From: Ramlibacter sp.
GTDB taxonomy: Bacteria > Pseudomonadota > Gammaproteobacteria > Burkholderiales > Burkholderiaceae_C
DNA: 64,000 nucleotides
Assembly (NCBI RefSeq): GCF_028291745.1
Contig: NZ_JAQGNQ010000046.1
Span: forward strand, 1 to 64,000
Direction: 5' to 3'
The position numbers and the translations under genes were made by a program. This document shows, piece after piece, positions 1 through 64,000 of the stretch. How positions within the stretch are numbered: position 1 is the stretch's first letter; every line of letters starts with the position of its first letter. A model generated the notes under the pieces. That model was not told where the DNA came from. It saw nothing but the letters and a program-made list of their open reading frames with translations, and ran no database searches.

Positions 1-57
1 CCGCGTCTTCTTCCGCTTGCCGGCGTACTCCGCGTCGGAGAAACTGATCTGGCTCAT
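1..57 (-). CDS. IS5-family transposase, N-terminal 19 residues (partial)
   Basis: The frame begins ATG at 57 and runs off the window. The visible residues (MSQISFSDAEYAGKRKKTR) match the conserved amino terminus of IS5-group DDE transposases of betaproteobacteria, which start MSQ-x-F-x-[DE]AE[YF]AGKRKxTR. The protein would catalyse cut-and-paste movement of the element whose end is at 122. Only the N-terminus is visible, so catalytic residues and integrity cannot be judged. Confidence 0.8.
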   Translation of the reverse strand, partial: MSQISFSDAEYAGKRKKTR

Positions 58-122
58 CGCGCAGGCTCCTTTGCGTCAATCAACGCGCCGCGGCATGATC
101 GGTGGACTTGTTCAGACTTTCC
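1..122 (-). mobile_element. IS5-family insertion sequence, left end only
   Basis: The element enters from beyond position 1 and ends at 122. Read on the minus strand it begins with the IS5-like terminus GGAAAGTCTGAACAAGTCC (122 down to 104), runs about 65 bases of leader and reaches the transposase start at 57. IS5-family elements typically start GGAAGGTNTGAAC and duplicate a 4-bp YTAR target; TTAG/CTAA lies directly outside at 123-126. The other terminus and second target copy are outside the window. Family assignment rests on terminus, target and transposase N-terminus together. Confidence 0.85.
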
Positions 123-126
123 CTAA
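104..126. repeat. IS5 terminal inverted repeat (104-122) plus target-site copy CTAA (123-126)
   Basis: The outer 19 bases of the element are followed by CTAA on the plus strand, which fits the YTAR target preference of IS5 elements. The junction falls inside the DUF938 reading frame, and the TGA that now ends that frame (112-114) is supplied by the terminal repeat. The partner repeat and partner target copy lie beyond position 1. Confidence 0.75.
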
Positions 127-669
127 CGCGAGCCCATTGCGGCCAGCCTCGGCGACGACGTCATCGAGCTGACGGATCCCCCAGGAGAGATCACGTGCCC
201 GCAAACTTTCGTCGAACGCGAGATTGCTGGGCGCCGTCGGCACGTCGTTTTCGAAGTAGGGGCCGTACGTGACCAGCATGCCCCCGGGCGCGAGGTGGCG
301 CGCCGCTCCAGCCATGAGGCCCGCGCATGCGCCCCAGGGCGCGATGTGCAGCATGTTGGCGCAGAACATGGCGTCGTACTTCCTCGCAAACGGCCAGCGG
401 GACTCCGTCACGTCGAGTCTCAGTGGGGGTAGTGCGTTGCTCACTCCCGATTGCGCAATCCTCTCGGCGATCACGGGCAGCATTTCCGGATCGAACTCGG
501 TCGGCTGCCATGTCCACCGTGGCAGGGCCGCGGCGAACCAGACGGTGTGCTGACCCGTGCCCGACGCGATCTCCAGGGTCGTGCCGCGCTCGCCCAGGAG
601 GGATCTGAGCTGCGCAAGGATAGGCTCCTTGTTGCGGTCGACGGCAGGGCTGTGAAGGAGGCTTGGCAT
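112..669 (-). CDS. DUF938-family SAM-dependent methyltransferase, 3' end removed by IS5 insertion
   Basis: 185 residues. The N-terminal half has the DUF938 pattern: SPAxDRNKEPIL, the SAM glycine motif as EIASGTGQH near residue 34, then WQPTEFD, FCANMLHIAPW and YGPYFENDVPTAPSN. Family members are about 200 residues and end with a conserved segment around PANN. Here the last native residues are about GLAL; the terminal GKV and stop come from the IS. The substrate of the family is not established. It is the last gene of a minus-strand run, after the epimerase (stop 683). The truncation may inactivate it. Confidence 0.8.
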   Translation of the reverse strand: MPSLLHSPAVDRNKEPILAQLRSLLGERGTTLEIASGTGQHTVWFAAALPRWTWQPTEFDPEMLPVIAERIAQSGVSNALPPLRLDVTESRWPFARKYDAMFCANMLHIAPWGACAGLMAGAARHLAPGGMLVTYGPYFENDVPTAPSNLAFDESLRARDLSWGIRQLDDVVAEAGRNGLALGKV

Positions 670-682
670 GGGAACAGACGCC

Positions 683-1720
683 TCAGGATATCGGACGCGG
701 GGCTGACCCGGACGCCTGTAACCCGGCCGGGCTGTTCAGCCCGAATTCCCGGTTGGTGTTGCGCCAGGCCAGGTAGTCGTCGAACGCGCGATCCAGCAGG
801 TAGGCGGGTTCGTACCCGCCATCGCGGCGGATACGTGCGATGCTCATGGGAGAGCGCATGGCGGCCTTGGTGCGTCCCAATGTGCATTCTTCCAGCCGAT
901 CGGTCAGGCGGTAGTTGAAACGCGGAAAGCGTTCCTGCAGGCGGCGGCACCAGCCTTCCACCGACCAGCGCATGCCCGCGGACAGGTGATAGACCGGTTC
1001 GGGTGTTTCGGGCAGGTCCAGCAGGGCGATCAGCCCGAGTGCCACGTCGACCGAGTAAACCCAGTCGTCGGCCGTCTCGGTGTGAATGACGACTTCAGCG
1101 CCGTTTTCTGCGGCGCGCAGCAGTTGCAGGGCCATGCTCAAGCTATCGCGTACACCGGTTTCGTACTCCCATCGTCCGAACACCGTGCCCAAGCGCACAA
1201 CGGTCAGGTTGAGTGCGCGCGTCTGCCGGTAGCGCAGTCCCGTGCGTTCGGCGGCAAATTTGCTGATGCCGTAGAGCGATTCAGGCAGGACGACGCTGGT
1301 CTGTTCGTCGAGCATGTCGCCGGACTTTCCGGCGGCGCCAAAGATCGAGCCCGTGCCCAGTTGCACGACGCGGCGCACCTGATGGCGCAGGGCGGCTTCC
1401 AGCACTTCGACGGTGCCCAGCAGATTGACGGTGAAGATATCGCGCGCGGCGCGTTTTTCACGCGCCAGGTCGGCGGTGACGGCCGCGCCGTGAATCACGC
1501 GGTCGATCGTGTGCGCGCCCAGCGCGGCGTCCAGGTCCGACGCCTGGCTGACGTCTCCCGCCGCAAGCAGCAGGCGCCCCGGCTCCCGTTGCAGCGCCGC
1601 GAGAGCGGCGGCGGGCGGTGGCGCCGGTCCGAAGAGCACCACGTCATCGCCGCGCTTGAGCAATTGCTCCGCCACGTTCAGGCCGACAAAACCCGCTCCG
1701 CCTGTAATCAGTACTGCCAT
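683..1720 (-). CDS. NAD-dependent epimerase/dehydratase (extended SDR)
   Basis: 345 residues from the ATG at 1720, chosen because AAGGG lies just upstream and the Rossmann fold starts at once (ITGGAGFVG). The active-site YxxxK is in YGISKFAAE and the Thr/Ser region in LGTGS. The family oxidises, epimerises or dehydrates sugar nucleotides or related hydroxy-carbonyl compounds in the cytoplasm; the substrate here is unknown. It follows the Bug receptor gene (stop 1772), so it is probably part of a catabolic operon rather than cell-wall synthesis. A close paralogue lies at 22531-23508 with the same RLGTxFGxWExxTGVRD block. Confidence 0.85.
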   Translation of the reverse strand: MAVLITGGAGFVGLNVAEQLLKRGDDVVLFGPAPPPAAALAALQREPGRLLLAAGDVSQASDLDAALGAHTIDRVIHGAAVTADLAREKRAARDIFTVNLLGTVEVLEAALRHQVRRVVQLGTGSIFGAAGKSGDMLDEQTSVVLPESLYGISKFAAERTGLRYRQTRALNLTVVRLGTVFGRWEYETGVRDSLSMALQLLRAAENGAEVVIHTETADDWVYSVDVALGLIALLDLPETPEPVYHLSAGMRWSVEGWCRRLQERFPRFNYRLTDRLEECTLGRTKAAMRSPMSIARIRRDGGYEPAYLLDRAFDDYLAWRNTNREFGLNSPAGLQASGSAPRPIS

Positions 1721-1771
1721 GTTGCGCCCTTCATCAGGTGCGGGCCTGTTCAAGTCATCGGTGTTGTCGGA

Positions 1772-2809
1772 TCAATCGAGATGGATGTTGGCAGCGGTCG
1801 TGACCTTCTTCCACTTCTGCACTTCGCTGGCGATGAAGGTCGCGCCTTGCTCCGGCGTCAGGACCAGCGGCTCGACGGCCATGGCGGCCAGGCGGTTGAC
1901 GTATTCCGGATCGGCGACGATCTTGCTGTTCGCGGCCCGGAGCTTGGCTCGGATGTCGGCCGGCGTCTTGCTCGACACCGCAATGCCCCACCAGGTGCTG
2001 GAAACGATCTTGGGCAGGCCCAGTTCGGCAAACGTCGGTGTGTCGGGCAGGACCTTCAGGCGGGTGTCGTTGGCCACGGCCAGCACCCGCAGCTTGCCGG
2101 ACGCAATATTGCCTTGGAGCGTGGTGAGGTCGTTGACCGTCATGTCGACTTCACCGGTGAGCACGGCCAGGGTGGCCGGGCCGCCGCCTTTGTAGGGCAC
2201 GTGCATGATGTCGGTGCCGCTTCCGTATTTGAAGAGTTCGCCGCCCATCTGGACGATGCTTCCCGCGCCGGCCGACGCATAGGTGAGTTTGCCGGGATTT
2301 TTCTTGGCCAGCGCGATCAGTTCGGCCACTGTCTTGACCGGCAGGCCGTTGCGCACGGCCAGGACGTGCGGTGCCCTGGCGATCAGGCCGATCACCGAAA
2401 AATCCCTGCCGAAGTCATACGGCAGGTTCTTCATGATGAGTTGATTCACCGCCATGGTGCTGGTGGTGCCGAACAAGATGGTGTAGCCATCGGGGCGAGC
2501 GCGGGCGACAGCCTGCGTGCCGATGATGCCTGCGGCACCGTCCCGGTTTTCCGTGACGACGGGCTGTCCCAGGAGCAGGGACAGGCGCTGTGCGTAGAGC
2601 CGGCCTACGGTATCGGCCGGGCCGCCGGCGGGAAACGGAATGATCATCTGGATCGGCCGGATCGGGTACTCGCCGGCGGCAAGTACGCTCTGGCTGCCAG
2701 CAACTGCCGCGAGCAGCAGGGCCGCGGCCCACGGCATGGCGCGCAGGCGCTGGTGGAAGAAGCGCAAGGACTGCGCCAAACGATGAATCGCCGTCATGAA
2801 ATTCTCCAA
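1772..2809 (-). CDS. Bug/TctC-family tripartite tricarboxylate transporter receptor
   Basis: 345 residues with an N-terminal signal peptide (hydrophobic AAALLLAAVAG, cleavage near VLAAG). The Bug signatures are present: YPxRPIxMIIPFPAGGPADT, NRDGAAGIIG, ARPDGYT, MHVPYKGGGPA and the late LPDTPTFAELG. These periplasmic proteins bind small carboxylates or amides for TctAB permeases, but no tctA or tctB is present in the window, so it is an orphan receptor. Placed between an NMT1-like receptor gene and the epimerase gene. Confidence 0.92.
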   Translation of the reverse strand: MENFMTAIHRLAQSLRFFHQRLRAMPWAAALLLAAVAGSQSVLAAGEYPIRPIQMIIPFPAGGPADTVGRLYAQRLSLLLGQPVVTENRDGAAGIIGTQAVARARPDGYTILFGTTSTMAVNQLIMKNLPYDFGRDFSVIGLIARAPHVLAVRNGLPVKTVAELIALAKKNPGKLTYASAGAGSIVQMGGELFKYGSGTDIMHVPYKGGGPATLAVLTGEVDMTVNDLTTLQGNIASGKLRVLAVANDTRLKVLPDTPTFAELGLPKIVSSTWWGIAVSSKTPADIRAKLRAANSKIVADPEYVNRLAAMAVEPLVLTPEQGATFIASEVQKWKKVTTAANIHLD

Positions 2810-2866
2810 CAGGGTGAGACGAGTGAACTGAAAGTTTGAAAGTGCGTTGATCGGGACGAGCGGCGC

Positions 2867-3784
2867 TTAAACGGATCCGGTCTCGCCAAAGCTATGCACG
2901 CAGGGCGCATAAGCTATCCGAGATGCAGTGAATCCCCCGGCGTGCAGGCTGTGCGAGAGGCGGTCGAAACCGGCCTTGGAAATGTCGGGATGGGACGCCC
3001 AGACTTGGTCGCGGTAATAGCGTTCTATCGACGCGCGAAGAAGCGCAGCAGGAACGTCCGGGAAAAACGGCGCGGCGATGCGGGCAAGTTCGACGGGTTC
3101 GTTCGCGGCCATCCAGTCCTGCGCCGACTGCAGGGCGCGCGTCAGGCCGGCAAAGGCGTCGCGGTGGCGCGCGAGTCCGTCGCGCGAGCAGATGAAGGTG
3201 GTGTAGATCGTCGGTCCGCGCTCGCAGGCGGCGTACAGCAGCCGGCCGGCTCCTTCGGCCAGCGCCTGGCTGACATACGGCTCGAAGAACTGGCCGACAT
3301 CGAGCTCGCCATCCCTGAGCGCCTGCAGTTGCTCCTGCATGGTCAGGCCCGTCGTGACGCGGTTCGCGGCGATCATGGCCGCGGGGTCGGTCCCGGCGTC
3401 CTGCAGGTCGGCCTGCAGACACAGCCAAGGCGTCGGCGCTTCGGACACCACGCCCAGGCGCAGGCGGGCCAGCGCGCTCAGCTCAAAGCTGGCCGGCTCG
3501 GGCTTGCCGACCAGGTAGAACGGGTCGCGCGCGACGACCGCGCCGAAGCACACCAGAGAGGCGCCGTCCGCCGGCGTGCTGTCGTGGTCTTTCATGACGC
3601 GCATGGGGCCGCCCCAGGTCAGGTCGATCGTCCCGCGTTTGACGTCATCGATGGCGCCGCCCGGCGCGCCGGGCGCGAGCCATTCGATGTCCACGCCCTC
3701 GCGGGCCGCCAGGTTCAGGGCCTTTAATGCGTAAAGGGGAGCATAGAAGACGGCCCGAAAATTTTCTGCCAGTGTCAATTTCAT
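2867..3784 (-). CDS. NMT1/SsuA-like ABC substrate-binding protein without obvious signal peptide
   Basis: 305 residues from ATG 3784; the frame stays open further upstream but would overlap the hydrolase gene. The protein starts MKLTLAENFRAVFYAPLYAL, a THI5/NMT1-type periplasmic-binding fold, with DVKRGTIDLTWGGPMR and a C-terminal YYRDQVW helix. Related proteins bind thiamine precursors, sulfonates or nitriles for ABC importers. No cognate permease or ATPase is adjacent and no clear export signal is visible, so it may act as a cytoplasmic binding protein or enzyme-like member. The ribosome site is weak. Confidence 0.75.
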   Translation of the reverse strand: MKLTLAENFRAVFYAPLYALKALNLAAREGVDIEWLAPGAPGGAIDDVKRGTIDLTWGGPMRVMKDHDSTPADGASLVCFGAVVARDPFYLVGKPEPASFELSALARLRLGVVSEAPTPWLCLQADLQDAGTDPAAMIAANRVTTGLTMQEQLQALRDGELDVGQFFEPYVSQALAEGAGRLLYAACERGPTIYTTFICSRDGLARHRDAFAGLTRALQSAQDWMAANEPVELARIAAPFFPDVPAALLRASIERYYRDQVWASHPDISKAGFDRLSHSLHAGGFTASRIAYAPCVHSFGETGSV

Positions 3785-3908
3785 GATGCGCAGGCCGAGG
3801 GCCTGATTCGTGGGGTTGTGTTGTTGACGGGGTTCACAGGCCGGGCTTCGCTGCAGGCCGATCGGCTGCGATGCAGCGATGTCCGGCGCCATGTGCGCCT
3901 GCGGTCGG

Positions 3909-4817
3909 TTACGAGGCCATTCCTGTCGCCTTGTCGGTGGCCAGCGCGTAGGAACGTAGCGGCCAACGTCCACTGTCGGCCTGAGCCATGAATGCGCCCA
4001 GGATCCGGTTGAACTCGTCGGGGACCTCCGAGTTGAGCGTATGCCCGCAGTTCGGAATCACGCTCATCACTGCCGAGGGGATCGTCGCCTTCATCATGAG
4101 TGCTGGCCCCAGGCAGGGCGTGTCCTCATCGCCGTTGACAATGAGCGTTGGCAGCTTGAGATTTCTCATCTTGTCCCTCAGTGAGTACAACGAGGGCCTG
4201 TGAAGTTGCACCCCGAGCTGGGTGTTTGCCAGCCCCAATGCCGATTGCATTGCCAGCGTCTTCTGGAACTCTGCATACCCCCGAGGATCGTTCCGCTCGA
4301 ACGACAACCGCGTCGGCCCTCTCGAATACTTCATCGCGAACGCCTCGATGCCCTGCTCGAGCAGCAGCGCCGCAGTGTTTCTTGTTTCGCGCTGGAAGAC
4401 TTCCTGCTTCTCCGGCTCCGCACCGTAGCCGGCGCCGGCCACGCACAGCGAGCGGGCGCGCTGCGGATGATCGAGGCCCAGGTGCAAGGCGGCAAAGCCT
4501 CCCATGGAGAGTCCGACGATGTGTGCGCGGGCTACGCCTGCGTGATCGAGCACGGCGATCGCATCGTGCACCGCGCGCTGCTGCGAGTAGCTGGCCGTGT
4601 CAGTCGGAACTTGCGAAGGAGGGTAGCCGCGGGCGTTGAAGGTGATGCACGAGTACCACCGGCTGAAATGCCGGACCTGGGCCTCCCAACTTTGGCAAGT
4701 TGCCGCGAATTCGTGAATGAAAATGATGGGAGTGCCGGTGCCGGTGACCTCGTAGTACAGATCAACGCCATCGTCAGTTCTGGCGAACGTCATTTCGTTT
4801 CTCCACAAAAGGTGCAT
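3909..4817 (-). CDS. alpha/beta hydrolase
   Basis: 302 residues. Classical alpha/beta hydrolase: oxyanion-loop region FIHEFAA near residue 34, nucleophile elbow GLSMGG with Ser104, acid region NGDEDTPC and late His in NCGHTLN. Similar proteins hydrolyse esters, enol lactones or act as C-C hydrolases in aromatic or cyclic-ketone breakdown. A second ATG nine residues in (4793) is a possible start. It sits between the asparaginase-like gene and the NMT1-like receptor gene on the same strand. Substrate unknown. Confidence 0.85.
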   Translation of the reverse strand: MHLLWRNEMTFARTDDGVDLYYEVTGTGTPIIFIHEFAATCQSWEAQVRHFSRWYSCITFNARGYPPSQVPTDTASYSQQRAVHDAIAVLDHAGVARAHIVGLSMGGFAALHLGLDHPQRARSLCVAGAGYGAEPEKQEVFQRETRNTAALLLEQGIEAFAMKYSRGPTRLSFERNDPRGYAEFQKTLAMQSALGLANTQLGVQLHRPSLYSLRDKMRNLKLPTLIVNGDEDTPCLGPALMMKATIPSAVMSVIPNCGHTLNSEVPDEFNRILGAFMAQADSGRWPLRSYALATDKATGMAS

Positions 4818-4878
4818 GCTTCATCGCGCTGCCGCTGGTGGTTTGTTCAGGGGCGGGGAAACCACGTCTGCCCTTGGG

Positions 4879-5931
4879 TCAGTAGAGGCTGAAGATTCGT
4901 TCGAGGTCGGGCTTCCCGTGGGAAAGAGCGAGCGTCAGAAGAATCCGGGCCTTCTGGCAAGTGAGGTTGTCGGCACCGACAATGCCGCAGCTCTTCAAGT
5001 CCTGGGCGACATGCGCGCGACCGGACCCCGCACGGGTTGAAACGACGATCGCGATCCCGTCCTTCAGGGCTTGAATGCACGCAGCCTTTTGCGCAGGGGA
5101 CAAGCGGCCTCCAGGGAATCCGGCCACCACGATGCCCTTCGCACCAGCTGCAGCCAGAGCCCGCACAACTTCCCCGTCCTCGCCGGCATAGGAGTAGGCG
5201 ATGTCGACCCGCGGCAACAGCGGCAAGCGTTCGACGTCGAACTCCGTGTCGGGGTAGCTCCTCCTGGTGGGCCGTCGGTAGAAGTTCACGCCATCCCCAT
5301 TGACCTCGCCGAGAATGCCGAAGTCCGGAGTGCGGAACGCGTGCAGGCGTGAGGTCGCCCCCTTGGTGACGTCGCGCGCTGCGTGGATTTCGTCGTTGAG
5401 GCACACGAGGACGCCCATGCCTCTTGCAGCAGTGCTGCCGGCGACGCGGATCGCATTCAGCAGATTCAGGGGGGCATCGGACGAAATGGCACCCAGGGGC
5501 CGCTGCGATCCGGTGAGCACAACGGGCTTTTCGGTCTTGAGGCAAAGATGCAGGAAATAGGCTGTTTCTTCCAGCGTTCCGGTTCCGTGGAGGATCACGA
5601 AGCCATCGACCTCCCCGTGGTTCTGCTCGAAGCTGCCGACAAGCTGCACGATAGCGCGCCAATCCGCATAGCTCACGGAGGTCGAAGAAGCGGCACTGAA
5701 CCGAACGGGGTGAATGTCCGCGTACTGCTTCGCCTCGGGCACGGCGTCAATCACGTCTTCGACATTCAGGGTCGAGCCAAACGCCATGTAGTTCACCAGG
5801 TCGAGCGAACCCAGTGTGCTGCGCGTGCTGATGGTCCCGCCTGCTCCGATGACGGCAATCCTTGGCTTCTTGGCCTTTGACGAAGACACAGGCCCGCCGA
5901 GGCTCGAGTCGCTAGGGGTATGATTGATCAC
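4879..5931 (-). CDS. asparaginase-family amidohydrolase with altered Thr-Asp motif
   Basis: 350 residues. The asparaginase/glutaminase family fold is clear: IGAGGTIST with the nucleophilic Thr33, LHGTGTLEETAYFL around 114-126, GSQRPLGAISSDAPLNLLNA, and ARDVTK with Lys190. In characterised type I/II enzymes the second motif is HGTDT, the Asp (D90 in E. coli AnsB) joining Thr89 and Lys162; here it is Gly118. No signal peptide is obvious. It is the first gene of the minus-strand operon and is divergent from the GntR regulator. It probably hydrolyses an amide, but asparagine is not assured. Confidence 0.85.
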   Translation of the reverse strand: MINHTPSDSSLGGPVSSSKAKKPRIAVIGAGGTISTRSTLGSLDLVNYMAFGSTLNVEDVIDAVPEAKQYADIHPVRFSAASSTSVSYADWRAIVQLVGSFEQNHGEVDGFVILHGTGTLEETAYFLHLCLKTEKPVVLTGSQRPLGAISSDAPLNLLNAIRVAGSTAARGMGVLVCLNDEIHAARDVTKGATSRLHAFRTPDFGILGEVNGDGVNFYRRPTRRSYPDTEFDVERLPLLPRVDIAYSYAGEDGEVVRALAAAGAKGIVVAGFPGGRLSPAQKAACIQALKDGIAIVVSTRAGSGRAHVAQDLKSCGIVGADNLTCQKARILLTLALSHGKPDLERIFSLY

Positions 5932-5943
5932 AGAACTTGCCTA

Positions 5944-5977
5944 AGTGCATCCACTTCATCACTGAGTGTACTCACTT
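5944..5977. promoter_or_regulatory. paired inverted-repeat operators for the GntR regulator
   Basis: Two copies of AGTG-N4-CACTT lie at 5944-5956 and 5965-5977, exactly 21 bases apart (two helical turns). Each is an inverted repeat (AGTG/CACT). They occupy the short region between the divergent asparaginase-like gene (start 5931) and the FCD-GntR gene (start 6015). A dimeric GntR binding both sides could control both genes. That binding is inference; the repeats are seen directly. Confidence 0.6.
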
Positions 5978-6014
5978 TGAGGCGTCGGTGCCTCGATCAC
6001 TCGCGAGCAAAGGT

Positions 6015-6728
6015 ATGAGCATTTCCACAGGTTCCGAAGTCCGTTCAGCGCGGGAGCGCAAGGCGGGCGATGAGCAAGCAAGCCGGCCCGACCAGAGCCT
6101 GCCGTTGCAGGTTGCCGAGAAGGTCAAGGAAATGATCTATTCCGGCGAGGTCAAGCCCGGGGAGCGGCTGAATGAGGTCGCCCTCGCGGCCAGAATGGGT
6201 GTCAGCCGCGGGCCGGTGCGAGAGGCCATCCGTATCCTCACTGGCTTCGGACTCGTGACCCCCGTGCTCAATCGCGGGGTGTATGTGCGCGAGCTGACGG
6301 TCGGGGAGATGGTCGAGATTTCAGAGCTCAGAGCCGTCGTGTTCGGGTTCATCGCCGGCACGGCGGCCGAACAGCGATCGTCCAGGGACGTCGAACATCT
6401 GAAATCCTTGATCGAGAAGATGGGTGCCGCGGCGGAGGCGGGCGACGGCGATCGGTATTACCGCTTGAACCTGGAATTCCACGCTGCAGTGGTGACTCTT
6501 TGCGGCAGCCGGAGGGCGGCTCGCGTGTACTCTGACTTCGTCAAGGAACTGCATCTCTTTCGCCGCCAGAACTTCGACAACCCCGGCAACATGCGCAAGT
6601 CGCAAAGTGAACACCGCCGCATCTACGAGGCCATCGCAGCCGGCAGCAAGCCGGATGCTGTGCGCGAGGCAGAGCAGCACATCCTCGCTGGCTGCCAGAG
6701 AATGCTCAGGGACGAGGTGCGTACCTAG
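6015..6728 (+). CDS. GntR-family transcriptional regulator, FadR/FCD subfamily
   Basis: 237 residues from ATG 6015; a TTG at 5937 would add 26 atypical residues covering the operator region. Winged-helix domain about residues 25-95 (LQVAEKVKEMIYSGEVKPGERLNEVALAARMGVS split around GPVREAIRIL), then an FCD ligand-binding domain (ELRAVVFGFIA, LNLEFHAAVV, HRRIYEAIAAG, AEQHILAGCQRML). FCD regulators usually repress and respond to organic acids. It is divergent from the asparaginase-like operon and is its likely regulator. Confidence 0.88.
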   Translation: MSISTGSEVRSARERKAGDEQASRPDQSLPLQVAEKVKEMIYSGEVKPGERLNEVALAARMGVSRGPVREAIRILTGFGLVTPVLNRGVYVRELTVGEMVEISELRAVVFGFIAGTAAEQRSSRDVEHLKSLIEKMGAAAEAGDGDRYYRLNLEFHAAVVTLCGSRRAARVYSDFVKELHLFRRQNFDNPGNMRKSQSEHRRIYEAIAAGSKPDAVREAEQHILAGCQRMLRDEVRT

Positions 6729-6810
6729 GCGGCAACGCGGCATGGCCGGCGACTGGGCGTGTTTTCCCGGAACGGCAGCGTGCGCTCTGCTCTTCCCGCA
6801 ACAAGGGACT

Positions 6811-7008
6811 TCAGGCGTCGGGCTCGATCGCCGGTACGGTCAGCTCGCGCCCGACCATGGCGCGGGCGTAGAAGTAGTTGTTGCGGGCTCTTTCGCTCAG
6901 GTCGTCCAAAACGACGAGGCCGTTGCAGTCGCAGGGAAATGCATAGCCGCGACCAGGCTCGAACAGCGAGCGGAAACAAAGCCTGAACGGGCTGAAGGAC
7001 TCCGCCAT
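6811..7008 (-). CDS. small conserved hypothetical protein (65 aa)
   Basis: The ATG at 7008 follows a good GAGGAG ribosome site. The protein starts MAESFSPFRLCFRSLFEPGRG and contains FPCDCNGLVVLDDLSERARNNYFYARAMVGRE, a pattern found in short uncharacterised proteins of Burkholderiales. No transmembrane segment or signal peptide. It is convergent with the GntR gene and stands alone. Function unknown. The open frame continues upstream of 7008 but those residues look non-coding. Confidence 0.75.
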   Translation of the reverse strand: MAESFSPFRLCFRSLFEPGRGYAFPCDCNGLVVLDDLSERARNNYFYARAMVGRELTVPAIEPDA

Positions 7009-7398
7009 GGAAATCTCCTCGTACATCCTTCCGTACTCAACGCGACAATTGGCACGCAGGAAGACCGCTGCATGCAAAGCGACGGTGAAGATCGAGAGCA
7101 GGGCTGGTCGTTGCCCACCGAATTCGAACGCCGTTCGGTCACCGCCGCTCTTGGCCGGAAGCGACGTACGCCAGGATCTTCCGAGGAGCTCTCGTGTCCC
7201 CGGGGATGATCCGGGCAGCGACACATCGACTTGGTGATTGCCTGTGGCGCGCGCTTCCGGCCGCTGGGAGACGTACGATCCGGCCTTCTCGTTCGCCCGA
7301 TGCAGACATTCCCTGGCGTCCGAGAAGCCCTGCTTCCATGCCACCCTGCCCGTGGAAGGAGGCGATGTGCAACCTGAACTCGATGAGGTGAACCAACC
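7009..7398. other. 390-base intergenic region, no gene recognised
   Basis: Lies between two divergent genes, so it should hold the promoters of both the 65-aa protein gene and the secreted hydrolase gene. I see the ribosome site of the former (GAGGAG) and a GAGGTG before 7399, but no convincing sigma-70 boxes, repeats or conserved frame. Confidence 0.5.
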
Positions 7399-8241
7399 AT
7401 GTGCGATGTGAACGACCAGGAAGAACTCAAGAAGTACACCCGCCGTGATTTCGCAGCATGGGCCGCATCCGCCGGCCTGCTGACCACGCTGCCCAGCGTG
7501 GCCAATGCCGTGACCGTGGCTGAACGCGAAGTGACCATCACCACGCCGGATGGCAATTGCGACGCGTACTTTGTCGCTCCCAGCTCCGGCCCGGCGCCCG
7601 GTGTTCTGGTGTGGCCCGACGTGTTCGGTCTTCGCCCCGCCTTCAGGCAGATGGGGCGGCGGTTGGCCGAATCGGGCTACAGCGTGCTGGTGGTGAACCC
7701 CTTCTACCGGCAGATGAAGGCGCCTACCGCGCCGCAGGGCGGCAAGACGCCCATCGCCGAAGTGATGCCGCTGATGCAGGCGCTGACGCCGACCATGCAC
7801 CTGAGGGACGGCAAATCCTTCGTGGCCTGGCTCGACGCCCAGCCCGAAGTGAACAAGGCGCGCAAGCTGGGTACCACCGGCTATTGCATGGGAGGACCGA
7901 TCGCGGTGCGCACGGCGGCCGTGGCGCCCGACCGTGTGGGCGCCGTCGGAAGCTTCCACGGCGCCGCCATGGTGACCGCCGCACCCGACAGCCCCCATCG
8001 CCTGGTGGCCCAGACGAAGGCGCGTTACCTGGTTGCCGTGGCCGAAAACGACGACGCGAAAGACCCCCAGGCCAAGGTCGCGCTGCGCGATGCGCTCGCC
8101 GCCGCAAAGCTGCCGGCCGAGGTGCAGGTGTACCCGGCCGCCCATGGCTGGTGCCCGCCCGACACCCAGGTCTACGATGCCGCCCAATCGGAACGCGCCT
8201 GGGCGCGCCTGCTGGCGACATTCAGCCAGGCGCTGGCCTGA
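7399..8241 (+). CDS. dienelactone-hydrolase-family protein with Tat signal
   Basis: 280 residues. The N-terminus carries a twin-arginine signal (YTRRDFAAWAASAGLLT, cleavage near ANA) so it should be exported folded. Then a DLH-type alpha/beta hydrolase: VWPDVFGLRP, nucleophile elbow GYCMGG with Cys163, acid region ENDDAKDP and His in PAAHGW. The Cys nucleophile is typical of carboxymethylenebutenolidases. Exported DLH paralogues are common in proteobacteria and their substrates are mostly unknown. Convergent with the PepSY gene. Confidence 0.9.
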   Translation: MCDVNDQEELKKYTRRDFAAWAASAGLLTTLPSVANAVTVAEREVTITTPDGNCDAYFVAPSSGPAPGVLVWPDVFGLRPAFRQMGRRLAESGYSVLVVNPFYRQMKAPTAPQGGKTPIAEVMPLMQALTPTMHLRDGKSFVAWLDAQPEVNKARKLGTTGYCMGGPIAVRTAAVAPDRVGAVGSFHGAAMVTAAPDSPHRLVAQTKARYLVAVAENDDAKDPQAKVALRDALAAAKLPAEVQVYPAAHGWCPPDTQVYDAAQSERAWARLLATFSQALA

Positions 8242-8315
8242 TCACGGCCATCGGTGGCCATGCGGACCTTGCCGGCAGTTCGGTAGGGAGCGGCCGGCCG
8301 GTCCGTACCGTGATC
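8240..8315. terminator. inverted repeats between convergent genes, possible bidirectional terminator
   Basis: GATCACGG at 8240-8247 pairs with CCGTGATC at 8308-8315, and inside it GGCCA-TCGG-TGGCC (8246-8259) can form a small hairpin. It lies between the stop of the DLH gene (8241) and the stop of the PepSY gene (8322). There is no U-tract, so termination function is a guess. Confidence 0.3.
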
Positions 8316-8321
8316 TGCCTT

Positions 8322-8570
8322 CTAACGGGTGCGCCCGGTGTCTGCGTCGATGACGATCTTGCGGATCTCGCCCTGCGCCGTGAGAACCGTGACGCGCCAA
8401 ACCACAGTGTTGTCCACGTGCAGCCCGCGCTCCACCGCGAGCACGCGGCCAGAAGCCACGCGCTGAGCAAGCGAGACCGCCTGATCGCGATCCACCCCCG
8501 CCCAGGCGGCCGGCATGAGGAACAGCAGTCCGAGAACGAGGGCGAAACTGGACAGGGTGATGCGCGGCAT
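8322..8570 (-). CDS. small secreted PepSY-domain protein
   Basis: 82 residues. Signal peptide at the N-terminus (LSSFALVLGLLFLMPAAWAG, cleavage after AWA) and then one PepSY domain: DRDQAVSLAQRVASGRVL, VVWRVTVLTAQGEI, ending IVIDADTGRTR. PepSY units bind or inhibit peptidases or sense periplasmic conditions. It stands alone here, convergent with the DLH gene and followed upstream by an MtfA-like peptidase gene on the same strand (178-base gap), an interesting but unproven pairing. Confidence 0.85.
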   Translation of the reverse strand: MPRITLSSFALVLGLLFLMPAAWAGVDRDQAVSLAQRVASGRVLAVERGLHVDNTVVWRVTVLTAQGEIRKIVIDADTGRTR

Positions 8571-8748
8571 GAGGGCTCTCTGGTTGATGTGCGTTCAAGA
8601 TAGCGCGCCATGCCTGAACGATCGATGAACGAGACCTTGGACCCAGTCCCGCTTCAACGGGAGATGCGCGGGCAGGGGGAGGGCTGACATCCAGGCCCAG
8701 GTCACCGCGGCTCTGCGCCGTCTGCAACCCGGCGTGCGCTCGGAATGC

Positions 8749-9579
8749 TTATCGCCGCTCTCCGAGAGCTCCGTGCCAGTTGGCCGGGTCCAGTCGGTAG
8801 TACCGACTCAATTCGGTGTACAGCGCAGGATGCACGTATCTCATCGCCTGCGGCAGCTCGAAGAACACCTCGGAGCACACGGCGAAGAATTCCGCGGGGC
8901 TGGTCGCGCCATAGTGCGACAGGAGCGTCTGTTCCCCGAGCGCCGTGTTGCGTTGGTGCTGTTCGAACTCGTGGCTCATGACGGCCGCCCATCGCTGGCG
9001 CTGCGATGGACTGGCGAAGGTGAACGGTGCGCCGTTGGCCCCTCCCTTGGCTTGGTCCAGCTGATGGGCGAATTCATGAACGACGAGGTTATGCCCCGGG
9101 CCGGCGGGTGCAAGCACGTCGGCCCAGGACAGTACGACCTGGCCGAGCGAAGACGATTCGCCACGCAGGACATGTGCATGTTGATGGACCACACCGTCGG
9201 TGCCCACTTGCGCCCGGCGGGCGACAAACTCGCCCGGGTACACGAGGATTTCGCGAAGCTGCGCATAGGCGCTCATTCCTCGCGCAAGAACGAGCAGGCC
9301 TGCATGGCCGGCGATGACGACCCGCATGTGCTCGGTCACTTCCAGGCCGGCGCAGCCGATGAATGGCTTGCAGGCGAGAAATTTCAGGACCAGATCTTCA
9401 TGGGAGTGGCGCAGCACCTCCGGCAGCACGGTGCACAGCGGGACGTGCTCGTGCAACCAGGCCCGCCATTGTTCGGGGAACTCCGTCTCCGGGGAAGCAA
9501 GGGGCAGCCAGCTGCGAGCGCGCTGACCGGCTCCGCGCAGGACGGATGACGCGAACGAAGACAGGTTGCTGGCGAACAC
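8749..9579 (-). CDS. MtfA-like zinc-dependent peptidase
   Basis: 276 residues. The gluzincin motif HEFAH (168-172) sits in the MtfA context NLVVHEFAHQLD, with a downstream AEFFAVCSEVFFE that supplies the third zinc ligand. N-terminal WRAWLHEHVPL and LREILVYPGEF also match. In enterobacteria MtfA is a cytosolic peptidase linked to glucose PTS control through Mlc; whether that role applies here is unknown because no Mlc or PTS gene is nearby. Length is normal for the family. Confidence 0.88.
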   Translation of the reverse strand: MFASNLSSFASSVLRGAGQRARSWLPLASPETEFPEQWRAWLHEHVPLCTVLPEVLRHSHEDLVLKFLACKPFIGCAGLEVTEHMRVVIAGHAGLLVLARGMSAYAQLREILVYPGEFVARRAQVGTDGVVHQHAHVLRGESSSLGQVVLSWADVLAPAGPGHNLVVHEFAHQLDQAKGGANGAPFTFASPSQRQRWAAVMSHEFEQHQRNTALGEQTLLSHYGATSPAEFFAVCSEVFFELPQAMRYVHPALYTELSRYYRLDPANWHGALGERR

Positions 9580-9744
9580 GACACCCCCAAGTACCTATGG
9601 CCGGTAGATGAGCTTGCGCGGCGCGATTTCAAGCGTCCCCGCCGGTCGCTGCCGATGACACCCGATGTCCACTCGGGCGCGGATCACCGGATCCCCGCGC
9701 AGAAGCCGCTGAGCTCGGTCAGCTTGCAGGAAAACTGGGCGCGC

Positions 9745-9793
9745 TTGACAGGCAAGCTTTTACTTGCCTATAGTCAGGCAAGTCACGACTTGC
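9745..9793 (+). promoter_or_regulatory. sigma-70 promoter with two embedded ArsR-type operators
   Basis: TTGACA (9745-9750) and TATAGT (9769-9774) are separated by 18 bases. The spacer itself is an inverted repeat, GGCAAG-N6-CTTGCC (9751-9768). A second near-perfect copy, GGCAAG-N6-CTTGCA, lies at 9777-9794 over the expected transcription start. The arrangement fits autorepression of the ArsR-SRPBCC-hydrolase operon by its ArsR product. Sequence features are direct; regulator binding is inferred. Confidence 0.75.
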
Positions 9794-9807
9794 ATATTAC
9801 GACCCGG

Positions 9808-10143
9808 ATGGCGAAGCACTCCCCCGACGACGACCTGCTGTTCAAGGCATTGGCCGACCCCAGCCGCCGCAAGTTGCTGGACCAGCTGCATGCGCACGAC
9901 GGCCAGACGCTCGGCCAGCTGTGCGAGCACCTGAACATGACCCGGCAAGGCGTGAGGCAACACCTCGATGTGCTGGAGGCGGCGAACCTCGTCGCAACCG
10001 TCCGCAGCGGCCGGGAAAAGCTGCACTTCTTCAACCCGGTGCCCCTGCAGGACGTCTACGAGCGCTGGATTGCCAAGTTCGAGAAACCGCGCCTGAAGGC
10101 GCTCGCCCACCTGAAACGCAAACTGGAGAAAAGCAATGATTAG
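9808..10143 (+). CDS. ArsR-family winged-helix regulator
   Basis: 111 residues from ATG 9808; longer starts would run through the promoter. Compact ArsR fold: LLFKALADPSRRKLLDQL, recognition region TLGQLCEHLNMTRQGVRQHLDVLEAANL, wing SGREKLHFFN. No metal-binding Cys-x-Cys is present, so it is the metal-independent type often paired with an SRPBCC protein. Its end overlaps the next start by eight bases, showing translational coupling. Twin operators upstream suggest autoregulation. Confidence 0.9.
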   Translation: MAKHSPDDDLLFKALADPSRRKLLDQLHAHDGQTLGQLCEHLNMTRQGVRQHLDVLEAANLVATVRSGREKLHFFNPVPLQDVYERWIAKFEKPRLKALAHLKRKLEKSND

Positions 10144-10597
10144 GTCGACCTTCGTCTATGTGACATACATCCGCACGACAGCCGAGCGGCTCTGGTCCGC
10201 GCTGACCGAAGACGCGGAGTTCATGAAGCAGTACTGGTTCGGCATGCATTGCGAAAGCGACTTCACCACCGGATCCCCTTGGAAGCTGGTGAACGATCGC
10301 GGCGAAGTGTGGGACGCCGGTGAGATCGTCGAAGCGGATCCGCCGCGGGGCCTGGTGATCCGCTGGGAACACCAGATGCGCCCTGAACTCAAGGCCGAAG
10401 GCGCGTCGCTGTGCAGGATCGAGCTGGTGCCCGCCGGACAGGCAGTGAGGCTCACGATCACGCACAGCGTCGAGCGCGAAGGATCGAAGCTGGTCGAAGC
10501 CGTGTCGGGCGGCTGGCCGAAGATCCTGTCGAACCTGAAGTCGCTGCTGGAGACGGGCACGATCGCCCTCGAAGAGCCGTACCGGAACAAGCAATGA
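10136..10597 (+). CDS. SRPBCC-family (AHSA1-type) ligand-binding protein
   Basis: 153 residues: FVYVTYIRTTAERLWSALTE at the start, KQYWFG, PPRGLVIRWEHQM and a C-terminal helix GGWPKILSNLKSLLETG typical of the Aha1/START-like domain with a hydrophobic cavity. Usually encoded next to ArsR regulators, as here. The ligand is unknown. Overlaps ArsR by eight bases and the next gene by ATGA, so the three are co-translated. Confidence 0.88.
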   Translation: MIRSTFVYVTYIRTTAERLWSALTEDAEFMKQYWFGMHCESDFTTGSPWKLVNDRGEVWDAGEIVEADPPRGLVIRWEHQMRPELKAEGASLCRIELVPAGQAVRLTITHSVEREGSKLVEAVSGGWPKILSNLKSLLETGTIALEEPYRNKQ

Positions 10598-11358
10598 ACA
10601 TCGCCCGCAGGTTGTTCGCAGCAGGGGTCGCACTGCTGGTCGCGGTGAGCCCCGCGGCGGTGCCATCGGCGCCGCCTGCGCGGCCGGTCAGCATCGTCCT
10701 TGTGCACGGCGTTCTGATTGACGGATCGAGCTGGCGCGGCGTGTACGACGTGCTCACCCGGCGCGGCTTCCGCGTGAGCGTGGTGCAGCAGCCGCTCACA
10801 GGCTTCAGCGACGACGTGGCCGCGACGAAGCGCGTGATCGACCAGCAGGAAGGCCCGGTCGTGCTCGTGGGTCATAGCTATGGCGGCGCGGTCATCACGG
10901 TGGCGGGCACCGACCCGAAGGTGAAGGCGCTGGTCTATGTGGCCGGGCTGCAGCCCGACGTTGGCGAGACCGCCGGGGAGGTCGCCCCGCCCAAGCCGGC
11001 CGCAGGCAAGCACCTGACCGCGAGCAACGACGGCTTCGTCTTCCTCCACCCTGCCCATTTTGCGCAAGACGTCGCGGCCGACCTGCCCAAGGCGCAGGCC
11101 GACTTCATGGCGCACGCACAGATGCCGGTGGCGGCCGCGGCCTTCAGGGTGAAGATGCCGGCCGCCGCCTGGCACGACAAACCCAGTTACGCCGTGATCG
11201 GCACGCAGGACCGCGCATTGGACATCGAGCGTGCGAAGTGGATGGCACAGCGTGCTGGCTCGAAAGTGACCTTCGTCAATGCGAGCCACGCCGTGCTCAT
11301 CTCGCAGCCGCGCATCGTTGCAGGCGTCATCGAAACCGCCGCGCGATCCGTCCACTGA
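10594..11358 (+). CDS. exported alpha/beta hydrolase
   Basis: 254 residues. Begins with a signal peptide (RLFAAGVALLVAVSPAAV). Catalytic features: oxyanion LVHGVLIDGSSW, nucleophile Ser95 in GHSYGG, acid in GTQDRALD and His in NASHAVLIS. This matches the EstC/salicylate-esterase-like branch of the fold that has a short cap. ATG overlaps the SRPBCC stop. Likely regulated together with ArsR; substrate unknown. Confidence 0.87.
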   Translation: MNIARRLFAAGVALLVAVSPAAVPSAPPARPVSIVLVHGVLIDGSSWRGVYDVLTRRGFRVSVVQQPLTGFSDDVAATKRVIDQQEGPVVLVGHSYGGAVITVAGTDPKVKALVYVAGLQPDVGETAGEVAPPKPAAGKHLTASNDGFVFLHPAHFAQDVAADLPKAQADFMAHAQMPVAAAAFRVKMPAAAWHDKPSYAVIGTQDRALDIERAKWMAQRAGSKVTFVNASHAVLISQPRIVAGVIETAARSVH

Positions 11359-11496
11359 CCTTCACCTGGGGCGACTCGCGCCGATCGGTCCATCCGCTAC
11401 CCGACTCGTCGACTTGCGCTACGAAGGCAGCGATCAGTCGATCCGCGCCGAGGCCACCTGAGAAGTCCCACTGACGCAATCGCACACTGGGGATGA

Positions 11497-12096
11497 TCAG
11501 GCAGTCGCCGCGCGCCGCGCGGCTTCGATTTCTTCGGTTCCTGCCACGCGGGGTGCCGCGACCGGCTCGCCGCTCGCGGAGAACAGGGGCGTCGACTTGT
11601 ACGCGCCGGTCAGGCGCATCCCGGTCAGGCGCATGACCATGCGCAGGAAGTGCAGCTTGCCGGGAAGCGCCGTGTCCGCCGGTACCGCTCCGTGCGCGCT
11701 CTTCGTGTAAATGCGAATCTCGACCTGCGGAAACGACCGCTCCAGCGGATCGGGCTGGCGCAGGCAGGTGTGCACCAAACCGACATAAGGCAGCTTCCAG
11801 TCGCGTGGCGTGTTGGCCACCGGCGTGTCGCAGCAGGCAGCGTACCAGCGTAGCAGCCCGCGGGGCGACAGCGAGACGCAGGCGAGGTGCTCGCGTCCGG
11901 CGGTAATCGCAAGGTTGCTCGCGGGAGTGGCGATCACGTCCGTGCCGCCGGCGGCATCGAGCACCTGGTCGGCACGCCGCAGCAGGTGCGCATACGTCTG
12001 ACAGTCGCGGCAATAGCAAACAGCGCGCATGGCGCGCCGCGGCTGCACGATCTCGCCACGGACTTGGCCGCAGGTGCACTGGATGCGGTGAGTCAT
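11497..12096 (-). CDS. DUF6151/GFA-like zinc protein
   Basis: 199 residues. Contains a GFA-like zinc framework: CTCGQVRGE at the N-terminus, CYCRDCQTYAHLL, and RWYAACCDTPVANT. GFA proteins include glutathione-dependent formaldehyde-activating enzyme, but this branch (DUF6151) has no proven activity. A C-terminal MRLTGMRLTGAYKSTPLF segment is typical of the family. Convergent with the ArsR operon; no operon partner visible. Confidence 0.82.
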   Translation of the reverse strand: MTHRIQCTCGQVRGEIVQPRRAMRAVCYCRDCQTYAHLLRRADQVLDAAGGTDVIATPASNLAITAGREHLACVSLSPRGLLRWYAACCDTPVANTPRDWKLPYVGLVHTCLRQPDPLERSFPQVEIRIYTKSAHGAVPADTALPGKLHFLRMVMRLTGMRLTGAYKSTPLFSASGEPVAAPRVAGTEEIEAARRAATA

Positions 12097-12432
12097 GGAC
12101 GCATTGTGCTTCGCCCCGGTGGATTGCGCGCGGTTGGAGCGTCGGCGTCGTTAGCCTCCGATGCTCCGACTTGCAGTCGGCCACCGTTCCCCGCCGAAGT
12201 GCCGCAGGAAGTGGTCGTCGCCGCATCCACCGCCGCCGGTACGAAACAAGCGGAAGCTGCCAAGGCGTTCCATGCAGGCCCTGCAGGTGCCGACCAGTGC
12301 AGGCCTGCACGTTAAGACACGTCGACGACGTGGTTTCCGCCGGTGGCTGCAGGGCAGCAGCATACTTGCGGCGCAACCAAGCCCCGCCGCACCCAACGCC
12401 CTGGATGTGCAAGCCGATAAGGAGACCTCGCG
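12097..12432. other. 336-base intergenic region upstream of the monooxygenase operon
   Basis: No convincing coding frame. It holds the paired palindromic motifs at 12273-12310 and an AAGGAG ribosome site just before 12433, and should include the divergent promoters of the DUF6151 gene and the monooxygenase operon. No regulator gene lies beside it. Confidence 0.5.
12273..12310. promoter_or_regulatory. paired palindromic motifs, candidate operator
   Basis: GTGCAGGCCTGCAC at 12297-12310 is a perfect 14-base palindrome. A related imperfect copy, TGCAGGCCCTGCAG, lies 25 bases upstream (12273-12286). They sit about 125 bases before the monooxygenase start. No cognate regulator is identifiable in the neighbourhood. 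Confidence 0.35.
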
Positions 12433-14223
12433 ATGACGACTCCCACGACGCAAGCCCAATCATGGCTGGACACCTTTGGCGAGGCACTCGCCCGCGGCGA
12501 CGCCACCGCCGCTGCCGCCCTGTTCGAGGAAGACTGCTACTGGCGCGACCTCGTGTCCTTCACCTGGAACATCAAGACCGCCGAGGGTCGCGAAGCCGTG
12601 CGTGGCATGCTCGAGGCGACCCTTGCTGCGACCCGGCCATGGCACTGGCGCGTCGAAGGGGAGGCGAGCGAGGCCGGCGGCGTGACCGAAGCGTGGTTCA
12701 CCTTCGAGACCGCCGTGGCGCGCGGCAAGGGCCTGCTGCGGCTGAAAGGCGATCGCTGCTGGACGCTGCTCACGACCATGGTCGAGTTGAAGGGTTTCGA
12801 GGAACCGCGCGGCGCCGCGCGAGAGCGAGGCGTCGAGCACGGCGGGCAGCCAGGCCGCAAGAGCTGGGCGGAGCTGCGCGCGCAGGAGGCGGCCGAGCTC
12901 GGGTTCACGAAGCAACCTTACGTCCTGATCGTCGGGGGCGGCCAGGGCGGCATTGCGCTCGGGGCGAGGCTGCGTCGCCTCGGTGTGCCGGCGATCATCG
13001 TCGAGAAGAATGCCCGGCCGGGCGACAGCTGGCGCAATCGCTACAAGAGCCTGTGCCTGCACGATCCGGTCTGGTACGACCACCTGCCGTACCTCCCCTT
13101 CCCGGACCACTGGCCGGTGTTCAGCCCGAAGGACAAGATCGGCGACTGGCTCGAGATGTATACCCGCGTCATGGAGCTGAATTACTGGGGCTCCACCACC
13201 TGCAACAAGGCGAGGTACGACGAGGCGGCCGGCGAGTGGGTCGTCGAAGTCGAGCGCGACGGTGTGCCCGTGACCCTGCGGCCGAAGCAGCTGGTGTTCG
13301 CGACCGGCATGTCGGCGGTGGCGAACCTGCCGAAATTCGCGGGCGCCGAGAGCTTCCTTGGCGAGCAGCACCATTCCAGCCAGCACCCGGGCCCCGAAGG
13401 CTGCGCCGGCAAGAAGGTGGTCGTGATCGGCTCGAACAACTCGGCGCACGACATCTGCGCCGCCTTGTGGGAGCACGGTGTCGACGTGACCATGGTGCAG
13501 CGCTCGTCCACGCACGTCATGAAGAGCGCCACGTTGATGGAGCTGGCCCTCGGCGGCCTGTACAGCGAGCAGGCGGTGGCCAATGGGATCGATCACCACA
13601 AGGCCGACCTGATCTTCGCGTCGGTGCCTTACAAGATCATGCCGGCCTTGCAGGTCCCGGTGTACGAGGAGGCGAAAAGGCGCGACGCGGACTTCTACGA
13701 CCGATTGGAGAAGGCTGGATTCATGCTTGATTTCGGCGAGGACGGCTCCGGCCTGTTCATGAAATACCTGCGCCGCGGCTCCGGCTACTACATCGACGTG
13801 GGGGCGTCGGAGCTGGTCGCCAACGGCAGCGTCAAGCTCAAGAGCGGCGTCAAGGTGGAGCGCATCAACGCGCATTCGATCACCCTGGACGATGGCACCG
13901 AGTTGCCGGCCGACGTGATCGTCTACGCGACCGGATATGCCTCGATGAACGGCTGGGTGGCGCAGATCGTCGACCAGGAAACGGCCGACAAGGTCGGCAA
14001 GTGCTGGGGGCTCGGCTCAGGGACGGCCAAGGATCCGGGCCCGTGGGAGGGTGAGCTGCGCAACATGTGGAAGCCGACGCAGCAGCCCGATCTGTGGTTC
14101 CACGGCGGCAACCTGCACCAGTCCCGTCACTACTCGCAGTTCCTTTCGCTGCAGTTGAAGGCGCGCTACGAGGGCTTGCCGACGCCGGTCTACGGGCTCG
14201 CGCCGTCGTACCACCCGAGCTGA
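12433..14223 (+). CDS. flavin-containing monooxygenase with N-terminal NTF2/SnoaL-like domain
   Basis: 596 residues, two domains. Residues about 10-125 are an NTF2-like fold (LARGDATAAAALFEEDCYWRDL, VEGEASEAGGVTEAWFTF). Then a class B monooxygenase: FAD motif GGGQGG (168-173), EKNARPGDSWRNRY, PVWYDHLPYLPFP, NADPH motif VIGSNNSAHD, and the ATGYASM element near the end. Such enzymes insert oxygen into ketones or heteroatoms with NADPH. It is first in an operon with an SDR and a formamidase-like gene, suggesting oxidation, dehydrogenation and amide cleavage of one substrate. Confidence 0.9.
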   Translation: MTTPTTQAQSWLDTFGEALARGDATAAAALFEEDCYWRDLVSFTWNIKTAEGREAVRGMLEATLAATRPWHWRVEGEASEAGGVTEAWFTFETAVARGKGLLRLKGDRCWTLLTTMVELKGFEEPRGAARERGVEHGGQPGRKSWAELRAQEAAELGFTKQPYVLIVGGGQGGIALGARLRRLGVPAIIVEKNARPGDSWRNRYKSLCLHDPVWYDHLPYLPFPDHWPVFSPKDKIGDWLEMYTRVMELNYWGSTTCNKARYDEAAGEWVVEVERDGVPVTLRPKQLVFATGMSAVANLPKFAGAESFLGEQHHSSQHPGPEGCAGKKVVVIGSNNSAHDICAALWEHGVDVTMVQRSSTHVMKSATLMELALGGLYSEQAVANGIDHHKADLIFASVPYKIMPALQVPVYEEAKRRDADFYDRLEKAGFMLDFGEDGSGLFMKYLRRGSGYYIDVGASELVANGSVKLKSGVKVERINAHSITLDDGTELPADVIVYATGYASMNGWVAQIVDQETADKVGKCWGLGSGTAKDPGPWEGELRNMWKPTQQPDLWFHGGNLHQSRHYSQFLSLQLKARYEGLPTPVYGLAPSYHPS

Positions 14224-14291
14224 TGTGGGAAGCCGCGCAGGCGGAACACCGGGACAGCGCGGGAGATGGGCAATGAGCAAGGAGACACGCC

Positions 14292-15047
14292 ATGGACCTC
14301 GGACTCAAAGGCAAGCGGGCACTCGTCACCGGCGGCACCAAGGGCATCGGTCGAGCCATCGCCGATACCTTTGCCGATGAAGGTGCCGGCGTGTCGATCT
14401 GCGCGCGCAACCATGGCGACATCGAGGTCGCGGTGGCCGCGCTGAAGAAGAAGGGTGTGCCGGCGTTCGGTCGCGCGGTCGACGTCACTGACGCCAACCT
14501 CTTGAACAGCTGGATCACCGCCAGTGCCGAGGCGCTGGGCGGCATCGACGTGCTGGTGTGCAACGTCAGCGCCCTGGCCGTCGGCGACTCGCCCGACACC
14601 TGGGCGAAGTCGTTCACCACCGACATGATGCATGCGGTCCATGCAGTCGCCGCCGCGGTGCCTTTCCTCGAGAAGTCGGACAGCGGAGCTATCGTGCTCA
14701 TCTCCAGCGTCTCGGGTTTCGAGGTCGACTTCGCCGCGGGCTCGTATGGCGCCACCAAGGCGGCGCTGATCCACTACGCCAAGGGCCTGAGCCGCAAGCT
14801 CGTCGGCCAGGGCATCCGCGTCAACTGCGTGTCGCCTGGCAACACGTACTTCGAAGGCGGCATCTGGCAGAACATCGAGAAGAACATGCCCGACCTGTAC
14901 GCGTCGACGCTCGCGGTCAACCCGACGCACAGGTTCGGCACCGCGCAGGAGGTGGCCAACGGCGTCGTGTTCATCGCCAGCCCGGCCGCGAGCCGCATCT
15001 CCGGCGCCAACCTGGTGATCGATGGCGCGCTCACCACCGCCGTGTGA
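14292..15047 (+). CDS. SDR-family oxidoreductase
   Basis: 251 residues. Classical short-chain dehydrogenase: cofactor motif TGGTKGIGRAI, NVSA in the NNAG position, catalytic Ser in ISSVSG and YGATKAALIHYAKG with Tyr/Lys, ending NLVIDGALTTAV. The basic residues after the glycine motif suggest no firm cofactor preference. Lies 68 bases after the monooxygenase and 11 before the formamidase-like gene, with AAGGAG-type sites, so co-transcribed. Confidence 0.9.
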   Translation: MDLGLKGKRALVTGGTKGIGRAIADTFADEGAGVSICARNHGDIEVAVAALKKKGVPAFGRAVDVTDANLLNSWITASAEALGGIDVLVCNVSALAVGDSPDTWAKSFTTDMMHAVHAVAAAVPFLEKSDSGAIVLISSVSGFEVDFAAGSYGATKAALIHYAKGLSRKLVGQGIRVNCVSPGNTYFEGGIWQNIEKNMPDLYASTLAVNPTHRFGTAQEVANGVVFIASPAASRISGANLVIDGALTTAV

Positions 15048-15058
15048 AGGAGCTAGCC

Positions 15059-16000
15059 ATGCATGCACTGGCCGACCACACGATCCACAAGAACCACACC
15101 CATCACGGCTGGGACAACGCATTCACGCCCTGCCTGCATATCGCGCCGGGCGAGACCATCGAGTTCCAGACGGTCGATGCGTCATCCGGGCAGCTGACGC
15201 GCGAGTCGACCGCGGCGGATCTCGAGCGGCTCGACCTCGCGCGCGTCAACCCGGTCACCGGCCCCGTCTACATCGAAGGCGCCGAGCCGGGCGATGCGCT
15301 GAAGGTGACCGTGCTGTCGCTTCGGCCTTCGGGCTGGGGCTGGACCGGCAACATCCCCGGTTTCGGGCTGCTGACCGACCAGTTCCCGAATGCCCGCCTG
15401 CACCACTGGAACTACGATCCTGGCCTCGCGCCGGCGATGTACGGGCCCGGCGGCTGCGTGCCGCTGCGGCCGTTCACCGGCACGATCGGCGTCGCGCCCG
15501 CCGCTCCCGGGCTGCACAGCATCATCCCGCCCCGCAACGTGGGCGGCAACATGGATGCACGCGACATCGCCGAGGGCACCGAGCTGTACTTGCCGATCGA
15601 GGTGCAGGGCGCGCTGTTCTCGGTCGGCGACACGCATGCGGCACAAGGCGACGGCGAGGTCTGCGGCACCGCGATCGAAAGCCCGATCGACGTCGTCCTG
15701 AAGTTCGATCTGGTGAAGGGCGCGCGGCTGCGCATGCCCCGGTACGTGGTGCCCGGTCCGGTGACGAACCACTTCGACCGCAGGGGCTACGAGGTGACGA
15801 CTGGCATCGGCCCGGACCTGATGCAGGGCGCCCGGGTGGCCGTGTCCGAGATGGTTGAGCTGCTCAGCCAGCGGTACGGCTACGAGCCCGTCGACGCGTA
15901 CATGCTATGCAGCGTCTGCGCCGACCTTCGCATCAGCTCCATCGTCGATGTGCCCAACTGGGTTGTGTCGTACTACTTTCCGCGGGTGGTGATCGATTGA
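15059..16000 (+). CDS. acetamidase/formamidase family protein
   Basis: 313 residues from ATG 15059 (AAGGAG upstream). FmdA/AmdA fold: HHGWDNAFTPCLHIAPGETIEF, NPVTGPVYIEGAEPGDALKVTV, GDTHAAQGDGEVCGTAIE and the C-terminal YMLCSVCADLRIS. These enzymes hydrolyse formamide or short aliphatic amides, releasing ammonia. Placement behind a monooxygenase and an SDR suggests it removes an amide product of an oxidised N-containing compound, though that is inference. Confidence 0.9.
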   Translation: MHALADHTIHKNHTHHGWDNAFTPCLHIAPGETIEFQTVDASSGQLTRESTAADLERLDLARVNPVTGPVYIEGAEPGDALKVTVLSLRPSGWGWTGNIPGFGLLTDQFPNARLHHWNYDPGLAPAMYGPGGCVPLRPFTGTIGVAPAAPGLHSIIPPRNVGGNMDARDIAEGTELYLPIEVQGALFSVGDTHAAQGDGEVCGTAIESPIDVVLKFDLVKGARLRMPRYVVPGPVTNHFDRRGYEVTTGIGPDLMQGARVAVSEMVELLSQRYGYEPVDAYMLCSVCADLRISSIVDVPNWVVSYYFPRVVID

Positions 16001-16357
16001 CGAATCGCTGTCAGTCCTGGGATGGATGCCTCCACACGTGAGCGCACGTCTCGTGGTCACGTCCGGTGCACCCTGACCGTCCCAAGCCGGTTTCAGGCCG
16101 GAAGCGGTCGCGACCCCACCGAACAGTGCGACGGTAAATCGCATCGCTGTGCATCGCATCGGCCACGACGGCATCGACGCGTGTGCCGGGAATGCGCGCG
16201 CCCTTCCTGCGGCTTTGGAAGCGTGCGCGCAGCGACGCGCGCGCGACGTCTCAAGGTGCAGCCGACTGTCGCGCCGCCCGGCGACCGGGTCGACTCCCGC
16301 GGCGCAGCGATCGATCCGAGCAGCGGTGCGGCAGGACCTCGCTCGTCGAACGGCCGC
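16001..16357. other. 357-base region, nothing recognised
   Basis: Between the formamidase-like gene and a convergent small lipoprotein gene. No conserved frame, repeat or clear terminator was found. Base composition is like the surroundings. Confidence 0.45.
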
Positions 16358-16531
16358 TTACTGGCTCGGACCGCCGTGCAATGCACAGCGGCTGTTCGGG
16401 GGCAGCGCCGTTCCGTCGGCGCAGACCGTGCCGACTGCCGGGCCCGCACCCATCTCCGTCGCGCCGTACGAGGAACAGGCGCTGCACAGGGCGGAGACCG
16501 CGAGCAAGGCGAGAGAAAGCAGCATCTTCAT
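16358..16531 (-). CDS. small putative lipoprotein (57 aa)
   Basis: Too short for most gene callers, but the ATG at 16531 follows an AGGAG site and the product has a proper export signal: MKMLLSLALLAVSALCSAC, with a Cys at residue 19 after LCSA, near a lipobox. The mature part has four features in 38 residues: small residues, Cys37, PPNSRC and a stop at 16358-16360. Likely a membrane-anchored periplasmic peptide; function unknown. Isolated, convergent with the formamidase operon. Confidence 0.65.
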   Translation of the reverse strand: MKMLLSLALLAVSALCSACSSYGATEMGAGPAVGTVCADGTALPPNSRCALHGGPSQ

Positions 16532-16656
16532 CGAGAGCTCCTGGTTCGGGTTGTTGAGTGCCCCAGCTTAGGAGACCGAACGCGCGCGAAAGCCAGCGTT
16601 CCGGTCGACTGCCTGTAGGAAGATCCGAAGATGGGCAGCCAGGATGCCGCTCGAGA

Positions 16657-16806
16657 TCAGCGCTCGGACATGCGCGAAATTCTCCAGCAGTGTTTCGGTG
16701 AGAAGTCCGGTCCGGAGCGGGACGATCGTCCGCTCCTGGCCGCAAGCAGCCTCCAGACCAGGGTGGCGGCGCGCGAGAACGGGTGGTGATAGAGCGTGAT
16801 GGACAT
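16657..16806 (-). pseudogene. glutathione S-transferase N-terminal fragment
   Basis: From the ATG at 16806 the product starts MSITLYHHPFSRAATLVWRLL, a good match to the thioredoxin-like N-terminus of GSTs (MSxxLYYHPFSRAxxVxWML). After about 21 residues the similarity is lost and the frame ends at 16657 after 49 residues; normal GSTs are about 200 residues. This is best read as a remnant left by deletion or rearrangement. It lies directly upstream of nothing conserved and next to the aldo/keto reductase gene. Confidence 0.65.
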
Positions 16807-16825
16807 GGCCGGTGGCCTCCCTGCC

Positions 16826-17818
16826 TCAGCGTACCGCATCGCCGTAGCGGAATTCGCGCGTCATCTCGCCGAGGCGCGAGGCGAGATCCGGCGCCAACGC
16901 CAGGTCGACGGCTGCCACGCTGTCGGCGAGTTGCGCGGCCTTGCTCGCACCGATGATGACGCTGGTGACCGCGGGATTGGCCAGCACCCATGCGATGGCC
17001 GCCTGCGCCGGCACGGCGCCGTGCTCCCGGACGAGGTCCGCGAAGCTGGCGGAGAGGGCCAGTTCGCGCTCGTGCCAGTAGCGATCCTGGTAGGTGTGCG
17101 CCGCCTTGCCCAGCGTGAAGCGCGTGCCCTCCTGCGGCTGCATACCCACCTGGTATTTCCCGGTCAGCATGCCCCCCGCCAGCGGGTTGTAGGGGATCAC
17201 GGCCAGGCCTTCCTCCTGCGCCAGCGGGAACAGGTCGCGCTCGAACTGGCGGAACAGCAGGCTGTACCGCGGCTGCACCGACACCGGCCTCGCCAAGCGC
17301 AGCAAGTCCGCGCGCCCGAGCATCCTGGCCAGCCGCCAGGCCACGAAGTTCGACACGCCGACGTAGCGCGCGCGCCCCGAACGCACGATCGCGTCCAGGG
17401 CCTCCAGCGATTCGTCCAGGGGCGTATTCGCATCGTCGAAATGCAACTGGTAGAGGTCGACGTAGTCAGTGCCCAGTCGCTTGAGCGATGCGTCGATCGC
17501 ATCGAGCAGGTGCTTGCGCGAGTTGCCTTCGTCCCACGCCCGGCTGCCGACACGCCCCGCGGCCTTGGTGGCGATCACCAGGCTGTGGCGCCGCCCTTGC
17601 AGCCAGCGGCCGATGATTTCCTCGGTGCGGCCGGCGAGTTCCACGCCGCCGCCGAGGGGATAGACATCGGCGGTGTCGAAGAAGTCGATGCCTGCTTCGA
17701 ACGCCCGATCCATGATCGAGCGCGAGCTTTCCTCGTCGCACTGCAGGCCGAACGTCATGGTGCCGAGGCACAGGCGGGACACCTTCAGGCCGGTGCGGCC
17801 GAATCGCACGTGTTGCAT
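16826..17818 (-). CDS. aldo/keto reductase
   Basis: 330 residues. TIM-barrel AKR with the catalytic tetrad visible: Asp48 and Tyr53 in FFDTADVYPLG, Lys85 in ATKAAG and His126 in YQLHFDD. Cofactor pocket region VSVQPRYSLLFRQFE and the NADPH-binding SVIIGASK are present. It reduces aldehydes or ketones with NADPH; substrate unknown. Monocistronic, with the GST remnant just downstream. Confidence 0.9.
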   Translation of the reverse strand: MQHVRFGRTGLKVSRLCLGTMTFGLQCDEESSRSIMDRAFEAGIDFFDTADVYPLGGGVELAGRTEEIIGRWLQGRRHSLVIATKAAGRVGSRAWDEGNSRKHLLDAIDASLKRLGTDYVDLYQLHFDDANTPLDESLEALDAIVRSGRARYVGVSNFVAWRLARMLGRADLLRLARPVSVQPRYSLLFRQFERDLFPLAQEEGLAVIPYNPLAGGMLTGKYQVGMQPQEGTRFTLGKAAHTYQDRYWHERELALSASFADLVREHGAVPAQAAIAWVLANPAVTSVIIGASKAAQLADSVAAVDLALAPDLASRLGEMTREFRYGDAVR

Positions 17819-18004
17819 GCGCCGATTGTGTCAGAGGCCACTGCCGAAGAGCAGCAGCAAGCAGCACGCGACGCGAACGTGGCCGCGCGGCTCAGTCGCG
17901 CTTTGCGGCGCCTTCACTTGCTCTGGATGCTCCTGGAGAGGATGCTCCTGCGTGGGATGGATCTGCGGCGGATGTTCCTGCTGCGGCGCGGGGGCCGGGC
18001 CGCG

Positions 18005-18460
18005 TCAGTCGCGCGGCTTCGCGCGCATCTTGGCGGCGATGTAGTCGCCATGCGGCACATGCAGCAGGTCCGCCACCTTGCTGATCACCGTGTTCTCCCG
18101 CGGATCGGCATGCCGGTCGGCATAGGCCACCTGCCACATCGCCTCGATGAGCGCGATCTTCGAGGGCTGCGACAGCGCCTCGTCCAGCGGATTCGTGAAA
18201 TGAAAATAGTCCCAGGCCGCAGTCGATTCGCGCTCGGCTTGCTGCAGCAGCGCCGCGATCTCGCCATCGCCCAGCTTGAAGCGTTCGGCCAGGAACGGGG
18301 CCGCGGCCCCACGCTCGTCGACGGAGATCCCTTGCGTCGCGCGCATGACCTCAACGAGCAGCACTGCAGCGGCCAGACGCAGCGAGGGCGCGCCGGCGGG
18401 GTGCTCGGAGCTGTCAGCCAGGTTGAGCTCGTCGAGAAAAGTCTTGAGACGTTCGAACAT
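18005..18460 (-). CDS. TerB-like (tellurite resistance/co-chaperone) family protein
   Basis: 151 residues of the all-helical TerB_N/DjlA-like fold: LRLAAAVLLVEVMRATQGISVDERGA, FKLGDGEIAALLQQAE, PSKIALIEAMWQVAYADRHADPRENTVI and the typical HVPHGDYIAAKMRA end. Acidic Asp residues in the two DE-type loops could bind metal. Function in this branch is unknown. The stop at 18005-18007 is followed in the same frame by a long open tail (see findings). Confidence 0.85.
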   Translation of the reverse strand: MFERLKTFLDELNLADSSEHPAGAPSLRLAAAVLLVEVMRATQGISVDERGAAAPFLAERFKLGDGEIAALLQQAERESTAAWDYFHFTNPLDEALSQPSKIALIEAMWQVAYADRHADPRENTVISKVADLLHVPHGDYIAAKMRAKPRD

Positions 18461-18512
18461 GCAGGTTCGATCCGTTTCGCGGCAGAGGGTTCGCGAGGCG
18501 TCGGCTGCGTTA

Positions 18513-19841
18513 TCAGGATCGGCTGCGCGGACCGACTCGCCAGATGACGTCGCCCACGTCGTCTGCGACCAACAGCGATTTCCGGTCCGGCCCGATCACC
18601 ACACCCACGGGCCGCCCGTACGATTGGGTTTCGTCCGGGGCCAGGAAGCCCGTCAGGACATCGCGTGGAGCTTGCCCGGTCGGACGGCCGTTCGCGAACG
18701 GCACGAACACCACTCGGTAGCCACTCAGCATGCTGCGGTTCCAGGAGCCGTGCTGGCCGATGACCATCCCGTCCTCGTCGAAGCCGGGCAGCGTGCCGCG
18801 CGGCATCCAGCACAGGCCGAGCGAGGCGGTATGCCCTCCGAGCGCATAGTCCGGCGTGATCGCCTCCGCCACCCGCCCCACGTCCTGCGGCTGCACGCGT
18901 TCGTCCACCATGCGGCCCCAGTAGCAATACGGCCAGCCGTAGAAGCCGCCTTCGCGCACGGAGGTCAGGTAGTCGGGAGGCGTTTCGTCGCCCAGGCCGT
19001 CGCGCTCATTCACCACGGTCCACAGCTCGCCGGTCTCCGGTTGCCAGGCCAGGCCCACCGGGTTGCGCAGGCCGGCGGCAAAGATGCGGGAGCGGCCGCT
19101 CGCCAGGTCCAGTTCGACGATGCAGGCGCGCCCTTCCTCGACGTCGAAGCCGAGCTCGCCGATGTTGGTGAGCGATCCCACGCCGACATACAGGCGCCGC
19201 CCGTCGCCACTGGCCAGCAGGCTGCGCGTCCAGTGCCCGCCGGGCTTGAAGCTCGCGAGCGGGCGCCCAGCTGCTTCGATCCGTGTCGTGCCGGTGGTGT
19301 ACGGAAACGCGACCACGCCGTCGGTGTTGCCGACGTAGAACGTTCCGTCGACCAGCGCCATGCCGAACGGCTGGCTCAGGCCTTCCAGCAGCGTGTCGCG
19401 GGTCTCCGCGACCCCGTCGCCATCCGCGTCCCGCAGCAGCGTGATCCGGTTCGGGCTCGCGCCGATGGCGGCGGCCCGCCTCATGGTTTCGAACCTCGCG
19501 CGGTCGAACACGGTCCTGGGAGGACCGGGCGAGAAGAGCGCCTCCGCCACGGTGACGTCGCCATTGGGCAGCACATGGATCCAGCGCGGATGCTTCAGTC
19601 CCGCCGCGAACGCGTTCACCGCCAGCCCCGGCGCCGCGACCGGCGTTTGCCCCGAGGCCCAGCCGCGTGCGGTCGGCATCTTCAGGGTCGGCACGGCGCC
19701 TTGCGCGCGCCCCGGCGGGATCCGTGGAGCGCCGCCCACCGCCGGCGGCGGCATGGGCCCCTGCGTCCAGCGCCGCCACACCAAGGCCGCTTCGCCGGCC
19801 AGCGCCACGCCGCGGGCGAAGAGGCTTGTTTGTCCGCTCAT
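18513..19841 (-). CDS. PQQ-dependent sugar/sorbosone-dehydrogenase-like beta-propeller
   Basis: 442 residues with a strong AGGAGAG ribosome site before 19841. Six-bladed propeller of the glucose/sorbosone dehydrogenase type: AAGLKHPRWIHVLPNGDVTVAE, DGVAETRDTLLEGLSQPFGMAL, SGDGRRLYVGVGS, FAAGLRNPVGLAWQPETGELWTVVNERDGLGDE, GQHGSWNR and SLLVADDVGDVIWRV. The N-terminus has one weak hydrophobic stretch but no clear signal peptide. Would oxidise sugars or sugar-like alcohols with bound PQQ; substrate not predictable. Confidence 0.88.
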   Translation of the reverse strand: MSGQTSLFARGVALAGEAALVWRRWTQGPMPPPAVGGAPRIPPGRAQGAVPTLKMPTARGWASGQTPVAAPGLAVNAFAAGLKHPRWIHVLPNGDVTVAEALFSPGPPRTVFDRARFETMRRAAAIGASPNRITLLRDADGDGVAETRDTLLEGLSQPFGMALVDGTFYVGNTDGVVAFPYTTGTTRIEAAGRPLASFKPGGHWTRSLLASGDGRRLYVGVGSLTNIGELGFDVEEGRACIVELDLASGRSRIFAAGLRNPVGLAWQPETGELWTVVNERDGLGDETPPDYLTSVREGGFYGWPYCYWGRMVDERVQPQDVGRVAEAITPDYALGGHTASLGLCWMPRGTLPGFDEDGMVIGQHGSWNRSMLSGYRVVFVPFANGRPTGQAPRDVLTGFLAPDETQSYGRPVGVVIGPDRKSLLVADDVGDVIWRVGPRSRS

Positions 19842-19853
19842 CGTTCTCTCCTG

Positions 19854-19979
19854 CTATAGCCCGATCCGATAGATCCGTCGCGCATTCTCCACGAACAGCT
19901 GCGCCCGCTCGTGCGCCCCGAAGTCTGCGAGGCACGCAGCGAAGCCTTCGAACATGCTCTGGGGGGAGGCCACGTGAAG
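19854..19979 (-). pseudogene. amidohydrolase (metal-dependent) 3'-end remnant
   Basis: The last about 41 codons read LHVASPQSMFEGFAACLADFG then RAQLFVENARRIYRIGL, which resembles the C-terminus of amidohydrolase-2 TIM-barrel enzymes (the NAxRIYRL end). No upstream part of that family is present; the frame upstream to 20186 has no resemblance. Its stop lies 12 bases before the sorbosone-type dehydrogenase, which suggests that an intact amidohydrolase once preceded that gene in an operon. Confidence 0.5.
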
Positions 19980-20100
19980 CCGCGCGCCGCTGCCGTTTGC
20001 GCCATGCGATGCGCGTGCCGGGCGTGCCGTCGGATCCGGGCAGTCGGCTGCAGTGAAGGGCACTGGGGACATAACGCGAGCATAGCGAGAGCGCTCGACG

Positions 20101-20280
20101 TCAGCCTGTCGTTTCCGTTCGATACGGCGCCGTCCGGCCGCCGCACAGTACGCCGCATGCATCCCCACCGAGATACCTCCGATCACCTTGCGCGCTGGGC
20201 GCGAGGACTTGAGGCGCCTCGGCTTCGATCAGCGCCGTGACGCTGTCGGAGATGCTGGGGTTGATGACCAGCAGGCGCAT
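20101..20280 (-). pseudogene. Asp/Glu/hydantoin racemase N-terminal remnant (59 aa)
   Basis: ATG at 20280, four bases beyond the hydantoinase stop, gives MRLLVINPSISDSVTALIEAEA, the conserved start of the hydantoin/Asp-Glu racemase family (MRLLVINPNxSxxVTxLIxxxA). After about 22 codons similarity ends and the frame stops at 20101. The complete family is about 240 residues. Its position, translationally coupled to the hydantoinase, is where an HyuE-type racemase is expected, so the cluster has probably lost this gene by deletion. Confidence 0.65.
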
Positions 20281-20284
20281 GGAC

Positions 20285-21703
20285 TCAGCCCCGCTTCTTC
20301 GGCAGCAGCGAGGGCGCGCCGCAGGGCAGGAAGCGGCCGGCCCCGGCCTTGCCGCTGAAGCGGCTGCCGTCCCACACGACCTCGCCGCGGGCCAGCGTCA
20401 TGCCGGGCCAGGCCGCCAGGCGCATGCCTTCGTACGGCGTGTAGTCGACCGCGTGGTGCAGCATGGCGTTGCGGATCACCGTCTCGCGCTCGTCCCAGAT
20501 CACCAGGTCGGCGTCGGCCCCGACCGCGATGGTGCCCTTGCGCGGATGCAGGCCGTAGGCCTTGGCCGGATTGGTGGCGGTGAGCTCGACGAACTTCTGC
20601 GGCGTGATGCGGCCGGCCAGCACGCCTTCCGACCAGAGCAGCGCCATGCGCGTTTCCAGCCCGGGGATGCCGTTGGGGATGTGCTGGAACGGCACTTCCT
20701 CGCCGCCCGGCTTCTTGCCGGCGGGGTCGTCGAAGTTGAAGGGCGCGTGGTCGGACGAGAACACGGTGAACAGGCCGTCGGCCAGGCCGTCCCAGATCAC
20801 TTCCTGGTTGGCGCGATCGCGCGGCGGCGGGCTGCACACGCAGCGGGCTCCGCCATAGCTGTCGTCTGTCCCCAGGTCTTCGGCGGTGAGGAACAGGTAC
20901 TGCGGGCAGGTCTCGGCGAACACCTTCAGGCCCAGCCCGCGGGCCCAGCGGATCTGTTCCACCGCCTCCTTGCCCGAGACGTGCACCACGAGGATGGGCA
21001 CATCGACCAGTTGCGACAGTGCGATCGCCCGGTGGGTCGCCTCGCGCTCCACCAGCATCGGCCGGGCGTGCGCGTGGTAGCGCGGCGCCGTGCGGCCGGA
21101 CGCTTCCAGCCGCTTGGTCAGCCACTCGATGCAGTCGGCATTCTCGGCGTGGACCATGGCCATGGCGCCGTGTTCGCGGGCGACGTCCAGCACGTCGAGG
21201 ATCTGCCCGTCATCGAGCTTCAGGTCGTCGTAGGTCATGTAGATCTTGAAGGACGTGTAGCCCTCGCGGATCAGCGCCGGCAGTTCCTCCTTCAGCACCT
21301 TGGGCGTGGGGTCGCTCACGATCAGGTGGAAGGCGTAGTCGACGTGCGCCTTGCCCTCGGCGCGCCGGTGGTAGTCCTCCACCGCGGCGCGCAATGACTG
21401 GCCCTTCATCTGGGCGGCGAACGGGATGACGGTGGTGGTGCCACCACAGGCGGCCGAGCGGGTGCCGGTGGCGAAGTCGTCGGCCATGCGGGCCGGCCCT
21501 TCCATGGGCTGGTCCAGGTGGCAGTGGGCATCGACGCCTCCCGGCGTCACGGCGCGGCCGGCGGCGTCGATCTCGCGCGCGCCGGGCGCAAGGTCGAGTC
21601 CGAGCTGCACGATGCGGCCGCCGCGCACGGCGATGTCGCACAGGAAGCTGTCGCTGGCGGTCGTGGCCTGCGCGTTGCGCACGACCAGGTCGAATTCAGG
21701 CAT
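20285..21703 (-). CDS. hydA: D-hydantoinase/dihydropyrimidinase
   Basis: 472 residues. Binuclear-metal amidohydrolase with all ligand motifs: DAHCHLD (HxH), carboxylated Lys in SFKIYMTYD, His in VHAEN, His in VHVSG and Asp in FSSDHAPF. It opens six-membered dihydropyrimidine or five-membered hydantoin rings to N-carbamoyl acids in the cytoplasm. Last intact gene of the long minus-strand cluster (30267 down to here), after the SDR and epimerase. A second copy of the same family lies at 60988-62475. Confidence 0.93.
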   Translation of the reverse strand: MPEFDLVVRNAQATTASDSFLCDIAVRGGRIVQLGLDLAPGAREIDAAGRAVTPGGVDAHCHLDQPMEGPARMADDFATGTRSAACGGTTTVIPFAAQMKGQSLRAAVEDYHRRAEGKAHVDYAFHLIVSDPTPKVLKEELPALIREGYTSFKIYMTYDDLKLDDGQILDVLDVAREHGAMAMVHAENADCIEWLTKRLEASGRTAPRYHAHARPMLVEREATHRAIALSQLVDVPILVVHVSGKEAVEQIRWARGLGLKVFAETCPQYLFLTAEDLGTDDSYGGARCVCSPPPRDRANQEVIWDGLADGLFTVFSSDHAPFNFDDPAGKKPGGEEVPFQHIPNGIPGLETRMALLWSEGVLAGRITPQKFVELTATNPAKAYGLHPRKGTIAVGADADLVIWDERETVIRNAMLHHAVDYTPYEGMRLAAWPGMTLARGEVVWDGSRFSGKAGAGRFLPCGAPSLLPKKRG

Positions 21704-21728
21704 GGAGTCTCGTTCGTGGGTCCGGTCT

Positions 21729-22538
21729 TCAGGCGGCCGTCCAGCCGCCGTCGACCATCAGTTGGGCGCCGGTGACGAAGCTGGCTTCGCTGCTGGCGAG
21801 AAAGAGGATGGCGTTAGCCACGTCCTGCGGCCGGCCCAGGCGCGGCCAGGGCGTGCGGCGCACGGCGCGCTCCATCACTGCGGGGTCGAGCGCGCGGCCG
21901 CCGGCGCCGGTCTGGATCTTTCCGGGGGCGACCGCGTTGCAGACGATCTGCTGCGGTGCGTAATCCACGGCGATCTGCCGGGTGAGATAAGCGATGGCCG
22001 CCTTGCTGGTGCCGTAGGCCAGGTCCTCGGGCGCGGCGATCATGCCGTGCTGGGAAGACAGGTTGACGATGCGCCCGCGCGCTTCGTCGACGGGCGCCTG
22101 CCGCACCATGTGGCGCACGGCGGCGCGGCAGCAGCGGAACACGCCGGTGAGATTGACGTCCAGCACCCGCTGCCAGTCGGCCTCTTCCATCTCCAGCAGG
22201 GGCCGCGCGTGGCGCACGCAGGCGTTGTTCACCAGCACGTCGATGCGCCCGAAGCGCGTGACGGCCTGGTCCATCAAGGCCTCGACCTGCGCCGTATCGG
22301 ACACGTCGGTGCGCTGGAAGATGGCGCTGCGGCCCTCCGCCGCGATCAGCTCCGCGGTCGGACGCCCGCCCTCGACGACCTCGGTGGTCACGTCGGCCAC
22401 CACCACGTGAGCGCCATGCGCGGCCAGCAGGCGCGCCGTGGCGCGGCCGATGCCGGAAGCGGCGCCGGTGACGATGCACACCTTGCCGACGAGGCGGCGG
22501 GCGCTCGGCTCGGGCAGGGCAGCCGTGGGTTCAGGCAT
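21729..22538 (-). CDS. SDR-family oxidoreductase
   Basis: 269 residues from ATG 22538, which overlaps the stop of the epimerase upstream. Glucose-dehydrogenase-type SDR: TGAASGIGRA, DVS and NNAC, catalytic Ser in NLSSQHG, Tyr/Lys in YGTSKAAIAYL, and VDGGWTAA at the end. Probably NAD-dependent oxidation of a hydroxy intermediate of the hydantoinase cluster. The open frame runs on upstream to 23150 but that part is antisense to the epimerase. Confidence 0.9.
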   Translation of the reverse strand: MPEPTAALPEPSARRLVGKVCIVTGAASGIGRATARLLAAHGAHVVVADVTTEVVEGGRPTAELIAAEGRSAIFQRTDVSDTAQVEALMDQAVTRFGRIDVLVNNACVRHARPLLEMEEADWQRVLDVNLTGVFRCCRAAVRHMVRQAPVDEARGRIVNLSSQHGMIAAPEDLAYGTSKAAIAYLTRQIAVDYAPQQIVCNAVAPGKIQTGAGGRALDPAVMERAVRRTPWPRLGRPQDVANAILFLASSEASFVTGAQLMVDGGWTAA

Positions 22539-23508
22539 GGTGCAGCCACTCCTCGAAATCGTTGGCGGCGGCCGCCAGGTCATAGCGCGGCACGAAGGCC
22601 GTGTCCTGTCGCAGCCGGGTGCAGTCCATGGGCGCGCGGTCGTAGGGTGCGTAGTAGTCCACGTTGGCGGGCTCGCCGGCGTCGGCGTTCGCGAGCTGCC
22701 AGCGAAAGCCTGGGCGGCGCGCGGCCAGCTGCTCGCACCACTGGGCGAGGGTCCAGCGGAAGCCGGTGGCGATGTTGTAGGTGGCGTGCGATCGGTGCGG
22801 CGCGTCCAGCAGGGCGGCCAGGCCAGCGGCGGCGTCGCGCACGTAGAGCCAGTCGCGCAGCCCGGCGCGGGGCAGCACGGCGGCATGTCCCGCGCGCGCC
22901 AGCCGCAGCACCTGCAGCGGCGCGCTGGGCGTGTCGCGCACGCCGGTGTCGGCCTCCCACGGGCCGAAGCAGGTGCCGAGCCGGCCCACCACCAGATCGA
23001 GGCCCGCGATGTCGGCAAAGCGCCGGGCTGCCGCTTCCGCGGCCTGCTTGGAGATGCCGTAGAGCCCTTCCGGGCGCAGCGGCGTGCTGTCCTCGCACAA
23101 GGGCGCGCTGCCGGCGCCGCTGGCACCGTAGGCCGAGCCGGAGCTGGCATGCAGCACCCGCTGCACGCCGCACTCCGCGGCGGCCGACAGCGCCGCCAGC
23201 ACGCCGCCCACGTTCACGTCGAAGATCGCCTGGGGCGCGGCGCGCTCGCGGCCGGCATCGGCGGTGATCGCGGCCAGCGTGACCAGGCGGTCCGGCGCAT
23301 GGCAACGCATCGCCTGCCGCAGCGCGGCGGCATCGAGCACGTCGCCGGTCTCGGCGTCGAATCGCCCGGGCAGCGCGGCGAAGGCCTTCAGGGCAGCGGC
23401 GGCGGGCGGCTGCAGGTCATAGCCCACGACGTGCTGGCCGCGGGCCAGCAGGTGTTCGGTCAGCGCCAGGCCGACGAAGCCGCTCGCGCCGGTGATGAAG
23501 GTCGGCAT
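22531..23508 (-). CDS. NAD-dependent epimerase/dehydratase (extended SDR)
   Basis: 325 residues: Rossmann motif ITGASGFVGLA, GD in DAETGDVLD, Ser in ASSGSAYG and YGISKQAAE with Tyr/Lys. Paralogue of 683-1720 (shared RLGTCFGPWExDTGVRD, GFRWTLAQWC). Both are beside importers and amide-type hydrolases, so these enzymes probably act on catabolic substrates, not on nucleotide sugars. Follows the ABC ATPase gene by nine bases. Confidence 0.88.
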   Translation of the reverse strand: MPTFITGASGFVGLALTEHLLARGQHVVGYDLQPPAAAALKAFAALPGRFDAETGDVLDAAALRQAMRCHAPDRLVTLAAITADAGRERAAPQAIFDVNVGGVLAALSAAAECGVQRVLHASSGSAYGASGAGSAPLCEDSTPLRPEGLYGISKQAAEAAARRFADIAGLDLVVGRLGTCFGPWEADTGVRDTPSAPLQVLRLARAGHAAVLPRAGLRDWLYVRDAAAGLAALLDAPHRSHATYNIATGFRWTLAQWCEQLAARRPGFRWQLANADAGEPANVDYYAPYDRAPMDCTRLRQDTAFVPRYDLAAAANDFEEWLHHA

Positions 23509-23517
23509 CCTTGCGTC

Positions 23518-24324
23518 CTAGGCGACTTTCAGCACGCGCTCGGACCGCTCCCCGGGCTCCGGGCGCGCCAGCGGCTCGGGCCGCAGCAGCGACAGGATGT
23601 GGCGCTTGTAGTCGTTGAAGCGCGGGCTGGTCGGATCGCGCGGGCGCTCCAGGTCGACCGGGATCAGCTCGCGGATGCGGCCCGGGCGCGCCGACATGAC
23701 CGCGATGTGCGTGCCGAGCGCCAGCGACTCGTCGATGGCATGCGTGACGAAGACGATCGTGGCCTGGCTCTCGCGCCAGATGCGCACCAGCTCCGTGTGC
23801 ATGTCCATGCGGGTCTGTTCGTCGAGCGCGCCGAAGGGTTCGTCCATCAGGATCACCTCCGGATTCATCAGCAGCGCGCGGGCGATGCCCACCCGCTGGT
23901 TCATGCCGCCGGACAGCTCGCTCGGGAAGTGATTCTCGAAGCCGCGCAGGCCGACCAGCTCGATGAAGCGCTGCGCCTGCTCGCGCCGTTGGGCCTTGCC
24001 GGCGCCGCGCATCGTCAGGTGGAAGGCCACGTTCTCCCACACGGTCAGCCAGGGCATCAGCGTCGGCTGCTGGAACACCACGCCGCGGTCGGAGCCGGGC
24101 GCCGTGATCCTCTGGCCGCCGACGGTGACGGTGCCGCTGGAGGGCTGGTCGAAGCCGGCGATCATGTTCAGCAGGGTGGACTTGCCGCAGCCGCTGGGCC
24201 CGAGCAGGCAGAGGAACTCGTTGCGCCGCACCTGCAGGCTGACCTCGTCGAGCGCTTTCACGGCGGTGCCGCGCTTCGGGTCGTCGAACAGGCGGGAGAC
24301 GCGGTCGATGGTGATGAGGGTCAT
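23518..24324 (-). CDS. ABC transporter ATP-binding protein (SsuB/TauB type)
   Basis: 268 residues. Walker A GPSGCGKST, Q-loop FQQPTLMPWLTV, signature LSGGMNQR, Walker B VILMDEPFGALD and the H-loop in FVTHAIDES. The sequence around the signature belongs to the nitrate/sulfonate/taurine importer ATPases. Works with the permease (24326) and binding protein (25168). One base separates its start from the permease stop. Confidence 0.93.
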   Translation of the reverse strand: MTLITIDRVSRLFDDPKRGTAVKALDEVSLQVRRNEFLCLLGPSGCGKSTLLNMIAGFDQPSSGTVTVGGQRITAPGSDRGVVFQQPTLMPWLTVWENVAFHLTMRGAGKAQRREQAQRFIELVGLRGFENHFPSELSGGMNQRVGIARALLMNPEVILMDEPFGALDEQTRMDMHTELVRIWRESQATIVFVTHAIDESLALGTHIAVMSARPGRIRELIPVDLERPRDPTSPRFNDYKRHILSLLRPEPLARPEPGERSERVLKVA

Positions 24325-24325
24325 C

Positions 24326-25150
24326 TCAGGCCTCCCTTGCCTGCAGCGTCGAGCCGTGCTGCCAGCGCAGCACGCGGGCGGCGACGCGCTTGATCGCGAA
24401 GTCGCTCAGGAAACCGAGCAGGCCGATGCTGGCCATGGCCGCGATCACGATGTCGTAGCGCAGGAAGTAGTAGGAGTCCCACAGCACGTAGCCGACGCCG
24501 CTCTTGACCGCCACCATTTCGGCGGTGACGGTGAGCATCCAGGCCGAGCCGATCGCGATGCGCAGCCCGGAGAAGATGCTGGGCAGGGCCGCCGGAAAAA
24601 CGATGTGGCGCAGCAGCTTGTGCGGCGTGCCGCCGGTCATCGCGCCGGCACGCAGCAGGTTGCGGTCGCAGGTCTTCACGCCATGGATGGTGCTCAGGAG
24701 CACCGGGAAGAAGGAGCCGAGGAACACCAGGAAGATCGCCGGCTTGTTGGCGATGCCGAACCAGATGATGGCCAGCGGAATCCACGACACCGGCGGCACC
24801 GGGCGCAGCACCTGCAGCACCGGCTCGATCAGCTTTTCGATGGTGCGCGACCAGCCGATGGCCATGCCGAGCGTCACGCCGAAGAAGGTCGCCAGCCCGA
24901 AGCCCGCGAACACGCGGCCCGCGCTTGCGGCCGTGTCGTAGAGCCAGTGCGCGGAATAGGTCTGGGTGTTGCCGTCGGTGCCGACCACCCAGTCGGCCCA
25001 GGCCCGCAGCACCTGCGAAGGCGCGGGCAGCAGGGCCGGCGGGAGGATGCCCGAGCGGGAGAAGATCTCCCACCCGATCAACAGCGCCACCGGCACGATG
25101 CTCCGTTCGAGGCGTCGATAGAGGTGGACCAGGATGGATGGGAACCGCAT
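24326..25150 (-). CDS. ABC transporter permease (SsuC/TauC type)
   Basis: 274 residues with about six membrane segments and the cytoplasmic EAA-type loop (RAGAMTGGTPHKLLRHIVFPAALPSI). N-terminal ILPPALLPAPSQVLRAW and PVSWIPLAIIWFGI are typical of nitrate/sulfonate/taurine importers. Inner membrane. Separated from the binding-protein gene by 17 bases. Confidence 0.93.
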   Translation of the reverse strand: MRFPSILVHLYRRLERSIVPVALLIGWEIFSRSGILPPALLPAPSQVLRAWADWVVGTDGNTQTYSAHWLYDTAASAGRVFAGFGLATFFGVTLGMAIGWSRTIEKLIEPVLQVLRPVPPVSWIPLAIIWFGIANKPAIFLVFLGSFFPVLLSTIHGVKTCDRNLLRAGAMTGGTPHKLLRHIVFPAALPSIFSGLRIAIGSAWMLTVTAEMVAVKSGVGYVLWDSYYFLRYDIVIAAMASIGLLGFLSDFAIKRVAARVLRWQHGSTLQAREA

Positions 25151-25167
25151 CGGGAATCCGTCTTCGC

Positions 25168-26169
25168 TCAGTAGCCGAGCGCCGACTTCGGCTTGCCCGT
25201 CACGGCCTCGAGAAAGCGGTAGTCCATGTTCTTCTCCACGGCCGCCGTGACGTCCGTGTTGATGTACTTCAGGTCGTGCATCATGCTGGCGATGGCCACG
25301 GCGGAAGCGCGGTGCATGGCGTAGTCCGGGTACAGGTTGGCGACGGCGCCGGTCGCGATCGCCTTGTCCAGTCCGGTGACCTTCTGGATGGTCTCGATGA
25401 ACAGCTCCTTGTTGCTGGCCATGAGCTCATTGACCTTGACGATGGAGCGCACGGTCTCCTCCACGGCCTTGGGCTTGGCGGCGATCACGTCCGAGCGCGT
25501 CACGATCAGGTTGGTCAGCTTGCCCGCGGCCTGGTCGTAGGGGAAGGCGAAGAACTTGGCGGCCTTCAGTTCGCGGATCTGGGTGGCGAAGGGGTCCACC
25601 GAGCAGATCAATTCCACCTCGCCGCGGCGCAGCGCCTGCACGTGGTCCGACGGGTTCGGGATGTTGATGAACTGCACGTCCTTGTTGATGTCGATGCCCT
25701 GCCTGGCGAAGGCGCCGCGCATGTGGATGTCCTGCGCGTTGCCGCGCGACGCCGCCACCCGGAACGGCTTGCCCTGCGCCTTGTACGAGGCGATCAGCTT
25801 CTTCAGGCCGGCCCAGTCGTTGGCCGCCAGCGGCAGGTCGTTGCCCACGAGGATCTGCGAGCCGCCATTGATCTGGCCGGAAATGGCGACCACGTCGAAG
25901 CCCTTGTCGAGGGCGGTGGCGTAGTGCAGGTAGGTGACCTGGGCGACGTCGATGCTCTTGGACAGCAGTGCGGTCAGCACGTCGTTGCCGGTGTTGAAGC
26001 CGATGGCCTCCAGCTTCACGCCGGTGGCGTTCTGCGGCGTCAGCGCCAGCGGTGTGCAGTGGGCGCACTTGGCGTAGCCGAGCTTGATGGCCGGCGCTTC
26101 GTCGGCCTGGCCGGCCAGCGGCAGCAGGGCCGCCGCGGCGAAAACGATTTTCGCGATGAGTTTGAGCAT
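25168..26169 (-). CDS. ABC transporter periplasmic binding protein (TauA/NMT1-like)
   Basis: 333 residues from ATG 26169, with AAGGA before it and a clean signal peptide (KIVFAAAALLPLAGQADEA). Motifs: IKLGYAKCAHCTPLAL, DVAQVTYLHYATALDKGFDVVAISGQ, PNPSDHVQALRRGEVELI and YKxQGKPF. Binding fold of nitrate/taurine/thiamine-precursor type. The two-Cys CAHC at the mature N-terminus is unusual. Starts the transporter-hydantoinase operon; an inverted repeat lies 70-105 bases upstream. Confidence 0.9.
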   Translation of the reverse strand: MLKLIAKIVFAAAALLPLAGQADEAPAIKLGYAKCAHCTPLALTPQNATGVKLEAIGFNTGNDVLTALLSKSIDVAQVTYLHYATALDKGFDVVAISGQINGGSQILVGNDLPLAANDWAGLKKLIASYKAQGKPFRVAASRGNAQDIHMRGAFARQGIDINKDVQFINIPNPSDHVQALRRGEVELICSVDPFATQIRELKAAKFFAFPYDQAAGKLTNLIVTRSDVIAAKPKAVEETVRSIVKVNELMASNKELFIETIQKVTGLDKAIATGAVANLYPDYAMHRASAVAIASMMHDLKYINTDVTAAVEKNMDYRFLEAVTGKPKSALGY

Positions 26170-26240
26170 GGGGTCCTTGAAGGTCGAAAGGGGCGGGCCG
26201 TCGTGGCCCTGACCCTTCGAGTGCAAGCCCCGTGCCTGTC

Positions 26241-26273
26241 TTGTATCCGCTTCGCGCGCTGGATTGGATACAA
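26241..26273. promoter_or_regulatory. TTGTATCC-N17-GGATACAA inverted repeat, candidate GntR operator
   Basis: Perfect 8-base arms at 26241-26248 and 26266-26273. It is in the only sizeable gap (26170-26342) of the minus-strand cluster, upstream of the importer operon and after the amidohydrolase gene. TTGTATxC-like half-sites resemble targets of FCD-type GntR regulators; such a regulator is encoded at 27704-28447. Confidence 0.5.
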
Positions 26274-26342
26274 AGCACTCCTGGATTGCACGGCGGCAGT
26301 GCCGCATTGGTGCCGTCCGCCCCAGTGGCGTGCGCCGTGCAT

Positions 26343-27698
26343 TCACTCCCAGTAGCGGCGGCCCTCCGCGCCCCACAGTGCGCGCGCGGCGGTCTCCGCC
26401 TCGGCGCACACGGCTTGCATGTCGACGCGGGTGGGCAGCCCGTCCTCCACCAGCACCTCGCCTTCGACGAGCACCATGCGCACGTCGCGGCCTTGCCCGG
26501 TATGCACCAGGTTCCCCAGCGGGTTCACGTGCGGGCGCAGGTGCGGCCGGTTGGCGTCGACCACCACGAGGTCAGCCGCCTTGCCGGCCTGCAGGCTGCC
26601 GATTTCGTGATCGAGGCCGAGCGCGCGCGCACCGCCCATGGTGGCCATGTGGAAAACGTCGGCCGGTTGCCAGCCGGCGTTGACGCCGCCTTCCTGCACG
26701 CGGGCCGTCATGAGCGCCCAGCGCATCAGCTCGATCATGTCGCCGTGCTGCGTGTCGGTGGCCAGCGCGATGTTGACGCCGGCGCGCTTGAGCATCGGCG
26801 TGGGCGCCAGCCGGCCGGAGGTGGCATTGCACTTCGGGATGTGCACCGCGTGCGCGCCGGCCCGGGCCATGCGCGCGGCATCGGCTTCATCGAGGTAGAT
26901 GCAGTGGCCGCCCAGAAGCCGCTCGTTCAGCAGGCCGGTGTCGTCCAGCACCTCGGTGGAACTGCGGCCGGTGCGCGCGCGCACGCGCTGCACCTCCACC
27001 TGGCTCTGTCCGAGATGCGTGCTCACGCGCAGACCATGAGCCCGTGACGCCGCGGCCACTTCCTGCAGGAAGCCGTTGGAGCAGGTGTCGACCGCGTGCG
27101 CCGCGAGGTTGGGATGCACGCGCGCGTGCCCGGCCCAGCGCGCCTGCAGCGTGAGCGCGGCATCCAGCGTGCGGCGGCCGATCGCCGGGTCGTGGTGCCA
27201 GTCGCCCTGCGCCACGCGGGCGAAGTCGACGTCGTGGATGCGCCAACTGGGGGCCAGCCGCAGGCCCAGTTCGACCATCGCCTCGGTCGCGATGTCGGCG
27301 TGGACGAAGTTGTCGCCGACCAGGGTCGATCCGAACAGCAGTGCTTCCAGTGCTCCCAGCCGCGCCAGTGCGCGCGCCTGCTCGGGGTTGACCGCCGTTC
27401 CCTTCGGGATGCCCGGCGTATACGAAGGGGCGAAGCCCAGGTCGGCGGCCACGCCGCGCACCATGGTCAGGATGCTGTGGGTGTGGACGTTGACGAAGCC
27501 CGGCAGGATGAAGTGCCCCGGCAGCCGCAGCGTGCGCTGCGCTTCGTAGCGCGCGGGCGGCGCGCGGTCGATCCAGGCGATGCGGCCGCCGCGGATCCCG
27601 ATCGCGCAGTCGCGGATCTCGGGCCGGGCGGGGTCGGCCGTCAGCGCGATCGCATCCAGCAGCAGGAGGTCGAAGCGGTGCAGGGTGTCTGCGCTCAT
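26343..27698 (-). CDS. amidohydrolase (chlorohydrolase/deaminase type)
   Basis: 451 residues from ATG 27698. Metal-dependent hydrolase with N-terminal FILPGFVNVHTHSI (HxH), STHLGQ and GHCIYLD His ligands and LATDTQHGD (Asp). This branch includes cytosine, 8-oxoguanine and triazine deaminases or hydrolases. It lies five bases downstream of the GntR gene. The frame is open well upstream (to 28655) but that part is not real. It probably deaminates or dehalogenates a heterocycle. Confidence 0.88.
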   Translation of the reverse strand: MSADTLHRFDLLLLDAIALTADPARPEIRDCAIGIRGGRIAWIDRAPPARYEAQRTLRLPGHFILPGFVNVHTHSILTMVRGVAADLGFAPSYTPGIPKGTAVNPEQARALARLGALEALLFGSTLVGDNFVHADIATEAMVELGLRLAPSWRIHDVDFARVAQGDWHHDPAIGRRTLDAALTLQARWAGHARVHPNLAAHAVDTCSNGFLQEVAAASRAHGLRVSTHLGQSQVEVQRVRARTGRSSTEVLDDTGLLNERLLGGHCIYLDEADAARMARAGAHAVHIPKCNATSGRLAPTPMLKRAGVNIALATDTQHGDMIELMRWALMTARVQEGGVNAGWQPADVFHMATMGGARALGLDHEIGSLQAGKAADLVVVDANRPHLRPHVNPLGNLVHTGQGRDVRMVLVEGEVLVEDGLPTRVDMQAVCAEAETAARALWGAEGRRYWE

Positions 27699-27703
27699 CG
27701 TGT

Positions 27704-28447
27704 CTATCCCAGCAGCGCGTCGGCGAGGTCGATCTCCACCTCTTCGCGCTGCAGCAGGTTGAGCGAACGCTCGATGTGATGCAGGTGCTCGGTCATCAAG
27801 GCCACGGCGGTCTTCTTCTGGCCGGCCTCGATCGCATCGACCAGGCGGGCATGCTCGTCGTCCGGACAGGCCGCGACGGTCGGTGCCTCGAAGGCCAGGA
27901 TCGCCAGGCAGGTGAGCGGCGTGAGCTCGCGCATCACGCGGGTCATGATGCTGCTGCCCGAGAGCTGGGCGAGCTGCACGTGGAACTCGCCGGACAGCCG
28001 CACCGAGGCGCGCCGGTCGCCTTGCGCGTGTGCCTGCTGTTCGCGCTTGACCAGTGCACGCAGCTGCTTGATTGCCCCCGGCGCCTTGCCGTCGGCGATG
28101 CGGTCGATCAGCCGCACGACGATGGCCGGCTCCAGCGTGCGCCGGGCATCGAGCACGTCCTGCGCTTCCTCCACGGTGGGCGTGGTGACGAACGCCCCAC
28201 GGTTCGGGATCAGCGTCACCAGCTGCTCCACGGCAAGCCGCTGCAGCACGCCGCGCACCTGGGTGCGGCTCACCGAAAAGAGCGCGGCCACGCGTTCTTC
28301 CGACAGCTTGGTGCCGGGCATGAGCCGGTGCTCCACCACCGCTTCGTAGATCCGCTCGTAGATGTCGGAGGGCCGGGAGATCTCGGACGGCTTGGAGACG
28401 GTGTTCAGGGCAGGCCGCAGGGCCCGCCGGGCAGGCGGCAGGTTCAT
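27704..28447 (-). CDS. GntR-family regulator, FCD subfamily
   Basis: 247 residues: winged helix around residues 25-95 (IYERIYEAVVEHRLMPGTKLSEERVAALFSVSRTQVR), FCD domain with LEPAIVVRLIDRI, SGEFHVQLAQLSGS, and DDEHARLVDAIEAGQ as ligand region. Probably a repressor of this cluster released by a pathway intermediate. Located inside the cluster between the racemase-like gene and the amidohydrolase gene (five-base gap). Confidence 0.9.
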   Translation of the reverse strand: MNLPPARRALRPALNTVSKPSEISRPSDIYERIYEAVVEHRLMPGTKLSEERVAALFSVSRTQVRGVLQRLAVEQLVTLIPNRGAFVTTPTVEEAQDVLDARRTLEPAIVVRLIDRIADGKAPGAIKQLRALVKREQQAHAQGDRRASVRLSGEFHVQLAQLSGSSIMTRVMRELTPLTCLAILAFEAPTVAACPDDEHARLVDAIEAGQKKTAVALMTEHLHHIERSLNLLQREEVEIDLADALLG

Positions 28448-28474
28448 GAAAGCTTCCGGGGTTCGCAGCCGGCC

Positions 28475-29200
28475 TCAGGCCGACTCGGTGAAGATGCGGC
28501 CCCAGCCTTGCAGGGCGCGGGTGTCGACGCCGCAGACCTGCAGCGCCTTCCAGACCGCGGTGCTTACCGTGTCGTAGATCGGGATCCCCAGTTCGGCTTC
28601 GAGCGCCGGCACCAGCTGGGCGGCGCGCAGGTTGGTGCAGAAGGTGGTGATGCACTGCGGCGCGGCTTGCGCCACCTCGCGCACCATCGCCTCGATGGTG
28701 GCCGGCTCGAATTCGGAGAACGCGAAGTTCACGCGCTCACCCAGGTGCCGTTCGGCGACGCACTCGAAGTCGTGGCGCGCGTAGTTCGCAATGATGCGCT
28801 GCTGCACGTCCTGCAGGTAAGGCGTCACCAGGCCGAAGCGGCGCCGTCCGGTGCGCTCCATCAGCTCGTTGAAGGCCAGCACCGAGGTGCAGGCCGGCAC
28901 GCCGGTCTCCGCCGTGATGCGCTCGCACAGGGCGCGGTCGGCATCGAAGCCGAGCCAGCCCGAGGAGGTGCCGTTCCAGGCGATCACGTCGACCCGCGCG
29001 TCGGCCAGCAGGCGGGCGGCTTCCAGGATAGTCCGCTCGTCGAACTGGCCGAGGGCCTGCGCTTCGAGCGAGATCTCGGTCACCCGGAAACGCGCGAAGT
29101 GGGCCGAGACCCCCGGCAACTGCGCCACCATCGCCGAGGTCAGCGGTTCCAGCGCCGTATTGGAGGAGGGGGTCAGCATCCCCAGCAGCACGCGTTTCAT
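28475..29200 (-). CDS. Asp/Glu-racemase superfamily protein resembling arylmalonate decarboxylase/maleate isomerase
   Basis: 241 residues: MLTPSSNTALEP, WNGTSSGWLG with Gly77-Thr78-Ser79, ACTSVLAFNEL, FGLVTPYLQDVQ and TTFCTNLRAAQL with Cys188. Racemases and maleate isomerases have Cys in the first site (CTS); arylmalonate decarboxylase has Gly (GTS) and a lone Cys188, as here. So it likely catalyses a single-cysteine reaction (decarboxylation or isomerisation) on a carboxylate. Between GntR and the PotD-like gene. Confidence 0.85.
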   Translation of the reverse strand: MKRVLLGMLTPSSNTALEPLTSAMVAQLPGVSAHFARFRVTEISLEAQALGQFDERTILEAARLLADARVDVIAWNGTSSGWLGFDADRALCERITAETGVPACTSVLAFNELMERTGRRRFGLVTPYLQDVQQRIIANYARHDFECVAERHLGERVNFAFSEFEPATIEAMVREVAQAAPQCITTFCTNLRAAQLVPALEAELGIPIYDTVSTAVWKALQVCGVDTRALQGWGRIFTESA

Positions 29201-29211
29201 CGGTGCTTGCC

Positions 29212-30267
29212 TCAGACGCGGATTTCGCGGTTGAAGCGGTCGATGTACTCGGCCCGCCGCGGATTGAGCTTGGCCCAGTCGACGCCGTTCATGGCCTCCA
29301 GGTCCGCGGTGTTGCGCGCATACGCCTGCAGCCCCTTGCTGAACGTGGCCTTGGAGCTGACCGGCGCCAGCAGATAGGGTTCGTCGGCCATGCGTGTCTG
29401 CACTTCCGGGCTGAGGGCGGCGTTGATGTAGGCCGCGGCCAGGTCGGGGTTCTTGCCGTTCTTCACGATGTGCATCACGCTGCGGATGTAGATCCAGCCG
29501 CTGTCGGGCCGCGCCAGCGCCACCGGCACGCCCTTGCTCTGGAGGTCGCCGACGTTGTTGTTGTAGTGCACGGAGATGTCGATCTGGCCCTGCTGGAACA
29601 GCGTGGCCAGCGCGCCGGGGCTGCTGGCGACCGCGCTGACATTGGGCAGCAGCTTCTTCATGAACTGGAAGGCCGGTTCCATGTTCTCCTCGCTGCCGCC
29701 GTTCAGGCGCGCGATCTCCGCCATCCAGGCGGACATCAGCGTGGATCCCATCCCGGAGAGGCCGACGCGGCCCTTGTATTCGGGCTTGAGCAGGTCGTTC
29801 CAGGACTTCGGCGGGGTCTTGATCTTCTCGGTGTTGTAGGCGATGCCGATGATCTGGCCGGAGACGAACACACCGAGGCCGCGCGGGTCCACCAGCTTGG
29901 CCGGAACGTCCTTCAGGTACGGCATCTTCGCGACCGGGATCGGCGCGAAGATGTCCTGCGAAAGGGCGGCGAGGTAGGGACCCTCGTCCAGGATGATCAC
30001 GTCGTAGGGCGGGTTGGCCTTGGCCGCCACGATCTTGGACACCGTGTCCACTGCCAGCGAGGGCACGAGGTTGGTGGTGGCGCCGGTCGCCTTGGCGAAC
30101 GATGGCAGCAGGATGCTGCGGTGAGCCGATTCCCAGGCGCCGGGATAGGTGGTCGCGGAGATCGACTTCGACTGCGCGAAGGCCAGGCCGGACTGCGTTG
30201 CCAGCTGGGTTGCGCCCAGCGCGGCGGCGCCTTGCAGCAGCGCCCGGCGGGACAGGAACGAGGTCAT
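29212..30267 (-). CDS. ABC transporter substrate-binding protein (PotD/SBP_bac_8 type)
   Basis: 351 residues. Tat-like signal (SFLSRRALLQGAAALGATQLA) then a bilobal receptor: TYPGAWESAHRSI, DVIILDEGPYL, GQIIGIAYNTEKI, PPKSWNDLLKPEYKGRVGL, QQGQIDISVHYNNN. Homologous to spermidine/putrescine and iron receptors. AAAGGA lies before ATG 30267. Its transporter is most likely encoded on the plus strand immediately opposite (30509-33340), making the pair a split import locus. Confidence 0.92.
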   Translation of the reverse strand: MTSFLSRRALLQGAAALGATQLATQSGLAFAQSKSISATTYPGAWESAHRSILLPSFAKATGATTNLVPSLAVDTVSKIVAAKANPPYDVIILDEGPYLAALSQDIFAPIPVAKMPYLKDVPAKLVDPRGLGVFVSGQIIGIAYNTEKIKTPPKSWNDLLKPEYKGRVGLSGMGSTLMSAWMAEIARLNGGSEENMEPAFQFMKKLLPNVSAVASSPGALATLFQQGQIDISVHYNNNVGDLQSKGVPVALARPDSGWIYIRSVMHIVKNGKNPDLAAAYINAALSPEVQTRMADEPYLLAPVSSKATFSKGLQAYARNTADLEAMNGVDWAKLNPRRAEYIDRFNREIRV

Positions 30268-30440
30268 GGAGATCCTTTCGTGGGGAGCACGCCTGAACAC
30301 CAGGCGGTCCTGCCGGGCGCAATCTCCGTGCCACGCACAAGGCGCCGCTTTCGCGGCAATGCTCCCTACGCGGGTGCGCTTCTCGCTCCAACTTGGGTTG
30401 ATGCGCACCGTCTTGTGCACATTCGGCGGCGGGATTGTGG

Positions 30441-30458
30441 CCAATGCGTGCGCGCATT
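30441..30458. promoter_or_regulatory. perfect palindrome CCAATGCG-TG-CGCATTGG
   Basis: An 18-base perfect inverted repeat (8-base arms, two-base centre) in the 241-base gap between the divergent PotD-like gene and the ABC ATPase gene. Its place suits an operator controlling both arms of the cluster, perhaps bound by the GntR protein. A short palindrome TGTGCACA lies just upstream (30413-30420 area). Function is inferred. Confidence 0.45.
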
Positions 30459-30508
30459 GGGTCCAGGATGGCCGCTCGCGTGGCACGGATCTTGAGTCCG
30501 CCGTGCGC

Positions 30509-31600
30509 ATGCAAGCCCACGTCCGCAGCGCCGGGGTCGACGTCCGCCTCGACCAGATCCATCACCGCTATGGCGCGGCCACTGCCGTCGAATCGGTATC
30601 GCTCGCGATCGCGGCCGGCGAGCTGGTGGCCCTGCTCGGTCCCAGCGGCTGCGGCAAGACCACGCTGCTGCGCATCGTTGCCGGCCTGGTGCCGCAGACC
30701 AGCGGCAGCGTCTGCATCGGCGGCGAGCCGGTCGATGCGCTCGCAACCAATCAACGCGGCGCCGGCATCGTGTTCCAGAACTACGCGCTGTTCCCGCACA
30801 TGACGGTGCAGGACAACGTCGCCTACGGCCTGCGGGCCCGCGGCGAGGCGGCCGCCGTCGCGCGGGCCACGGCGCGCGAGATGCTGGAGATGGTCCACAT
30901 GGCCGCGTTCGCAGGACGCTATCCGCGCGAGCTGTCCGGCGGGCAGCAGCAGCGGGTGGCACTGGCGCGCACGCTGGCCGTGCGGCCGCGCGTGTTGCTG
31001 CTGGACGAGCCGTTCGCCGCCCTGGACAAGAACCTGCGGCTGGACATGCAGATCGAGATCAAGCGCATCCAGCGCGAACTGGGCATCACCACCATCCTGG
31101 TCACGCACGACCAGGACGAAGCCATGTCGATGGCCGACCGCATCGCCGTGATGCGCGCCGGCCAGGTGGAGCAGTTCGACACGCCCGAGGCCATCTACGA
31201 CCGGCCGGCGAGCCTGTTCGTGGCCAGCTTCATCGGCACCGCCAACCTGCTGCCCGGGCGGCTCTCCGGCGGCGAGCCCGCGGGCTTCGCGGTAGCCTGC
31301 CAGGGCGGTGGGGTGCTGCAACTGCGGCAGGCCTGGCCCTGCTCGCGTGCCGGCAGCGTGCTGGTGGCCGCGCGGCCCGAGCACCTGGCCATCGCGCCGC
31401 TTTCGCCGCAGGCCGTGCCGGCCACCATCGACATGGTGCTGCCGCTGGGGCCATCGCTGGTGTACGAGCTGACGCTGCCGGGCGGCCGCACCGTCAAGGT
31501 GACGCAGCCGCGCACCTCCGAGCACCCCCGCTTTGCCGCCGGCGACCGGGTCGGCCTGAGCCTGCGCGCCGGCTCGCCGGCCGGTGTGTTCACCGCCTGA
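30509..31600 (+). CDS. ABC transporter ATP-binding protein (PotA-like)
   Basis: 363 residues from ATG 30509. Walker A GPSGCGKTT, Q-loop FQNYALFPHMTV, signature LSGGQQQR, Walker B VLLLDEPFAALD, H-loop LVTHDQDEA, then a C-terminal TOBE domain (IGTANLLPG, VAARPEHLAIAP, DRVGLSLRA). Polyamine/iron-type importer ATPase. Energises the two permeases that follow directly; the binding protein is divergently encoded at 29212. The start codon has a weak ribosome site. Confidence 0.92.
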   Translation: MQAHVRSAGVDVRLDQIHHRYGAATAVESVSLAIAAGELVALLGPSGCGKTTLLRIVAGLVPQTSGSVCIGGEPVDALATNQRGAGIVFQNYALFPHMTVQDNVAYGLRARGEAAAVARATAREMLEMVHMAAFAGRYPRELSGGQQQRVALARTLAVRPRVLLLDEPFAALDKNLRLDMQIEIKRIQRELGITTILVTHDQDEAMSMADRIAVMRAGQVEQFDTPEAIYDRPASLFVASFIGTANLLPGRLSGGEPAGFAVACQGGGVLQLRQAWPCSRAGSVLVAARPEHLAIAPLSPQAVPATIDMVLPLGPSLVYELTLPGGRTVKVTQPRTSEHPRFAAGDRVGLSLRAGSPAGVFTA

Positions 31601-31608
31601 GGGCCACC

Positions 31609-32469
31609 ATGCCCCGCTCCTTCCGCTCGCCGCCCGCCGGGTCCTCGTTGTCGCTGGCCTTGCCGCTCGCGCTGTTCTTCGCGGTGTTCGTCATTGCGCC
31701 ACTGGTGCTGCTGGCCTACGTCAGCCTGCATGTTGACGGCACGCTGGCGCAGGCCGGCTTCGCCCAGTACGCGAAGTTCCTGGGCGACCGCTTCAACCTC
31801 GGCGTGCTGGGCGCCACCCTCGGCCTGGGCCTGCAGGTGGTGGCGCTCAGCGCGGTGATCGGCTTCCCGCTCGCCTGGCTCTACACGCAGGCGCCGCGTC
31901 GCTGGCAGGGACCGCTGCTGCTGCTGATCATCCTGCCCCTGCTCACCAGCTCGGTGGTGCGTACCTTCGCCTGGGTCGTGATCCTGGGACGGCAGGGCAT
32001 CGTCAACAGCGCGCTGCTGGATCTGGGCGTGATCGCCGAGCCGCTCAAGCTGCTGTACACGCACGGCGCCGTGGCCGTGGCGCTGGCCCAGATCGAGCTG
32101 CCGCTGATGGTGCTGCCGCTGGTCACCGCCCTGATGAACATCGATCCCAATCTGCGTCCGGCTTCGCTGGCGCTTGGCGCGGGGCACTGGCGCACCTTCT
32201 GGCAGATCACGGTGCCCCTGTCCATGCCGGGCCTGCTCACCGGCTGCGTGCTGGTGTTCGCCTCCAGCGTCAGCGCCTTCGTCACCCAGACGCTGGTCGG
32301 TGGCGGCCAGCACATGTACATGCCCTTCTACATGTACCAGCAGGCGATCGAAGCCAACAACTATCCCTTCGCCGCGGCGGTCGCGATGCTCCTGCTTGGG
32401 TGCGTGCTGGCGGTGGTGATGGCGGTCAACGCGCTCGGGCGCAGGAGCAAGGGGTTCGTCCATGCCTGA
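31609..32469 (+). CDS. ABC transporter permease (PotB-like)
   Basis: 286 residues, six predicted membrane helices, with the EAA loop region SLALGAGHWRTFWQITVPLSMPGL and C-terminal QAIEANNYPFAAAVAM typical of spermidine/putrescine-type permeases. Starts eight bases after the ATPase stop and overlaps the next permease by eight bases. Inner membrane subunit. Confidence 0.93.
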   Translation: MPRSFRSPPAGSSLSLALPLALFFAVFVIAPLVLLAYVSLHVDGTLAQAGFAQYAKFLGDRFNLGVLGATLGLGLQVVALSAVIGFPLAWLYTQAPRRWQGPLLLLIILPLLTSSVVRTFAWVVILGRQGIVNSALLDLGVIAEPLKLLYTHGAVAVALAQIELPLMVLPLVTALMNIDPNLRPASLALGAGHWRTFWQITVPLSMPGLLTGCVLVFASSVSAFVTQTLVGGGQHMYMPFYMYQQAIEANNYPFAAAVAMLLLGCVLAVVMAVNALGRRSKGFVHA

Positions 32470-33340
32470 TCAAGCTGTGTCCCCGGGTTTGCTGCCCGCC
32501 GCGCCCGCGGCGGCGCCGCGCGCCAGGCACGCGTTCGCCGCAGGCCTGGAGCACGCGTCCTTCCGCGCCGTGTTCGGCCTGCTGGGATTGGTCGCGGCCC
32601 TGCTGCTGCTGGCACCGACGGTCGTGGTGCTGGTCACCTCGCTCACCAGCGGCTACTCGCTCAAGTTCCCGCCACCGGGCTACTCCACGCGCTGGTACCA
32701 GGCCTTGTGGACCGAGTCGCCGGAGCTGGTCGACGCGCTGCTGCTGTCGCTGAAGCTGGCCGCGATCGCCACCAGCGCCTCCGTGGTGATGGGCGTGGCG
32801 GCGGCACTGGCGCTGGCCCGGCGCCCTGAGCCCTGGGCCCGCGCTGTGGAGGCCGTGTTCCTGTCGCCGCTGATGCTGCCGACGCTCGCCATCGGCCTGT
32901 CGCTGCTGATGCTGTTCAACCTGGCCGGCACCGCGCTCTCGTTCTGGACCCTGGTGCTCGGGCACGTCACGCTGGTCACCCCCTACGTGCTGCGCACCAC
33001 GGCGGCGAGCCTGGTGCAGATGGACGCCAGCCTGCTCGAGAGCGCCAGCGCCCTCGGCGCCTCGCCGGTGTACGCCTTCCGCACGGTCACCCTGCCGCTG
33101 GTGTCCCGCGGCATCGCGGCGGGGGCCTTCATCGGCTTCATGAACTCCTTCGACAACGTCGCCGTCTCGCTCTTCCTGTCGGACGCGCGCAGCCAGGTGC
33201 TGCCGATCCGGATGTGGCACATCATTGAATCCAATCTCGATGTGCGCGCCGCCGCCGTCTCCGGTGTGCTGATCGCCGCCACCCTGGTGCTGATGGTGGT
33301 GATGGAGCGCGTGGCAGGCGTTTCGCGGCACTTCCGTTGA
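32462..33340 (+). CDS. ABC transporter permease (PotC-like)
   Basis: 292 residues. Six helices, EAA loop SALGASPVYAFRTVTLPLVSRGI, N-terminal LLAPTVVVLVTSLTSGYSLKFPPPG. Partner of the preceding permease. Overlap of eight bases shows tight coupling. Convergent with the deaminase gene whose stop is only 20 bases away. Confidence 0.93.
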   Translation: MPDQAVSPGLLPAAPAAAPRARHAFAAGLEHASFRAVFGLLGLVAALLLLAPTVVVLVTSLTSGYSLKFPPPGYSTRWYQALWTESPELVDALLLSLKLAAIATSASVVMGVAAALALARRPEPWARAVEAVFLSPLMLPTLAIGLSLLMLFNLAGTALSFWTLVLGHVTLVTPYVLRTTAASLVQMDASLLESASALGASPVYAFRTVTLPLVSRGIAAGAFIGFMNSFDNVAVSLFLSDARSQVLPIRMWHIIESNLDVRAAAVSGVLIAATLVLMVVMERVAGVSRHFR

Positions 33341-33360
33341 TGCGCCGCTTCGTTCCCGGT

Positions 33361-33837
33361 TCAGGCGGGCGCGACGCGGTCGCCGCCCCAGCGCAGGCGC
33401 AGCGCCAGGTACTCCTCCTCGCGCACGCCTTCGCGCAGTTCCAGCGCGAACCCGGTCATGCCGCAGAAGGCCTCGATCGAGTAGCGGCCCAGGTCGGTGC
33501 GGCGCAGGCGCGCATGGCGCAGCGCCAGCACCAGCGTGGCTACACCGGCCAGCTTCAGCGCGCCCGCGCACATGGGACAGGGCTCCATCGTGCAATAGAG
33601 CGTCGCCCCCTGTGCCGCGTGCGGCCCGTGCTGCGCGAAAGCAGCGCGCAGCACGTCGGTCTCGGCATGGGAGGTGACATCGCCCTGGCTGCATTGCCGG
33701 TTCTGGCCGCTGGCCAGCAGCCGGCCCTCGCGCACCAGCACCGCGCCGGTCGGCCAGTCGCCGCGGGCATGCGCCTCGCGTGCCGCCTGCAGGGCCAGGT
33801 CCATCCAGTGCAGGTCTTCGTCGTGCTGCGGGTTCAT
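33361..33837 (-). CDS. cytidine/guanine-deaminase-like nucleoside deaminase
   Basis: 158 residues. CDA-fold zinc deaminase: HAE (TSHAETDVL) with catalytic Glu and PCPMC (EPCPMCAGAL) with the two zinc cysteines. N-terminal DLHWMDLALQAAREAHARGDWPTGAVLV. Could act on guanine, cytosine, a pyrimidine analogue or a tRNA-like base, but the catabolic setting favours a free base. Divergent from the amidohydrolase gene with only 35 bases between the starts. Confidence 0.9.
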   Translation of the reverse strand: MNPQHDEDLHWMDLALQAAREAHARGDWPTGAVLVREGRLLASGQNRQCSQGDVTSHAETDVLRAAFAQHGPHAAQGATLYCTMEPCPMCAGALKLAGVATLVLALRHARLRRTDLGRYSIEAFCGMTGFALELREGVREEEYLALRLRWGGDRVAPA

Positions 33838-33872
33838 GGCACGCGCTCTCCGTTCATTCAAAGGAAACCGAA

Positions 33873-35384
33873 TTGAGCAAGAAACGCACCCTGTTGCGCA
33901 ATGCCACCGCACTGGTCGGCGATGCGCTGGATTACGACGCCCAGCCGCTGGACGTGCTGATCGAGGGCGATCGCATCGCGGCCATCGCGCCGGCCGGCTC
34001 GCTGGGCGATGCGGAGTGCGTGGTCGACCTCGCGCGCCGCCTGCTGGTGCCGGGTCTGGTCAACGGCCACCAGCATTCGCACGAGCACTTCCAGCGTGGC
34101 CGCACCGAGAACCTGCCGCTGGAACTCTGGATGCACCTGGTGCGCACGCGGATCCCGGTGGCTCTGACCCCGCGACAGGTGTACCTGCGCACGATGATCG
34201 GCGCCATCGAGTCGCTGCGCACCGGCTGCACCACGCTGGTCGACGACATGGCGCTCGGTGCGGCGATCCAGCGCGAGAACATCAAGGCAGTGCTGGCCGC
34301 CTACGACGACGCCGGCATCCGCGCGCTGCTGGGCTTCGCCATGATGGACAAGCCCATCGTCGACAACTTCCCCTTCGTCGCCGAGCACTTCCCGCCGGAG
34401 CTGGCGGCCGAACTGCGTTCTGCCGCGCGGCCGGCACCGCAGGACTGCCTGGCGCTGGTGCGCGACCTGGCGCGCGAGCGCCATCCGCAGCAAAACCGGG
34501 TCGGGGTGCTGGTCTCGGCCTCGGCGCCGCAGCGTTGCACCGAGCCCTTCCTGCAGCAGGTGCGGGCGCTGGCCGACGATCTCGCGCTGCCGGTCATCAC
34601 GCACGTGCAGGAGACCCGGCTGCAGGTCGTCACGGGGCAGCAGTTCTACGGCTCCCCCATCGTTGAATACCTGGACCGCATCGGCTTCCTGAAGCCGGCG
34701 ACCAGCCTCATTCACGCGGTCTGGCTGAACCCGCGGGAGATCGAGGCGCTGGCGCGCACTGGCGCCACCGCGCAGCACAACCCGTGGAGCAACCTGCTGC
34801 TCGGCTCCGGCGTGCAGCCGGTGCGCGAGCTGCTGGAGGCCGGGGTCAACGTCAGCCTGGGTTCGGACGGCTCCTGTTCCACCGTGACCGTCAACATGCT
34901 GAACGTCCTGGGGAGCGCGGCGGCGCTGTCCAAGTTGCGCGGCGACGTGCCGCAGCGCTGGCTGTCGGCGCGCGAGGCGCTGCAGGCCGGCACCCTGGCC
35001 GGCGGGCGGGCGCTCGGCTTCGGCGATGCGCTGGGTTCGCTGCGAGTGGGCGCGCTCGCGGACCTGGTGGCGTATCGCACCGACACGGTCACGTTCACGC
35101 CGATGAACGACCCGGTGCGCCAGCTGGTGTACGCCGAACGCGGCGCCGGCCTGGACTTCTCCATGGTGGCCGGCGAGATTGTCATCGAGGGCGGGCGGCT
35201 GCTGCGCATCGACGAGGCCGCGATCCTGGCCGAGATCGAAGCGGACTTCCGCGAACTGTCCGGGCGCTATGCGCAGGCGGAGGCTTCGGTGGCCCCGGTG
35301 CTGGCCGCCGTCGAGGGCATCTACCGCCGCTCGCTGGCACTGCCCATCCCGCCGGATACCTTCGCCGCGCGGATGCCGGCATGA
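33873..35384 (+). CDS. amidohydrolase/deaminase of the TrzA/chlorohydrolase family
   Basis: 503 residues starting at a TTG (33873) with AAGGAAA before it. Metal motifs: LVNGHQHSHEH, THVQETRLQ (His), HAVWLNPREI (His) and SLGSDGSCS (Asp), in the ATZ/TRZ deaminase/hydrolase framework. Substrates of the family are guanine, cytosine, melamine-like triazines and related heterocycles. First gene of the plus-strand four-gene run whose members overlap at ATGA. The TTG start may lower its expression. Confidence 0.88.
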   Translation: MSKKRTLLRNATALVGDALDYDAQPLDVLIEGDRIAAIAPAGSLGDAECVVDLARRLLVPGLVNGHQHSHEHFQRGRTENLPLELWMHLVRTRIPVALTPRQVYLRTMIGAIESLRTGCTTLVDDMALGAAIQRENIKAVLAAYDDAGIRALLGFAMMDKPIVDNFPFVAEHFPPELAAELRSAARPAPQDCLALVRDLARERHPQQNRVGVLVSASAPQRCTEPFLQQVRALADDLALPVITHVQETRLQVVTGQQFYGSPIVEYLDRIGFLKPATSLIHAVWLNPREIEALARTGATAQHNPWSNLLLGSGVQPVRELLEAGVNVSLGSDGSCSTVTVNMLNVLGSAAALSKLRGDVPQRWLSAREALQAGTLAGGRALGFGDALGSLRVGALADLVAYRTDTVTFTPMNDPVRQLVYAERGAGLDFSMVAGEIVIEGGRLLRIDEAAILAEIEADFRELSGRYAQAEASVAPVLAAVEGIYRRSLALPIPPDTFAARMPA

Positions 35385-36286
35385 GCGGCGCCCGCGATTT
35401 CCACGGCTACGGCTGGCGTTATCCGGCGCTGCGCTGGCCCGGCGGCGCCGGACTGGCGGTGTCCTTCGTGCTGAACGTGGAAGAGGGCGCCGAGCTCAGT
35501 CTCAGCGCCGGCGACGAGCGCAACGAAGGCCGCCACGAGGTGAACCACGAGGTGCTGGGCGCGCCCGACCTGTGCATGGAAAGCCACTTCGAATACGGCG
35601 CGCGGGTGGGCTACTGGCGCATCACGCGGGCGCTGCTGGAAGCAGGGGTGCCGCTGACGCTCAACGCCTGCGGCCGGGCGCTGGAGACGACGCCCTGGAT
35701 CGCCCGTGACGCCACGGCCAATGGTTTCGAGATCTGCTGCCACGGCTGGCGCTGGGAGTCGCACGCCGGCCTGCCCGAAGCCGAGGAGCGCGCGCGCATC
35801 GCCCGCTGCGTCGCAACGATCAGGCAACTATGGGGCCGGCCGCCGGTAGGCTGGCACACCAAGTCCTCCGCTTCGGTGAACACCCGGCGCCTGCTGGTGG
35901 AGCAGGGCGGCTTCTTGTACGACAGCGATGCCTACAACGACGACCTGCCCTACTACGTGCCGGTCGCCGGCCGGCCGCACCTGGTGCTGCCCTACGCCTT
36001 CGACACCAACGACATGCGCTTCTTCGACAGCTTCGCCTTTGCCCGGGCCGACGATTTCGCCGGCTATGCGATCGACGCCTTCGAGGCGCTGCTGCGCGAA
36101 TCGCACACTGCGCCGCGCATGCTGTCGATCGGGCTGCACACCCGCATCATCGGCCGGCCGGGGCGCATCGCCGGACTGGAACGGCTGCTGGCCCACATCC
36201 GCGGGCGTGCCGGTATCTGGTGCGCCACGCGCGAGCAGATCGCCCGCCACTGGCTGGCCCACGTGCCCCCGGAAGGCGCGCAATGA
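35381..36286 (+). CDS. polysaccharide-deacetylase-fold amidohydrolase (PuuE allantoinase-like)
   Basis: 301 residues. NodB-like fold in the PuuE branch: HGYGWRYPALRWPGGAGLAVSFVLNVEEGAE, RNEGRHEV, NACGRALE, FEICCHGWRWE and GWHTKSSASVNTR, RMLSIGLHTRIIGRP. Allantoinases of this type open the hydantoin ring of allantoin without metal. In this cluster it could open a hydantoin or related cyclic ureide. Overlaps both neighbours by ATGA. Confidence 0.85.
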   Translation: MSGARDFHGYGWRYPALRWPGGAGLAVSFVLNVEEGAELSLSAGDERNEGRHEVNHEVLGAPDLCMESHFEYGARVGYWRITRALLEAGVPLTLNACGRALETTPWIARDATANGFEICCHGWRWESHAGLPEAEERARIARCVATIRQLWGRPPVGWHTKSSASVNTRRLLVEQGGFLYDSDAYNDDLPYYVPVAGRPHLVLPYAFDTNDMRFFDSFAFARADDFAGYAIDAFEALLRESHTAPRMLSIGLHTRIIGRPGRIAGLERLLAHIRGRAGIWCATREQIARHWLAHVPPEGAQ

Positions 36287-37029
36287 AGCTGTTGCTGGTC
36301 AACCCCAACCGCACGCAAGCGGTGACCGACGCGGTGCTCGCGGCGGCGCGCAGCAGCGCCTCGCCGGGCACCGAGCTGCTGGCGGTCACGGGCAGTTTCG
36401 GGCCGCTGGTGATCGGCTCACGCGGCGAGAACGCGCTGGCGCAGCACGGCGTGCTGGAACTGGTCGCGCAGCACGCGGCCGGCTGCGATGCCGTGGTGCT
36501 TGGGGTTTCGCTGGACACCGCCCTGTGGGCCTGCCGCGAGCTGCTGGACGTGCCGATCGTGGGCATGACCGAAGCCGGCCTGCTGGTGGGCGCCACGCTC
36601 GCCACCCGCATCGGCGTGCTGACCTACGGCCAGCGCATGGGGCCCTTGTACCGCGAGCTGGTGGAGAGCCACGGCCTCACCGGTCGACTCGCCGGCATCG
36701 AGGCGCTGGAGGTCACGCCGCAGCAGACCTTCGAGGCGCCGCAGGCGGTGCAGGCCGCGGTGCTCGCTGGCGCCCAGCGGCTGGTCACGCGCGACGGCGC
36801 CGAAGCCGTGCTGCTGGCCGGCGCCGCCATGGCTTCCATGGCCGGCGTGCTGCAGGCGCAGATCGGCGTGCCGCTGCTCGATGGGGTCGCCTGCGCGGTG
36901 GCGCTGGCCGAGGCGAGGGTGCGGCTGCGGCTGCCCAAGGCGCGCAGCGGCAGCCTGGCGGCCACCGGCGGGCGCGACGTGCAAGGGGTGTCGCCGGCGC
37001 TCGCCGCCCTGTTCGGACGCTCGCCATGA
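36283..37029 (+). CDS. hydantoin/Asp-Glu racemase homologue lacking catalytic cysteines
   Basis: 248 residues: MKLLLVNPNRTQAV, GCDAVVLGVSLDTALWACREL, GMTEAGLLVGATLA and AEAVLLAGAAMASM. Allantoin and hydantoin racemases of the HpxA/HyuE branch have Cys in VxxACFGD and LGCAGM; here the positions are Val75 and Gly180. The fold is therefore kept without either acid-base Cys. Coupled by ATGA overlaps to the allantoinase-like and amidase genes, so it is probably still expressed; a racemase role is doubtful. Confidence 0.8.
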   Translation: MKLLLVNPNRTQAVTDAVLAAARSSASPGTELLAVTGSFGPLVIGSRGENALAQHGVLELVAQHAAGCDAVVLGVSLDTALWACRELLDVPIVGMTEAGLLVGATLATRIGVLTYGQRMGPLYRELVESHGLTGRLAGIEALEVTPQQTFEAPQAVQAAVLAGAQRLVTRDGAEAVLLAGAAMASMAGVLQAQIGVPLLDGVACAVALAEARVRLRLPKARSGSLAATGGRDVQGVSPALAALFGRSP

Positions 37030-38426
37030 GTGACGCGCTGCATCTGATGACAGCGCGCGCGCTGGCCGCGCGTGTCGGTGCGGGCAGCCTGCGCGCGGCC
37101 GACGTCGCCCGCTTCTTCATCGAGCGCGTGCAGCGTCTCAATCCTGACCTGAACGCGATCGTGCAGTTCGATCCGGCGCTGGTGCTGGCGGAAGCGGCCG
37201 CAGTTGACCAGAGGCTGGCGAACGGCGAGCAACTGCCGCTGGCCGGCGTGCCCTTCACGGTGAAGGACAACCTGTGGGTGGCAGGCCGCCGCATCACCCA
37301 GGGCTCGCTGCTGTTCGAGGATTTCGTCGCTCCGCGCGACGCGTGGGCAGTGGCCCGGCTGCGCGAGCGCGGCGCCGTGATGCTGGGCATCACCAACTGT
37401 TCCGAGTTCGCCTGCAAGGGCGTGAGCGTCAACCGGGTGTACGGCGCGACCCGCCATCCGCTGGATCCAGCGCTGACGCCGGGTGGGTCCTCCGGCGGCG
37501 CGGCCGCGGCGCTCGCTGCGGGCCTGGGCCTGCTGGCGCTGGGCACCGACGCCGGCGGCTCCACGCGGCGGCCGGCGGCGCATTGCGGGCTGGTCGGATT
37601 GAAGCCGAGCGCCGGCCTGATCCCGCACCCCTGGGGCTTCGCGGAGCCGAACTACGGCCTGTCCGTGATCGGGCTGCTGGCGCGCAACGTGGGCGATGCC
37701 GCCTGGCTCTACGACCAGCTGCTGGCGTACGACGCAGGCGATCCCGCCGGCGTGCCGGTGCTGGTGGGGCTGCAGGCCTCGGATGCGCTGGCGACGGACC
37801 CGCCGCGCGAGCTGCGCGTTGCGTGGAGCCCGCGGCTGGGCTGCGATTTCGCGATCGACGACGACGTGCTGCAGGCCCTGCAACTTCGGGTCGACGCCTT
37901 GCGCTCGGCGGGCTGGCGGATCGTCGATGCCGATCCGAGCTGGCCGGCGGAGGTGCGCGAGTACCCCTTGCTCGCACTGCAGCAGGCCGGCCTGCACGCG
38001 CTCTATGGCCACCGGCTGCGCGACGCGCGCGAGCGCTTCGACCCCGACCTGGTGCTGCAGATCGAAGCCGGCGCAGCCTGCGGCCCGGAGGTGATCGCCC
38101 GCGTGCTGCGGCTGCGCGAGCGCATCGCCGCGTCGCTGGCGCGCTTCTTCGAGGAGCATGACCTCCTGTTGTGTCCGAGCGCGCCCGTCACGGCCTGGCC
38201 GCTGCAGCAACTCGGGCCGCCGGTGATCGGCGGCCGGGCCGCCGGACCTCGCGGCCACGCGGCTTTCACGCCGCTGTTCAACTATTGCGGTGTGCCGGCC
38301 TGCTCGGTTCCCGCCGGCGAGGTGCGCGGTCTGCCGGTGGGACTGCAGGTCGCCGCACCACGCTATGAGGATGCGCGGGTGCTGCAATACGCGGCCCTGG
38401 TGGAAGGTGTCGCAACTTCGCGCTGA
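37026..38426 (+). CDS. amidase of the amidase-signature family
   Basis: 466 residues. Amidase signature triad: Lys80 in TVKDN, cis-Ser155 in GGSSGG and nucleophile Ser179 in GTDAGGSTRRPAA. N-terminal LTARALAARV and ARLRERGAVMLGITN. Hydrolyses a linear amide or carbamoyl-type product; last gene of the run that starts with the TTG-initiated amidohydrolase. A role in releasing ammonia after ring opening is likely. Confidence 0.9.
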   Translation: MSDALHLMTARALAARVGAGSLRAADVARFFIERVQRLNPDLNAIVQFDPALVLAEAAAVDQRLANGEQLPLAGVPFTVKDNLWVAGRRITQGSLLFEDFVAPRDAWAVARLRERGAVMLGITNCSEFACKGVSVNRVYGATRHPLDPALTPGGSSGGAAAALAAGLGLLALGTDAGGSTRRPAAHCGLVGLKPSAGLIPHPWGFAEPNYGLSVIGLLARNVGDAAWLYDQLLAYDAGDPAGVPVLVGLQASDALATDPPRELRVAWSPRLGCDFAIDDDVLQALQLRVDALRSAGWRIVDADPSWPAEVREYPLLALQQAGLHALYGHRLRDARERFDPDLVLQIEAGAACGPEVIARVLRLRERIAASLARFFEEHDLLLCPSAPVTAWPLQQLGPPVIGGRAAGPRGHAAFTPLFNYCGVPACSVPAGEVRGLPVGLQVAAPRYEDARVLQYAALVEGVATSR

Positions 38427-38609
38427 TGGCACGTCCAGCAGGCCGAAATCGAAGACCTGCCCAGCTGGGCGAACACGGTCATTGGGATTCGGGCGCACAG
38501 GCGGGTGCGGCTCCCGCGGCGGTTCCGGCTATCGTCAAGCGAACGGGAAGTGCCCGGGTTGGCGGCAGTGATGTGCGCGACCGTTCGCATCCACACAGTG
38601 AGGAACCAG

Positions 38610-39455
38610 ATGTCGGTCACTTTCGTGCGAATTCTCGCGTGCCTTCTTTTGTGGGGCACGAGCCTCGATGCTCGCCCGCAAACGCCAGCTTGCTCCAGTG
38701 CGGCCTCGAACGCCTTCTATACAGGGCCGTTCCTCGGGCCAGAGAACCGAATCGCGGCCCAGGACTTCTACCGCGACTATTACTGCTCAGAGCAATTCCG
38801 CAGCAGCCGCTACCCCGCCGGCTTCGTTACGATTTTCGGCAGTTCGACGATTGTGGAAAACAATACGAAGGGGACTCCGGAGGTCAACTTGGCCAACAAC
38901 CTGGTCTACGCGGACGTGATGGCGTTTGCATCGGAGTGGACCAGAAAAAAGAGCAGATTTCCGATCATGACGGGCGCTGGACCAGGTCTGATGGAGGCGG
39001 GCAGCCGTGGAGCGGCCGCCGCGGGCGGGCCTAGCATCGGCTTCACAACTTACTACTTCCAAGGCAACCCCGCGAACGCGTTCCACCGATACCGGGACAC
39101 AGATCAGATCGTCACCGACGGCTTGGTATTTTCCAGCGTCGCGGTGCGCGAGAGTGAGATGTTCCGACACTCCGCCGCGATGGTGATCGCTCCAGGTGGG
39201 AGCGGCACCGGCTGGGAGATTTTTCAGATCCTCGAGACAATCAAGAGCCAACAGCTGCGCGGCGTTCCGATTTACCTGGTGGGAAACGCCTATTTCCACT
39301 GGCGGCGCTTCGATGACTTCCTCGACGATATGCATGCGCGCGGCACGATCGACAAGACCGTACTCATGAAAAACGTCATCCGTGTCGAGCGCGCCGTGGA
39401 CGTCGTGCCTTTGCTGGAGGCCGCCCTGCGCTCTTCCGCCCCGACCGATCGCTAG
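38610..39455 (+). CDS. LOG-family phosphoribohydrolase-like protein with signal peptide
   Basis: 281 residues from ATG 38610 (AGGA upstream). The C-terminal fold has the LOG/lysine-decarboxylase-like motifs TGAGPGLMEA (121-130) and PGGSGTGWE (195-203), and VRESEMFRHS. LOG proteins cleave nucleoside 5'-monophosphates to free bases. Residues 1-24 (VRILACLLLWGTSLDARPQ) look like a signal peptide and would place it outside the cytoplasm, which is unusual. Codon composition is less GC-rich than its neighbours. Confidence 0.8.
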   Translation: MSVTFVRILACLLLWGTSLDARPQTPACSSAASNAFYTGPFLGPENRIAAQDFYRDYYCSEQFRSSRYPAGFVTIFGSSTIVENNTKGTPEVNLANNLVYADVMAFASEWTRKKSRFPIMTGAGPGLMEAGSRGAAAAGGPSIGFTTYYFQGNPANAFHRYRDTDQIVTDGLVFSSVAVRESEMFRHSAAMVIAPGGSGTGWEIFQILETIKSQQLRGVPIYLVGNAYFHWRRFDDFLDDMHARGTIDKTVLMKNVIRVERAVDVVPLLEAALRSSAPTDR

Positions 39456-39610
39456 CCGAAGGAGTGCATCTGCTGAGAGTGACACGTCTGGCCCTCTTGA
39501 CGCTGCTTCATTACCAATGGCCGCTGCTGCCTGGGTCACCAGCTTGCATCGAGCCGATTTGCAGGCAAGCCTCACCGCTGCCTGCGCCGCTTGCGCCAGC
39601 TCGCGCCCGG

Positions 39611-40843
39611 TCACTGCAACGGCTGCAGTTCGTGCTTCACCACCTCCTGCGCCACCCGGCGGCCCAGTGCGGCGCCGACCAGGCCGGAGGTCCGGTAGTG
39701 CACGCCCTCGTAGATGCGGGCATTGATCACTTCGTCGACATAGTCGGACAGCCGCTCGTACGAGCGGATGACACCAGGCGCCGCAGTGCTGGTTAGCGTG
39801 AAACGCGGCAGCGTGTCGCCATACATCTCTTGCAGCACGCCCGCCGCCGCGCCCTGGAACGTGCAGTGCGCGCAGGGGTACTCCGGGTGCATCGGCGTCG
39901 TGATCATCGGCTCCCAGTTCGCATCGAGCGTCGTCGCATCGTTGCCGTCAATGTCGCCATTGCGGATGGCGGTGACCGGGCGCCAGAAGTTGTGGGCGTA
40001 CTTGGCATCGAAGATGACGATCGCCGTGTCGGCCGTCGCGATGGACGAAAGCGCGAACAGGCGCGCGGTATCGAGCAGGTCCAGGTTCTTCGCCTTGGCG
40101 GCGTGGCGCGTCACGGGGTTGTACGTCGCGGCACCGATGAGTTGCCAGAACTGCGCGATCTCGGTCTGCTCCGGTGTCCGTGCCGAGCCGGTCTTCGCGC
40201 CCATGCGCTTGACCTCGTTGTAGTCGGCGGCCCACTGGGCGCTGGTGAGCGCGTAGGGCGCCGGTGGGCGAAACAGGTCGCCGCTCTTCAGGCAGAACGG
40301 CTTGACCGCATTCCAGGTCGAGGACGCCGGGAACACCGTCGGGACGTACTTGCCGGGCGTGGTGTACGGCCGGTAGGTGATGGGCGCCGTCGCGCCGTCC
40401 TGCTCGCGCTCCGCCAGGATGGCGGCCGCGGCTTGCTCGCCCAGGCGCACGCCACTGGCCTTGCCGGCGCCCTCGGGCACCCTGGCCAGCGCTGCCTGCA
40501 GGGCGGCATCGAAATCCTTCGCCTGTGCCGGGAACAACTTGACCAGCACGTCATGGCCAGCTGCAGCTGCCGCCGCATCGGGCAAGGCGCCGGGCTGCGC
40601 CGGCAGCTTGGCGCGGTACGGCGCGTAGCGAGGCGCGATGGAGTTGAGCGCCTCGAAGATGGCGATATGCATGATGGCCATGGCGCGGCTCTGCAGGTCC
40701 GGGCTGAGCCCGGCGGCGTAGACGGCAGTGACGGCCGTCTCGTTCCAGTCGGTGACGACATCGGCATGGGCCGGGGGTCCGCACACCAGCCACGCAGCGC
40801 ATGCGAGGACGGACAGGGACACGGGGTTGCGAACAGCGGTCAT
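39611..40843 (-). CDS. vanadium-haloperoxidase/PAP2-family exported protein
   Basis: 410 residues, signal peptide at the N-terminus (LACAAWLVCGPPAHAD). The vanadate/phosphate-pocket residues appear as FDAKYAHNFWRPVTAIR, then HPEYPCAHCTFQGAAAG in place of the usual PSGH, and RIYEGVHYRTSG with the Arg-x5-His-type end. Fold of vanadium-dependent haloperoxidases and acid phosphatases; the metal or phosphate role in this branch is uncertain. Convergent with the LOG gene. Confidence 0.85.
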   Translation of the reverse strand: MTAVRNPVSLSVLACAAWLVCGPPAHADVVTDWNETAVTAVYAAGLSPDLQSRAMAIMHIAIFEALNSIAPRYAPYRAKLPAQPGALPDAAAAAAGHDVLVKLFPAQAKDFDAALQAALARVPEGAGKASGVRLGEQAAAAILAEREQDGATAPITYRPYTTPGKYVPTVFPASSTWNAVKPFCLKSGDLFRPPAPYALTSAQWAADYNEVKRMGAKTGSARTPEQTEIAQFWQLIGAATYNPVTRHAAKAKNLDLLDTARLFALSSIATADTAIVIFDAKYAHNFWRPVTAIRNGDIDGNDATTLDANWEPMITTPMHPEYPCAHCTFQGAAAGVLQEMYGDTLPRFTLTSTAAPGVIRSYERLSDYVDEVINARIYEGVHYRTSGLVGAALGRRVAQEVVKHELQPLQ

Positions 40844-40980
40844 GGCATTTCCTCCAGGGTGGACAGCCTCACTTTAGGCAGCACCCGGAAGAATGCGCAG
40901 GCGGCGGCGACGCATGCGCCGAATCGATGGCTGGGCGCGCCGCATCGGCGATGAATCCGCCGCCTGAAGGACACCACGGC

Positions 40981-41400
40981 TTAACCGGTGCTCGGTTTCC
41001 AGTCCTTGCCCTTGAGCTCGATGATGTAGCTGCGGGTGCCCGAGCCGCCGATCACTTCCGCCGCATGCGTCTGCGCCGCGCCGTAGAACACGGTTCCCGG
41101 CGGCAGGTCGACCAGGTCCACCTTGCCGTTCTCGGTGTGCTTCAACTTGGCGCCGGTCAGCGACACGGTGACGTGGGCGGGGTGGTAGTGCATCCCTTGC
41201 CCGCACACACCGAGCCCCGGCCGGCTCTTGTACTCCAGGACTCGCACTTGCGCGTTGTCGACGAGCACGCGGAACGAGCGTGGATCGGCGCTGACCGCGT
41301 CCTGCGCCAGGGCCTCGCTGCCGACGCCGAATGCCGAGAGCAGGGCGACGGCCTGGCGCCTGCTCAAGCCGTGAATGTCGTTGCCGTCTGTGGTGTCCAT
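40981..41400 (-). CDS. small cupin-fold protein with Tat-like signal
   Basis: 139 residues. RRQAVALLSAFGVGSEALAQD suggests a twin-arginine type signal, but the hydrophobic part is short. Cupin core: GVCGQGMHYHPAHVTVSLTGAKLKHTENG and PPGTVFYGAAQTHAAEVIG, giving the His-rich metal pocket (HYHP, TH). No recognised activity. Directly downstream of the LytTR operon on the same strand. Confidence 0.8.
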   Translation of the reverse strand: MDTTDGNDIHGLSRRQAVALLSAFGVGSEALAQDAVSADPRSFRVLVDNAQVRVLEYKSRPGLGVCGQGMHYHPAHVTVSLTGAKLKHTENGKVDLVDLPPGTVFYGAAQTHAAEVIGGSGTRSYIIELKGKDWKPSTG

Positions 41401-41428
41401 GGGAGGCCTCCTGTGCGGGTGGTGACGA

Positions 41429-42202
41429 TCACATCTGCCGGAACAGATGCGTGTGCGCTTCGCTGACCGGAAGCGCTTCGGGCCGGTTCTTCAGCCGCAG
41501 GCTCAGGTTGCCCCGGTCGTCGCGCAGCACGCTGTCGATCGCGTGCAGGTTCACGATGGTGGAGCGGTGGACCAGCCAGAACATCAACGGGTCGAGTTCT
41601 TCATGCAGTTCGCGGATGGTCTTGCGGATCAGGGATTCCGAGTCGGCCGTCACCACCAGGGTGAATTTCTGGTCCGACTTGAAATACAGGATCTCCTCCA
41701 CGGTGATCAGGCGCACCGCGGCGCCGCGTGAGGCGTTGATCCATTGCAGGTGCGGCCGCGGCGATGGTGTCGGCGGGGGGATCCGGCTGAGGGCGTCGCG
41801 CAGGTCGGCCGCGGGCTGCTGCAGCCGGTCCTTCACGCGTTGCAGGGTCGTGAGCAGCCGGCCTGCCGTTGGCGGCTTCAGCACGTAGTCGATGGCCCCG
41901 GCCTCGAACGCCTCCAGCGCGTGCGTGTCGTACGAGGTGATGAACACGATGTGGCAGCCGGCGCCGACGCGGCGCGCCACCTCCAGGCCCGAGAGCAGCG
42001 GCATCCGGATGTCCAGGAACACCAGGTCGGGCGCGTGCTCCTCGATCGCGTGCAGCGCAGCCACGCCGTCGGTGACGCGCGCAACGATGTGCAGTTGCGG
42101 CCACAGCGTGTGCAGCAGGTCGGCCAATTCGTCCGCCAGCAGCGGCTCGTCCTCGGCCAGCACCGCTGTCGGAGTCCCCGGATCGCGCTCACGCGCTGGC
42201 AT
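41429..42202 (-). CDS. LytTR-family response regulator
   Basis: 257 residues from ATG 42202; the frame is open upstream but overlaps the kinase. Receiver: acidic pocket Glu18/Asp19, phospho-acceptor Asp64 in FLDIRMP, Thr/Ser at TSYD and Lys109 in YVLKPP. Then a LytTR DNA-binding domain (INASRGAAVRLITVEEILYFKSDQKFTLV, VHRSTIVNLHAID). It overlaps the degenerate kinase gene by 14 bases. Confidence 0.92.
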   Translation of the reverse strand: MPARERDPGTPTAVLAEDEPLLADELADLLHTLWPQLHIVARVTDGVAALHAIEEHAPDLVFLDIRMPLLSGLEVARRVGAGCHIVFITSYDTHALEAFEAGAIDYVLKPPTAGRLLTTLQRVKDRLQQPAADLRDALSRIPPPTPSPRPHLQWINASRGAAVRLITVEEILYFKSDQKFTLVVTADSESLIRKTIRELHEELDPLMFWLVHRSTIVNLHAIDSVLRDDRGNLSLRLKNRPEALPVSEAHTHLFRQM

Positions 42203-43280
42203 GGGGCACCCACAGCGTGACGATGGCGCCGGTCCCGTTCGTCTCGACCGACAGGCCGGCGGCGGGTCCATCGAGCCGGCGCAGCAAGGCGTGCACGCGT
42301 GCCACTGCCGCAGTGGACGGTCGCGCGGGCAGTCCGAGGACCACCCGGCAGCGACCGTCGGCGCAACGCGCCTGCAGCGTGCAGTCGCCGCCACGCGAAC
42401 GCAGCGCGTCATCCACCAGCGGCAGCAGCGCACCGGGCGGGAACCGTGCATGCATCGCGGCGTCGCAAATGTCGAGCGTCATGTGCCAACCGGCTGCATG
42501 CGCCAGCGAGAGCAGCTGGGCATAGGCCCGCGCGAGCTCCGCCTCGCGCGGCACGCTGGACCCGCCGGGGCGCAGGGCCGGCAGGCTGGCGCGCAGGAAC
42601 GCGATCAGCTCGTCGAGCAGGCGTTCGGCCCGCGGGGGATCGGTCGCGTACGCGTGCCGCACCGCATCGAGCATGCCGAACAGCAGCACGGGATCGATGC
42701 GCGCCTGCACGGCCTGCAGATCCAGCTGCACGATGCGGCGCCGCGCCTCCCGCTGCCCCGCCTGGGCCGCCGCGAGCCGCGCCGCAGCGGACTCGTGCTG
42801 GCGGCTGCGGCCCAGGTGGGCGAAGTACAGCGCTGCCATCGTCAACGACAACGCGAATCCGTACAACTGCATCGGTAGCAGCCCCAGCACGAAGCCCTGT
42901 TCGACGAGGATCCGGGCGCGCCCGGCGGTCACCACGTTGGGCGCCGCCGCGCAGGCGCACGCCAGCGTGAGCCAGAGCACTGCGCGGCCGACGCGACCGG
43001 TGCCCTCCGCCAGGTGGCTGCCCACATGGCCGGCCACCAGCAGGCAGACCCACAGCACGAGGCCATACAGCAGCCACCACGCGCTCACTTGCACCAGCTC
43101 CGCCGGCGCGCGCTGCTGCAGCACGCCCAGGTAGCCGGCGAAGAACTTCAAGGGCCCGGCGAACGCCAGCAGTCCTGCCATGGCGACCGCGCCGGGATGC
43201 GTTGGCAGCCACTTTGCCACGCCCGCTGCGGCGTCGGCCTGCCACAGCGCGCGGAAGGCCTGGAGCGCAGCGGTGTGCAT
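42189..43280 (-). CDS. LytS-like membrane sensor, degenerate histidine kinase
   Basis: 363 residues. Five to six membrane helices (about 33-155) then a His_kinase-type segment. Where the paralogue has IEPHFLFNML this protein has IDPVLLFGML: Val198 replaces the phospho-acceptor His. The ATP-binding N-box reads LVDDALRS rather than LVENAIRHG and the G-box is absent. It should not autophosphorylate. Coupled between the true kinase and the LytTR regulator, so it may be a regulatory sensor or co-receptor. Confidence 0.85.
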   Translation of the reverse strand: MHTAALQAFRALWQADAAAGVAKWLPTHPGAVAMAGLLAFAGPLKFFAGYLGVLQQRAPAELVQVSAWWLLYGLVLWVCLLVAGHVGSHLAEGTGRVGRAVLWLTLACACAAAPNVVTAGRARILVEQGFVLGLLPMQLYGFALSLTMAALYFAHLGRSRQHESAAARLAAAQAGQREARRRIVQLDLQAVQARIDPVLLFGMLDAVRHAYATDPPRAERLLDELIAFLRASLPALRPGGSSVPREAELARAYAQLLSLAHAAGWHMTLDICDAAMHARFPPGALLPLVDDALRSRGGDCTLQARCADGRCRVVLGLPARPSTAAVARVHALLRRLDGPAAGLSVETNGTGAIVTLWVPHASA

Positions 43281-43293
43281 GGCGTTTCGTCCT

Positions 43294-44445
43294 TCAGGCG
43301 GACTGCGGCTGTCCCGCGGCGAGTCGGGAGACGGCAGCAGCAACGAGCGGGATGGTGATGCGTGCGCGGGCACCGTGCGGATCGACCGAGTCCAGGGCGA
43401 GGCTGCCCTGGCCGGCATAGCGGGCGGCCAGTTGCCTTCGGACGTTGGCCAGCCCGACCCCCGTGCCGCTGCTGGCCGCGCCCCCGAAGCCGAGCCCGTC
43501 GTCGGTGACCTCGACCTCGAGCGAGTCGCGGTTGCGGCGGGCGCGCACCAGCACCTGGCCACCTCCCGCCGGCTCGAGCCCATGGCGGATCGCGTTCTCG
43601 ACCAGCGTCATCGCCAGCATCGGCGGAAACGCGAGGGCGTCCAGCGCTGGATCGACATCGATCCGGTAGCCGAGGCGCGAGCCCATCCGGATGCGATACA
43701 GCTCGAGGTAGGCGCGCACCAGCTCGATTTCGTCGGCCAGGGTGCCGCTGGCATTGCGCACCTGCGGCATGGCCGTGCGCAGGTAGCGCATCAGGCTCTC
43801 GATGGCCTCGGCGCCCGCTTGCGGGCGGGTGCGATACAGGCGTCGGACGTTGGCCAGCATGTTGAACAGGAAGTGCGGCTCGATCTGCGCCTGCAGCAGC
43901 GCCAACTGCTGCTCCGCTTCACCCTGGACCTGTTGCACGCGGGCGAGGTCCGCCGCGTGAGCCGCCGATTCGGCGCGCAGCGAGCGCTGGTGAACGTCGC
44001 CGATGGCCGCCAGGAAGATCGCCGGCAGGCCCCAGTGCAAGGCTTCCGACAGCAGCCGCAGGGGCGACGGCAGGTAGGCGAAGCCGTGCGCGTAATAGGC
44101 GAAGAGCAGCAACGCGAAGGCAAGGGCGGCCACAAACAGCACCGTGCACACGAGGGCCAGCCGCATCGGCAGCGAGGACGGCAGCGCCTCGTCGAGGAAG
44201 GTGTAGACCAGCAGCAGGCCGGCCGCCAACACCGACAGCTCGGCCAGGTGTTCCAGCCAGGCCACGGCGATTTCAGCCGGGGAGAAGAAGTCGACGAGGG
44301 TCGGGCTGACCAGGATGCCCAGCGACAGGAGCACCGTCGTCACCGCGGCTGCGGCGATGCGGCGGGCGTCGAGCGCCCGCAGCACGCGGACCGCATAGGC
44401 GCGGACATCCCCGGGTGGGAGCCCAAGCCGGAGGTTGCCGAGCAT
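43294..44445 (-). CDS. LytS-type sensor histidine kinase
   Basis: 383 residues. N-terminal helices (about 35-150), then LQAQIEPHFLFNMLANV with His191, N-box LVENAIRHG near 280 and G-boxes DDGLGFGG and GTGVGLANVRRQL. Cognate LytTR regulator at 41429. A second, degenerate sensor lies between them. Signal unknown. First gene of the operon; no conserved target gene is identifiable beside it. Confidence 0.9.
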   Translation of the reverse strand: MLGNLRLGLPPGDVRAYAVRVLRALDARRIAAAAVTTVLLSLGILVSPTLVDFFSPAEIAVAWLEHLAELSVLAAGLLLVYTFLDEALPSSLPMRLALVCTVLFVAALAFALLLFAYYAHGFAYLPSPLRLLSEALHWGLPAIFLAAIGDVHQRSLRAESAAHAADLARVQQVQGEAEQQLALLQAQIEPHFLFNMLANVRRLYRTRPQAGAEAIESLMRYLRTAMPQVRNASGTLADEIELVRAYLELYRIRMGSRLGYRIDVDPALDALAFPPMLAMTLVENAIRHGLEPAGGGQVLVRARRNRDSLEVEVTDDGLGFGGAASSGTGVGLANVRRQLAARYAGQGSLALDSVDPHGARARITIPLVAAAVSRLAAGQPQSA

Positions 44446-44598
44446 CGAAGGCTCCTGGACGGGTCAGTCCGTCCATTCTGCGCCCCGCGAGGCTTGCCGC
44501 ACAGTGCGCCGCGACGGATGCGGCCCACGGACGACGGGTGCGACCCATGCGGGATGGGCGCGGCAGGTGTCGCCACCCAGCCCGAATTCAACAGCCTG

Positions 44599-45474
44599 CT
44601 AGGCGGTTGCGGTCGTGCGCGCCACGTCCAGCGTGGTGGTGCGCCGCAGCTCCCGGCGGTGTTTCTTGTCGTCGAAGTACGTCGCGCGGTGCATGGTCGT
44701 CCGGTTGTCCCAGATGACGAAGTCGCCGACCAGCCAGGGGTGGCTGTAGACGAAGCGCGCTTGGGTCGCGTGCTCGGTCAGGTCGCGCAGCAGCAGGCGA
44801 CCTTCCGGCACCGGCCAGCCCACGATCTCCTGCGCGTGCGAGGCCAGGTACAGGGAGCGGCGGAGTACGCCAGGGATGCGGCGGACCAGCGGGTGCACCG
44901 CGCCCTTGAGCTGCTCCTTCTCGCCCGGCGCGAACTCGAACCCGAGCACCTCGCGCGAATAGGCGATCGAGTGGTGAACGCGCAGGTCCTCGATCAAGGT
45001 CTTCGTCTGCGCGTCGAGCGCGTCGTAGGCACCGCGCATGTCAGCGAACTGGGTGTCGGCGTGCACCTCGGGCACCACGCGCGCCGACAGCATGGAGTAC
45101 CTTCCCGCCGGATCGACGAACGACGCATCCGTGTGCCATAGCCGGTTGGCCAGGGCGCTCATGCGGCGGCGGTCATTGGGCGGCAGCAACTGGCCGTCGC
45201 GCCCCACGTTCGAGACGTCCGAGAGTGCCTCGTTGCCGAAGCGGTTCTTTTCCAGGACCGAGGAGGACGTCTTCGCATGGAGCGTGCCATCAAACTGCGT
45301 GGCAAATTCGAGCTGCTGGTCGTCCGTGAACGGCTGCTTGCGGAACACGAGCACCCCGTACTGGTCCATGCCCCGGCGGACTTGCTCCAGGGTCTCACTG
45401 TCCGCATGTCGCAAGTCGACCTCGCTTGCTTCGGCAACGAAGGAGGGGTGAAGTGGCTTGAAGGTGAGTTGCAT
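44599..45474 (-). CDS. TfdA/TauD-family alpha-ketoglutarate-dependent dioxygenase
   Basis: 291 residues. Iron ligands HTD (His114, Asp116) in RLWHTDASF and late His in TMHRATYFD, with the 2-oxoglutarate Arg in RRELRRTT. TfdA-like start (MQLTFKPLHPSF). Such enzymes hydroxylate and cleave aryloxyacetates, sulfonates or related ethers. Downstream of the Bug receptor (34-base gap), so uptake and oxidation are linked; LysR at 46593 probably controls both. Confidence 0.9.
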   Translation of the reverse strand: MQLTFKPLHPSFVAEASEVDLRHADSETLEQVRRGMDQYGVLVFRKQPFTDDQQLEFATQFDGTLHAKTSSSVLEKNRFGNEALSDVSNVGRDGQLLPPNDRRRMSALANRLWHTDASFVDPAGRYSMLSARVVPEVHADTQFADMRGAYDALDAQTKTLIEDLRVHHSIAYSREVLGFEFAPGEKEQLKGAVHPLVRRIPGVLRRSLYLASHAQEIVGWPVPEGRLLLRDLTEHATQARFVYSHPWLVGDFVIWDNRTTMHRATYFDDKKHRRELRRTTTLDVARTTATA

Positions 45475-45508
45475 GTGAGCTCCGAGTGTCAGTAGTCTTT
45501 CGCCGACG

Positions 45509-46471
45509 TCATTCCGGCTTGATGTTGCCGTCCTTGATCACCTTCGCCCACTTCCGGATCTCGGACCGCGTGAAGGTGTCCAGGTCGGCGGACGTGCCGC
45601 CCCCGGGCAAGGCACCCATGTCTTCGATCTTCTGGCGTACGTCGGGCATGGCCATGACCTTGGCCATCTCGGCCTGCAGGCGAGCGACGATCTCCGGCGG
45701 CGTCCCCGCCGGGGCCAGCAGGGCGCCCCAGGTGAAGGCTTCGAACCCGGGCAAGCCGCTTTCCGCCAGTGTGGGGACCTGGGGCCAGCTCGCCAGCCGC
45801 TGCCGGTTGCCGGTGGCCAGCGCCCTGAGCTTGCCGGCCTTGACGTACGGCCCGGCGGACAGGACGCTGTCGAACAAGACCGAGCAGACCCCGCCGATGG
45901 TGGCGGTCAGCGCCGGACCACTGCCCGCATAGGGGATGTGCGTCATCTGCACGCCGGCCATGCCCTTGAACAGCTCCGCAGCGAGATGCGAGGGCGAGCC
46001 CAGTCCGATGGAGCAGTAGTTGGCCTTGTCCTTGTGTTCGCGCGCCCAGGCGATGAATTCCTGTGCGGTCTGGAACGGTGCCGACGCCGGAACGACCATC
46101 AGCAGCGGATTGATCGACATGAGCGTCACCGGTGCGAAGTCGCGCACCGGGTCATAGGGGATCTTGGGAAACAGGCTCACATTGATCACGTGCGGGCCGG
46201 CGCCGGTGGACAGCAGGGTGTATCCGTCGGGCGCGCTCTTGGCCGCCAGCTCACTGCCGATCATCGCCGCGCCGCCGCCCCGGTTGTCCACGACAACCGG
46301 TTGCTTGAGGCTTTCGGACAGCTTCTGTCCCACCAGGCGCGTCATCAGGTCGGTCGTGCCCCCCGGCGGATACGGCACGATGATGCGGATGGGCTTTTCA
46401 GGGTAGCCGGCCTGCGCGGCGCCTGCGAAAAGCGCAGCGGCAAAAAGGATCGCTTCGCGAAGGTGCTTCAT
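45509..46471 (-). CDS. Bug/TctC-family receptor
   Basis: 320 residues from ATG 46471 with AGGAGA upstream and a signal peptide (ILFAAALFAGAAQAG). Bug motifs: YPEKPIRIIVPYPPGGTTDL, NRGGGAAMIG, SAPDGYTLLS, MTHIPYAGSGPAL and WPQVPTLAESGLPG. Orphan, without tctAB. Divergent from LysR with a 121-base gap and upstream of the TfdA-like dioxygenase. Confidence 0.92.
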   Translation of the reverse strand: MKHLREAILFAAALFAGAAQAGYPEKPIRIIVPYPPGGTTDLMTRLVGQKLSESLKQPVVVDNRGGGAAMIGSELAAKSAPDGYTLLSTGAGPHVINVSLFPKIPYDPVRDFAPVTLMSINPLLMVVPASAPFQTAQEFIAWAREHKDKANYCSIGLGSPSHLAAELFKGMAGVQMTHIPYAGSGPALTATIGGVCSVLFDSVLSAGPYVKAGKLRALATGNRQRLASWPQVPTLAESGLPGFEAFTWGALLAPAGTPPEIVARLQAEMAKVMAMPDVRQKIEDMGALPGGGTSADLDTFTRSEIRKWAKVIKDGNIKPE

Positions 46472-46536
46472 CTTGTCTCCTGGTCTTCTTTGCCCGCAAT
46501 CCAGCTGGCAGGCCGCCATTCAAGCACCCGGCAACG

Positions 46537-46555
46537 ATAAGAACAATCCATTTAT
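46537..46555. promoter_or_regulatory. LysR-type binding motif ATAA-N11-TTAT
   Basis: Inverted repeat ATAA (46537-46540) and TTAT (46552-46555) with 11 bases between, containing a T-N11-A LysR box. It lies between the divergent Bug gene (start 46471) and the LysR gene (start 46593), the standard place for a LysR site. Confidence 0.55.
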
Positions 46556-46592
46556 TCCGGTCGATTCAGTAGTGCTGCGACACAATGGCCTC

Positions 46593-47522
46593 ATGAAAAA
46601 CATCGTGACACTGCGCCAGATCGAGGGCTTCCTGCTGGCGGGCGAGCTGCTGTCGTTCAGTCGTGCCGCCGAAGCGATGCACATCACCCAGTCGGCCTTT
46701 TCTCAGCTGGTGCGGGAGCTGGAGGCCGCGCTGGGCGTTCGGCTGTTCGACCGCACCACCCGCCGCGTTGCCCTTACCGAAGCCGGCGTACTGCTGCATG
46801 CCAAGATGAAACGCGGCGTGCTGCAAATCGATGAGGCCTGCGAGGACGCGCGGGCCATGGCCCGCCTCGAGCACGGTCACATCCGGGTCGGCACGCTGGC
46901 TTCCCTCGCCATCAGCGTGGTGACCCGGGCGCTCGGCGAGTTGCGCAAGAGCTTCCCTGGCGTGAAAGTGAGCATGCGGGAGGACTACAACGGGCCTCTC
47001 CTGGAACGGGTAGCGCAAGGAGACGTCGACTTCGCTGTGTGTGCCTACAGCCACTCGGCCACGGAGCTGCAGTTCGATCACTTGTTCGATGACGAGCTCG
47101 TCGCCGTGATGCAGCGGACGCGCGCCAACCCGGACGAGCCGGTCCTGCGCTGGTCCGCACTGCAGGATGCCCCGCTGGTGATGCTGGTGCGGGACTCCGC
47201 CACGCGCGACCAGATCACCGCGGCGCTGGCGGCGAACCGGATCGTCCGTGAGCCGGATTACGAAGTGGCCAACATGTTCACCGCCTTGAGCATGGTGCGC
47301 GCGGGCTTCGGAGTGACGTTTCTGCCGGCCATGGTCATCGGCGAGGTGAACCTTGCCGGACTCGCCTGGAAGCGGCTGCAACGCCCCGTGCCGCTGCGGC
47401 GCATCGGCATCTGCCGGCGCGCTGACCGTACCGCTTCTCCCGCCGCGGCCAAGTTCGAGCAGTTGCTGCGCGCGGAGGTCGAGCGCACGCGAAAGCGGAC
47501 GCGGGAGACGTTCGGCACCTGA
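46593..47522 (+). CDS. LysR-family transcriptional regulator
   Basis: 309 residues from ATG 46593. N-terminal HTH: LRQIEGFLLAGELLSFSRAAEAMHITQSAFSQLVRELEAALGVRLFDRTTRRVALTEAG; then the periplasmic-binding-like effector domain (HIRVGTLASLAISVV, FDHLFDDELVAV). Activates or represses the divergent Bug-dioxygenase pair in response to their substrate. Convergent with the CoA-transferase operon. Confidence 0.93.
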   Translation: MKNIVTLRQIEGFLLAGELLSFSRAAEAMHITQSAFSQLVRELEAALGVRLFDRTTRRVALTEAGVLLHAKMKRGVLQIDEACEDARAMARLEHGHIRVGTLASLAISVVTRALGELRKSFPGVKVSMREDYNGPLLERVAQGDVDFAVCAYSHSATELQFDHLFDDELVAVMQRTRANPDEPVLRWSALQDAPLVMLVRDSATRDQITAALAANRIVREPDYEVANMFTALSMVRAGFGVTFLPAMVIGEVNLAGLAWKRLQRPVPLRRIGICRRADRTASPAAAKFEQLLRAEVERTRKRTRETFGT

Positions 47523-47565
47523 AGACCGCCAGGAGGATCAGCATGGCGGGGAGTGTGGGAGGCGC

Positions 47566-49026
47566 TCAGCGCGGCAGCCATTCCGGCCGGTCGCCGCCGA
47601 GGCGCGGGGTCGGCTTGTCCCAGTGCGGCGGCGTCTCGGACAGTTGCAGTGCCGGTCCGAGCGTCCGCAGTTCGCCGTAGCTGCCCGACTCCTGCACCAG
47701 CAGCGGCGCCAGCTCCTGTTCCGTGAGCTTGCCGGTCGCTTCGGCGAAGCCCTCGACCAGCCCCTGCCGCTGCACGAGCATCGCTGCGCCGCACAGCGCC
47801 GTGTGCACGCGCCAGCCGCCGCCTTCGCGCCCGCGCCGGCCGAGTGCCAGCAGGGCGCCATAGGCTGTGAGGTAGCCCGTGGTGTAGTCGCACACCGGCG
47901 CGAAGACCAGCTTGGGCTGGCCGGCCCCGGTGAGCCTGCCTTGCGTGTCGCAGACGCCGCTCACGGCCTGCGCAACCTGTTCCCAGCCCGCGCGGTCGGC
48001 CCAGGGTCCGCCCGATCCGTAGCAACTCACCTGCACCTGCACCAGGCCGGGGTTGAGGCGCCAGAGCGTGTTCTCGTCGAAGCCCAGGGAGGCGATCCGC
48101 CCCGGCCGGTAGCCGTTGACCAGCACGTCGGCCTCGGCCACCAGCGCTCGCAGGCGCTCGGCGTCGGCCGGGCGGCGCAGGTCCAGGAAGCAGCTGCGCT
48201 TGCCATGGCTGGTATCGCGCACGTGCTCGGGCGTTTGCGGCAGATGGTCGGAGGTGACCATGAGCACGTCCGCGCCGAGTTCGGCCAACGTGCGTCCGCC
48301 CACCGGGCCGGCGAGGATACGGGTCAGGTCCAGCACGCGCACGCCGGACAGCGGGCGGGCGCCCGCGGCGGGCAAGGGCAGCCAGGCGGGCGCAGGCGCG
48401 GTGCCGACGCGATCGACTTCCACCACGGGGCGGCCGGCGAGGTAGCGGCCTTGGGGGTGCGCCAGCCACTCCTCGGCGCTCCGGATGGTGCCGCCGCAGG
48501 CGCGCGCGGCGGCGATGGCTTCTTCCAGGGCGTCCGCATCGCGGCTGGCGACGGCGGCGCGCACCGCTTCGGGCGTGCTGTCGCACTTCAGGACATCGAG
48601 CACCCGCTGCGAAAGGTGCGGCAGGTTCAGGTGCGGCAGGAACCAGCGGCCGTCGCGTGTGGGCCAGGGCTGCGTCACGGTCAGCATGTGGGCCATGGCC
48701 TGCGGGATCTGAACGTGTTCGTACGCACCCGCTGCGTTGCGGGCGCGGGTGTAGTCCACCGTACGCACCGTGGCGGCGGCATGGCGCTGGCTCACGCGGA
48801 CCTGCTGGCGCTTTCCGGCGCGCTGCTGCCACACGTCGTTGGCCGCGACGCCCACGGCAGCCAGCACCGCGGCCGTTGTGTCGCCGACGCGCAAGGGCGT
48901 GGGATGGAACGGATCGCGGCCCTGCACGGCCGCTTCGCCGGCAGGGGCGGCACCCTGGCCGCGGATGATCATCAGTTCCTCGAAGGCCGGGGCGATGGCG
49001 GGACTCGTCTGCGTCGTCTCTGTCAT
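47566..49026 (-). CDS. class III CoA-transferase (CaiB/BaiF type) with N-terminal extension
   Basis: 486 residues from ATG 49026. The CaiB signature RVLDLTRILAGPVGGRTLAELGADV appears only at about residue 230; residues 85-210 carry a segment like the insert domain of such enzymes (DGRWFLPHLNLP, SAEEWLAHPQGRYLA). The nucleophile position (Y/W-D in GYDxxxQAxSG) reads GWEQVAQAVSG, with Glu349. Family moves CoA between carboxylates. Last gene of the CoA operon, eight bases downstream of the SMP-30 gene. Activity is uncertain. Confidence 0.82.
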   Translation of the reverse strand: MTETTQTSPAIAPAFEELMIIRGQGAAPAGEAAVQGRDPFHPTPLRVGDTTAAVLAAVGVAANDVWQQRAGKRQQVRVSQRHAAATVRTVDYTRARNAAGAYEHVQIPQAMAHMLTVTQPWPTRDGRWFLPHLNLPHLSQRVLDVLKCDSTPEAVRAAVASRDADALEEAIAAARACGGTIRSAEEWLAHPQGRYLAGRPVVEVDRVGTAPAPAWLPLPAAGARPLSGVRVLDLTRILAGPVGGRTLAELGADVLMVTSDHLPQTPEHVRDTSHGKRSCFLDLRRPADAERLRALVAEADVLVNGYRPGRIASLGFDENTLWRLNPGLVQVQVSCYGSGGPWADRAGWEQVAQAVSGVCDTQGRLTGAGQPKLVFAPVCDYTTGYLTAYGALLALGRRGREGGGWRVHTALCGAAMLVQRQGLVEGFAEATGKLTEQELAPLLVQESGSYGELRTLGPALQLSETPPHWDKPTPRLGGDRPEWLPR

Positions 49027-49034
49027 GGGGTCTC

Positions 49035-49955
49035 TCAGGTGTGCGAGTACAGCGCCGCACCGGGCGCCGGCAGTTCGGCCTGCAGCACCGTGCCACTGGC
49101 CGACTCGGTCAGCACCAGCGTGCGGCTGCCGGGACGGAAGGCGGCATTGGTGACGGTGCCGCCGGCGGGACTGCGCACGAAATGCGTGGTCCAGCCCCGC
49201 GCGTCCAGCACGAAGGCACCACCCAGGCTGGCGTGGGCGACCACGAGGCTGTCGTTCGCATCCAGCGCCAGCCCGTCCGGTCCGCTGGTGCCGAAGAAGG
49301 TCTGGAAGGCGCCCGCTTTCGACACCGAGCCGTCCGGCAGCAGCGGCATGCGCCACACGGCATTGGCGCGCGTGGCGGCCACGAACAGGAAGCGCTGGTG
49401 CGCGTCCAGCGCGATGCCGTTCGGGCTCGGTACGTTGGAAAGCAACAGGTCGAGCCGGCCATCGGTCCGCAGCCGGTACACGCGACCGCTCGGATCGTGC
49501 AGGCCGGTCTGGCCCTGGTCGGTGAAGTACAGGTTGCCCTGAGCGTCAAAGCTCAGGTCGTTCAGACCCTTGAAGCTTTCCGAGTTGCGGTGTCCGAGCA
49601 CGGTCTCCACGGCACCGCTGGCGGCATCGACGCGCAGCAGGCCGCGGCGGTAGTCGGCCACCCAGAGGCTGCCGTCACGGTGGATCGCAATCCCGTTGGG
49701 CCAGCCGCCGGTCTCGGCCACCAGCTGCCACTCGCCTTGCGGAGTGACCTGGAAGACGCGCCCGTGCGGGATGTCCGTGAGGTACAGGTTGCCGGCGCGG
49801 TCGAAGCTCGGTCCTTCCAGGAAGCAGTCGACCACCTGGCCCGGCTTGTTGGCGTCGGCCCAGTCGCTGCGCCGCGGCAGGCGCAGTGCGTCCGGCATGC
49901 GCGTGAGCACGCGGGCCTCGACGATCTGCGGCGCCGTGAAGTTGACGTTCCACAT
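49035..49955 (-). CDS. SMP-30/gluconolactonase family protein
   Basis: 306 residues. Six-bladed propeller lactonase: RADRAGNLYLTDIPHGRVF region, GWPNGIAIHRDGSLWVADYRRG, SFKGLNDLSFDAQGNLYFTDQG, PSPNGIALDAHQRFLFVAATRAN and SGPDGLALDANDSLVV. It hydrolyses lactones with a bound metal ion. In this cluster it probably opens a lactone before CoA activation. No signal peptide. Confidence 0.9.
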   Translation of the reverse strand: MWNVNFTAPQIVEARVLTRMPDALRLPRRSDWADANKPGQVVDCFLEGPSFDRAGNLYLTDIPHGRVFQVTPQGEWQLVAETGGWPNGIAIHRDGSLWVADYRRGLLRVDAASGAVETVLGHRNSESFKGLNDLSFDAQGNLYFTDQGQTGLHDPSGRVYRLRTDGRLDLLLSNVPSPNGIALDAHQRFLFVAATRANAVWRMPLLPDGSVSKAGAFQTFFGTSGPDGLALDANDSLVVAHASLGGAFVLDARGWTTHFVRSPAGGTVTNAAFRPGSRTLVLTESASGTVLQAELPAPGAALYSHT

Positions 49956-49961
49956 GCGCGT

Positions 49962-50804
49962 CTACTCCTGCGGTGATACCGGGCGCGGGGCGTGGCCGCT
50001 GTAGGTGGGAATGAAGCTGCGCGGGATCGGCCCCTTGTTGCGCCCGCCTTGCTGCGTCTGCTCCCAGGCGTGCGCCAGGATGCCCACCGAGCGTGACAGG
50101 CAGAACAAGCCGCGCGCCAGGGCCGGTGCGAAGCCCAGCTCCGCATAGACCACCGCCGTGGCGCCGTCGATGTTCATCGGGATGCGGCGACCGCCCTTGC
50201 GCGCGGCGAGCACGTCCTCCACGGTGCGGGCGATGCCGGCGAACCGGCCCGCGACATCGCCGCGTGCCGCCGCCGCGTCGACCAGCGCCAGCAGCGGCGC
50301 GGTGCGCGGGTCGACCGGATGGAAGCGGTGGCCGAAGCCGGAAATGAACTTGCCGTGCTCCGCCACGAACGCGTCGAGCGCCGCGCCGGTGGCGTCCTGC
50401 GCCGCGGCGCCGGCGTCGATGCGCGCTGCGATGTCCAGGTACAACTCCATCGCCTGCTCGCCCGCGCCGCCGTGCACGTCGCCCAGCACGTTGACCGCGC
50501 TGCCCATCGCGTTGTTCAGGCCCACGCCGCAGGTCGCGGCGATGCGCGCGATCGCGATGCTGGGCGCCTGCGGGCCGTGGTCCACCGCGGACATCAGCAC
50601 CGCGTCCAGCAGCCGCCCCTGGGCCGGCGTGGGCAACTCGCCGCGCGTCATCAGCCAGATCATCTGCGCCAGCCCGATTCCGCCCGCGATCAGGTCCTGG
50701 ATGGCGTAGCCGCGGTAGCGGATCACGCCGGGCTGCATGTCGATGATGTCGGTGCGCCACCAGTCTTCGCTGGCGATCTGGGCGGCGGACTTGTCCGTGG
50801 TCAT
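49962..50804 (-). CDS. citryl-CoA-lyase-like / citrate-synthase-fold enzyme
   Basis: 280 residues from ATG 50804. Citrate-synthase fold with the three catalytic positions seen as GDVHGGAGEQ (His), SGFGHRFHPVDPR (His) and IPMNIDGATAVVY (Asp). It is shorter than citrate synthase (about 430) and matches the short citryl-CoA lyase type, which cleaves citryl-CoA or similar 3-hydroxyacyl-CoA to acetyl-CoA and an oxo acid. The preceding CoA-transferase overlaps by four bases. Confidence 0.88.
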   Translation of the reverse strand: MTTDKSAAQIASEDWWRTDIIDMQPGVIRYRGYAIQDLIAGGIGLAQMIWLMTRGELPTPAQGRLLDAVLMSAVDHGPQAPSIAIARIAATCGVGLNNAMGSAVNVLGDVHGGAGEQAMELYLDIAARIDAGAAAQDATGAALDAFVAEHGKFISGFGHRFHPVDPRTAPLLALVDAAAARGDVAGRFAGIARTVEDVLAARKGGRRIPMNIDGATAVVYAELGFAPALARGLFCLSRSVGILAHAWEQTQQGGRNKGPIPRSFIPTYSGHAPRPVSPQE

Positions 50805-52003
50805 ACGGCTTGCTCCGATTGCAGTTGGGCGATCTCGTCGGGGCCGTAGCCCAGGTCCGAGAGGATGTCGCGGGTGTGCTGGCCCAGCGTGGGCGGCGGC
50901 GCGTCGACGGTGGGTGCCTGGCCATCGAGCTTGAAGCCGGTGCGCAGCACCCGGATGTCGCGGCCCACGCCGGGCACGTCGGCAAAGTGGCCGACCATGC
51001 CGCGCTGCGCGATCTGCGGATGCTCCAGCGCCTGGGGCACGGTGTAGACGGGACCGGCCGGCACGCCGGCCTGATTGAGCAGCGTCCACCATTCTTCGGT
51101 GTTGCGCGCGGCCAGCGCTTCTTCCAGTGCAGCTTTCAACTCGACCCGGTGCTGCAGCCGGCCCTGGCGGTCGGCAAAGCGCGGGTCGGTGGCCAGCGCG
51201 GGCCGGCCGATGACGCGGCAGACGGCCTCGAACTGCTCCTGCTTGTTGGCAGCGATGTTGATCAGCCCATCGCCCGTGCGGAAGGTGCCCGAGGGGCTGG
51301 CAGTGACGTTCTCGTTGCCCATGGGCCGCGGTTCGCGCCCGGCGATCAGGTGGTTGGACACCGCCCAGCCCATGGTCGCCATGGCCGCTTCCAGCATCGA
51401 CACGTCGATGAAGCTGCCGCCCGCGCGCTCCCGGTCCGCCAGCGCGGCGGCGACCGCGAAGGCCGCCGTCATGCCGCCGATGGTGTCGGCGACGGGATAG
51501 CCCACGCGGTAGGGCGCGGTCTCGGGTGCGCCGGTGATGCTCATGATCCCCGACATGCCCTGGATGATCTGGTCGTACGCGGGCAGGTCGCGCAGCGGGC
51601 CGTCCTGGCCGAAGCCGGAGATCGCGCAGTAGATCAGCCGCGGCTGCTCCTTGAGCAGGTCTTCGTAGCCCAGGCCGAGGCGTTGCATCACGCCGGGACG
51701 GAAGTTCTCCACCACTACGTCGGCGGTGGCCACGAGCTTGCGGAACACCGCCTTGCCCTGCGGGTGCTTGAAGTCGATCGTGATGGAGCGCTTGCCGGGG
51801 TTCTGCGCCAGGAAGGAGACGCCCATGAAGCGGCGGTTCAGGTCCGCATCGGCGCCCAGCTGGCGCGCCAGGTCGCCGCCCTGCCGGTTCTCCACCTTGA
51901 TGACGTCGGCTCCCATGTGGGCGAGCTGGTGGCAGGCGAACGGTCCGGCGAGCACGTTGGTGAGATCGAGCACGCGAATGCCGTGCAGAGGGCGGGTGGT
52001 CAT
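50801..52003 (-). CDS. class III CoA-transferase (CaiB/BaiF)
   Basis: 400 residues, normal length and order: IRVLDLTNVLAGPFACHQLAHMGADVIKVE, NPGKRSITIDFKHPQG, ENFRPGVMQRLGLGYEDL, and PAYDQIIQGMSGIM with the nucleophilic Asp144. Transfers CoA to a carboxylate, probably from succinyl-CoA. Co-transcribed with the lyase and the Bug receptors; it is the likely activating enzyme. Confidence 0.93.
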   Translation of the reverse strand: MTTRPLHGIRVLDLTNVLAGPFACHQLAHMGADVIKVENRQGGDLARQLGADADLNRRFMGVSFLAQNPGKRSITIDFKHPQGKAVFRKLVATADVVVENFRPGVMQRLGLGYEDLLKEQPRLIYCAISGFGQDGPLRDLPAYDQIIQGMSGIMSITGAPETAPYRVGYPVADTIGGMTAAFAVAAALADRERAGGSFIDVSMLEAAMATMGWAVSNHLIAGREPRPMGNENVTASPSGTFRTGDGLINIAANKQEQFEAVCRVIGRPALATDPRFADRQGRLQHRVELKAALEEALAARNTEEWWTLLNQAGVPAGPVYTVPQALEHPQIAQRGMVGHFADVPGVGRDIRVLRTGFKLDGQAPTVDAPPPTLGQHTRDILSDLGYGPDEIAQLQSEQAV

Positions 52004-52010
52004 GTGGTGC

Positions 52011-52982
52011 TCAGTCCGGCTTGATGCCCGCCTGCTTGATCACCGCCGTCCAGCGCTTGATCTCCCGGTTCACCAGCGCCGTGGCTTGCGCCGGCGTGCT
52101 GGCCACGACGGTCAGGCCCATCTCGTCGATTTTCTTCTTCGCATCCGGCAGCGCCAGCGACTTGACGATGCCGTCGTGCAGATTGTCGACCACGGCTTGC
52201 GGCGTTCCGGCCGGCGCACCGAAGCCGATCCAGAAGTCCATGTCCATCTTCGGCAGGCCGGACTCCGCGGCCGAGGGCACGTCGGGCAGGGCGGCGTTGC
52301 GTTGCGCCCCGGTGACCATCAGCGCACGCAGCTTGCCGCTCCTGATGTACGGCAGGGCGGTGGGCACCGAGGTGATCAAGGCCTGCACCTGGCCGCTCAT
52401 GAGGTCGGCCAGCACGGCACCCGCGCCCTTGTACGGGATGTGCACGATCGAGGTTCCGGTCAGGCTCTTGAACAGTTCGCCGGCCAGATGCGTGTTGGTG
52501 CCGTTGCCGCCGGAACCGTAATTGAGCTTGCCCGGACGGGCCTTGGCCAGTGCGATGAACTCTTGCATCGTCTTCGCGGGCACGCCCGGGTTCACCACCA
52601 GCACGTGCGGGACCTTGACCGCGGTGGTGATCTGGGTGAAAGCCTGGTGCGGATCGAACGGCAGGTTCGGGATCAGGCCCGCTGCGATCGCATAGGACAA
52701 CTCGATGGTGCAGAGCGTCCTGCCATCCGGTGCGGCGCGGGCCACCGTGCCCCAGCCCACCACGCCGCCGCCGCCGGTGCGGTTGTCGACGATCATGGGG
52801 GCGCCGACGATGGGCGCGGCGAACTGGGCGATCACGCGCGACACCAGGTCGGTGCTGCCACCGGGCGAGAACGGCACGATGATGGTGATCGGTCGTTCGT
52901 TCATCTGCGCCTGGGCCAGGGTGGGCAGCAGCAGGGCGGCCGGTGCGAATGCGAGCGCGCGACGGGTGCGGTTGGGGTGCAT
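52011..52982 (-). CDS. Bug/TctC-family receptor
   Basis: 323 residues from ATG 52982, signal peptide RALAFAPAALLLPTLAQAQ. Motifs: RPITIIVPFSPGGSTDL, NRTGGGGVVG, AAPDGRTLCT, SIVHIPYKGAGAV, ALPDVPSAAESGLPK. Orphan. Same strand and 7-base gap before the CoA-transferase gene, so the receptor may deliver the acid substrate. Confidence 0.92.
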   Translation of the reverse strand: MHPNRTRRALAFAPAALLLPTLAQAQMNERPITIIVPFSPGGSTDLVSRVIAQFAAPIVGAPMIVDNRTGGGGVVGWGTVARAAPDGRTLCTIELSYAIAAGLIPNLPFDPHQAFTQITTAVKVPHVLVVNPGVPAKTMQEFIALAKARPGKLNYGSGGNGTNTHLAGELFKSLTGTSIVHIPYKGAGAVLADLMSGQVQALITSVPTALPYIRSGKLRALMVTGAQRNAALPDVPSAAESGLPKMDMDFWIGFGAPAGTPQAVVDNLHDGIVKSLALPDAKKKIDEMGLTVVASTPAQATALVNREIKRWTAVIKQAGIKPD

Positions 52983-53048
52983 GGAGATCTCTCGGTGATG
53001 CGGGAAAGGGAGAACGGGAGGCGCTGCGGGCTTACTTGCCATGAAGGG

Positions 53049-54032
53049 TCACTCCACCGTGGCGCCGGAGGCCTTCACGGCGGCGCCCCAGCGCTGGTGC
53101 TCGCTGTTCATCAGGTCGGCCAGTTCCGCCGGCGTGCCGCCGCGCGGCGTGGTGCCTTCCTCGCGCAGCCGGGCGAGGGTGGCCGGGCGGGCCAGTGCCG
53201 CATTGAAAGCCTTGTTGAGGGTCTGCACCACGTCGGCCGGCGTGCCGGCCGGTGCGACCAGCGCCTTCCAGTCCTCGGCGACGTAGCCGGGGTAGCCGGA
53301 CTCGGCCACCGTCGGCACGGCCGGCAACAGGGGCATGCGCTGCGCCGAGGTGACGGCGACCGCGCGCAGCTTGCCGGCCTTGATCATCGGCAGCACGCTG
53401 GGCGGCGTGCCGAAGTACAGGTCGGTCTGGCCGGCGAGCAGGTCGGTGATGGCAGGGCCCGCCCCCTTGTAGGCGACGTGGGTGAGTTCCACGCCCGCCT
53501 CGTGCGCGAACATGGCGCCGGCGAGATGGCTGACCGTGCCGTTGCCGGCGGAGGCCATGTTCAGCGGCCGCGCCTTGGCGCGCGCCTTCAGGTCGGCCAG
53601 GGTGTGGATCGGCGAATCGGCGCGGACCACCAGCACCACCGGCTGCGAGCCGACCAGCATCACGGGCGCGAAGTCCTTCAGCGCGTCGAAGGGCATCTTG
53701 CGGTACAGCGCGGGATTGATCGCCAGGTTGGAGGTCTGGGCCATGCCGATCGTGAGGCCGTCCGGGCGCGCCTTGGCGACCGCGTCGATGCCGATGTTGC
53801 CGCCGGCGCCGGGCCGGTTGTCGATCACGATGTTCCAGTGCGTGGCCTGCGTCACCGCATCGGCCATCAGCCGGCTCACCACGTCGGTGCCGCCGGCCGG
53901 CGGGAAGGGCACGATCAGCTTGATCGGCTGGGACGGATAGCCACCCTGGGCGCAGGCGACACCGGCGCAGAGCAGGGCAGCGGCGCACAGCAACAGGCGG
54001 CGCACAGGCGAGAAGGGAAAGCGGTAAGGCAT
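53049..54032 (-). CDS. Bug/TctC-family receptor
   Basis: 327 residues from ATG 54032, signal peptide LLLCAAALLCAGVACAQ. Motifs: YPSQPIKLIVPFPPAGGTDV, NRPGAGGNIG, ARPDGLTIG, LTHVAYKGAGPA and AVPTVAESGYPG. A second receptor in the same operon, 66 bases upstream of the previous one; two receptors may bind related substrates. No TctAB membrane genes are in the window. Confidence 0.92.
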   Translation of the reverse strand: MPYRFPFSPVRRLLLCAAALLCAGVACAQGGYPSQPIKLIVPFPPAGGTDVVSRLMADAVTQATHWNIVIDNRPGAGGNIGIDAVAKARPDGLTIGMAQTSNLAINPALYRKMPFDALKDFAPVMLVGSQPVVLVVRADSPIHTLADLKARAKARPLNMASAGNGTVSHLAGAMFAHEAGVELTHVAYKGAGPAITDLLAGQTDLYFGTPPSVLPMIKAGKLRAVAVTSAQRMPLLPAVPTVAESGYPGYVAEDWKALVAPAGTPADVVQTLNKAFNAALARPATLARLREEGTTPRGGTPAELADLMNSEHQRWGAAVKASGATVE

Positions 54033-54079
54033 GGGAAGTCTCCTGGTTCTTGTAGAGGGGTGGCTGGAGCCGGCGCCGC

Positions 54080-54814
54080 TCACTCGCTGCGGGCGTGCGC
54101 GCGGATGGCAGCGCCGACGGTCTGCCCGTAGTCCATGGCCGCCCGCCACTGCGCGGGCGCGGAGCTGGCGGGCAGGTGGTTCAGGGCGCGCTTGGTTTCG
54201 GCGATGGCGCCAGAGTCGTAGCTGGCGATACGCTCCGCGAGGGCGTGCGCTCGCGGCAGCAGTTCGGCCGGCGCGATCACTTCGTTGACGAGGCCCCAGC
54301 GCTCGGCGGTGGCGGCATCGATGCGTTCATCGGCCAGCAGCAGCCAGGCTGCCCGCTTGCGTGTCAGCAGCAGTTGGCTGGTCGGCCCGGCCATGCTGGC
54401 GTAACTGCCGGAGCGAATTTCGGGGCAGGCGAACGAGGCCTGCGTCGAGGCGAGCGCCAGGTCGCACGAGTTCACCAGCGTCACGCCGCCGCCGAGAGCC
54501 AAACCGTTGACCGCGGCGATCAGCACCGCCGGATGCTCGCGCAGCGCCATGTTCAGGGCGATCGCCTCCTCGCCCGCGGTGTCGCTGCAGCCGGCGGCGA
54601 TCTCGGCCGCGCGCTCCTTCAGGTCCAGCCCCGCGCAGAAGCTGGCGCCGCTGCCCGTGAGCACGATCGCGCGTGCCGTGCCGCGCGCTGCCTGGAGCGC
54701 AACGCACAGCAGCATGCGCGTGTGGCGGTCGAGCGCGTTGCGCTTTTCCTCGCGGGTGATGGTGATCTGCAGCCAGCCGGAATGGTGCTCGAGTGCGACG
54801 GTGTCTCGGTGCAT
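54080..54814 (-). CDS. enoyl-CoA hydratase/isomerase family protein
   Basis: 244 residues from ATG 54814. Crotonase fold: TREEKRNALDRHT, oxyanion CAGLDLKE, NGLALGGGVTLVNSCDLALA and FACPEIRSGSYAS with one Glu in the usual position. Hydrates or isomerises an enoyl-CoA. First gene of the minus-strand CoA operon. No good ribosome site is visible before 54814, and upstream codons to 54949 look non-native, so the start is uncertain. Confidence 0.88.
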   Translation of the reverse strand: MHRDTVALEHHSGWLQITITREEKRNALDRHTRMLLCVALQAARGTARAIVLTGSGASFCAGLDLKERAAEIAAGCSDTAGEEAIALNMALREHPAVLIAAVNGLALGGGVTLVNSCDLALASTQASFACPEIRSGSYASMAGPTSQLLLTRKRAAWLLLADERIDAATAERWGLVNEVIAPAELLPRAHALAERIASYDSGAIAETKRALNHLPASSAPAQWRAAMDYGQTVGAAIRAHARSE

Positions 54815-54913
54815 GGGAGGAGGAAGCGACGGGCGTCGGGGCTGGGGTCTCGTTCGGGGGCTGCCCTGGAGCAGCGGGCCGGACTCGTTGGCCAGCCCGC
54901 GGTCTGCCGGGCG

Positions 54914-54964
54914 TTGACAAGAATCCGGTTGGTCCGTAGTATAGAACACGAGTCTGTAGTACAG
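54914..54964 (+). promoter_or_regulatory. sigma-70 promoter and twin IclR-type operators
   Basis: TTGACA (54914-54919) and TAGTAT (54937-54942) with exactly 17 bases between. CTGTAGTACAG (54954-54964) is a perfect 11-base palindrome, and its near copy CCGTAGTATAG (54934-54944) overlaps the -10 box, 20 bases away. It directs the IclR gene on the plus strand, and its position in the divergent gap suits control of the enoyl-CoA hydratase operon as well. Confidence 0.7.
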
Positions 54965-55018
54965 CCATGATAGTCAGGCCGCGACGGTCCGTCAATCTCA
55001 GCCACGGAGGGGAGATCC

Positions 55019-55747
55019 ATGCCCAGGAAACCGGCCCACGCTTCCGTGGCGGACGAACACGCAGCGCCGGGTGGTGCGGCGGCCGTCGACCGCGCGATCA
55101 GCCTGCTCGCCGCCTTTCGCGCCGGTGACAAGGCCTTGTCGATGACCGCCCTGTCGGAGCGGACCAGGCTCTACAAGAGCACCGTGCTGCGGCTGCTGGC
55201 GTCGCTGGAGCACGGCGGGCTGGTTCGGCGCACTGCCGATGGCCAATGGATGCTCGGCCCCGAGGTGGCGCGCCTCGCATCCCTCTATGCCGAATCGTTC
55301 TCCCTGGAAGCGGTGGTCATGCCCGAAATGCGGGAGCTGGTCCAGCGCACGCAGGAAAGCGCGGCGTTCCACGTGCGGCAGGGGGAACTGCGGATGTGCC
55401 TGTTCCGTGTCGATTCTCCGCAGCTGCTGCGGGATCATGTCCGGGCCGGCGACATGCTGCCCCTGGACCGGGGTGCGGGCGGGCGTCTGCTGCTCGCATT
55501 CAGCGGCGCGCGCGGCCGCCTCTATGAGCAAGCGCGAAAGGACGGTTACCTCGTCGTCGCAGGCGACCGGGTGCCGGGGCTCATGGGGATCTCGGCGCCG
55601 GTGTGGAATGCCGCCAGCGAGCTGGTGGGCGCTCTCACCTTGTCGCTTCCCGAACAGCGGATGAAGCCGAGATTCATCAAGGAGCTGCGGCAATCGGCTG
55701 CACGGATCACGCAGCGCATCGGTGGCGCTGCGAGCCCCGGGCTGTGA
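55019..55747 (+). CDS. IclR-family transcriptional regulator
   Basis: 242 residues. Winged helix in DRAISLLAAFRAGDKALSMTALSERTRLYKSTVLRLLASLEHGGLVRR, then an effector GAF-like domain (SAAFHVRQGELRMCLFRVDSP, GDMLPLDRGAGGRLLLAFSG, APVWNASELVGALTL). Divergent from the enoyl-CoA hydratase-Bug-CoA-transferase operon and its probable regulator. GGAG lies upstream of the ATG. Confidence 0.93.
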   Translation: MPRKPAHASVADEHAAPGGAAAVDRAISLLAAFRAGDKALSMTALSERTRLYKSTVLRLLASLEHGGLVRRTADGQWMLGPEVARLASLYAESFSLEAVVMPEMRELVQRTQESAAFHVRQGELRMCLFRVDSPQLLRDHVRAGDMLPLDRGAGGRLLLAFSGARGRLYEQARKDGYLVVAGDRVPGLMGISAPVWNAASELVGALTLSLPEQRMKPRFIKELRQSAARITQRIGGAASPGL

Positions 55748-55840
55748 TGAATTCGAGAATGGCGATGCGCGGCGCAAGTCCCGCATACATTGACGAGCGC
55801 AGGCAACAAGCAGGCGTCATGGCCGGAAGGACGGTTTCAC

Positions 55841-56794
55841 TTGCAAGATGACTGGCTCGGCGACCAGGCGCAGGGCGGCACGGAGCCCCGGCGCGGCCTG
55901 AACCTGCGGCAGATCGAGGTGTTCCGCGCGATCATGCTGGCCGGCTCGGTCAGTGGGGCGGGCCGCATGCTCCATGTGTCGCAGCCGGCCATCAGCCGCA
56001 TGCTCGCGCTCACCGAGGACCGCCTCGGCTTCAAGCTGTTCGACCGCCAGAGCACCCGCCTGTTGCCGACCCCGGAGGCGCGCAAGCTGTTCACGGAAGT
56101 CGAGGGGCTGTACCGGGGGGTGGAACGGGTGAACGACCTGGCGGGCAACCTGGCGCGCAGCGGCGCCGGCAGCCTGCGCATCGTCGCCAGCGCCAGCTAC
56201 GGCGAGCGGCTGGTGCCGATGGCCCTGCAAGGTCTCCTGCAGCGCAACCCCGGGGCGCAGGTGTCCTGCCGCAACGTGACCTACGACGAGCTCACCGCGC
56301 GCTTCCTCACGGGCGACGCCGACGTCGGCCTGGCGATGGAGGCGCCGGACCACGCCAACCTGAAGGCGGTGGAACTGGGGCGCGATGCGCTGGTGTGCCT
56401 GCTGCCGGCCAGCCATCCGCTGGCGCGCGAGCCGGTGCTGCGGCCCGAGGCCCTGCAGGGCACGCCCTGGATCGGCTACCCGCCACTCACCCCGCTCGGG
56501 CGCACGCTGGTCGCGTGGATGGGCGCGCCGGCGGCTGCATCCGCTGCGATCGAGGTGCATTCCCCGGCGACGGCCTGCGCCTTCGCGCAGCAGGGCCTGG
56601 GTGCGGCCCTGGTGGTGCGATGGAGCGTGCCTTTGGCCCTGGCGCCGGGCATGGTCTTGCGGCCGCTGGAGCCCGCCGCTTCCGCGGGGATCTGGGCAGT
56701 GTCCTCGCGGCTGGAGCCGCTGCCGGTGCTGGCCAAACGCTTCCTCACCGCGGTGGGGAACGCCTTGCGCACCGGCGCCGGCCATCAAATTTAG
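55841..56794 (+). CDS. LysR-family transcriptional regulator
   Basis: 317 residues if it begins at TTG 55841 (GGAAGGA lies about 10 bases before it); a longer TTG start at 55790 is also open. HTH: LNLRQIEVFRAIMLAGSVSGAGRMLHVSQPAISRMLALTEDRLGFKLFDRQ; then effector domain with ASYGERLVPMALQGLLQRNP and GDADVGLAMEAPDH. Lies before the N-carbamoylase gene on the same strand, 179 bases apart, and may regulate it. Confidence 0.88.
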   Translation: MQDDWLGDQAQGGTEPRRGLNLRQIEVFRAIMLAGSVSGAGRMLHVSQPAISRMLALTEDRLGFKLFDRQSTRLLPTPEARKLFTEVEGLYRGVERVNDLAGNLARSGAGSLRIVASASYGERLVPMALQGLLQRNPGAQVSCRNVTYDELTARFLTGDADVGLAMEAPDHANLKAVELGRDALVCLLPASHPLAREPVLRPEALQGTPWIGYPPLTPLGRTLVAWMGAPAAASAAIEVHSPATACAFAQQGLGAALVVRWSVPLALAPGMVLRPLEPAASAGIWAVSSRLEPLPVLAKRFLTAVGNALRTGAGHQI

Positions 56795-56834
56795 GCGGCG
56801 GGGCATAACCTGGTGCTATCCACCCCGGCGCTGA

Positions 56835-56908
56835 CCAAGGGGCGCAAAGCCAGTCCCCGCGCGGGCTGGCGGCCCTTGGCGGGGCGCGGCGGCCCGCCTG
56901 CGCCGCGC
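56835..56908. terminator. tandem GC-rich hairpins after the LysR gene
   Basis: CCAAGGG (56835-56841) pairs with CCCTTGG (56873-56879) around an inner GCCAG/CTGGC stem. A second hairpin, GCGCGGCG-N9-CGCCGCGC, follows at 56884-56908. They fill the gap between LysR (stop 56794) and the N-carbamoylase start (56974). No U-tract, so it could be a terminator, a processed leader structure or simply GC-rich sequence. Confidence 0.4.
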
Positions 56909-56973
56909 GTGCGCGCGAGCGGGTGCCTGGCCGGCGGGCGGCATCATGGTGCCGTCATCAACCCGAGAGCAAT

Positions 56974-57915
56974 ATGAGCAGCAACAAGTTGGGCCTGGCC
57001 GTGGCGCAGATGGGCCCGGTGCACCTGTCGGACAGCCGCGGCGCCGTGGTCGCGCGCCTGCTGGCAATGATGCGCGAGGCGAAGGGGCGCGGTGCGCGCC
57101 TGGTGGTGTTTCCGGAACTGGCGCTCACCACCTTCTTCCCGCGCTACTGGATGACGGAGACGGAGGCGCAGGAACGCTTCTTCGAGAAGACCATGCCGAA
57201 TGCGCAGGTCCAGCCGCTGTTCGACGAGGCGAAGAAACTGGGCATCGGCTTCTACCTGGGTTTCGCCGAACTCACGCCCGAGGGCCGCCCCTACAACACC
57301 GCGATCCTGGTCGACCAGAACGCGAATATCGTCGGCCGCTACCGCAAGGTGCACCTGCCGGGCCACAGCGACCACAAGAAGGACGCGCCGTTCCAGCACC
57401 TGGAGAAGAAGTTCTTCGACGTGGGCAACAAGCCGTGGGGCGTGTGGAACGCGATGGGCGCGCGCATCGGCATGGCGCTGTGCAACGACCGGCGGTGGCC
57501 GGAGACCTGGCGCGTGATGTCGCTCCAGAGCGCGGAGGTCGTGGTCCTGGGCTACAACACGCCGTCGCAGAACATCCACTGGGACGAGCCGGTGCACCTG
57601 CGCATGCACCACCACCTGATCACGATGCAGGCGAGCGCCTACCAGAACTGCGTGTGGGCCGCCGCCGCCGCCAAGTGCGGCCGCGAGGATGGCTTCCACA
57701 TGATCGGCGGCTCCGTGATCGTCGCCCCCACCGGCGAGATCGCGGCCCAGGCCAGCACCGAGGACGACGAGGTCATCTGCGTGAATGCCGACCTGGACCT
57801 GGGCGCCGCGTTCCGCAAGAACGTCTTCGACTTCGCGCGCCACCGCCGGCCGGAGCACTATCAGCTGATCGTCGATCGCGTGGGCCCGGGCGATCCGCTG
57901 CCCGAGTATCAGTAA
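56974..57915 (+). CDS. N-carbamoyl-D-amino-acid hydrolase (nitrilase superfamily)
   Basis: 313 residues. Catalytic triad positions Glu48 (FPELALTTFFPRYW), Lys125 (YRKVHLPG) and Cys170 (ALCNDRRWPE) match D-carbamoylases, with VHLRMHHHLI and a C-terminal EHYQLIVDR that fits the family. It converts N-carbamoyl amino acids (from hydantoins) to amino acid, CO2 and ammonia. The D-hydantoinase at 60988 is convergent with it, so the two enzymes are one pathway. Confidence 0.92.
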   Translation: MSSNKLGLAVAQMGPVHLSDSRGAVVARLLAMMREAKGRGARLVVFPELALTTFFPRYWMTETEAQERFFEKTMPNAQVQPLFDEAKKLGIGFYLGFAELTPEGRPYNTAILVDQNANIVGRYRKVHLPGHSDHKKDAPFQHLEKKFFDVGNKPWGVWNAMGARIGMALCNDRRWPETWRVMSLQSAEVVVLGYNTPSQNIHWDEPVHLRMHHHLITMQASAYQNCVWAAAAAKCGREDGFHMIGGSVIVAPTGEIAAQASTEDDEVICVNADLDLGAAFRKNVFDFARHRRPEHYQLIVDRVGPGDPLPEYQ

Positions 57916-57929
57916 GCGCTTTCGAGACT

Positions 57930-57953
57930 GCGTCCCCGCCTGCGCGGGGACGC
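57930..57953. terminator. bidirectional hairpin terminator
   Basis: GCGTCCCCGC-CTGC-GCGGGGACGC is a perfect 10-base stem with a four-base loop. It lies between the convergent stops of the N-carbamoylase (57915) and an ABC permease (57959). There is no clear T-run on either side, so strong intrinsic termination is inferred from position. Confidence 0.6.
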
Positions 57954-57958
57954 GGCAT

Positions 57959-58633
57959 TCAATGCACCGCGCGCGCCTGGTGCTCCAGCCGGGCGAGCCA
58001 GCGCACCATCGGCCACAGCAGGGCCAGGTACATCAGGGCGGCCAGCACGATGGGCGACGGGTTGTACACCAGCGCCTGCGCGTCGCGGGCCACCCGCAGC
58101 AGTTCCGGCAACGCGACGACGCTGGCGATGGTCGTGAGCTTGACCACCTCGATGCCGTTGCCGACCAGGTCCGGCAGCACGTTGCGCGCGGCCTGCGGCA
58201 CGATCACGTGCCGCAGCGCCTGCAGCCGCGTCAGGCCGGTGGAGCGGGCCGCTTCCATCTGGCCGGCCGGCACGCTTTCGATGCCGGCGCGGAACACCTC
58301 GGAGAAGTACGCCGAGTTGTTCAGCATGAAGCCGATCGCCACGGCGGCCAGCTTCGGCAGGTCCACACCCAGGAAGGGCGTGCCGAAGTAGATCAGGATC
58401 AGCAGCACCAGCGGCGGGAAGGCCCGGAAGCCGTCGACGTAGGCGGTAATCGTCCAGCGCAGCCAGCGGTGGCGCGTCTGCGTGGCCACCAGCGCCAGCG
58501 CCAGGCCGGACACGACCCCGATCGGGATCACCAGCAGCGACAGCCAGATGGTGGTCCACAGTCCGCGCAGCAGGAACGGGAAGACCTCGCGGTAGATCTC
58601 GAACTGGAAGAAGTTTTGCAGCAGGGCGTCCAT
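57959..58633 (-). CDS. amino-acid-type ABC transporter permease (HisM/GlnP-like)
   Basis: 224 residues with four to five helices and the EAA loop region ARSTGLTRLQALRHVIVPQAARNVLPDL. N-terminal FFQFEIYREVFPFLLRGLWTTIWLSL is typical of polar amino acid importers. Partner of 58641. Inner membrane. Confidence 0.93.
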   Translation of the reverse strand: MDALLQNFFQFEIYREVFPFLLRGLWTTIWLSLLVIPIGVVSGLALALVATQTRHRWLRWTITAYVDGFRAFPPLVLLILIYFGTPFLGVDLPKLAAVAIGFMLNNSAYFSEVFRAGIESVPAGQMEAARSTGLTRLQALRHVIVPQAARNVLPDLVGNGIEVVKLTTIASVVALPELLRVARDAQALVYNPSPIVLAALMYLALLWPMVRWLARLEHQARAVH

Positions 58634-58640
58634 GGCGGCT

Positions 58641-59339
58641 TCAGCGCTTCCAGCGCCAGCGGGTTTCCAGCCAGCGCGCGAACAGCACCACGGGCAGGAA
58701 GATCAGGAGATAGGCCGCGGCGCCCAGCACCAGCGGCGTCGGGTTGCCCGCGTTGCTGCTCGCCGATTGCGCGACGTTGAGGATCTCGCTCAGGGCCACC
58801 ACCGAGCCCAGCGCCGTGTTCTTGGTCACCGAGATGACGCGGTTGGTGAGCGGCGGTACCGCCAGCCGCAGGGCCTGCGGCAGGATCACGTGGCGGGTGG
58901 TCTGCCACCAGCTCAGGCCGGTGGAACGCGCCGCCTCCACCTGGCCGGCGGGCAGGGCGACCATGCCAGCCCAGATACTCTCCTCGGCATAGGCACCCAG
59001 CACCAGCGTCAGCGTCAGCCAGGTGGCGGTGAACGCCGACATCGGCAGGTCCAGGAACGGGAAGCCGAAGAACAGGACGATGATGATCACCAGCGGCGGC
59101 AGCGCGCGCAGGATGTCGGCGTAGCCCACCACGCACCAGGCGAGCGGAGCCCAGCGCAGCGAGCGGCCCACGGCGAGCAGCAGGCCGAGCGCCACCCCGG
59201 CCAGCACGACGGCCACGCTCAGGAGCGCAGTGACGCCCATCCCGCGCGCGATGTCGCCCGCGTACTGCGCGGCGATGCGCGCGTTCAAAAAAGTGAAGAC
59301 GAACTGGCCGAGTCCGGCCGGCGTGCCCTCCATGCTCAC
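58641..59339 (-). CDS. amino-acid-type ABC transporter permease (HisQ/GlnP-like)
   Basis: 232 residues, four to five helices, EAA loop [28 protein letters not shown]. Partner permease; starts seven bases after the stop of the adjacent gene order and overlaps the ATPase stop by four bases at its own start. Inner membrane. Confidence 0.93.
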
Positions 59340-60082
59340 GCCCTCTCCGCGTAACGCGAGACGAAGGCCCGCGTGCGCTCTTGCCGGGGCGCGCCGAAGA
59401 TCTGCTCCGGCGGGCCTTCCTCGACGATCACGCCGCCGTCCATGAAGACCACGTGGTCCGAGGCGGCCCGGGCAAAGCCCATCTCGTGGGTCACGACCAG
59501 CATGGTCATGCCGGCGGCGCGCAGGTCGCGCATCACCTGCAGCACGCTGCCCACCAGTTCCGGGTCGAGGGCGCTGGTGGGCTCGTCGAACAGCAGTACC
59601 TTGGGCTGCAGGGCGATCGCGCGCGCGATGCCCACGCGCTGCTGCTGCCCGCCCGAGAGCTGGCCCGGGAAGCTGTCCGCCTTCTCCGCCAGCCCCACCC
59701 GCTGCAAGGCGAACCGCGCCTGCGCTTCGGCCTCCGCGCGCCCGTGGCCCTGCACTCTGCGCAAGGCCAGGCTCACGTTGCCGAGGGCGCTCAGGTGCGG
59801 GTACAGGTTGAACTGCTGGAACACCATGCCGATGCGCTGGCGCACCTCGTTGAGGTTGACGCGCGCATGCATGATGTCGATCCCGTCCACCACCACCTGC
59901 CCGGCGCTCGCGTCCTCCAGCCGGTTGCAGCAGCGCAGCATCGTGCTCTTGCCGGAGCCGGACGGGCCGATCACGCAGACCAGCTGCCCCGGCCGCACGC
60001 GCAGGTCGATCCCGCGCAGCACGAGGTTGTCCTTGTAGGCCTTGTGCAGGCCGACGATCTCGAGGATGGGAGCGGGGATCAT
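59336..60082 (-). CDS. amino-acid ABC transporter ATP-binding protein (GlnQ-like)
   Basis: 248 residues: Walker [11 protein letters not shown]-loop [13 protein letters not shown], signature LSGGQQQR, Walker [16 protein letters not shown]-loop VVTHEMGFA. Energises the HisM/HisQ-type permeases. Followed upstream by the binding protein gene. Confidence 0.95.
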
Positions 60083-60104
60083 GGCGGCGTGCAGCGGCGG
60101 CTCC

Positions 60105-60947
60105 TCAGGTCTTGCCGCAGGCCGGCTTGACCGGCGTCGGGTCGTAGCCGGCCAGGCCCTCGATGCCCTGGCCGATGGCCGGCTTCATCGCGGTGGCATC
60201 GGCGGCGGGCACGAAGCCGAACCACTTCTGCGCGATGCGGCCGATCGTGCCGTCCATCTTCATGCACTTGAGCGCCGTGCCCGCGGCGTCGCGGCCGGCC
60301 TTGTCATCCAGCCGGAAGGCCAGCGCCCAAACCAGGCCGGTCTTCACGGTATAGGTGGTCTGCACCGCCGGGTTCTGCCTGGACGCCCAGGCCGCCGCCG
60401 TCGTGCCGGCCAGGTTGGCGTCGGCCCGGCCGGACTGCACCGCCTGCACCGCGTCGGCATTGTTGCCGTAGACGTCGTACTTGAAGCCGTACTTCGGGGC
60501 GTTGTCGCGCGCCCAGCTCTCATAGGCCGAGCCCTTGTTGACGGCAACCGTCTTGCCCTTGAGGTCTTCCAGCGTCCTGATGACGGGAGCGCCCTTGCGG
60601 ATCACGAAGGTGTAGTCGGTGTCGAGATAGCCCTCGGTGAACAGCATGGCCTTGGCCCGCTCGGGCGTGGCGGTGACCGGTGCCAGCACGAAGTCGTACT
60701 TCTTCGCATTGAGCCCCGGCACGAGGCCGGAGAACTCGGTGCCTTCGATCGTGATCTTGCGGCCCAGCCGGCGCGCGAGCTCCTCGCCCAGGTCGATGTT
60801 GAAGCCCTGCAAACCGCCATCGAGCCTGGTCATGGCATGCGGGGCGAAGGTGGCGTCGACGCCGGTGCGCAGCGGCGCGCCGGCTTGCGCGAAAGCGGCA
60901 GCGCCAGAGAAGGCGGCCACGGCGACGAGGGCGAGGCGGAAGGTCAT
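60105..60947 (-). CDS. amino-acid ABC transporter substrate-binding protein
   Basis: 280 residues from ATG 60947 (AGGAA before it), signal peptide [22 protein letters not shown]_bac_3 type: [68 protein letters not shown] and [10 protein letters not shown]. Likely binds a hydantoin- or N-carbamoyl-derived amino acid given the neighbours. A clear receptor-permease-ATPase set. Confidence 0.93.
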
Positions 60948-60987
60948 GGGAATTCCTGTGGTTCGGATCATTGGGGGCGGGCAGGGA

Positions 60988-62475
60988 TCAGAGCGTCGGC
61001 CAGGCCTTGCCTCGGAGCCCCAGCAGCGCGGGCAGGCGGGAAGCAGGTGCCGTGCCCGCTGCCGGGAGGGTGGCTTGCGGGCTGCGGCGTGCGACGTAGC
61101 GGCCGGAGCCGCGCGCCACCTGCAGCAGGTTGTCCTTCACCACCACGCGGCCGCGGCTCATCACGAGCTCGGGCCATCCGCGCAGGCGCTTGCCTTCGTA
61201 CGGCGTGTAGCCCACGTTGTCATGCAGCATGGCGGTGCCGACGGTGACTTCGCGCTCGGGATTCCACAGCGCGAGGTCGGCGTCCAGCCCCACCGCCAGG
61301 TTGCCCTTGCAGTGGGCCAGGCCGTACATGCGGGCGTGGTTGGTGGCGGTGAGCGCCACGAACTCGTTGATGGTGATGCGGCCCTGCATCACGCCTTCGG
61401 AGAACAGCAGCGGCATGCGCAGCTCGATGCCCGGCACGCCGTTGGCCATCTCCTTGAAGGTGGTCGCTTCGCCGCGCGGCAGCTTGCCGCTTTCGTCGAA
61501 GCGGTAGGGCGCGTGGTCGGAGGAATAGAGGCCCAGCGTGCCGTCCTTCAGGCCGTCCCACACGGCCTGCTGCGAACGCGCATCGCGCGGCGGCGGGCTG
61601 CAGCAGAACTTGGCGCCTTCCATGCCGGGCGCGTCGATGTCGTCGGCGGTCAGGAACAGGTACTGCGGGCAACTTTCGGCGTACACCTTGCCGCCCAGCT
61701 TTTGCGCGGAGCGCACCAGTTGCACGGTCTCGGCACCAGCCACGTGCACCAGCAGGACCGGCACGTCGATCAGGCGCGCCAGCGCGATCGCGCGATGGCT
61801 CGCCTCGGTCTCGGCCAGCGTGTCGTGCGCCACCGCGTGGAACTTCGGTGCCTTGTGGCCGCGATCGAGCAGGCGCTGCGCAATCCAGCGGATCATGTCG
61901 TGGTTCTCGGCATGGACCATCACCAGCGCGCCCTCGCGGCCGGCCAGCGCCAGCACGTCCAGCAGCTGGTGGTCGTCCAGCTTCAGCGCGTCGTAGGTCA
62001 TGTAGACCTTGAACGACGTGATGCCTTCGCGGATCGCCTGCGGCAGGTGCTGCGAGAGCGCCTCCTCGTCGGGGTCGGCCAGGATCAGATGGAAGCCGTA
62101 GTCGATCACCGCTTTCTCGCGGGCGCGCTGCGCGTAATCGGCCAGCACCTCGGGGATGCGCTTGCCGCGGTGCTGGGCCGCGAACGGGATGATCGTCGTG
62201 GTGCCGCCGAACGCGGCGGACACCGTGCCGGAATGGAAGTCGTCCGCGCTCATCTTCCCCATGCCGGAGAGTTGCTCGATGTGCACGTGGCTGTCGATGC
62301 CGCCGGGCAGCACCCAGCGGCCGGCCGCGGCGATGTCCTCGCGGCCGGGCGGCAGGTGCTCCTCGATGGCGGCGATCACGCCATCGCGGATGCCGATGTC
62401 GGCATGCCGGATCTCGCGGTCGGTGGCGATGCGGCCGCCGCGCACGGTGATGTCGAAGGAAGCGTCGGAGCTCAT
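60988..62475 (-). CDS. hydA: D-hydantoinase/dihydropyrimidinase (second copy)
   Basis: 495 residues. Metal ligands: GIDSHVHIEQ (HxH), SFKVYMTYD (carboxylated Lys), VHAEN (His), VHVAGAE (His) and YSSDHAPY (Asp). The start is at 62475, overlapping the SDR stop by one codon. Opens hydantoin or dihydropyrimidine rings. Coupled with the N-carbamoylase it should turn hydantoins into D-amino acids, which the adjacent importer may retrieve. A paralogue is at 20285. Confidence 0.93.
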   Translation of the reverse strand: MSSDASFDITVRGGRIATDREIRHADIGIRDGVIAAIEEHLPPGREDIAAAGRWVLPGGIDSHVHIEQLSGMGKMSADDFHSGTVSAAFGGTTTIIPFAAQHRGKRIPEVLADYAQRAREKAVIDYGFHLILADPDEEALSQHLPQAIREGITSFKVYMTYDALKLDDHQLLDVLALAGREGALVMVHAENHDMIRWIAQRLLDRGHKAPKFHAVAHDTLAETEASHRAIALARLIDVPVLLVHVAGAETVQLVRSAQKLGGKVYAESCPQYLFLTADDIDAPGMEGAKFCCSPPPRDARSQQAVWDGLKDGTLGLYSSDHAPYRFDESGKLPRGEATTFKEMANGVPGIELRMPLLFSEGVMQGRITINEFVALTATNHARMYGLAHCKGNLAVGLDADLALWNPEREVTVGTAMLHDNVGYTPYEGKRLRGWPELVMSRGRVVVKDNLLQVARGSGRYVARRSPQATLPAAGTAPASRLPALLGLRGKAWPTL

Positions 62476-63254
62476 CAGAAGGTGCCCGGGTAGTTGCCGC
62501 CGTCAAGCAGCAGGTTCTGGCCGGTGATGAAGCCGGCCTGCGCGCTGCACAGATACACGCAGGCATCGCCGAATTCGGCGGGCGTGCCGAAGCGGCCCGC
62601 CGGATTGGCCGCGCGTCGTTCGGCCAGCACGGTGTCCTCGCTCTTGCCGGTCTGGCGCGACCACTGGCGGGCGGTGTCCCGCAAGCGGTCGGTCTCGAAG
62701 GGACCGGGCAGCAGGTTGTTGATGGTGACGTTGTGCGCCACCACCCCGCGCGCGAGTCCCGCGACGAAGCCGGTGAGGCCGGACCGGGCGCCGTTGGAGA
62801 GTCCGAGGATGTCGATCGGCGCCTTCACCGCCGCCGAGGTGATGTTCACGATGCGCCCGAAGCGGCGCGCGATCATCGCGTCGATGGTGGCCTTCATCAG
62901 CGCGATCGGCGCCAGCATGTTGGCGTCGAGCGCGGCGATCCAGTCCTCGCGCTCCCACTCGCGGAAGTCGCCCGGCTTCGGCCCGCCGGCGTTGGTCACC
63001 AGGATGTCGGGCGCGCCACACGCTTCGAGCACGGTCGCCCGCCCCGCCGCCGTGGTGATGTCGGCCACGACGGTGGTGACGCGCGCCGCCGTGGCGCGCC
63101 GGATCGCCTCGGCCGCGTCCTCCAGCACCTCGCGGCCGCGCGCCACCATGGTGACGGCGGCGCCCTCGCGCGCGAGCGACTCGGCGCAGGCGCGCCCGAG
63201 GCCCTTGCTCGATGCGCACACCAGGGCGCTGCGTCCGGCGATGCCCAGGTCCAT
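62475..63254 (-). CDS. SDR-family protein with altered active-site Tyr-Lys
   Basis: 259 residues from ATG 63254. Rossmann SSKGLGRACAESLA and TNAGGPKPG. In place of YxxxK it has GLSNGARSGLTGF, so Ser153 and Arg157 occupy those positions. This LSNGAR form recurs in proteobacterial SDRs whose function is not established. Genes on both sides overlap. Its activity is uncertain. Confidence 0.85.
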   Translation of the reverse strand: MDLGIAGRSALVCASSKGLGRACAESLAREGAAVTMVARGREVLEDAAEAIRRATAARVTTVVADITTAAGRATVLEACGAPDILVTNAGGPKPGDFREWEREDWIAALDANMLAPIALMKATIDAMIARRFGRIVNITSAAVKAPIDILGLSNGARSGLTGFVAGLARGVVAHNVTINNLLPGPFETDRLRDTARQWSRQTGKSEDTVLAERRAANPAGRFGTPAEFGDACVYLCSAQAGFITGQNLLLDGGNYPGTF

Positions 63255-64000
63255 CAGCGGATCGCCAGCGGCGCGTTCGCGGTGATCGACAGGCCCACGC
63301 GTTCCACCACCGCTTCCAGTTCGCGCGCCGTGACCGCATCCATGCGCATGCCGGGTGCGCGGATGGCGTCGCTGGTGATCAGGCCGCGGCGCTGGTACAC
63401 GTACTTGCGCAGCGCGAGTCCCAGCTTGGGCTGGAACTCGTAGCGGATCAGGGGGCAATAGCGGTCGAAGGTGGCCGCGGCGCCCGCGTGGTCGCCGGCC
63501 GCGTGCTGCCGGTAGATCTTCACCAGGATCTCGGGGAAGGCGAAGCCCGTCATGGTGCCGACGGCGCCGCGCTGCAGTTCCTCCAGGAAGTACATGCCGC
63601 CCAGCCCGCCGAAGATGCGCATGCTGGCGCCGGCCAGTTCGCGGATGCGCGTGATCTTGGGGCCTACCGGCGGCTCTTCCATCTTGATCAGGTGGACGCC
63701 GCCCTCGCGCCCCAGGCGCGCGACCACGTCGGGGGAAATCTCGGTGCCGAAGGAGGCGGGGAAGTCGTGGATCACCACCGGGATGGGCAGCGCCGCGGCG
63801 AGTGCCTGGTAGTAGTCGAACTGCACCGCGTCCGACGCGTTGTCCAGCGGCGCGGCAAACACCGCGGCCGCACCGACGTCCGCCGCCTCGCGCGCCTGCT
63901 CGATGCTGCCGGCGATGCCCAGCGCCCGCACGCCGACCCATACCGGCACGCGGCCGGCCGCCGCTTTCACGAAGGCCGCGACCACATCGCGGCGTTCCGC
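63254..64000 (-). CDS. dihydrodipicolinate-synthase-family lyase (5' end cut by window)
   Basis: The frame is open from 64000 down to the TGA at 63254, so the start lies beyond the window. DapA-type TIM barrel: VFAAPLDNASDAVQFDYYQALAAAL, VVIHDFPASFG in place of the usual YNxP, Schiff-base Lys in HLIKMEEPP, and GTMTGFAFPEILVK. The lost Tyr suggests an aldolase or dehydratase other than DapA. Probably breaks or forms a C-C bond in a pathway product here. It overlaps the SDR gene start. Confidence 0.88.
   Translation of the reverse strand, partial: AERRDVVAAFVKAAAGRVPVWVGVRALGIAGSIEQAREAADVGAAAVFAAPLDNASDAVQFDYYQALAAALPIPVVIHDFPASFGTEISPDVVARLGREGGVHLIKMEEPPVGPKITRIRELAGASMRIFGGLGGMYFLEELQRGAVGTMTGFAFPEILVKIYRQHAAGDHAGAAATFDRYCPLIRYEFQPKLGLALRKYVYQRRGLITSDAIRAPGMRMDAVTARELEAVVERVGLSITANAPLAIR

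Follow-up and report, generated by a model that had tools for sequence, protein, structure and literature searches.

Gene content of the locus

The stretch of Ramlibacter sp. DNA analysed here, 64,000 nucleotides long and hereafter called the window, carries a cluster of 18 genes at positions 20285-38426. An NCBIfam profile scan of all 18 cluster proteins and a Pfam scan of 10 of them bore out the enzyme, importer and regulator families that an earlier note had named for this region, and the enzyme set fits the catabolism of a cyclic amide, ureide or N-heterocycle proposed there. The genes are as follows.

20285..21703, minus strand: Hyd, cyclic amidohydrolase of the dihydropyrimidinase / D-hydantoinase type (TIGR02033 and NF009941, above cut-off)
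21729..22538, minus strand: SDR-family oxidoreductase (hits NCBIfam SDR models and passes one for a subfamily, NF005559; the start may be 22493 or 22538)
22531..23508, minus strand: Epi, NAD-dependent epimerase/dehydrogenase family (PF01370, 144.6 bits)
23518..24324, minus strand: TauB/SsuB-type ABC ATPase (NCBIfam)
24326..25150, minus strand: TauC/SsuC-type ABC permease (NCBIfam)
25168..26169, minus strand: TauA/NMT1-type substrate-binding protein (PF13379)
26343..27698, minus strand: AH1, ATZ/TRZ-type amidohydrolase (PF01979, 154.9 bits; under all NCBIfam cut-offs listed)
27704..28447, minus strand: GntR-family regulator (NCBIfam)
28475..29200, minus strand: AMD, AMDase-like protein with a single cysteine, from the Asp/Glu racemase superfamily, and a proposed malonate-type decarboxylase (AMDase/EutA-like, PF17645, 69.6 bits)
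29212..30267, minus strand: PotD/PhnS-type substrate-binding protein (NCBIfam)
30510..31600, plus strand: PotA-type ABC ATPase (NCBIfam)
31609..32469, plus strand: PotB-type permease (NCBIfam)
32462..33340, plus strand: PotC-type permease (NCBIfam)
33361..33837, minus strand: CDA-fold (TadA/GuaD-like) deaminase (PF00383; HAE and PCPMC motifs in the translation)
33873..35384, plus strand: AH2, ATZ/TRZ-type amidohydrolase with a TTG start (PF01979)
35381..36286, plus strand: PuuE-like NodB-fold cyclic amide/imide hydrolase (below the TIGR03212 cut-off; separate clade)
36283..37029, plus strand: Rac, Asp/Glu/hydantoin racemase homologue lacking both catalytic cysteines (PF01177)
37026..38426, plus strand: Ami, amidase-signature family hydrolase, a proposed half-amidase (PF01425, 310.8 bits)

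The starts of PotD (~30267), PotA (~30510) and CDA (~33837) are our own start-codon choices and amount to small corrections. ATGA overlaps link each of the four final plus-strand genes to the next, as described earlier, and the three overlaps were read at 35381, 36283 and 37026. Searching the cluster region for GntR-type palindromes turned up six matches, all of them intragenic and none in the gap between PotD and PotA.

Nested versions around the Hyd-AMD pair

The cluster genes are real and open, and their co-conservation takes the form of nested versions. Among 200 genomes of the family, AH2 and Rac were found in the identical seven (six genera, the window's own genome included), always on one contig and at most ~6 kb apart, a co-occurrence that is more than chance. 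Since the genes are co-conserved in several genera, the objection named in the earlier note, that they might not travel together elsewhere, falls away. The ~18-gene set is accessory and is common to Variovorax-related soil bacteria. Other carriers are Pseudorhodoferax soli DSM 21634 and Methylibium sp. Root1272, the latter with a compact version.

Across 80 loci anchored on AMD, the smallest common unit was Hyd-AMD, onto which layers of AH2-Rac-Ami, PotDABC-CDA, PuuE and TauABC-AH1-Epi-SDR are added. Hyd was present in 72 of the 80 and within 300 bp of AMD in 62; in the 200-genome family sample, 16 of 20 AMD places had a Hyd no more than 10 kb away and the other four had none at that distance. 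Six Pseudacidovorax loci kept AMD, with no Hyd found in the surrounding DNA examined. Conservation is strongest for the Hyd-AMD pair, which suggests that a ring is opened and a malonate-type decarboxylation comes next. Rac was not detected in two Variovorax loci (L055 and L056), and a scan of viral contigs with AMD found no relative.

These versions bear on an alternative that we regard as unlikely, though still to be reckoned with, namely two independent units lying back to back, Hyd-SDR-Epi-TauBCA-AH1 and PotDABC-CDA-AH2-PuuE-Rac-Ami, with only the regulator and AMD in common. The two halves do occur apart. L053 combines the Tau half with AMD, GntR and Ami and lacks the Pot half, whereas in L064, L066-L068 and L074 the Pot half stands with AMD and GntR, and the surrounding DNA examined shows no Hyd, Tau or AH1. 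On a Klebsiella plasmid record, AMD and a dihydropyrimidinase accompany an ABC importer and two oxidoreductases, and the remaining cluster genes are absent. By contrast, TauA and PotD orthologues stand together in 8 of the 80 loci (L054-L058, L061, L062 and L090), mostly in the same gene order and with SDR kept beside Epi and Hyd, and the compact loci L059 and L060 join AH2-Rac-Ami directly to AMD-Hyd, while lacking PotDABC, CDA, PuuE, Epi and SDR and having only a less similar Tau-type importer (39-48%). AMD is also part of every version, but the loci were selected by AMD. The earlier interpretation is supported in part, by the co-conservation; the genes may or may not form a single linear pathway, and with the Tau half and the Pot half found in separate loci, each may have a substrate of its own.

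Active-site residues and clades of the enzymes

Hyd scored 536.7 bits against TIGR02033 (cut-off 393.25) and 785.4 bits against NF009941 (cut-off 647), and its residues H60, H62, K153 and D318, which we take to be the binuclear metal ligands with a carbamylated Lys, were invariant in 80/80 rows of the Hyd clade. Position 72 in the gate loop was Arg or Lys in 78/80 rows versus 0/23 control hydantoinases, a basic residue that would suit an anionic substituent. Lys162, also in the gate loop, was discarded as a mark of specificity, being common to another hydantoinase clade (K or R in 9/9).

AMD resembles the AMDase of the Bordetella bronchiseptica type (EC 4.1.1.76) in its fold, a Gly in place of the first cysteine, the Thr/Ser/Tyr of the dioxyanion hole and a single Cys188. 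Among 93 aligned rows (91 distinct sequences), G77, T78, Y128 and C188 were present in 93/93 and S79 in 91/93, and these align with AMDase G74/T75/S76/Y126/C188 (Table 4, PMC4996985), T78, S79 and Y128 taking the dioxyanion-hole positions of T75, S76 and Y126. AMD differs from that AMDase in having T for G189 (C188-T189-N190 in 93/93 rows) and S for P15 of the P14-P15 pair, in an N-terminal PSSNT that was matched by eye because the AMDase alignment begins further downstream, and the long motifs LMGTSLSF and ILLSCGGL of the same table are absent from it. Because the residue criteria and both long motifs set AMD apart, we do not file it as a prototype AMDase. Against NCBIfam NF052327 it scored 64.7 bits, below the cut-off of 225. 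A 2016 survey of AMDases gives MR/MLE, TTT, TRAP and ABC genes as neighbours, and its main text, as excerpted, has 'hydantoin' only in hydantoin racemase (PMC4996985).

The predicted structure model of AMD is equally close to maleate isomerase, an assignment that we rejected because the first active-site cysteine is missing, its position being Gly in 93/93 rows instead of the two-cysteine arrangement of racemases and maleate isomerases. Maleate isomerase requires two cysteines, in agreement with a listed C194S succinylcysteine entry. The same Gly weighs against a cyclic-imide pathway of the maleimide/succinimide type, in which the PuuE-like protein would act as an imidase, followed by the amidase and by AMD as a maleate-isomerase-like enzyme leading to fumarate; PuuE, moreover, is found in only 13 of the 80 AMD loci, and we consider this pathway distinctly unlikely. 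Separately from that pathway, the pairing of a PuuE-related NodB-fold cyclic-imide hydrolase with a subsequent amide hydrolase, part of the route favoured below, has a precedent in HxnM-HxnN of the nicotinate pathway, where the substrate is a piperidinedione (PMC9304392), but HxnM-HxnN is fungal and the excerpted text of that paper describes no hydantoinase or AMDase-like step.

Rac was described earlier as cysteine-less, which the alignment confirms: both racemase-family catalytic positions are non-Cys, V75 and G180, in 12/12 orthologue rows (11 distinct), so that Rac lacks the two cysteines of allantoin and hydantoin racemases, and the known two-thiol racemase mechanism would be impossible for it. 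The corresponding catalytic cysteines of KpAllR are Cys79 and Cys184 (PMC12661438). AlphaFold gave only a poor model of Rac (pLDDT 65.8), which was set aside. Rac2, a second racemase homologue, lies beside Hyd in the relatives G068, G069 and G175 and is missing there in the window, and its group is likewise cysteine-less, with Ala and Gly at the two positions in 40/40 rows. That Rac and Rac2, both racemase-family members of these clusters, invariably lack the catalytic cysteine pair makes them candidates for a new activity.

The hyu operons are made up of a racemase, a hydantoinase and a carbamoylase, and a hyu-like operon for 5-substituted hydantoins would account for a hydantoinase and hydantoin-racemase-family proteins in one cluster. 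The racemase homologues here are cysteine-less, however, the families listed for the 18 cluster proteins include no HyuC-type or nitrilase-type carbamoylase, an AMDase-like partner is found instead, and the window holds a second hydantoinase with a nitrilase-like gene nearby at 56.9-62.5 kb; on the missing cysteines and carbamoylase we rejected the hyu operon, whose probability we judge to be low.

The PuuE-like protein scored 315.4 bits against TIGR03212, short of the cut-off of 424.6, and a branch with 100/100 support parts it from 23 rows of under 50% identity that were taken as canonical PuuE, three of them (L012-L014) divergent. A canonical-type PuuE lies elsewhere in the genome, on C74, beside purine-pathway-like genes. 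The separate clade and this second gene suggest that the cluster protein is not the housekeeping allantoinase. Genes similar to the remaining allantoin-pathway genes also lie elsewhere in the genome. A purine/ureide salvage variant, in which guanine-type deaminases, an allantoin racemase and an allantoinase would supply allantoin utilisation, is improbable. The PuuE, racemase and deaminase families of the allantoin pathway (PuuE, HpxA) do recur here, but the PuuE clade, the lost Rac cysteines and the separate purine-like locus led us to reject the canonical allantoin pathway, and the cluster's listed families include no uricase, HIUase, OHCU decarboxylase or allantoate hydrolase.

The reductive uric acid pathway of E. 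coli and C. difficile likewise combines an ATZ/TRZ-type amidohydrolase (SsnA) with a hydantoinase (HyuA), which open two rings in succession (PMC12507026). It was rejected because its partner genes are missing: the list of families for the 18 cluster proteins has none of the XdhD, YgfK/UacX, YgeW/UacY, YgeY or YgeX type. By the sequence features tested, then, the cluster appears to be neither a hyu operon nor a reductive uric acid pathway, and AMD no prototype AMDase.

A proposed route and its implications

Taken together, the cluster probably imports a nitrogen-containing ring compound, opens the ring and then removes a carboxyl group. We tentatively favour an accessory Burkholderiales catabolic island for a cyclic amide/ureide N-heterocycle, with ring opening by Hyd followed by decarboxylation by AMD. 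The two ABC importers would take up the substrate or compounds related to it, hydrolysis by AH1, AH2 and CDA would be directed at a first ring or at exocyclic amino groups, and SDR and Epi would oxidise a side group. Hyd would then open an amide ring bearing a carboxylate on the neighbouring carbon, giving a malonate-type geminal diacid from which AMD would take one carboxyl by single-cysteine, cofactor-free AMDase-type chemistry, while the PuuE-like protein and Ami may form a cyclic-imide hydrolase/half-amidase pair that releases ammonia, like fungal HxnM/HxnN.

The earlier note had proposed, as likely, the order import, deamination, ring opening and amide release, which is an inference. An ATZ/TRZ amidohydrolase is not necessarily a deaminase, since SsnA opens a ring (PMC12507026). 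Hyd-AMD, the most conserved pair, had no place in that scheme. As candidate substrates we considered hydantoin-5-carboxylate, 5-carboxylated pyrimidines or dihydropyrimidines, barbiturate-type rings, thiamine pyrimidine, divicine/isouramil, pterins and deazapurines. Among the matches listed in the open-licence PMC literature, none apparently concerns this gene combination; PMC4016543 was set aside as a match, dealing in its excerpted text with ureidoglycine carbamoyltransferase.

A bolder and more doubtful possibility is that Hyd-AMD represents an undescribed, widespread two-step module, in which ring opening yields a malonate that AMD decarboxylates, and that Rac and Rac2 carry out a reaction so far not known from the Asp/Glu racemase superfamily. 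If this were true, the module would provide a natural role for AMDase-type chemistry. The conserved pairing of an AMDase-like protein with a hydantoinase offers a concrete, testable role for such chemistry, and the dihydropyrimidinase, racemase and allantoinase annotations in such clusters would need revising.

Gene order and co-conservation

The source genome, a 5.49 Mb draft (window, G000:C4:1-64000), contained 18 open genes at 20285-38426 of the window, arranged as follows:

Minus strand, in this order: Hyd (dihydropyrimidinase/D-hydantoinase type), SDR, Epi (NAD-epimerase family), TauB, TauC, TauA, AH1 (ATZ/TRZ-type amidohydrolase), GntR, AMD (single-cysteine protein resembling arylmalonate decarboxylase, AMDase), PotD
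Plus strand, in this order after PotD: PotA, PotB, PotC
Minus strand, between PotC and AH2: CDA (CDA-fold deaminase)
Plus strand, in this order as the final four genes: AH2 (ATZ/TRZ-type amidohydrolase), PuuE (PuuE-like NodB-fold protein), Rac (cysteine-less Asp/Glu/hydantoin racemase homologue), Ami (amidase)

ATGA overlaps at 35381, 36283 and 37026 joined the final four genes. Among the matches listed (best 25 per protein), Hyd was the sole protein above an equivalog cut-off (TIGR02033, 536.7 bits) and SDR passed one SDR subfamily model, while AH1, AH2, CDA, PuuE, AMD and Ami reached no cut-off, and their substrates are therefore not readable from the models. A flavin monooxygenase, an SDR and an acetamidase/formamidase-like (FmdA type) gene, identified by eye, lay in a row at 12433-16000 of the window.

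Of 200 genomes sampled from this family, seven (G000, G011, G068, G069, G172, G175 and G177) carried AH2 (E ≤1e-130), and Rac (E ≤1e-70) in the identical set, always on one contig and within ~6 kb of AH2 (7/7); the carriers span six genera, the window's own counted. AMD (E ≤1e-60), AH2 and Rac were absent at these thresholds from G097 and G198, the only other genomes sampled from the same genus, so the cluster is accessory. The gene order of the window recurred in G068, G069 and G175 at 59-89% identity, each with an extra racemase homologue, Rac2, adjoining Hyd, a position at which the window genome lacked it; CDA had no match in the G068 neighbourhood, unlike those of G069 and G175. AMD occupied 20 places in 19 of the 200 genomes and Hyd (E ≤1e-150) 35 places in 28. 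Counted from both match tables, 16 of the 20 AMD places had Hyd within 10 kb, the exceptions being those of G176 and G177, that of G104, whose assembly is fragmented, and the second one in G162.

Nested versions around AMD

An AMD-alignment scan of GTDB genomes yielded 378 relatives, and the best 80, by their titles all from Betaproteobacteria and nearly all from Burkholderiales, were analysed; these loci, anchored on AMD, form a non-random set drawn partly from genomes of the family sample (G068, G069, G175, G177). At set identity thresholds, Hyd was found in 72 of the 80 loci (≤300 bp from AMD in 62), Rac2 in 38, AH2 in 18, PotD in 17, CDA in 15, PuuE and Ami in 13 each, Rac in 11, AH1 in 10, TauA in 9, and Epi and SDR in 8 each. 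The eight loci without Hyd comprised six from Pseudacidovorax (L064, L066-L068, L071, L074), L073 (a 3.8 kb contig) and L121 (a 17.6 kb stretch). Versions of the cluster nest across the AMD loci:

L076, Caballeronia: GntR, MFS transporter, AMD, Hyd, two beta-lactamase-fold hydrolases
Paraburkholderia record: GntR, MFS, AMD, Hyd, Rac2, DUF3830
L059, Rubrivivax, and L060, Methylibium: Ami-Rac-AH2 divergent from AMD-Hyd-DUF3830, plus a more distal Tau-type importer of lower similarity
Variovorax and Pseudorhodoferax loci: full or near-full cluster

TauA and PotD orthologues co-occurred in 8/80 loci; L053 carried the Tau half (Hyd-SDR-Epi-TauBCA-AH1) without the Pot half (PotDABC-CDA-AH2-PuuE-Rac-Ami), and Pseudacidovorax the Pot half without the Tau half. 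The protein clusters of L076 recurred in other Burkholderia-type loci.

The two L076 hydrolases are a tandem PF00144 pair (12137-14523) immediately downstream of AMD-Hyd, and their protein cluster occurred in 36 gene-called loci and was absent from the window cluster. A DUF3830-type gene lay near Hyd or Rac2 in L059 (PF12903 match), L060, L113 and L117 (protein clustering) and L133 (record name); no mention of DUF3830 was found in open-licence PMC literature. A Klebsiella michiganensis plasmid (L137), typed as mobilizable and from an enteric host, carried consecutive genes for an ABC importer, two oxidoreductases, AMD and a dihydropyrimidinase, accompanied by FAH-family and 3-hydroxyisobutyrate-dehydrogenase-like genes.

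Residues of Hyd, the racemase homologues and PuuE

In the AMD-linked clade, the catalytic residues of Hyd were invariant across 80 rows, 77 of them distinct; one row, L043, came from a contig without AMD in a genome with AMD on another contig. Of these rows, 78/80 had Arg/Lys at position 72, within gate loop 1. Among the controls, this position was Met/Val in 9/9 rows from a second clade of hydantoinases, whereas 14/14 more distant relatives had A, V, Y, T, H, I or E; position 162 was Lys in 80/80, Lys/Arg in 9/9 and Met in 11/14 of the three groups, respectively. The loops holding both positions presumably gate substrate, as in the hydantoinase literature, and Arg/Lys at position 72 suits an anionic ring substituent, without proving it. 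A second hydantoinase in the window (60988-62475) was 53% identical to Hyd. By eye, its neighbours appear to encode an ABC importer of the polar amino-acid type, a nitrilase-like protein (56923-57915) and a LysR regulator; the region 56923-62475 resembles a distinct hydantoin or dihydropyrimidine locus of a more classical kind.

Whereas Klebsiella allantoin racemase has both catalytic cysteines, the corresponding positions were V75 and G180 in 12/12 Rac orthologue rows (11 distinct) and Ala and Gly in 40/40 rows of Rac2, which was 37-39% identical to Rac in G068, G069 and G175. Two-thiol proton transfer is described as a racemase mechanism (PMC12661438); with both cysteines replaced, it is therefore unavailable to Rac and Rac2. 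Rac was undetected in two Variovorax loci, L055 and L056, where the remaining run was present.

The window PuuE kept the invariant framework of its family (e.g. E35, H121, D181, H253). Eighteen positions, each at least 90% conserved within either group and differing between them, separated 14 close relatives from 23 rows below 50% identity, termed canonical-type here although three (L012-L014) are divergent, and the window PuuE fell outside the clade of these 23 (branch 100/100, 23 versus 21 rows). The source genome has a separate canonical-type PuuE on contig C74, in a purine/ureide-like locus (L145, G000:C74:8001-28000) with OHCU-decarboxylase-, HIUase- and XdhC-like genes called by eye from the sequences. 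Members of a sister clade of the window PuuE, at 56-58% identity (G177:C1, G069:C154, G175:C12, G053:C52; L047, L049, L050, L051), neighboured a GntR gene and genes for binding proteins of the TctC/Bug type. At G109:C134:1806-4165, a divergent PuuE-like gene (46%) immediately preceded a Hyd of 86% identity; thus, the PuuE-type/hydantoinase pairing occurs more than once.

A proposed pathway

Beyond the gene anatomy, we infer every step of the following scheme. Hyd would hydrolyse a cyclic amide with a carboxylate on the alpha carbon to a malonate, on which AMD would act; malonates are the AMDase substrate class, which would explain the frequent Hyd-AMD adjacency. The importers, AH1, AH2, CDA, SDR and Epi would turn more complex substrates into the ring substrate of Hyd, and PuuE and Ami would recover further nitrogen. 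By analogy with SsnA, an ATZ/TRZ-type enzyme that opens a ring rather than deaminating (PMC12507026), an ATZ/TRZ protein of the cluster may open a ring instead. Cyclic imidases occur among PuuE relatives, and fungal nicotinate use employs an imidase and then an amide hydrolase (PMC9304392); the window cluster has a PuuE-like protein and Ami.

Among the papers listed, none appeared, from its title and the start of its abstract, to treat this gene combination. In the parts consulted of a 2016 AMDase survey (PMC4996985), other gene neighbours are described for AMDase. We rate the cluster as belonging to a known kind, the cyclic-amide catabolic clusters, and as a new variant within that kind.
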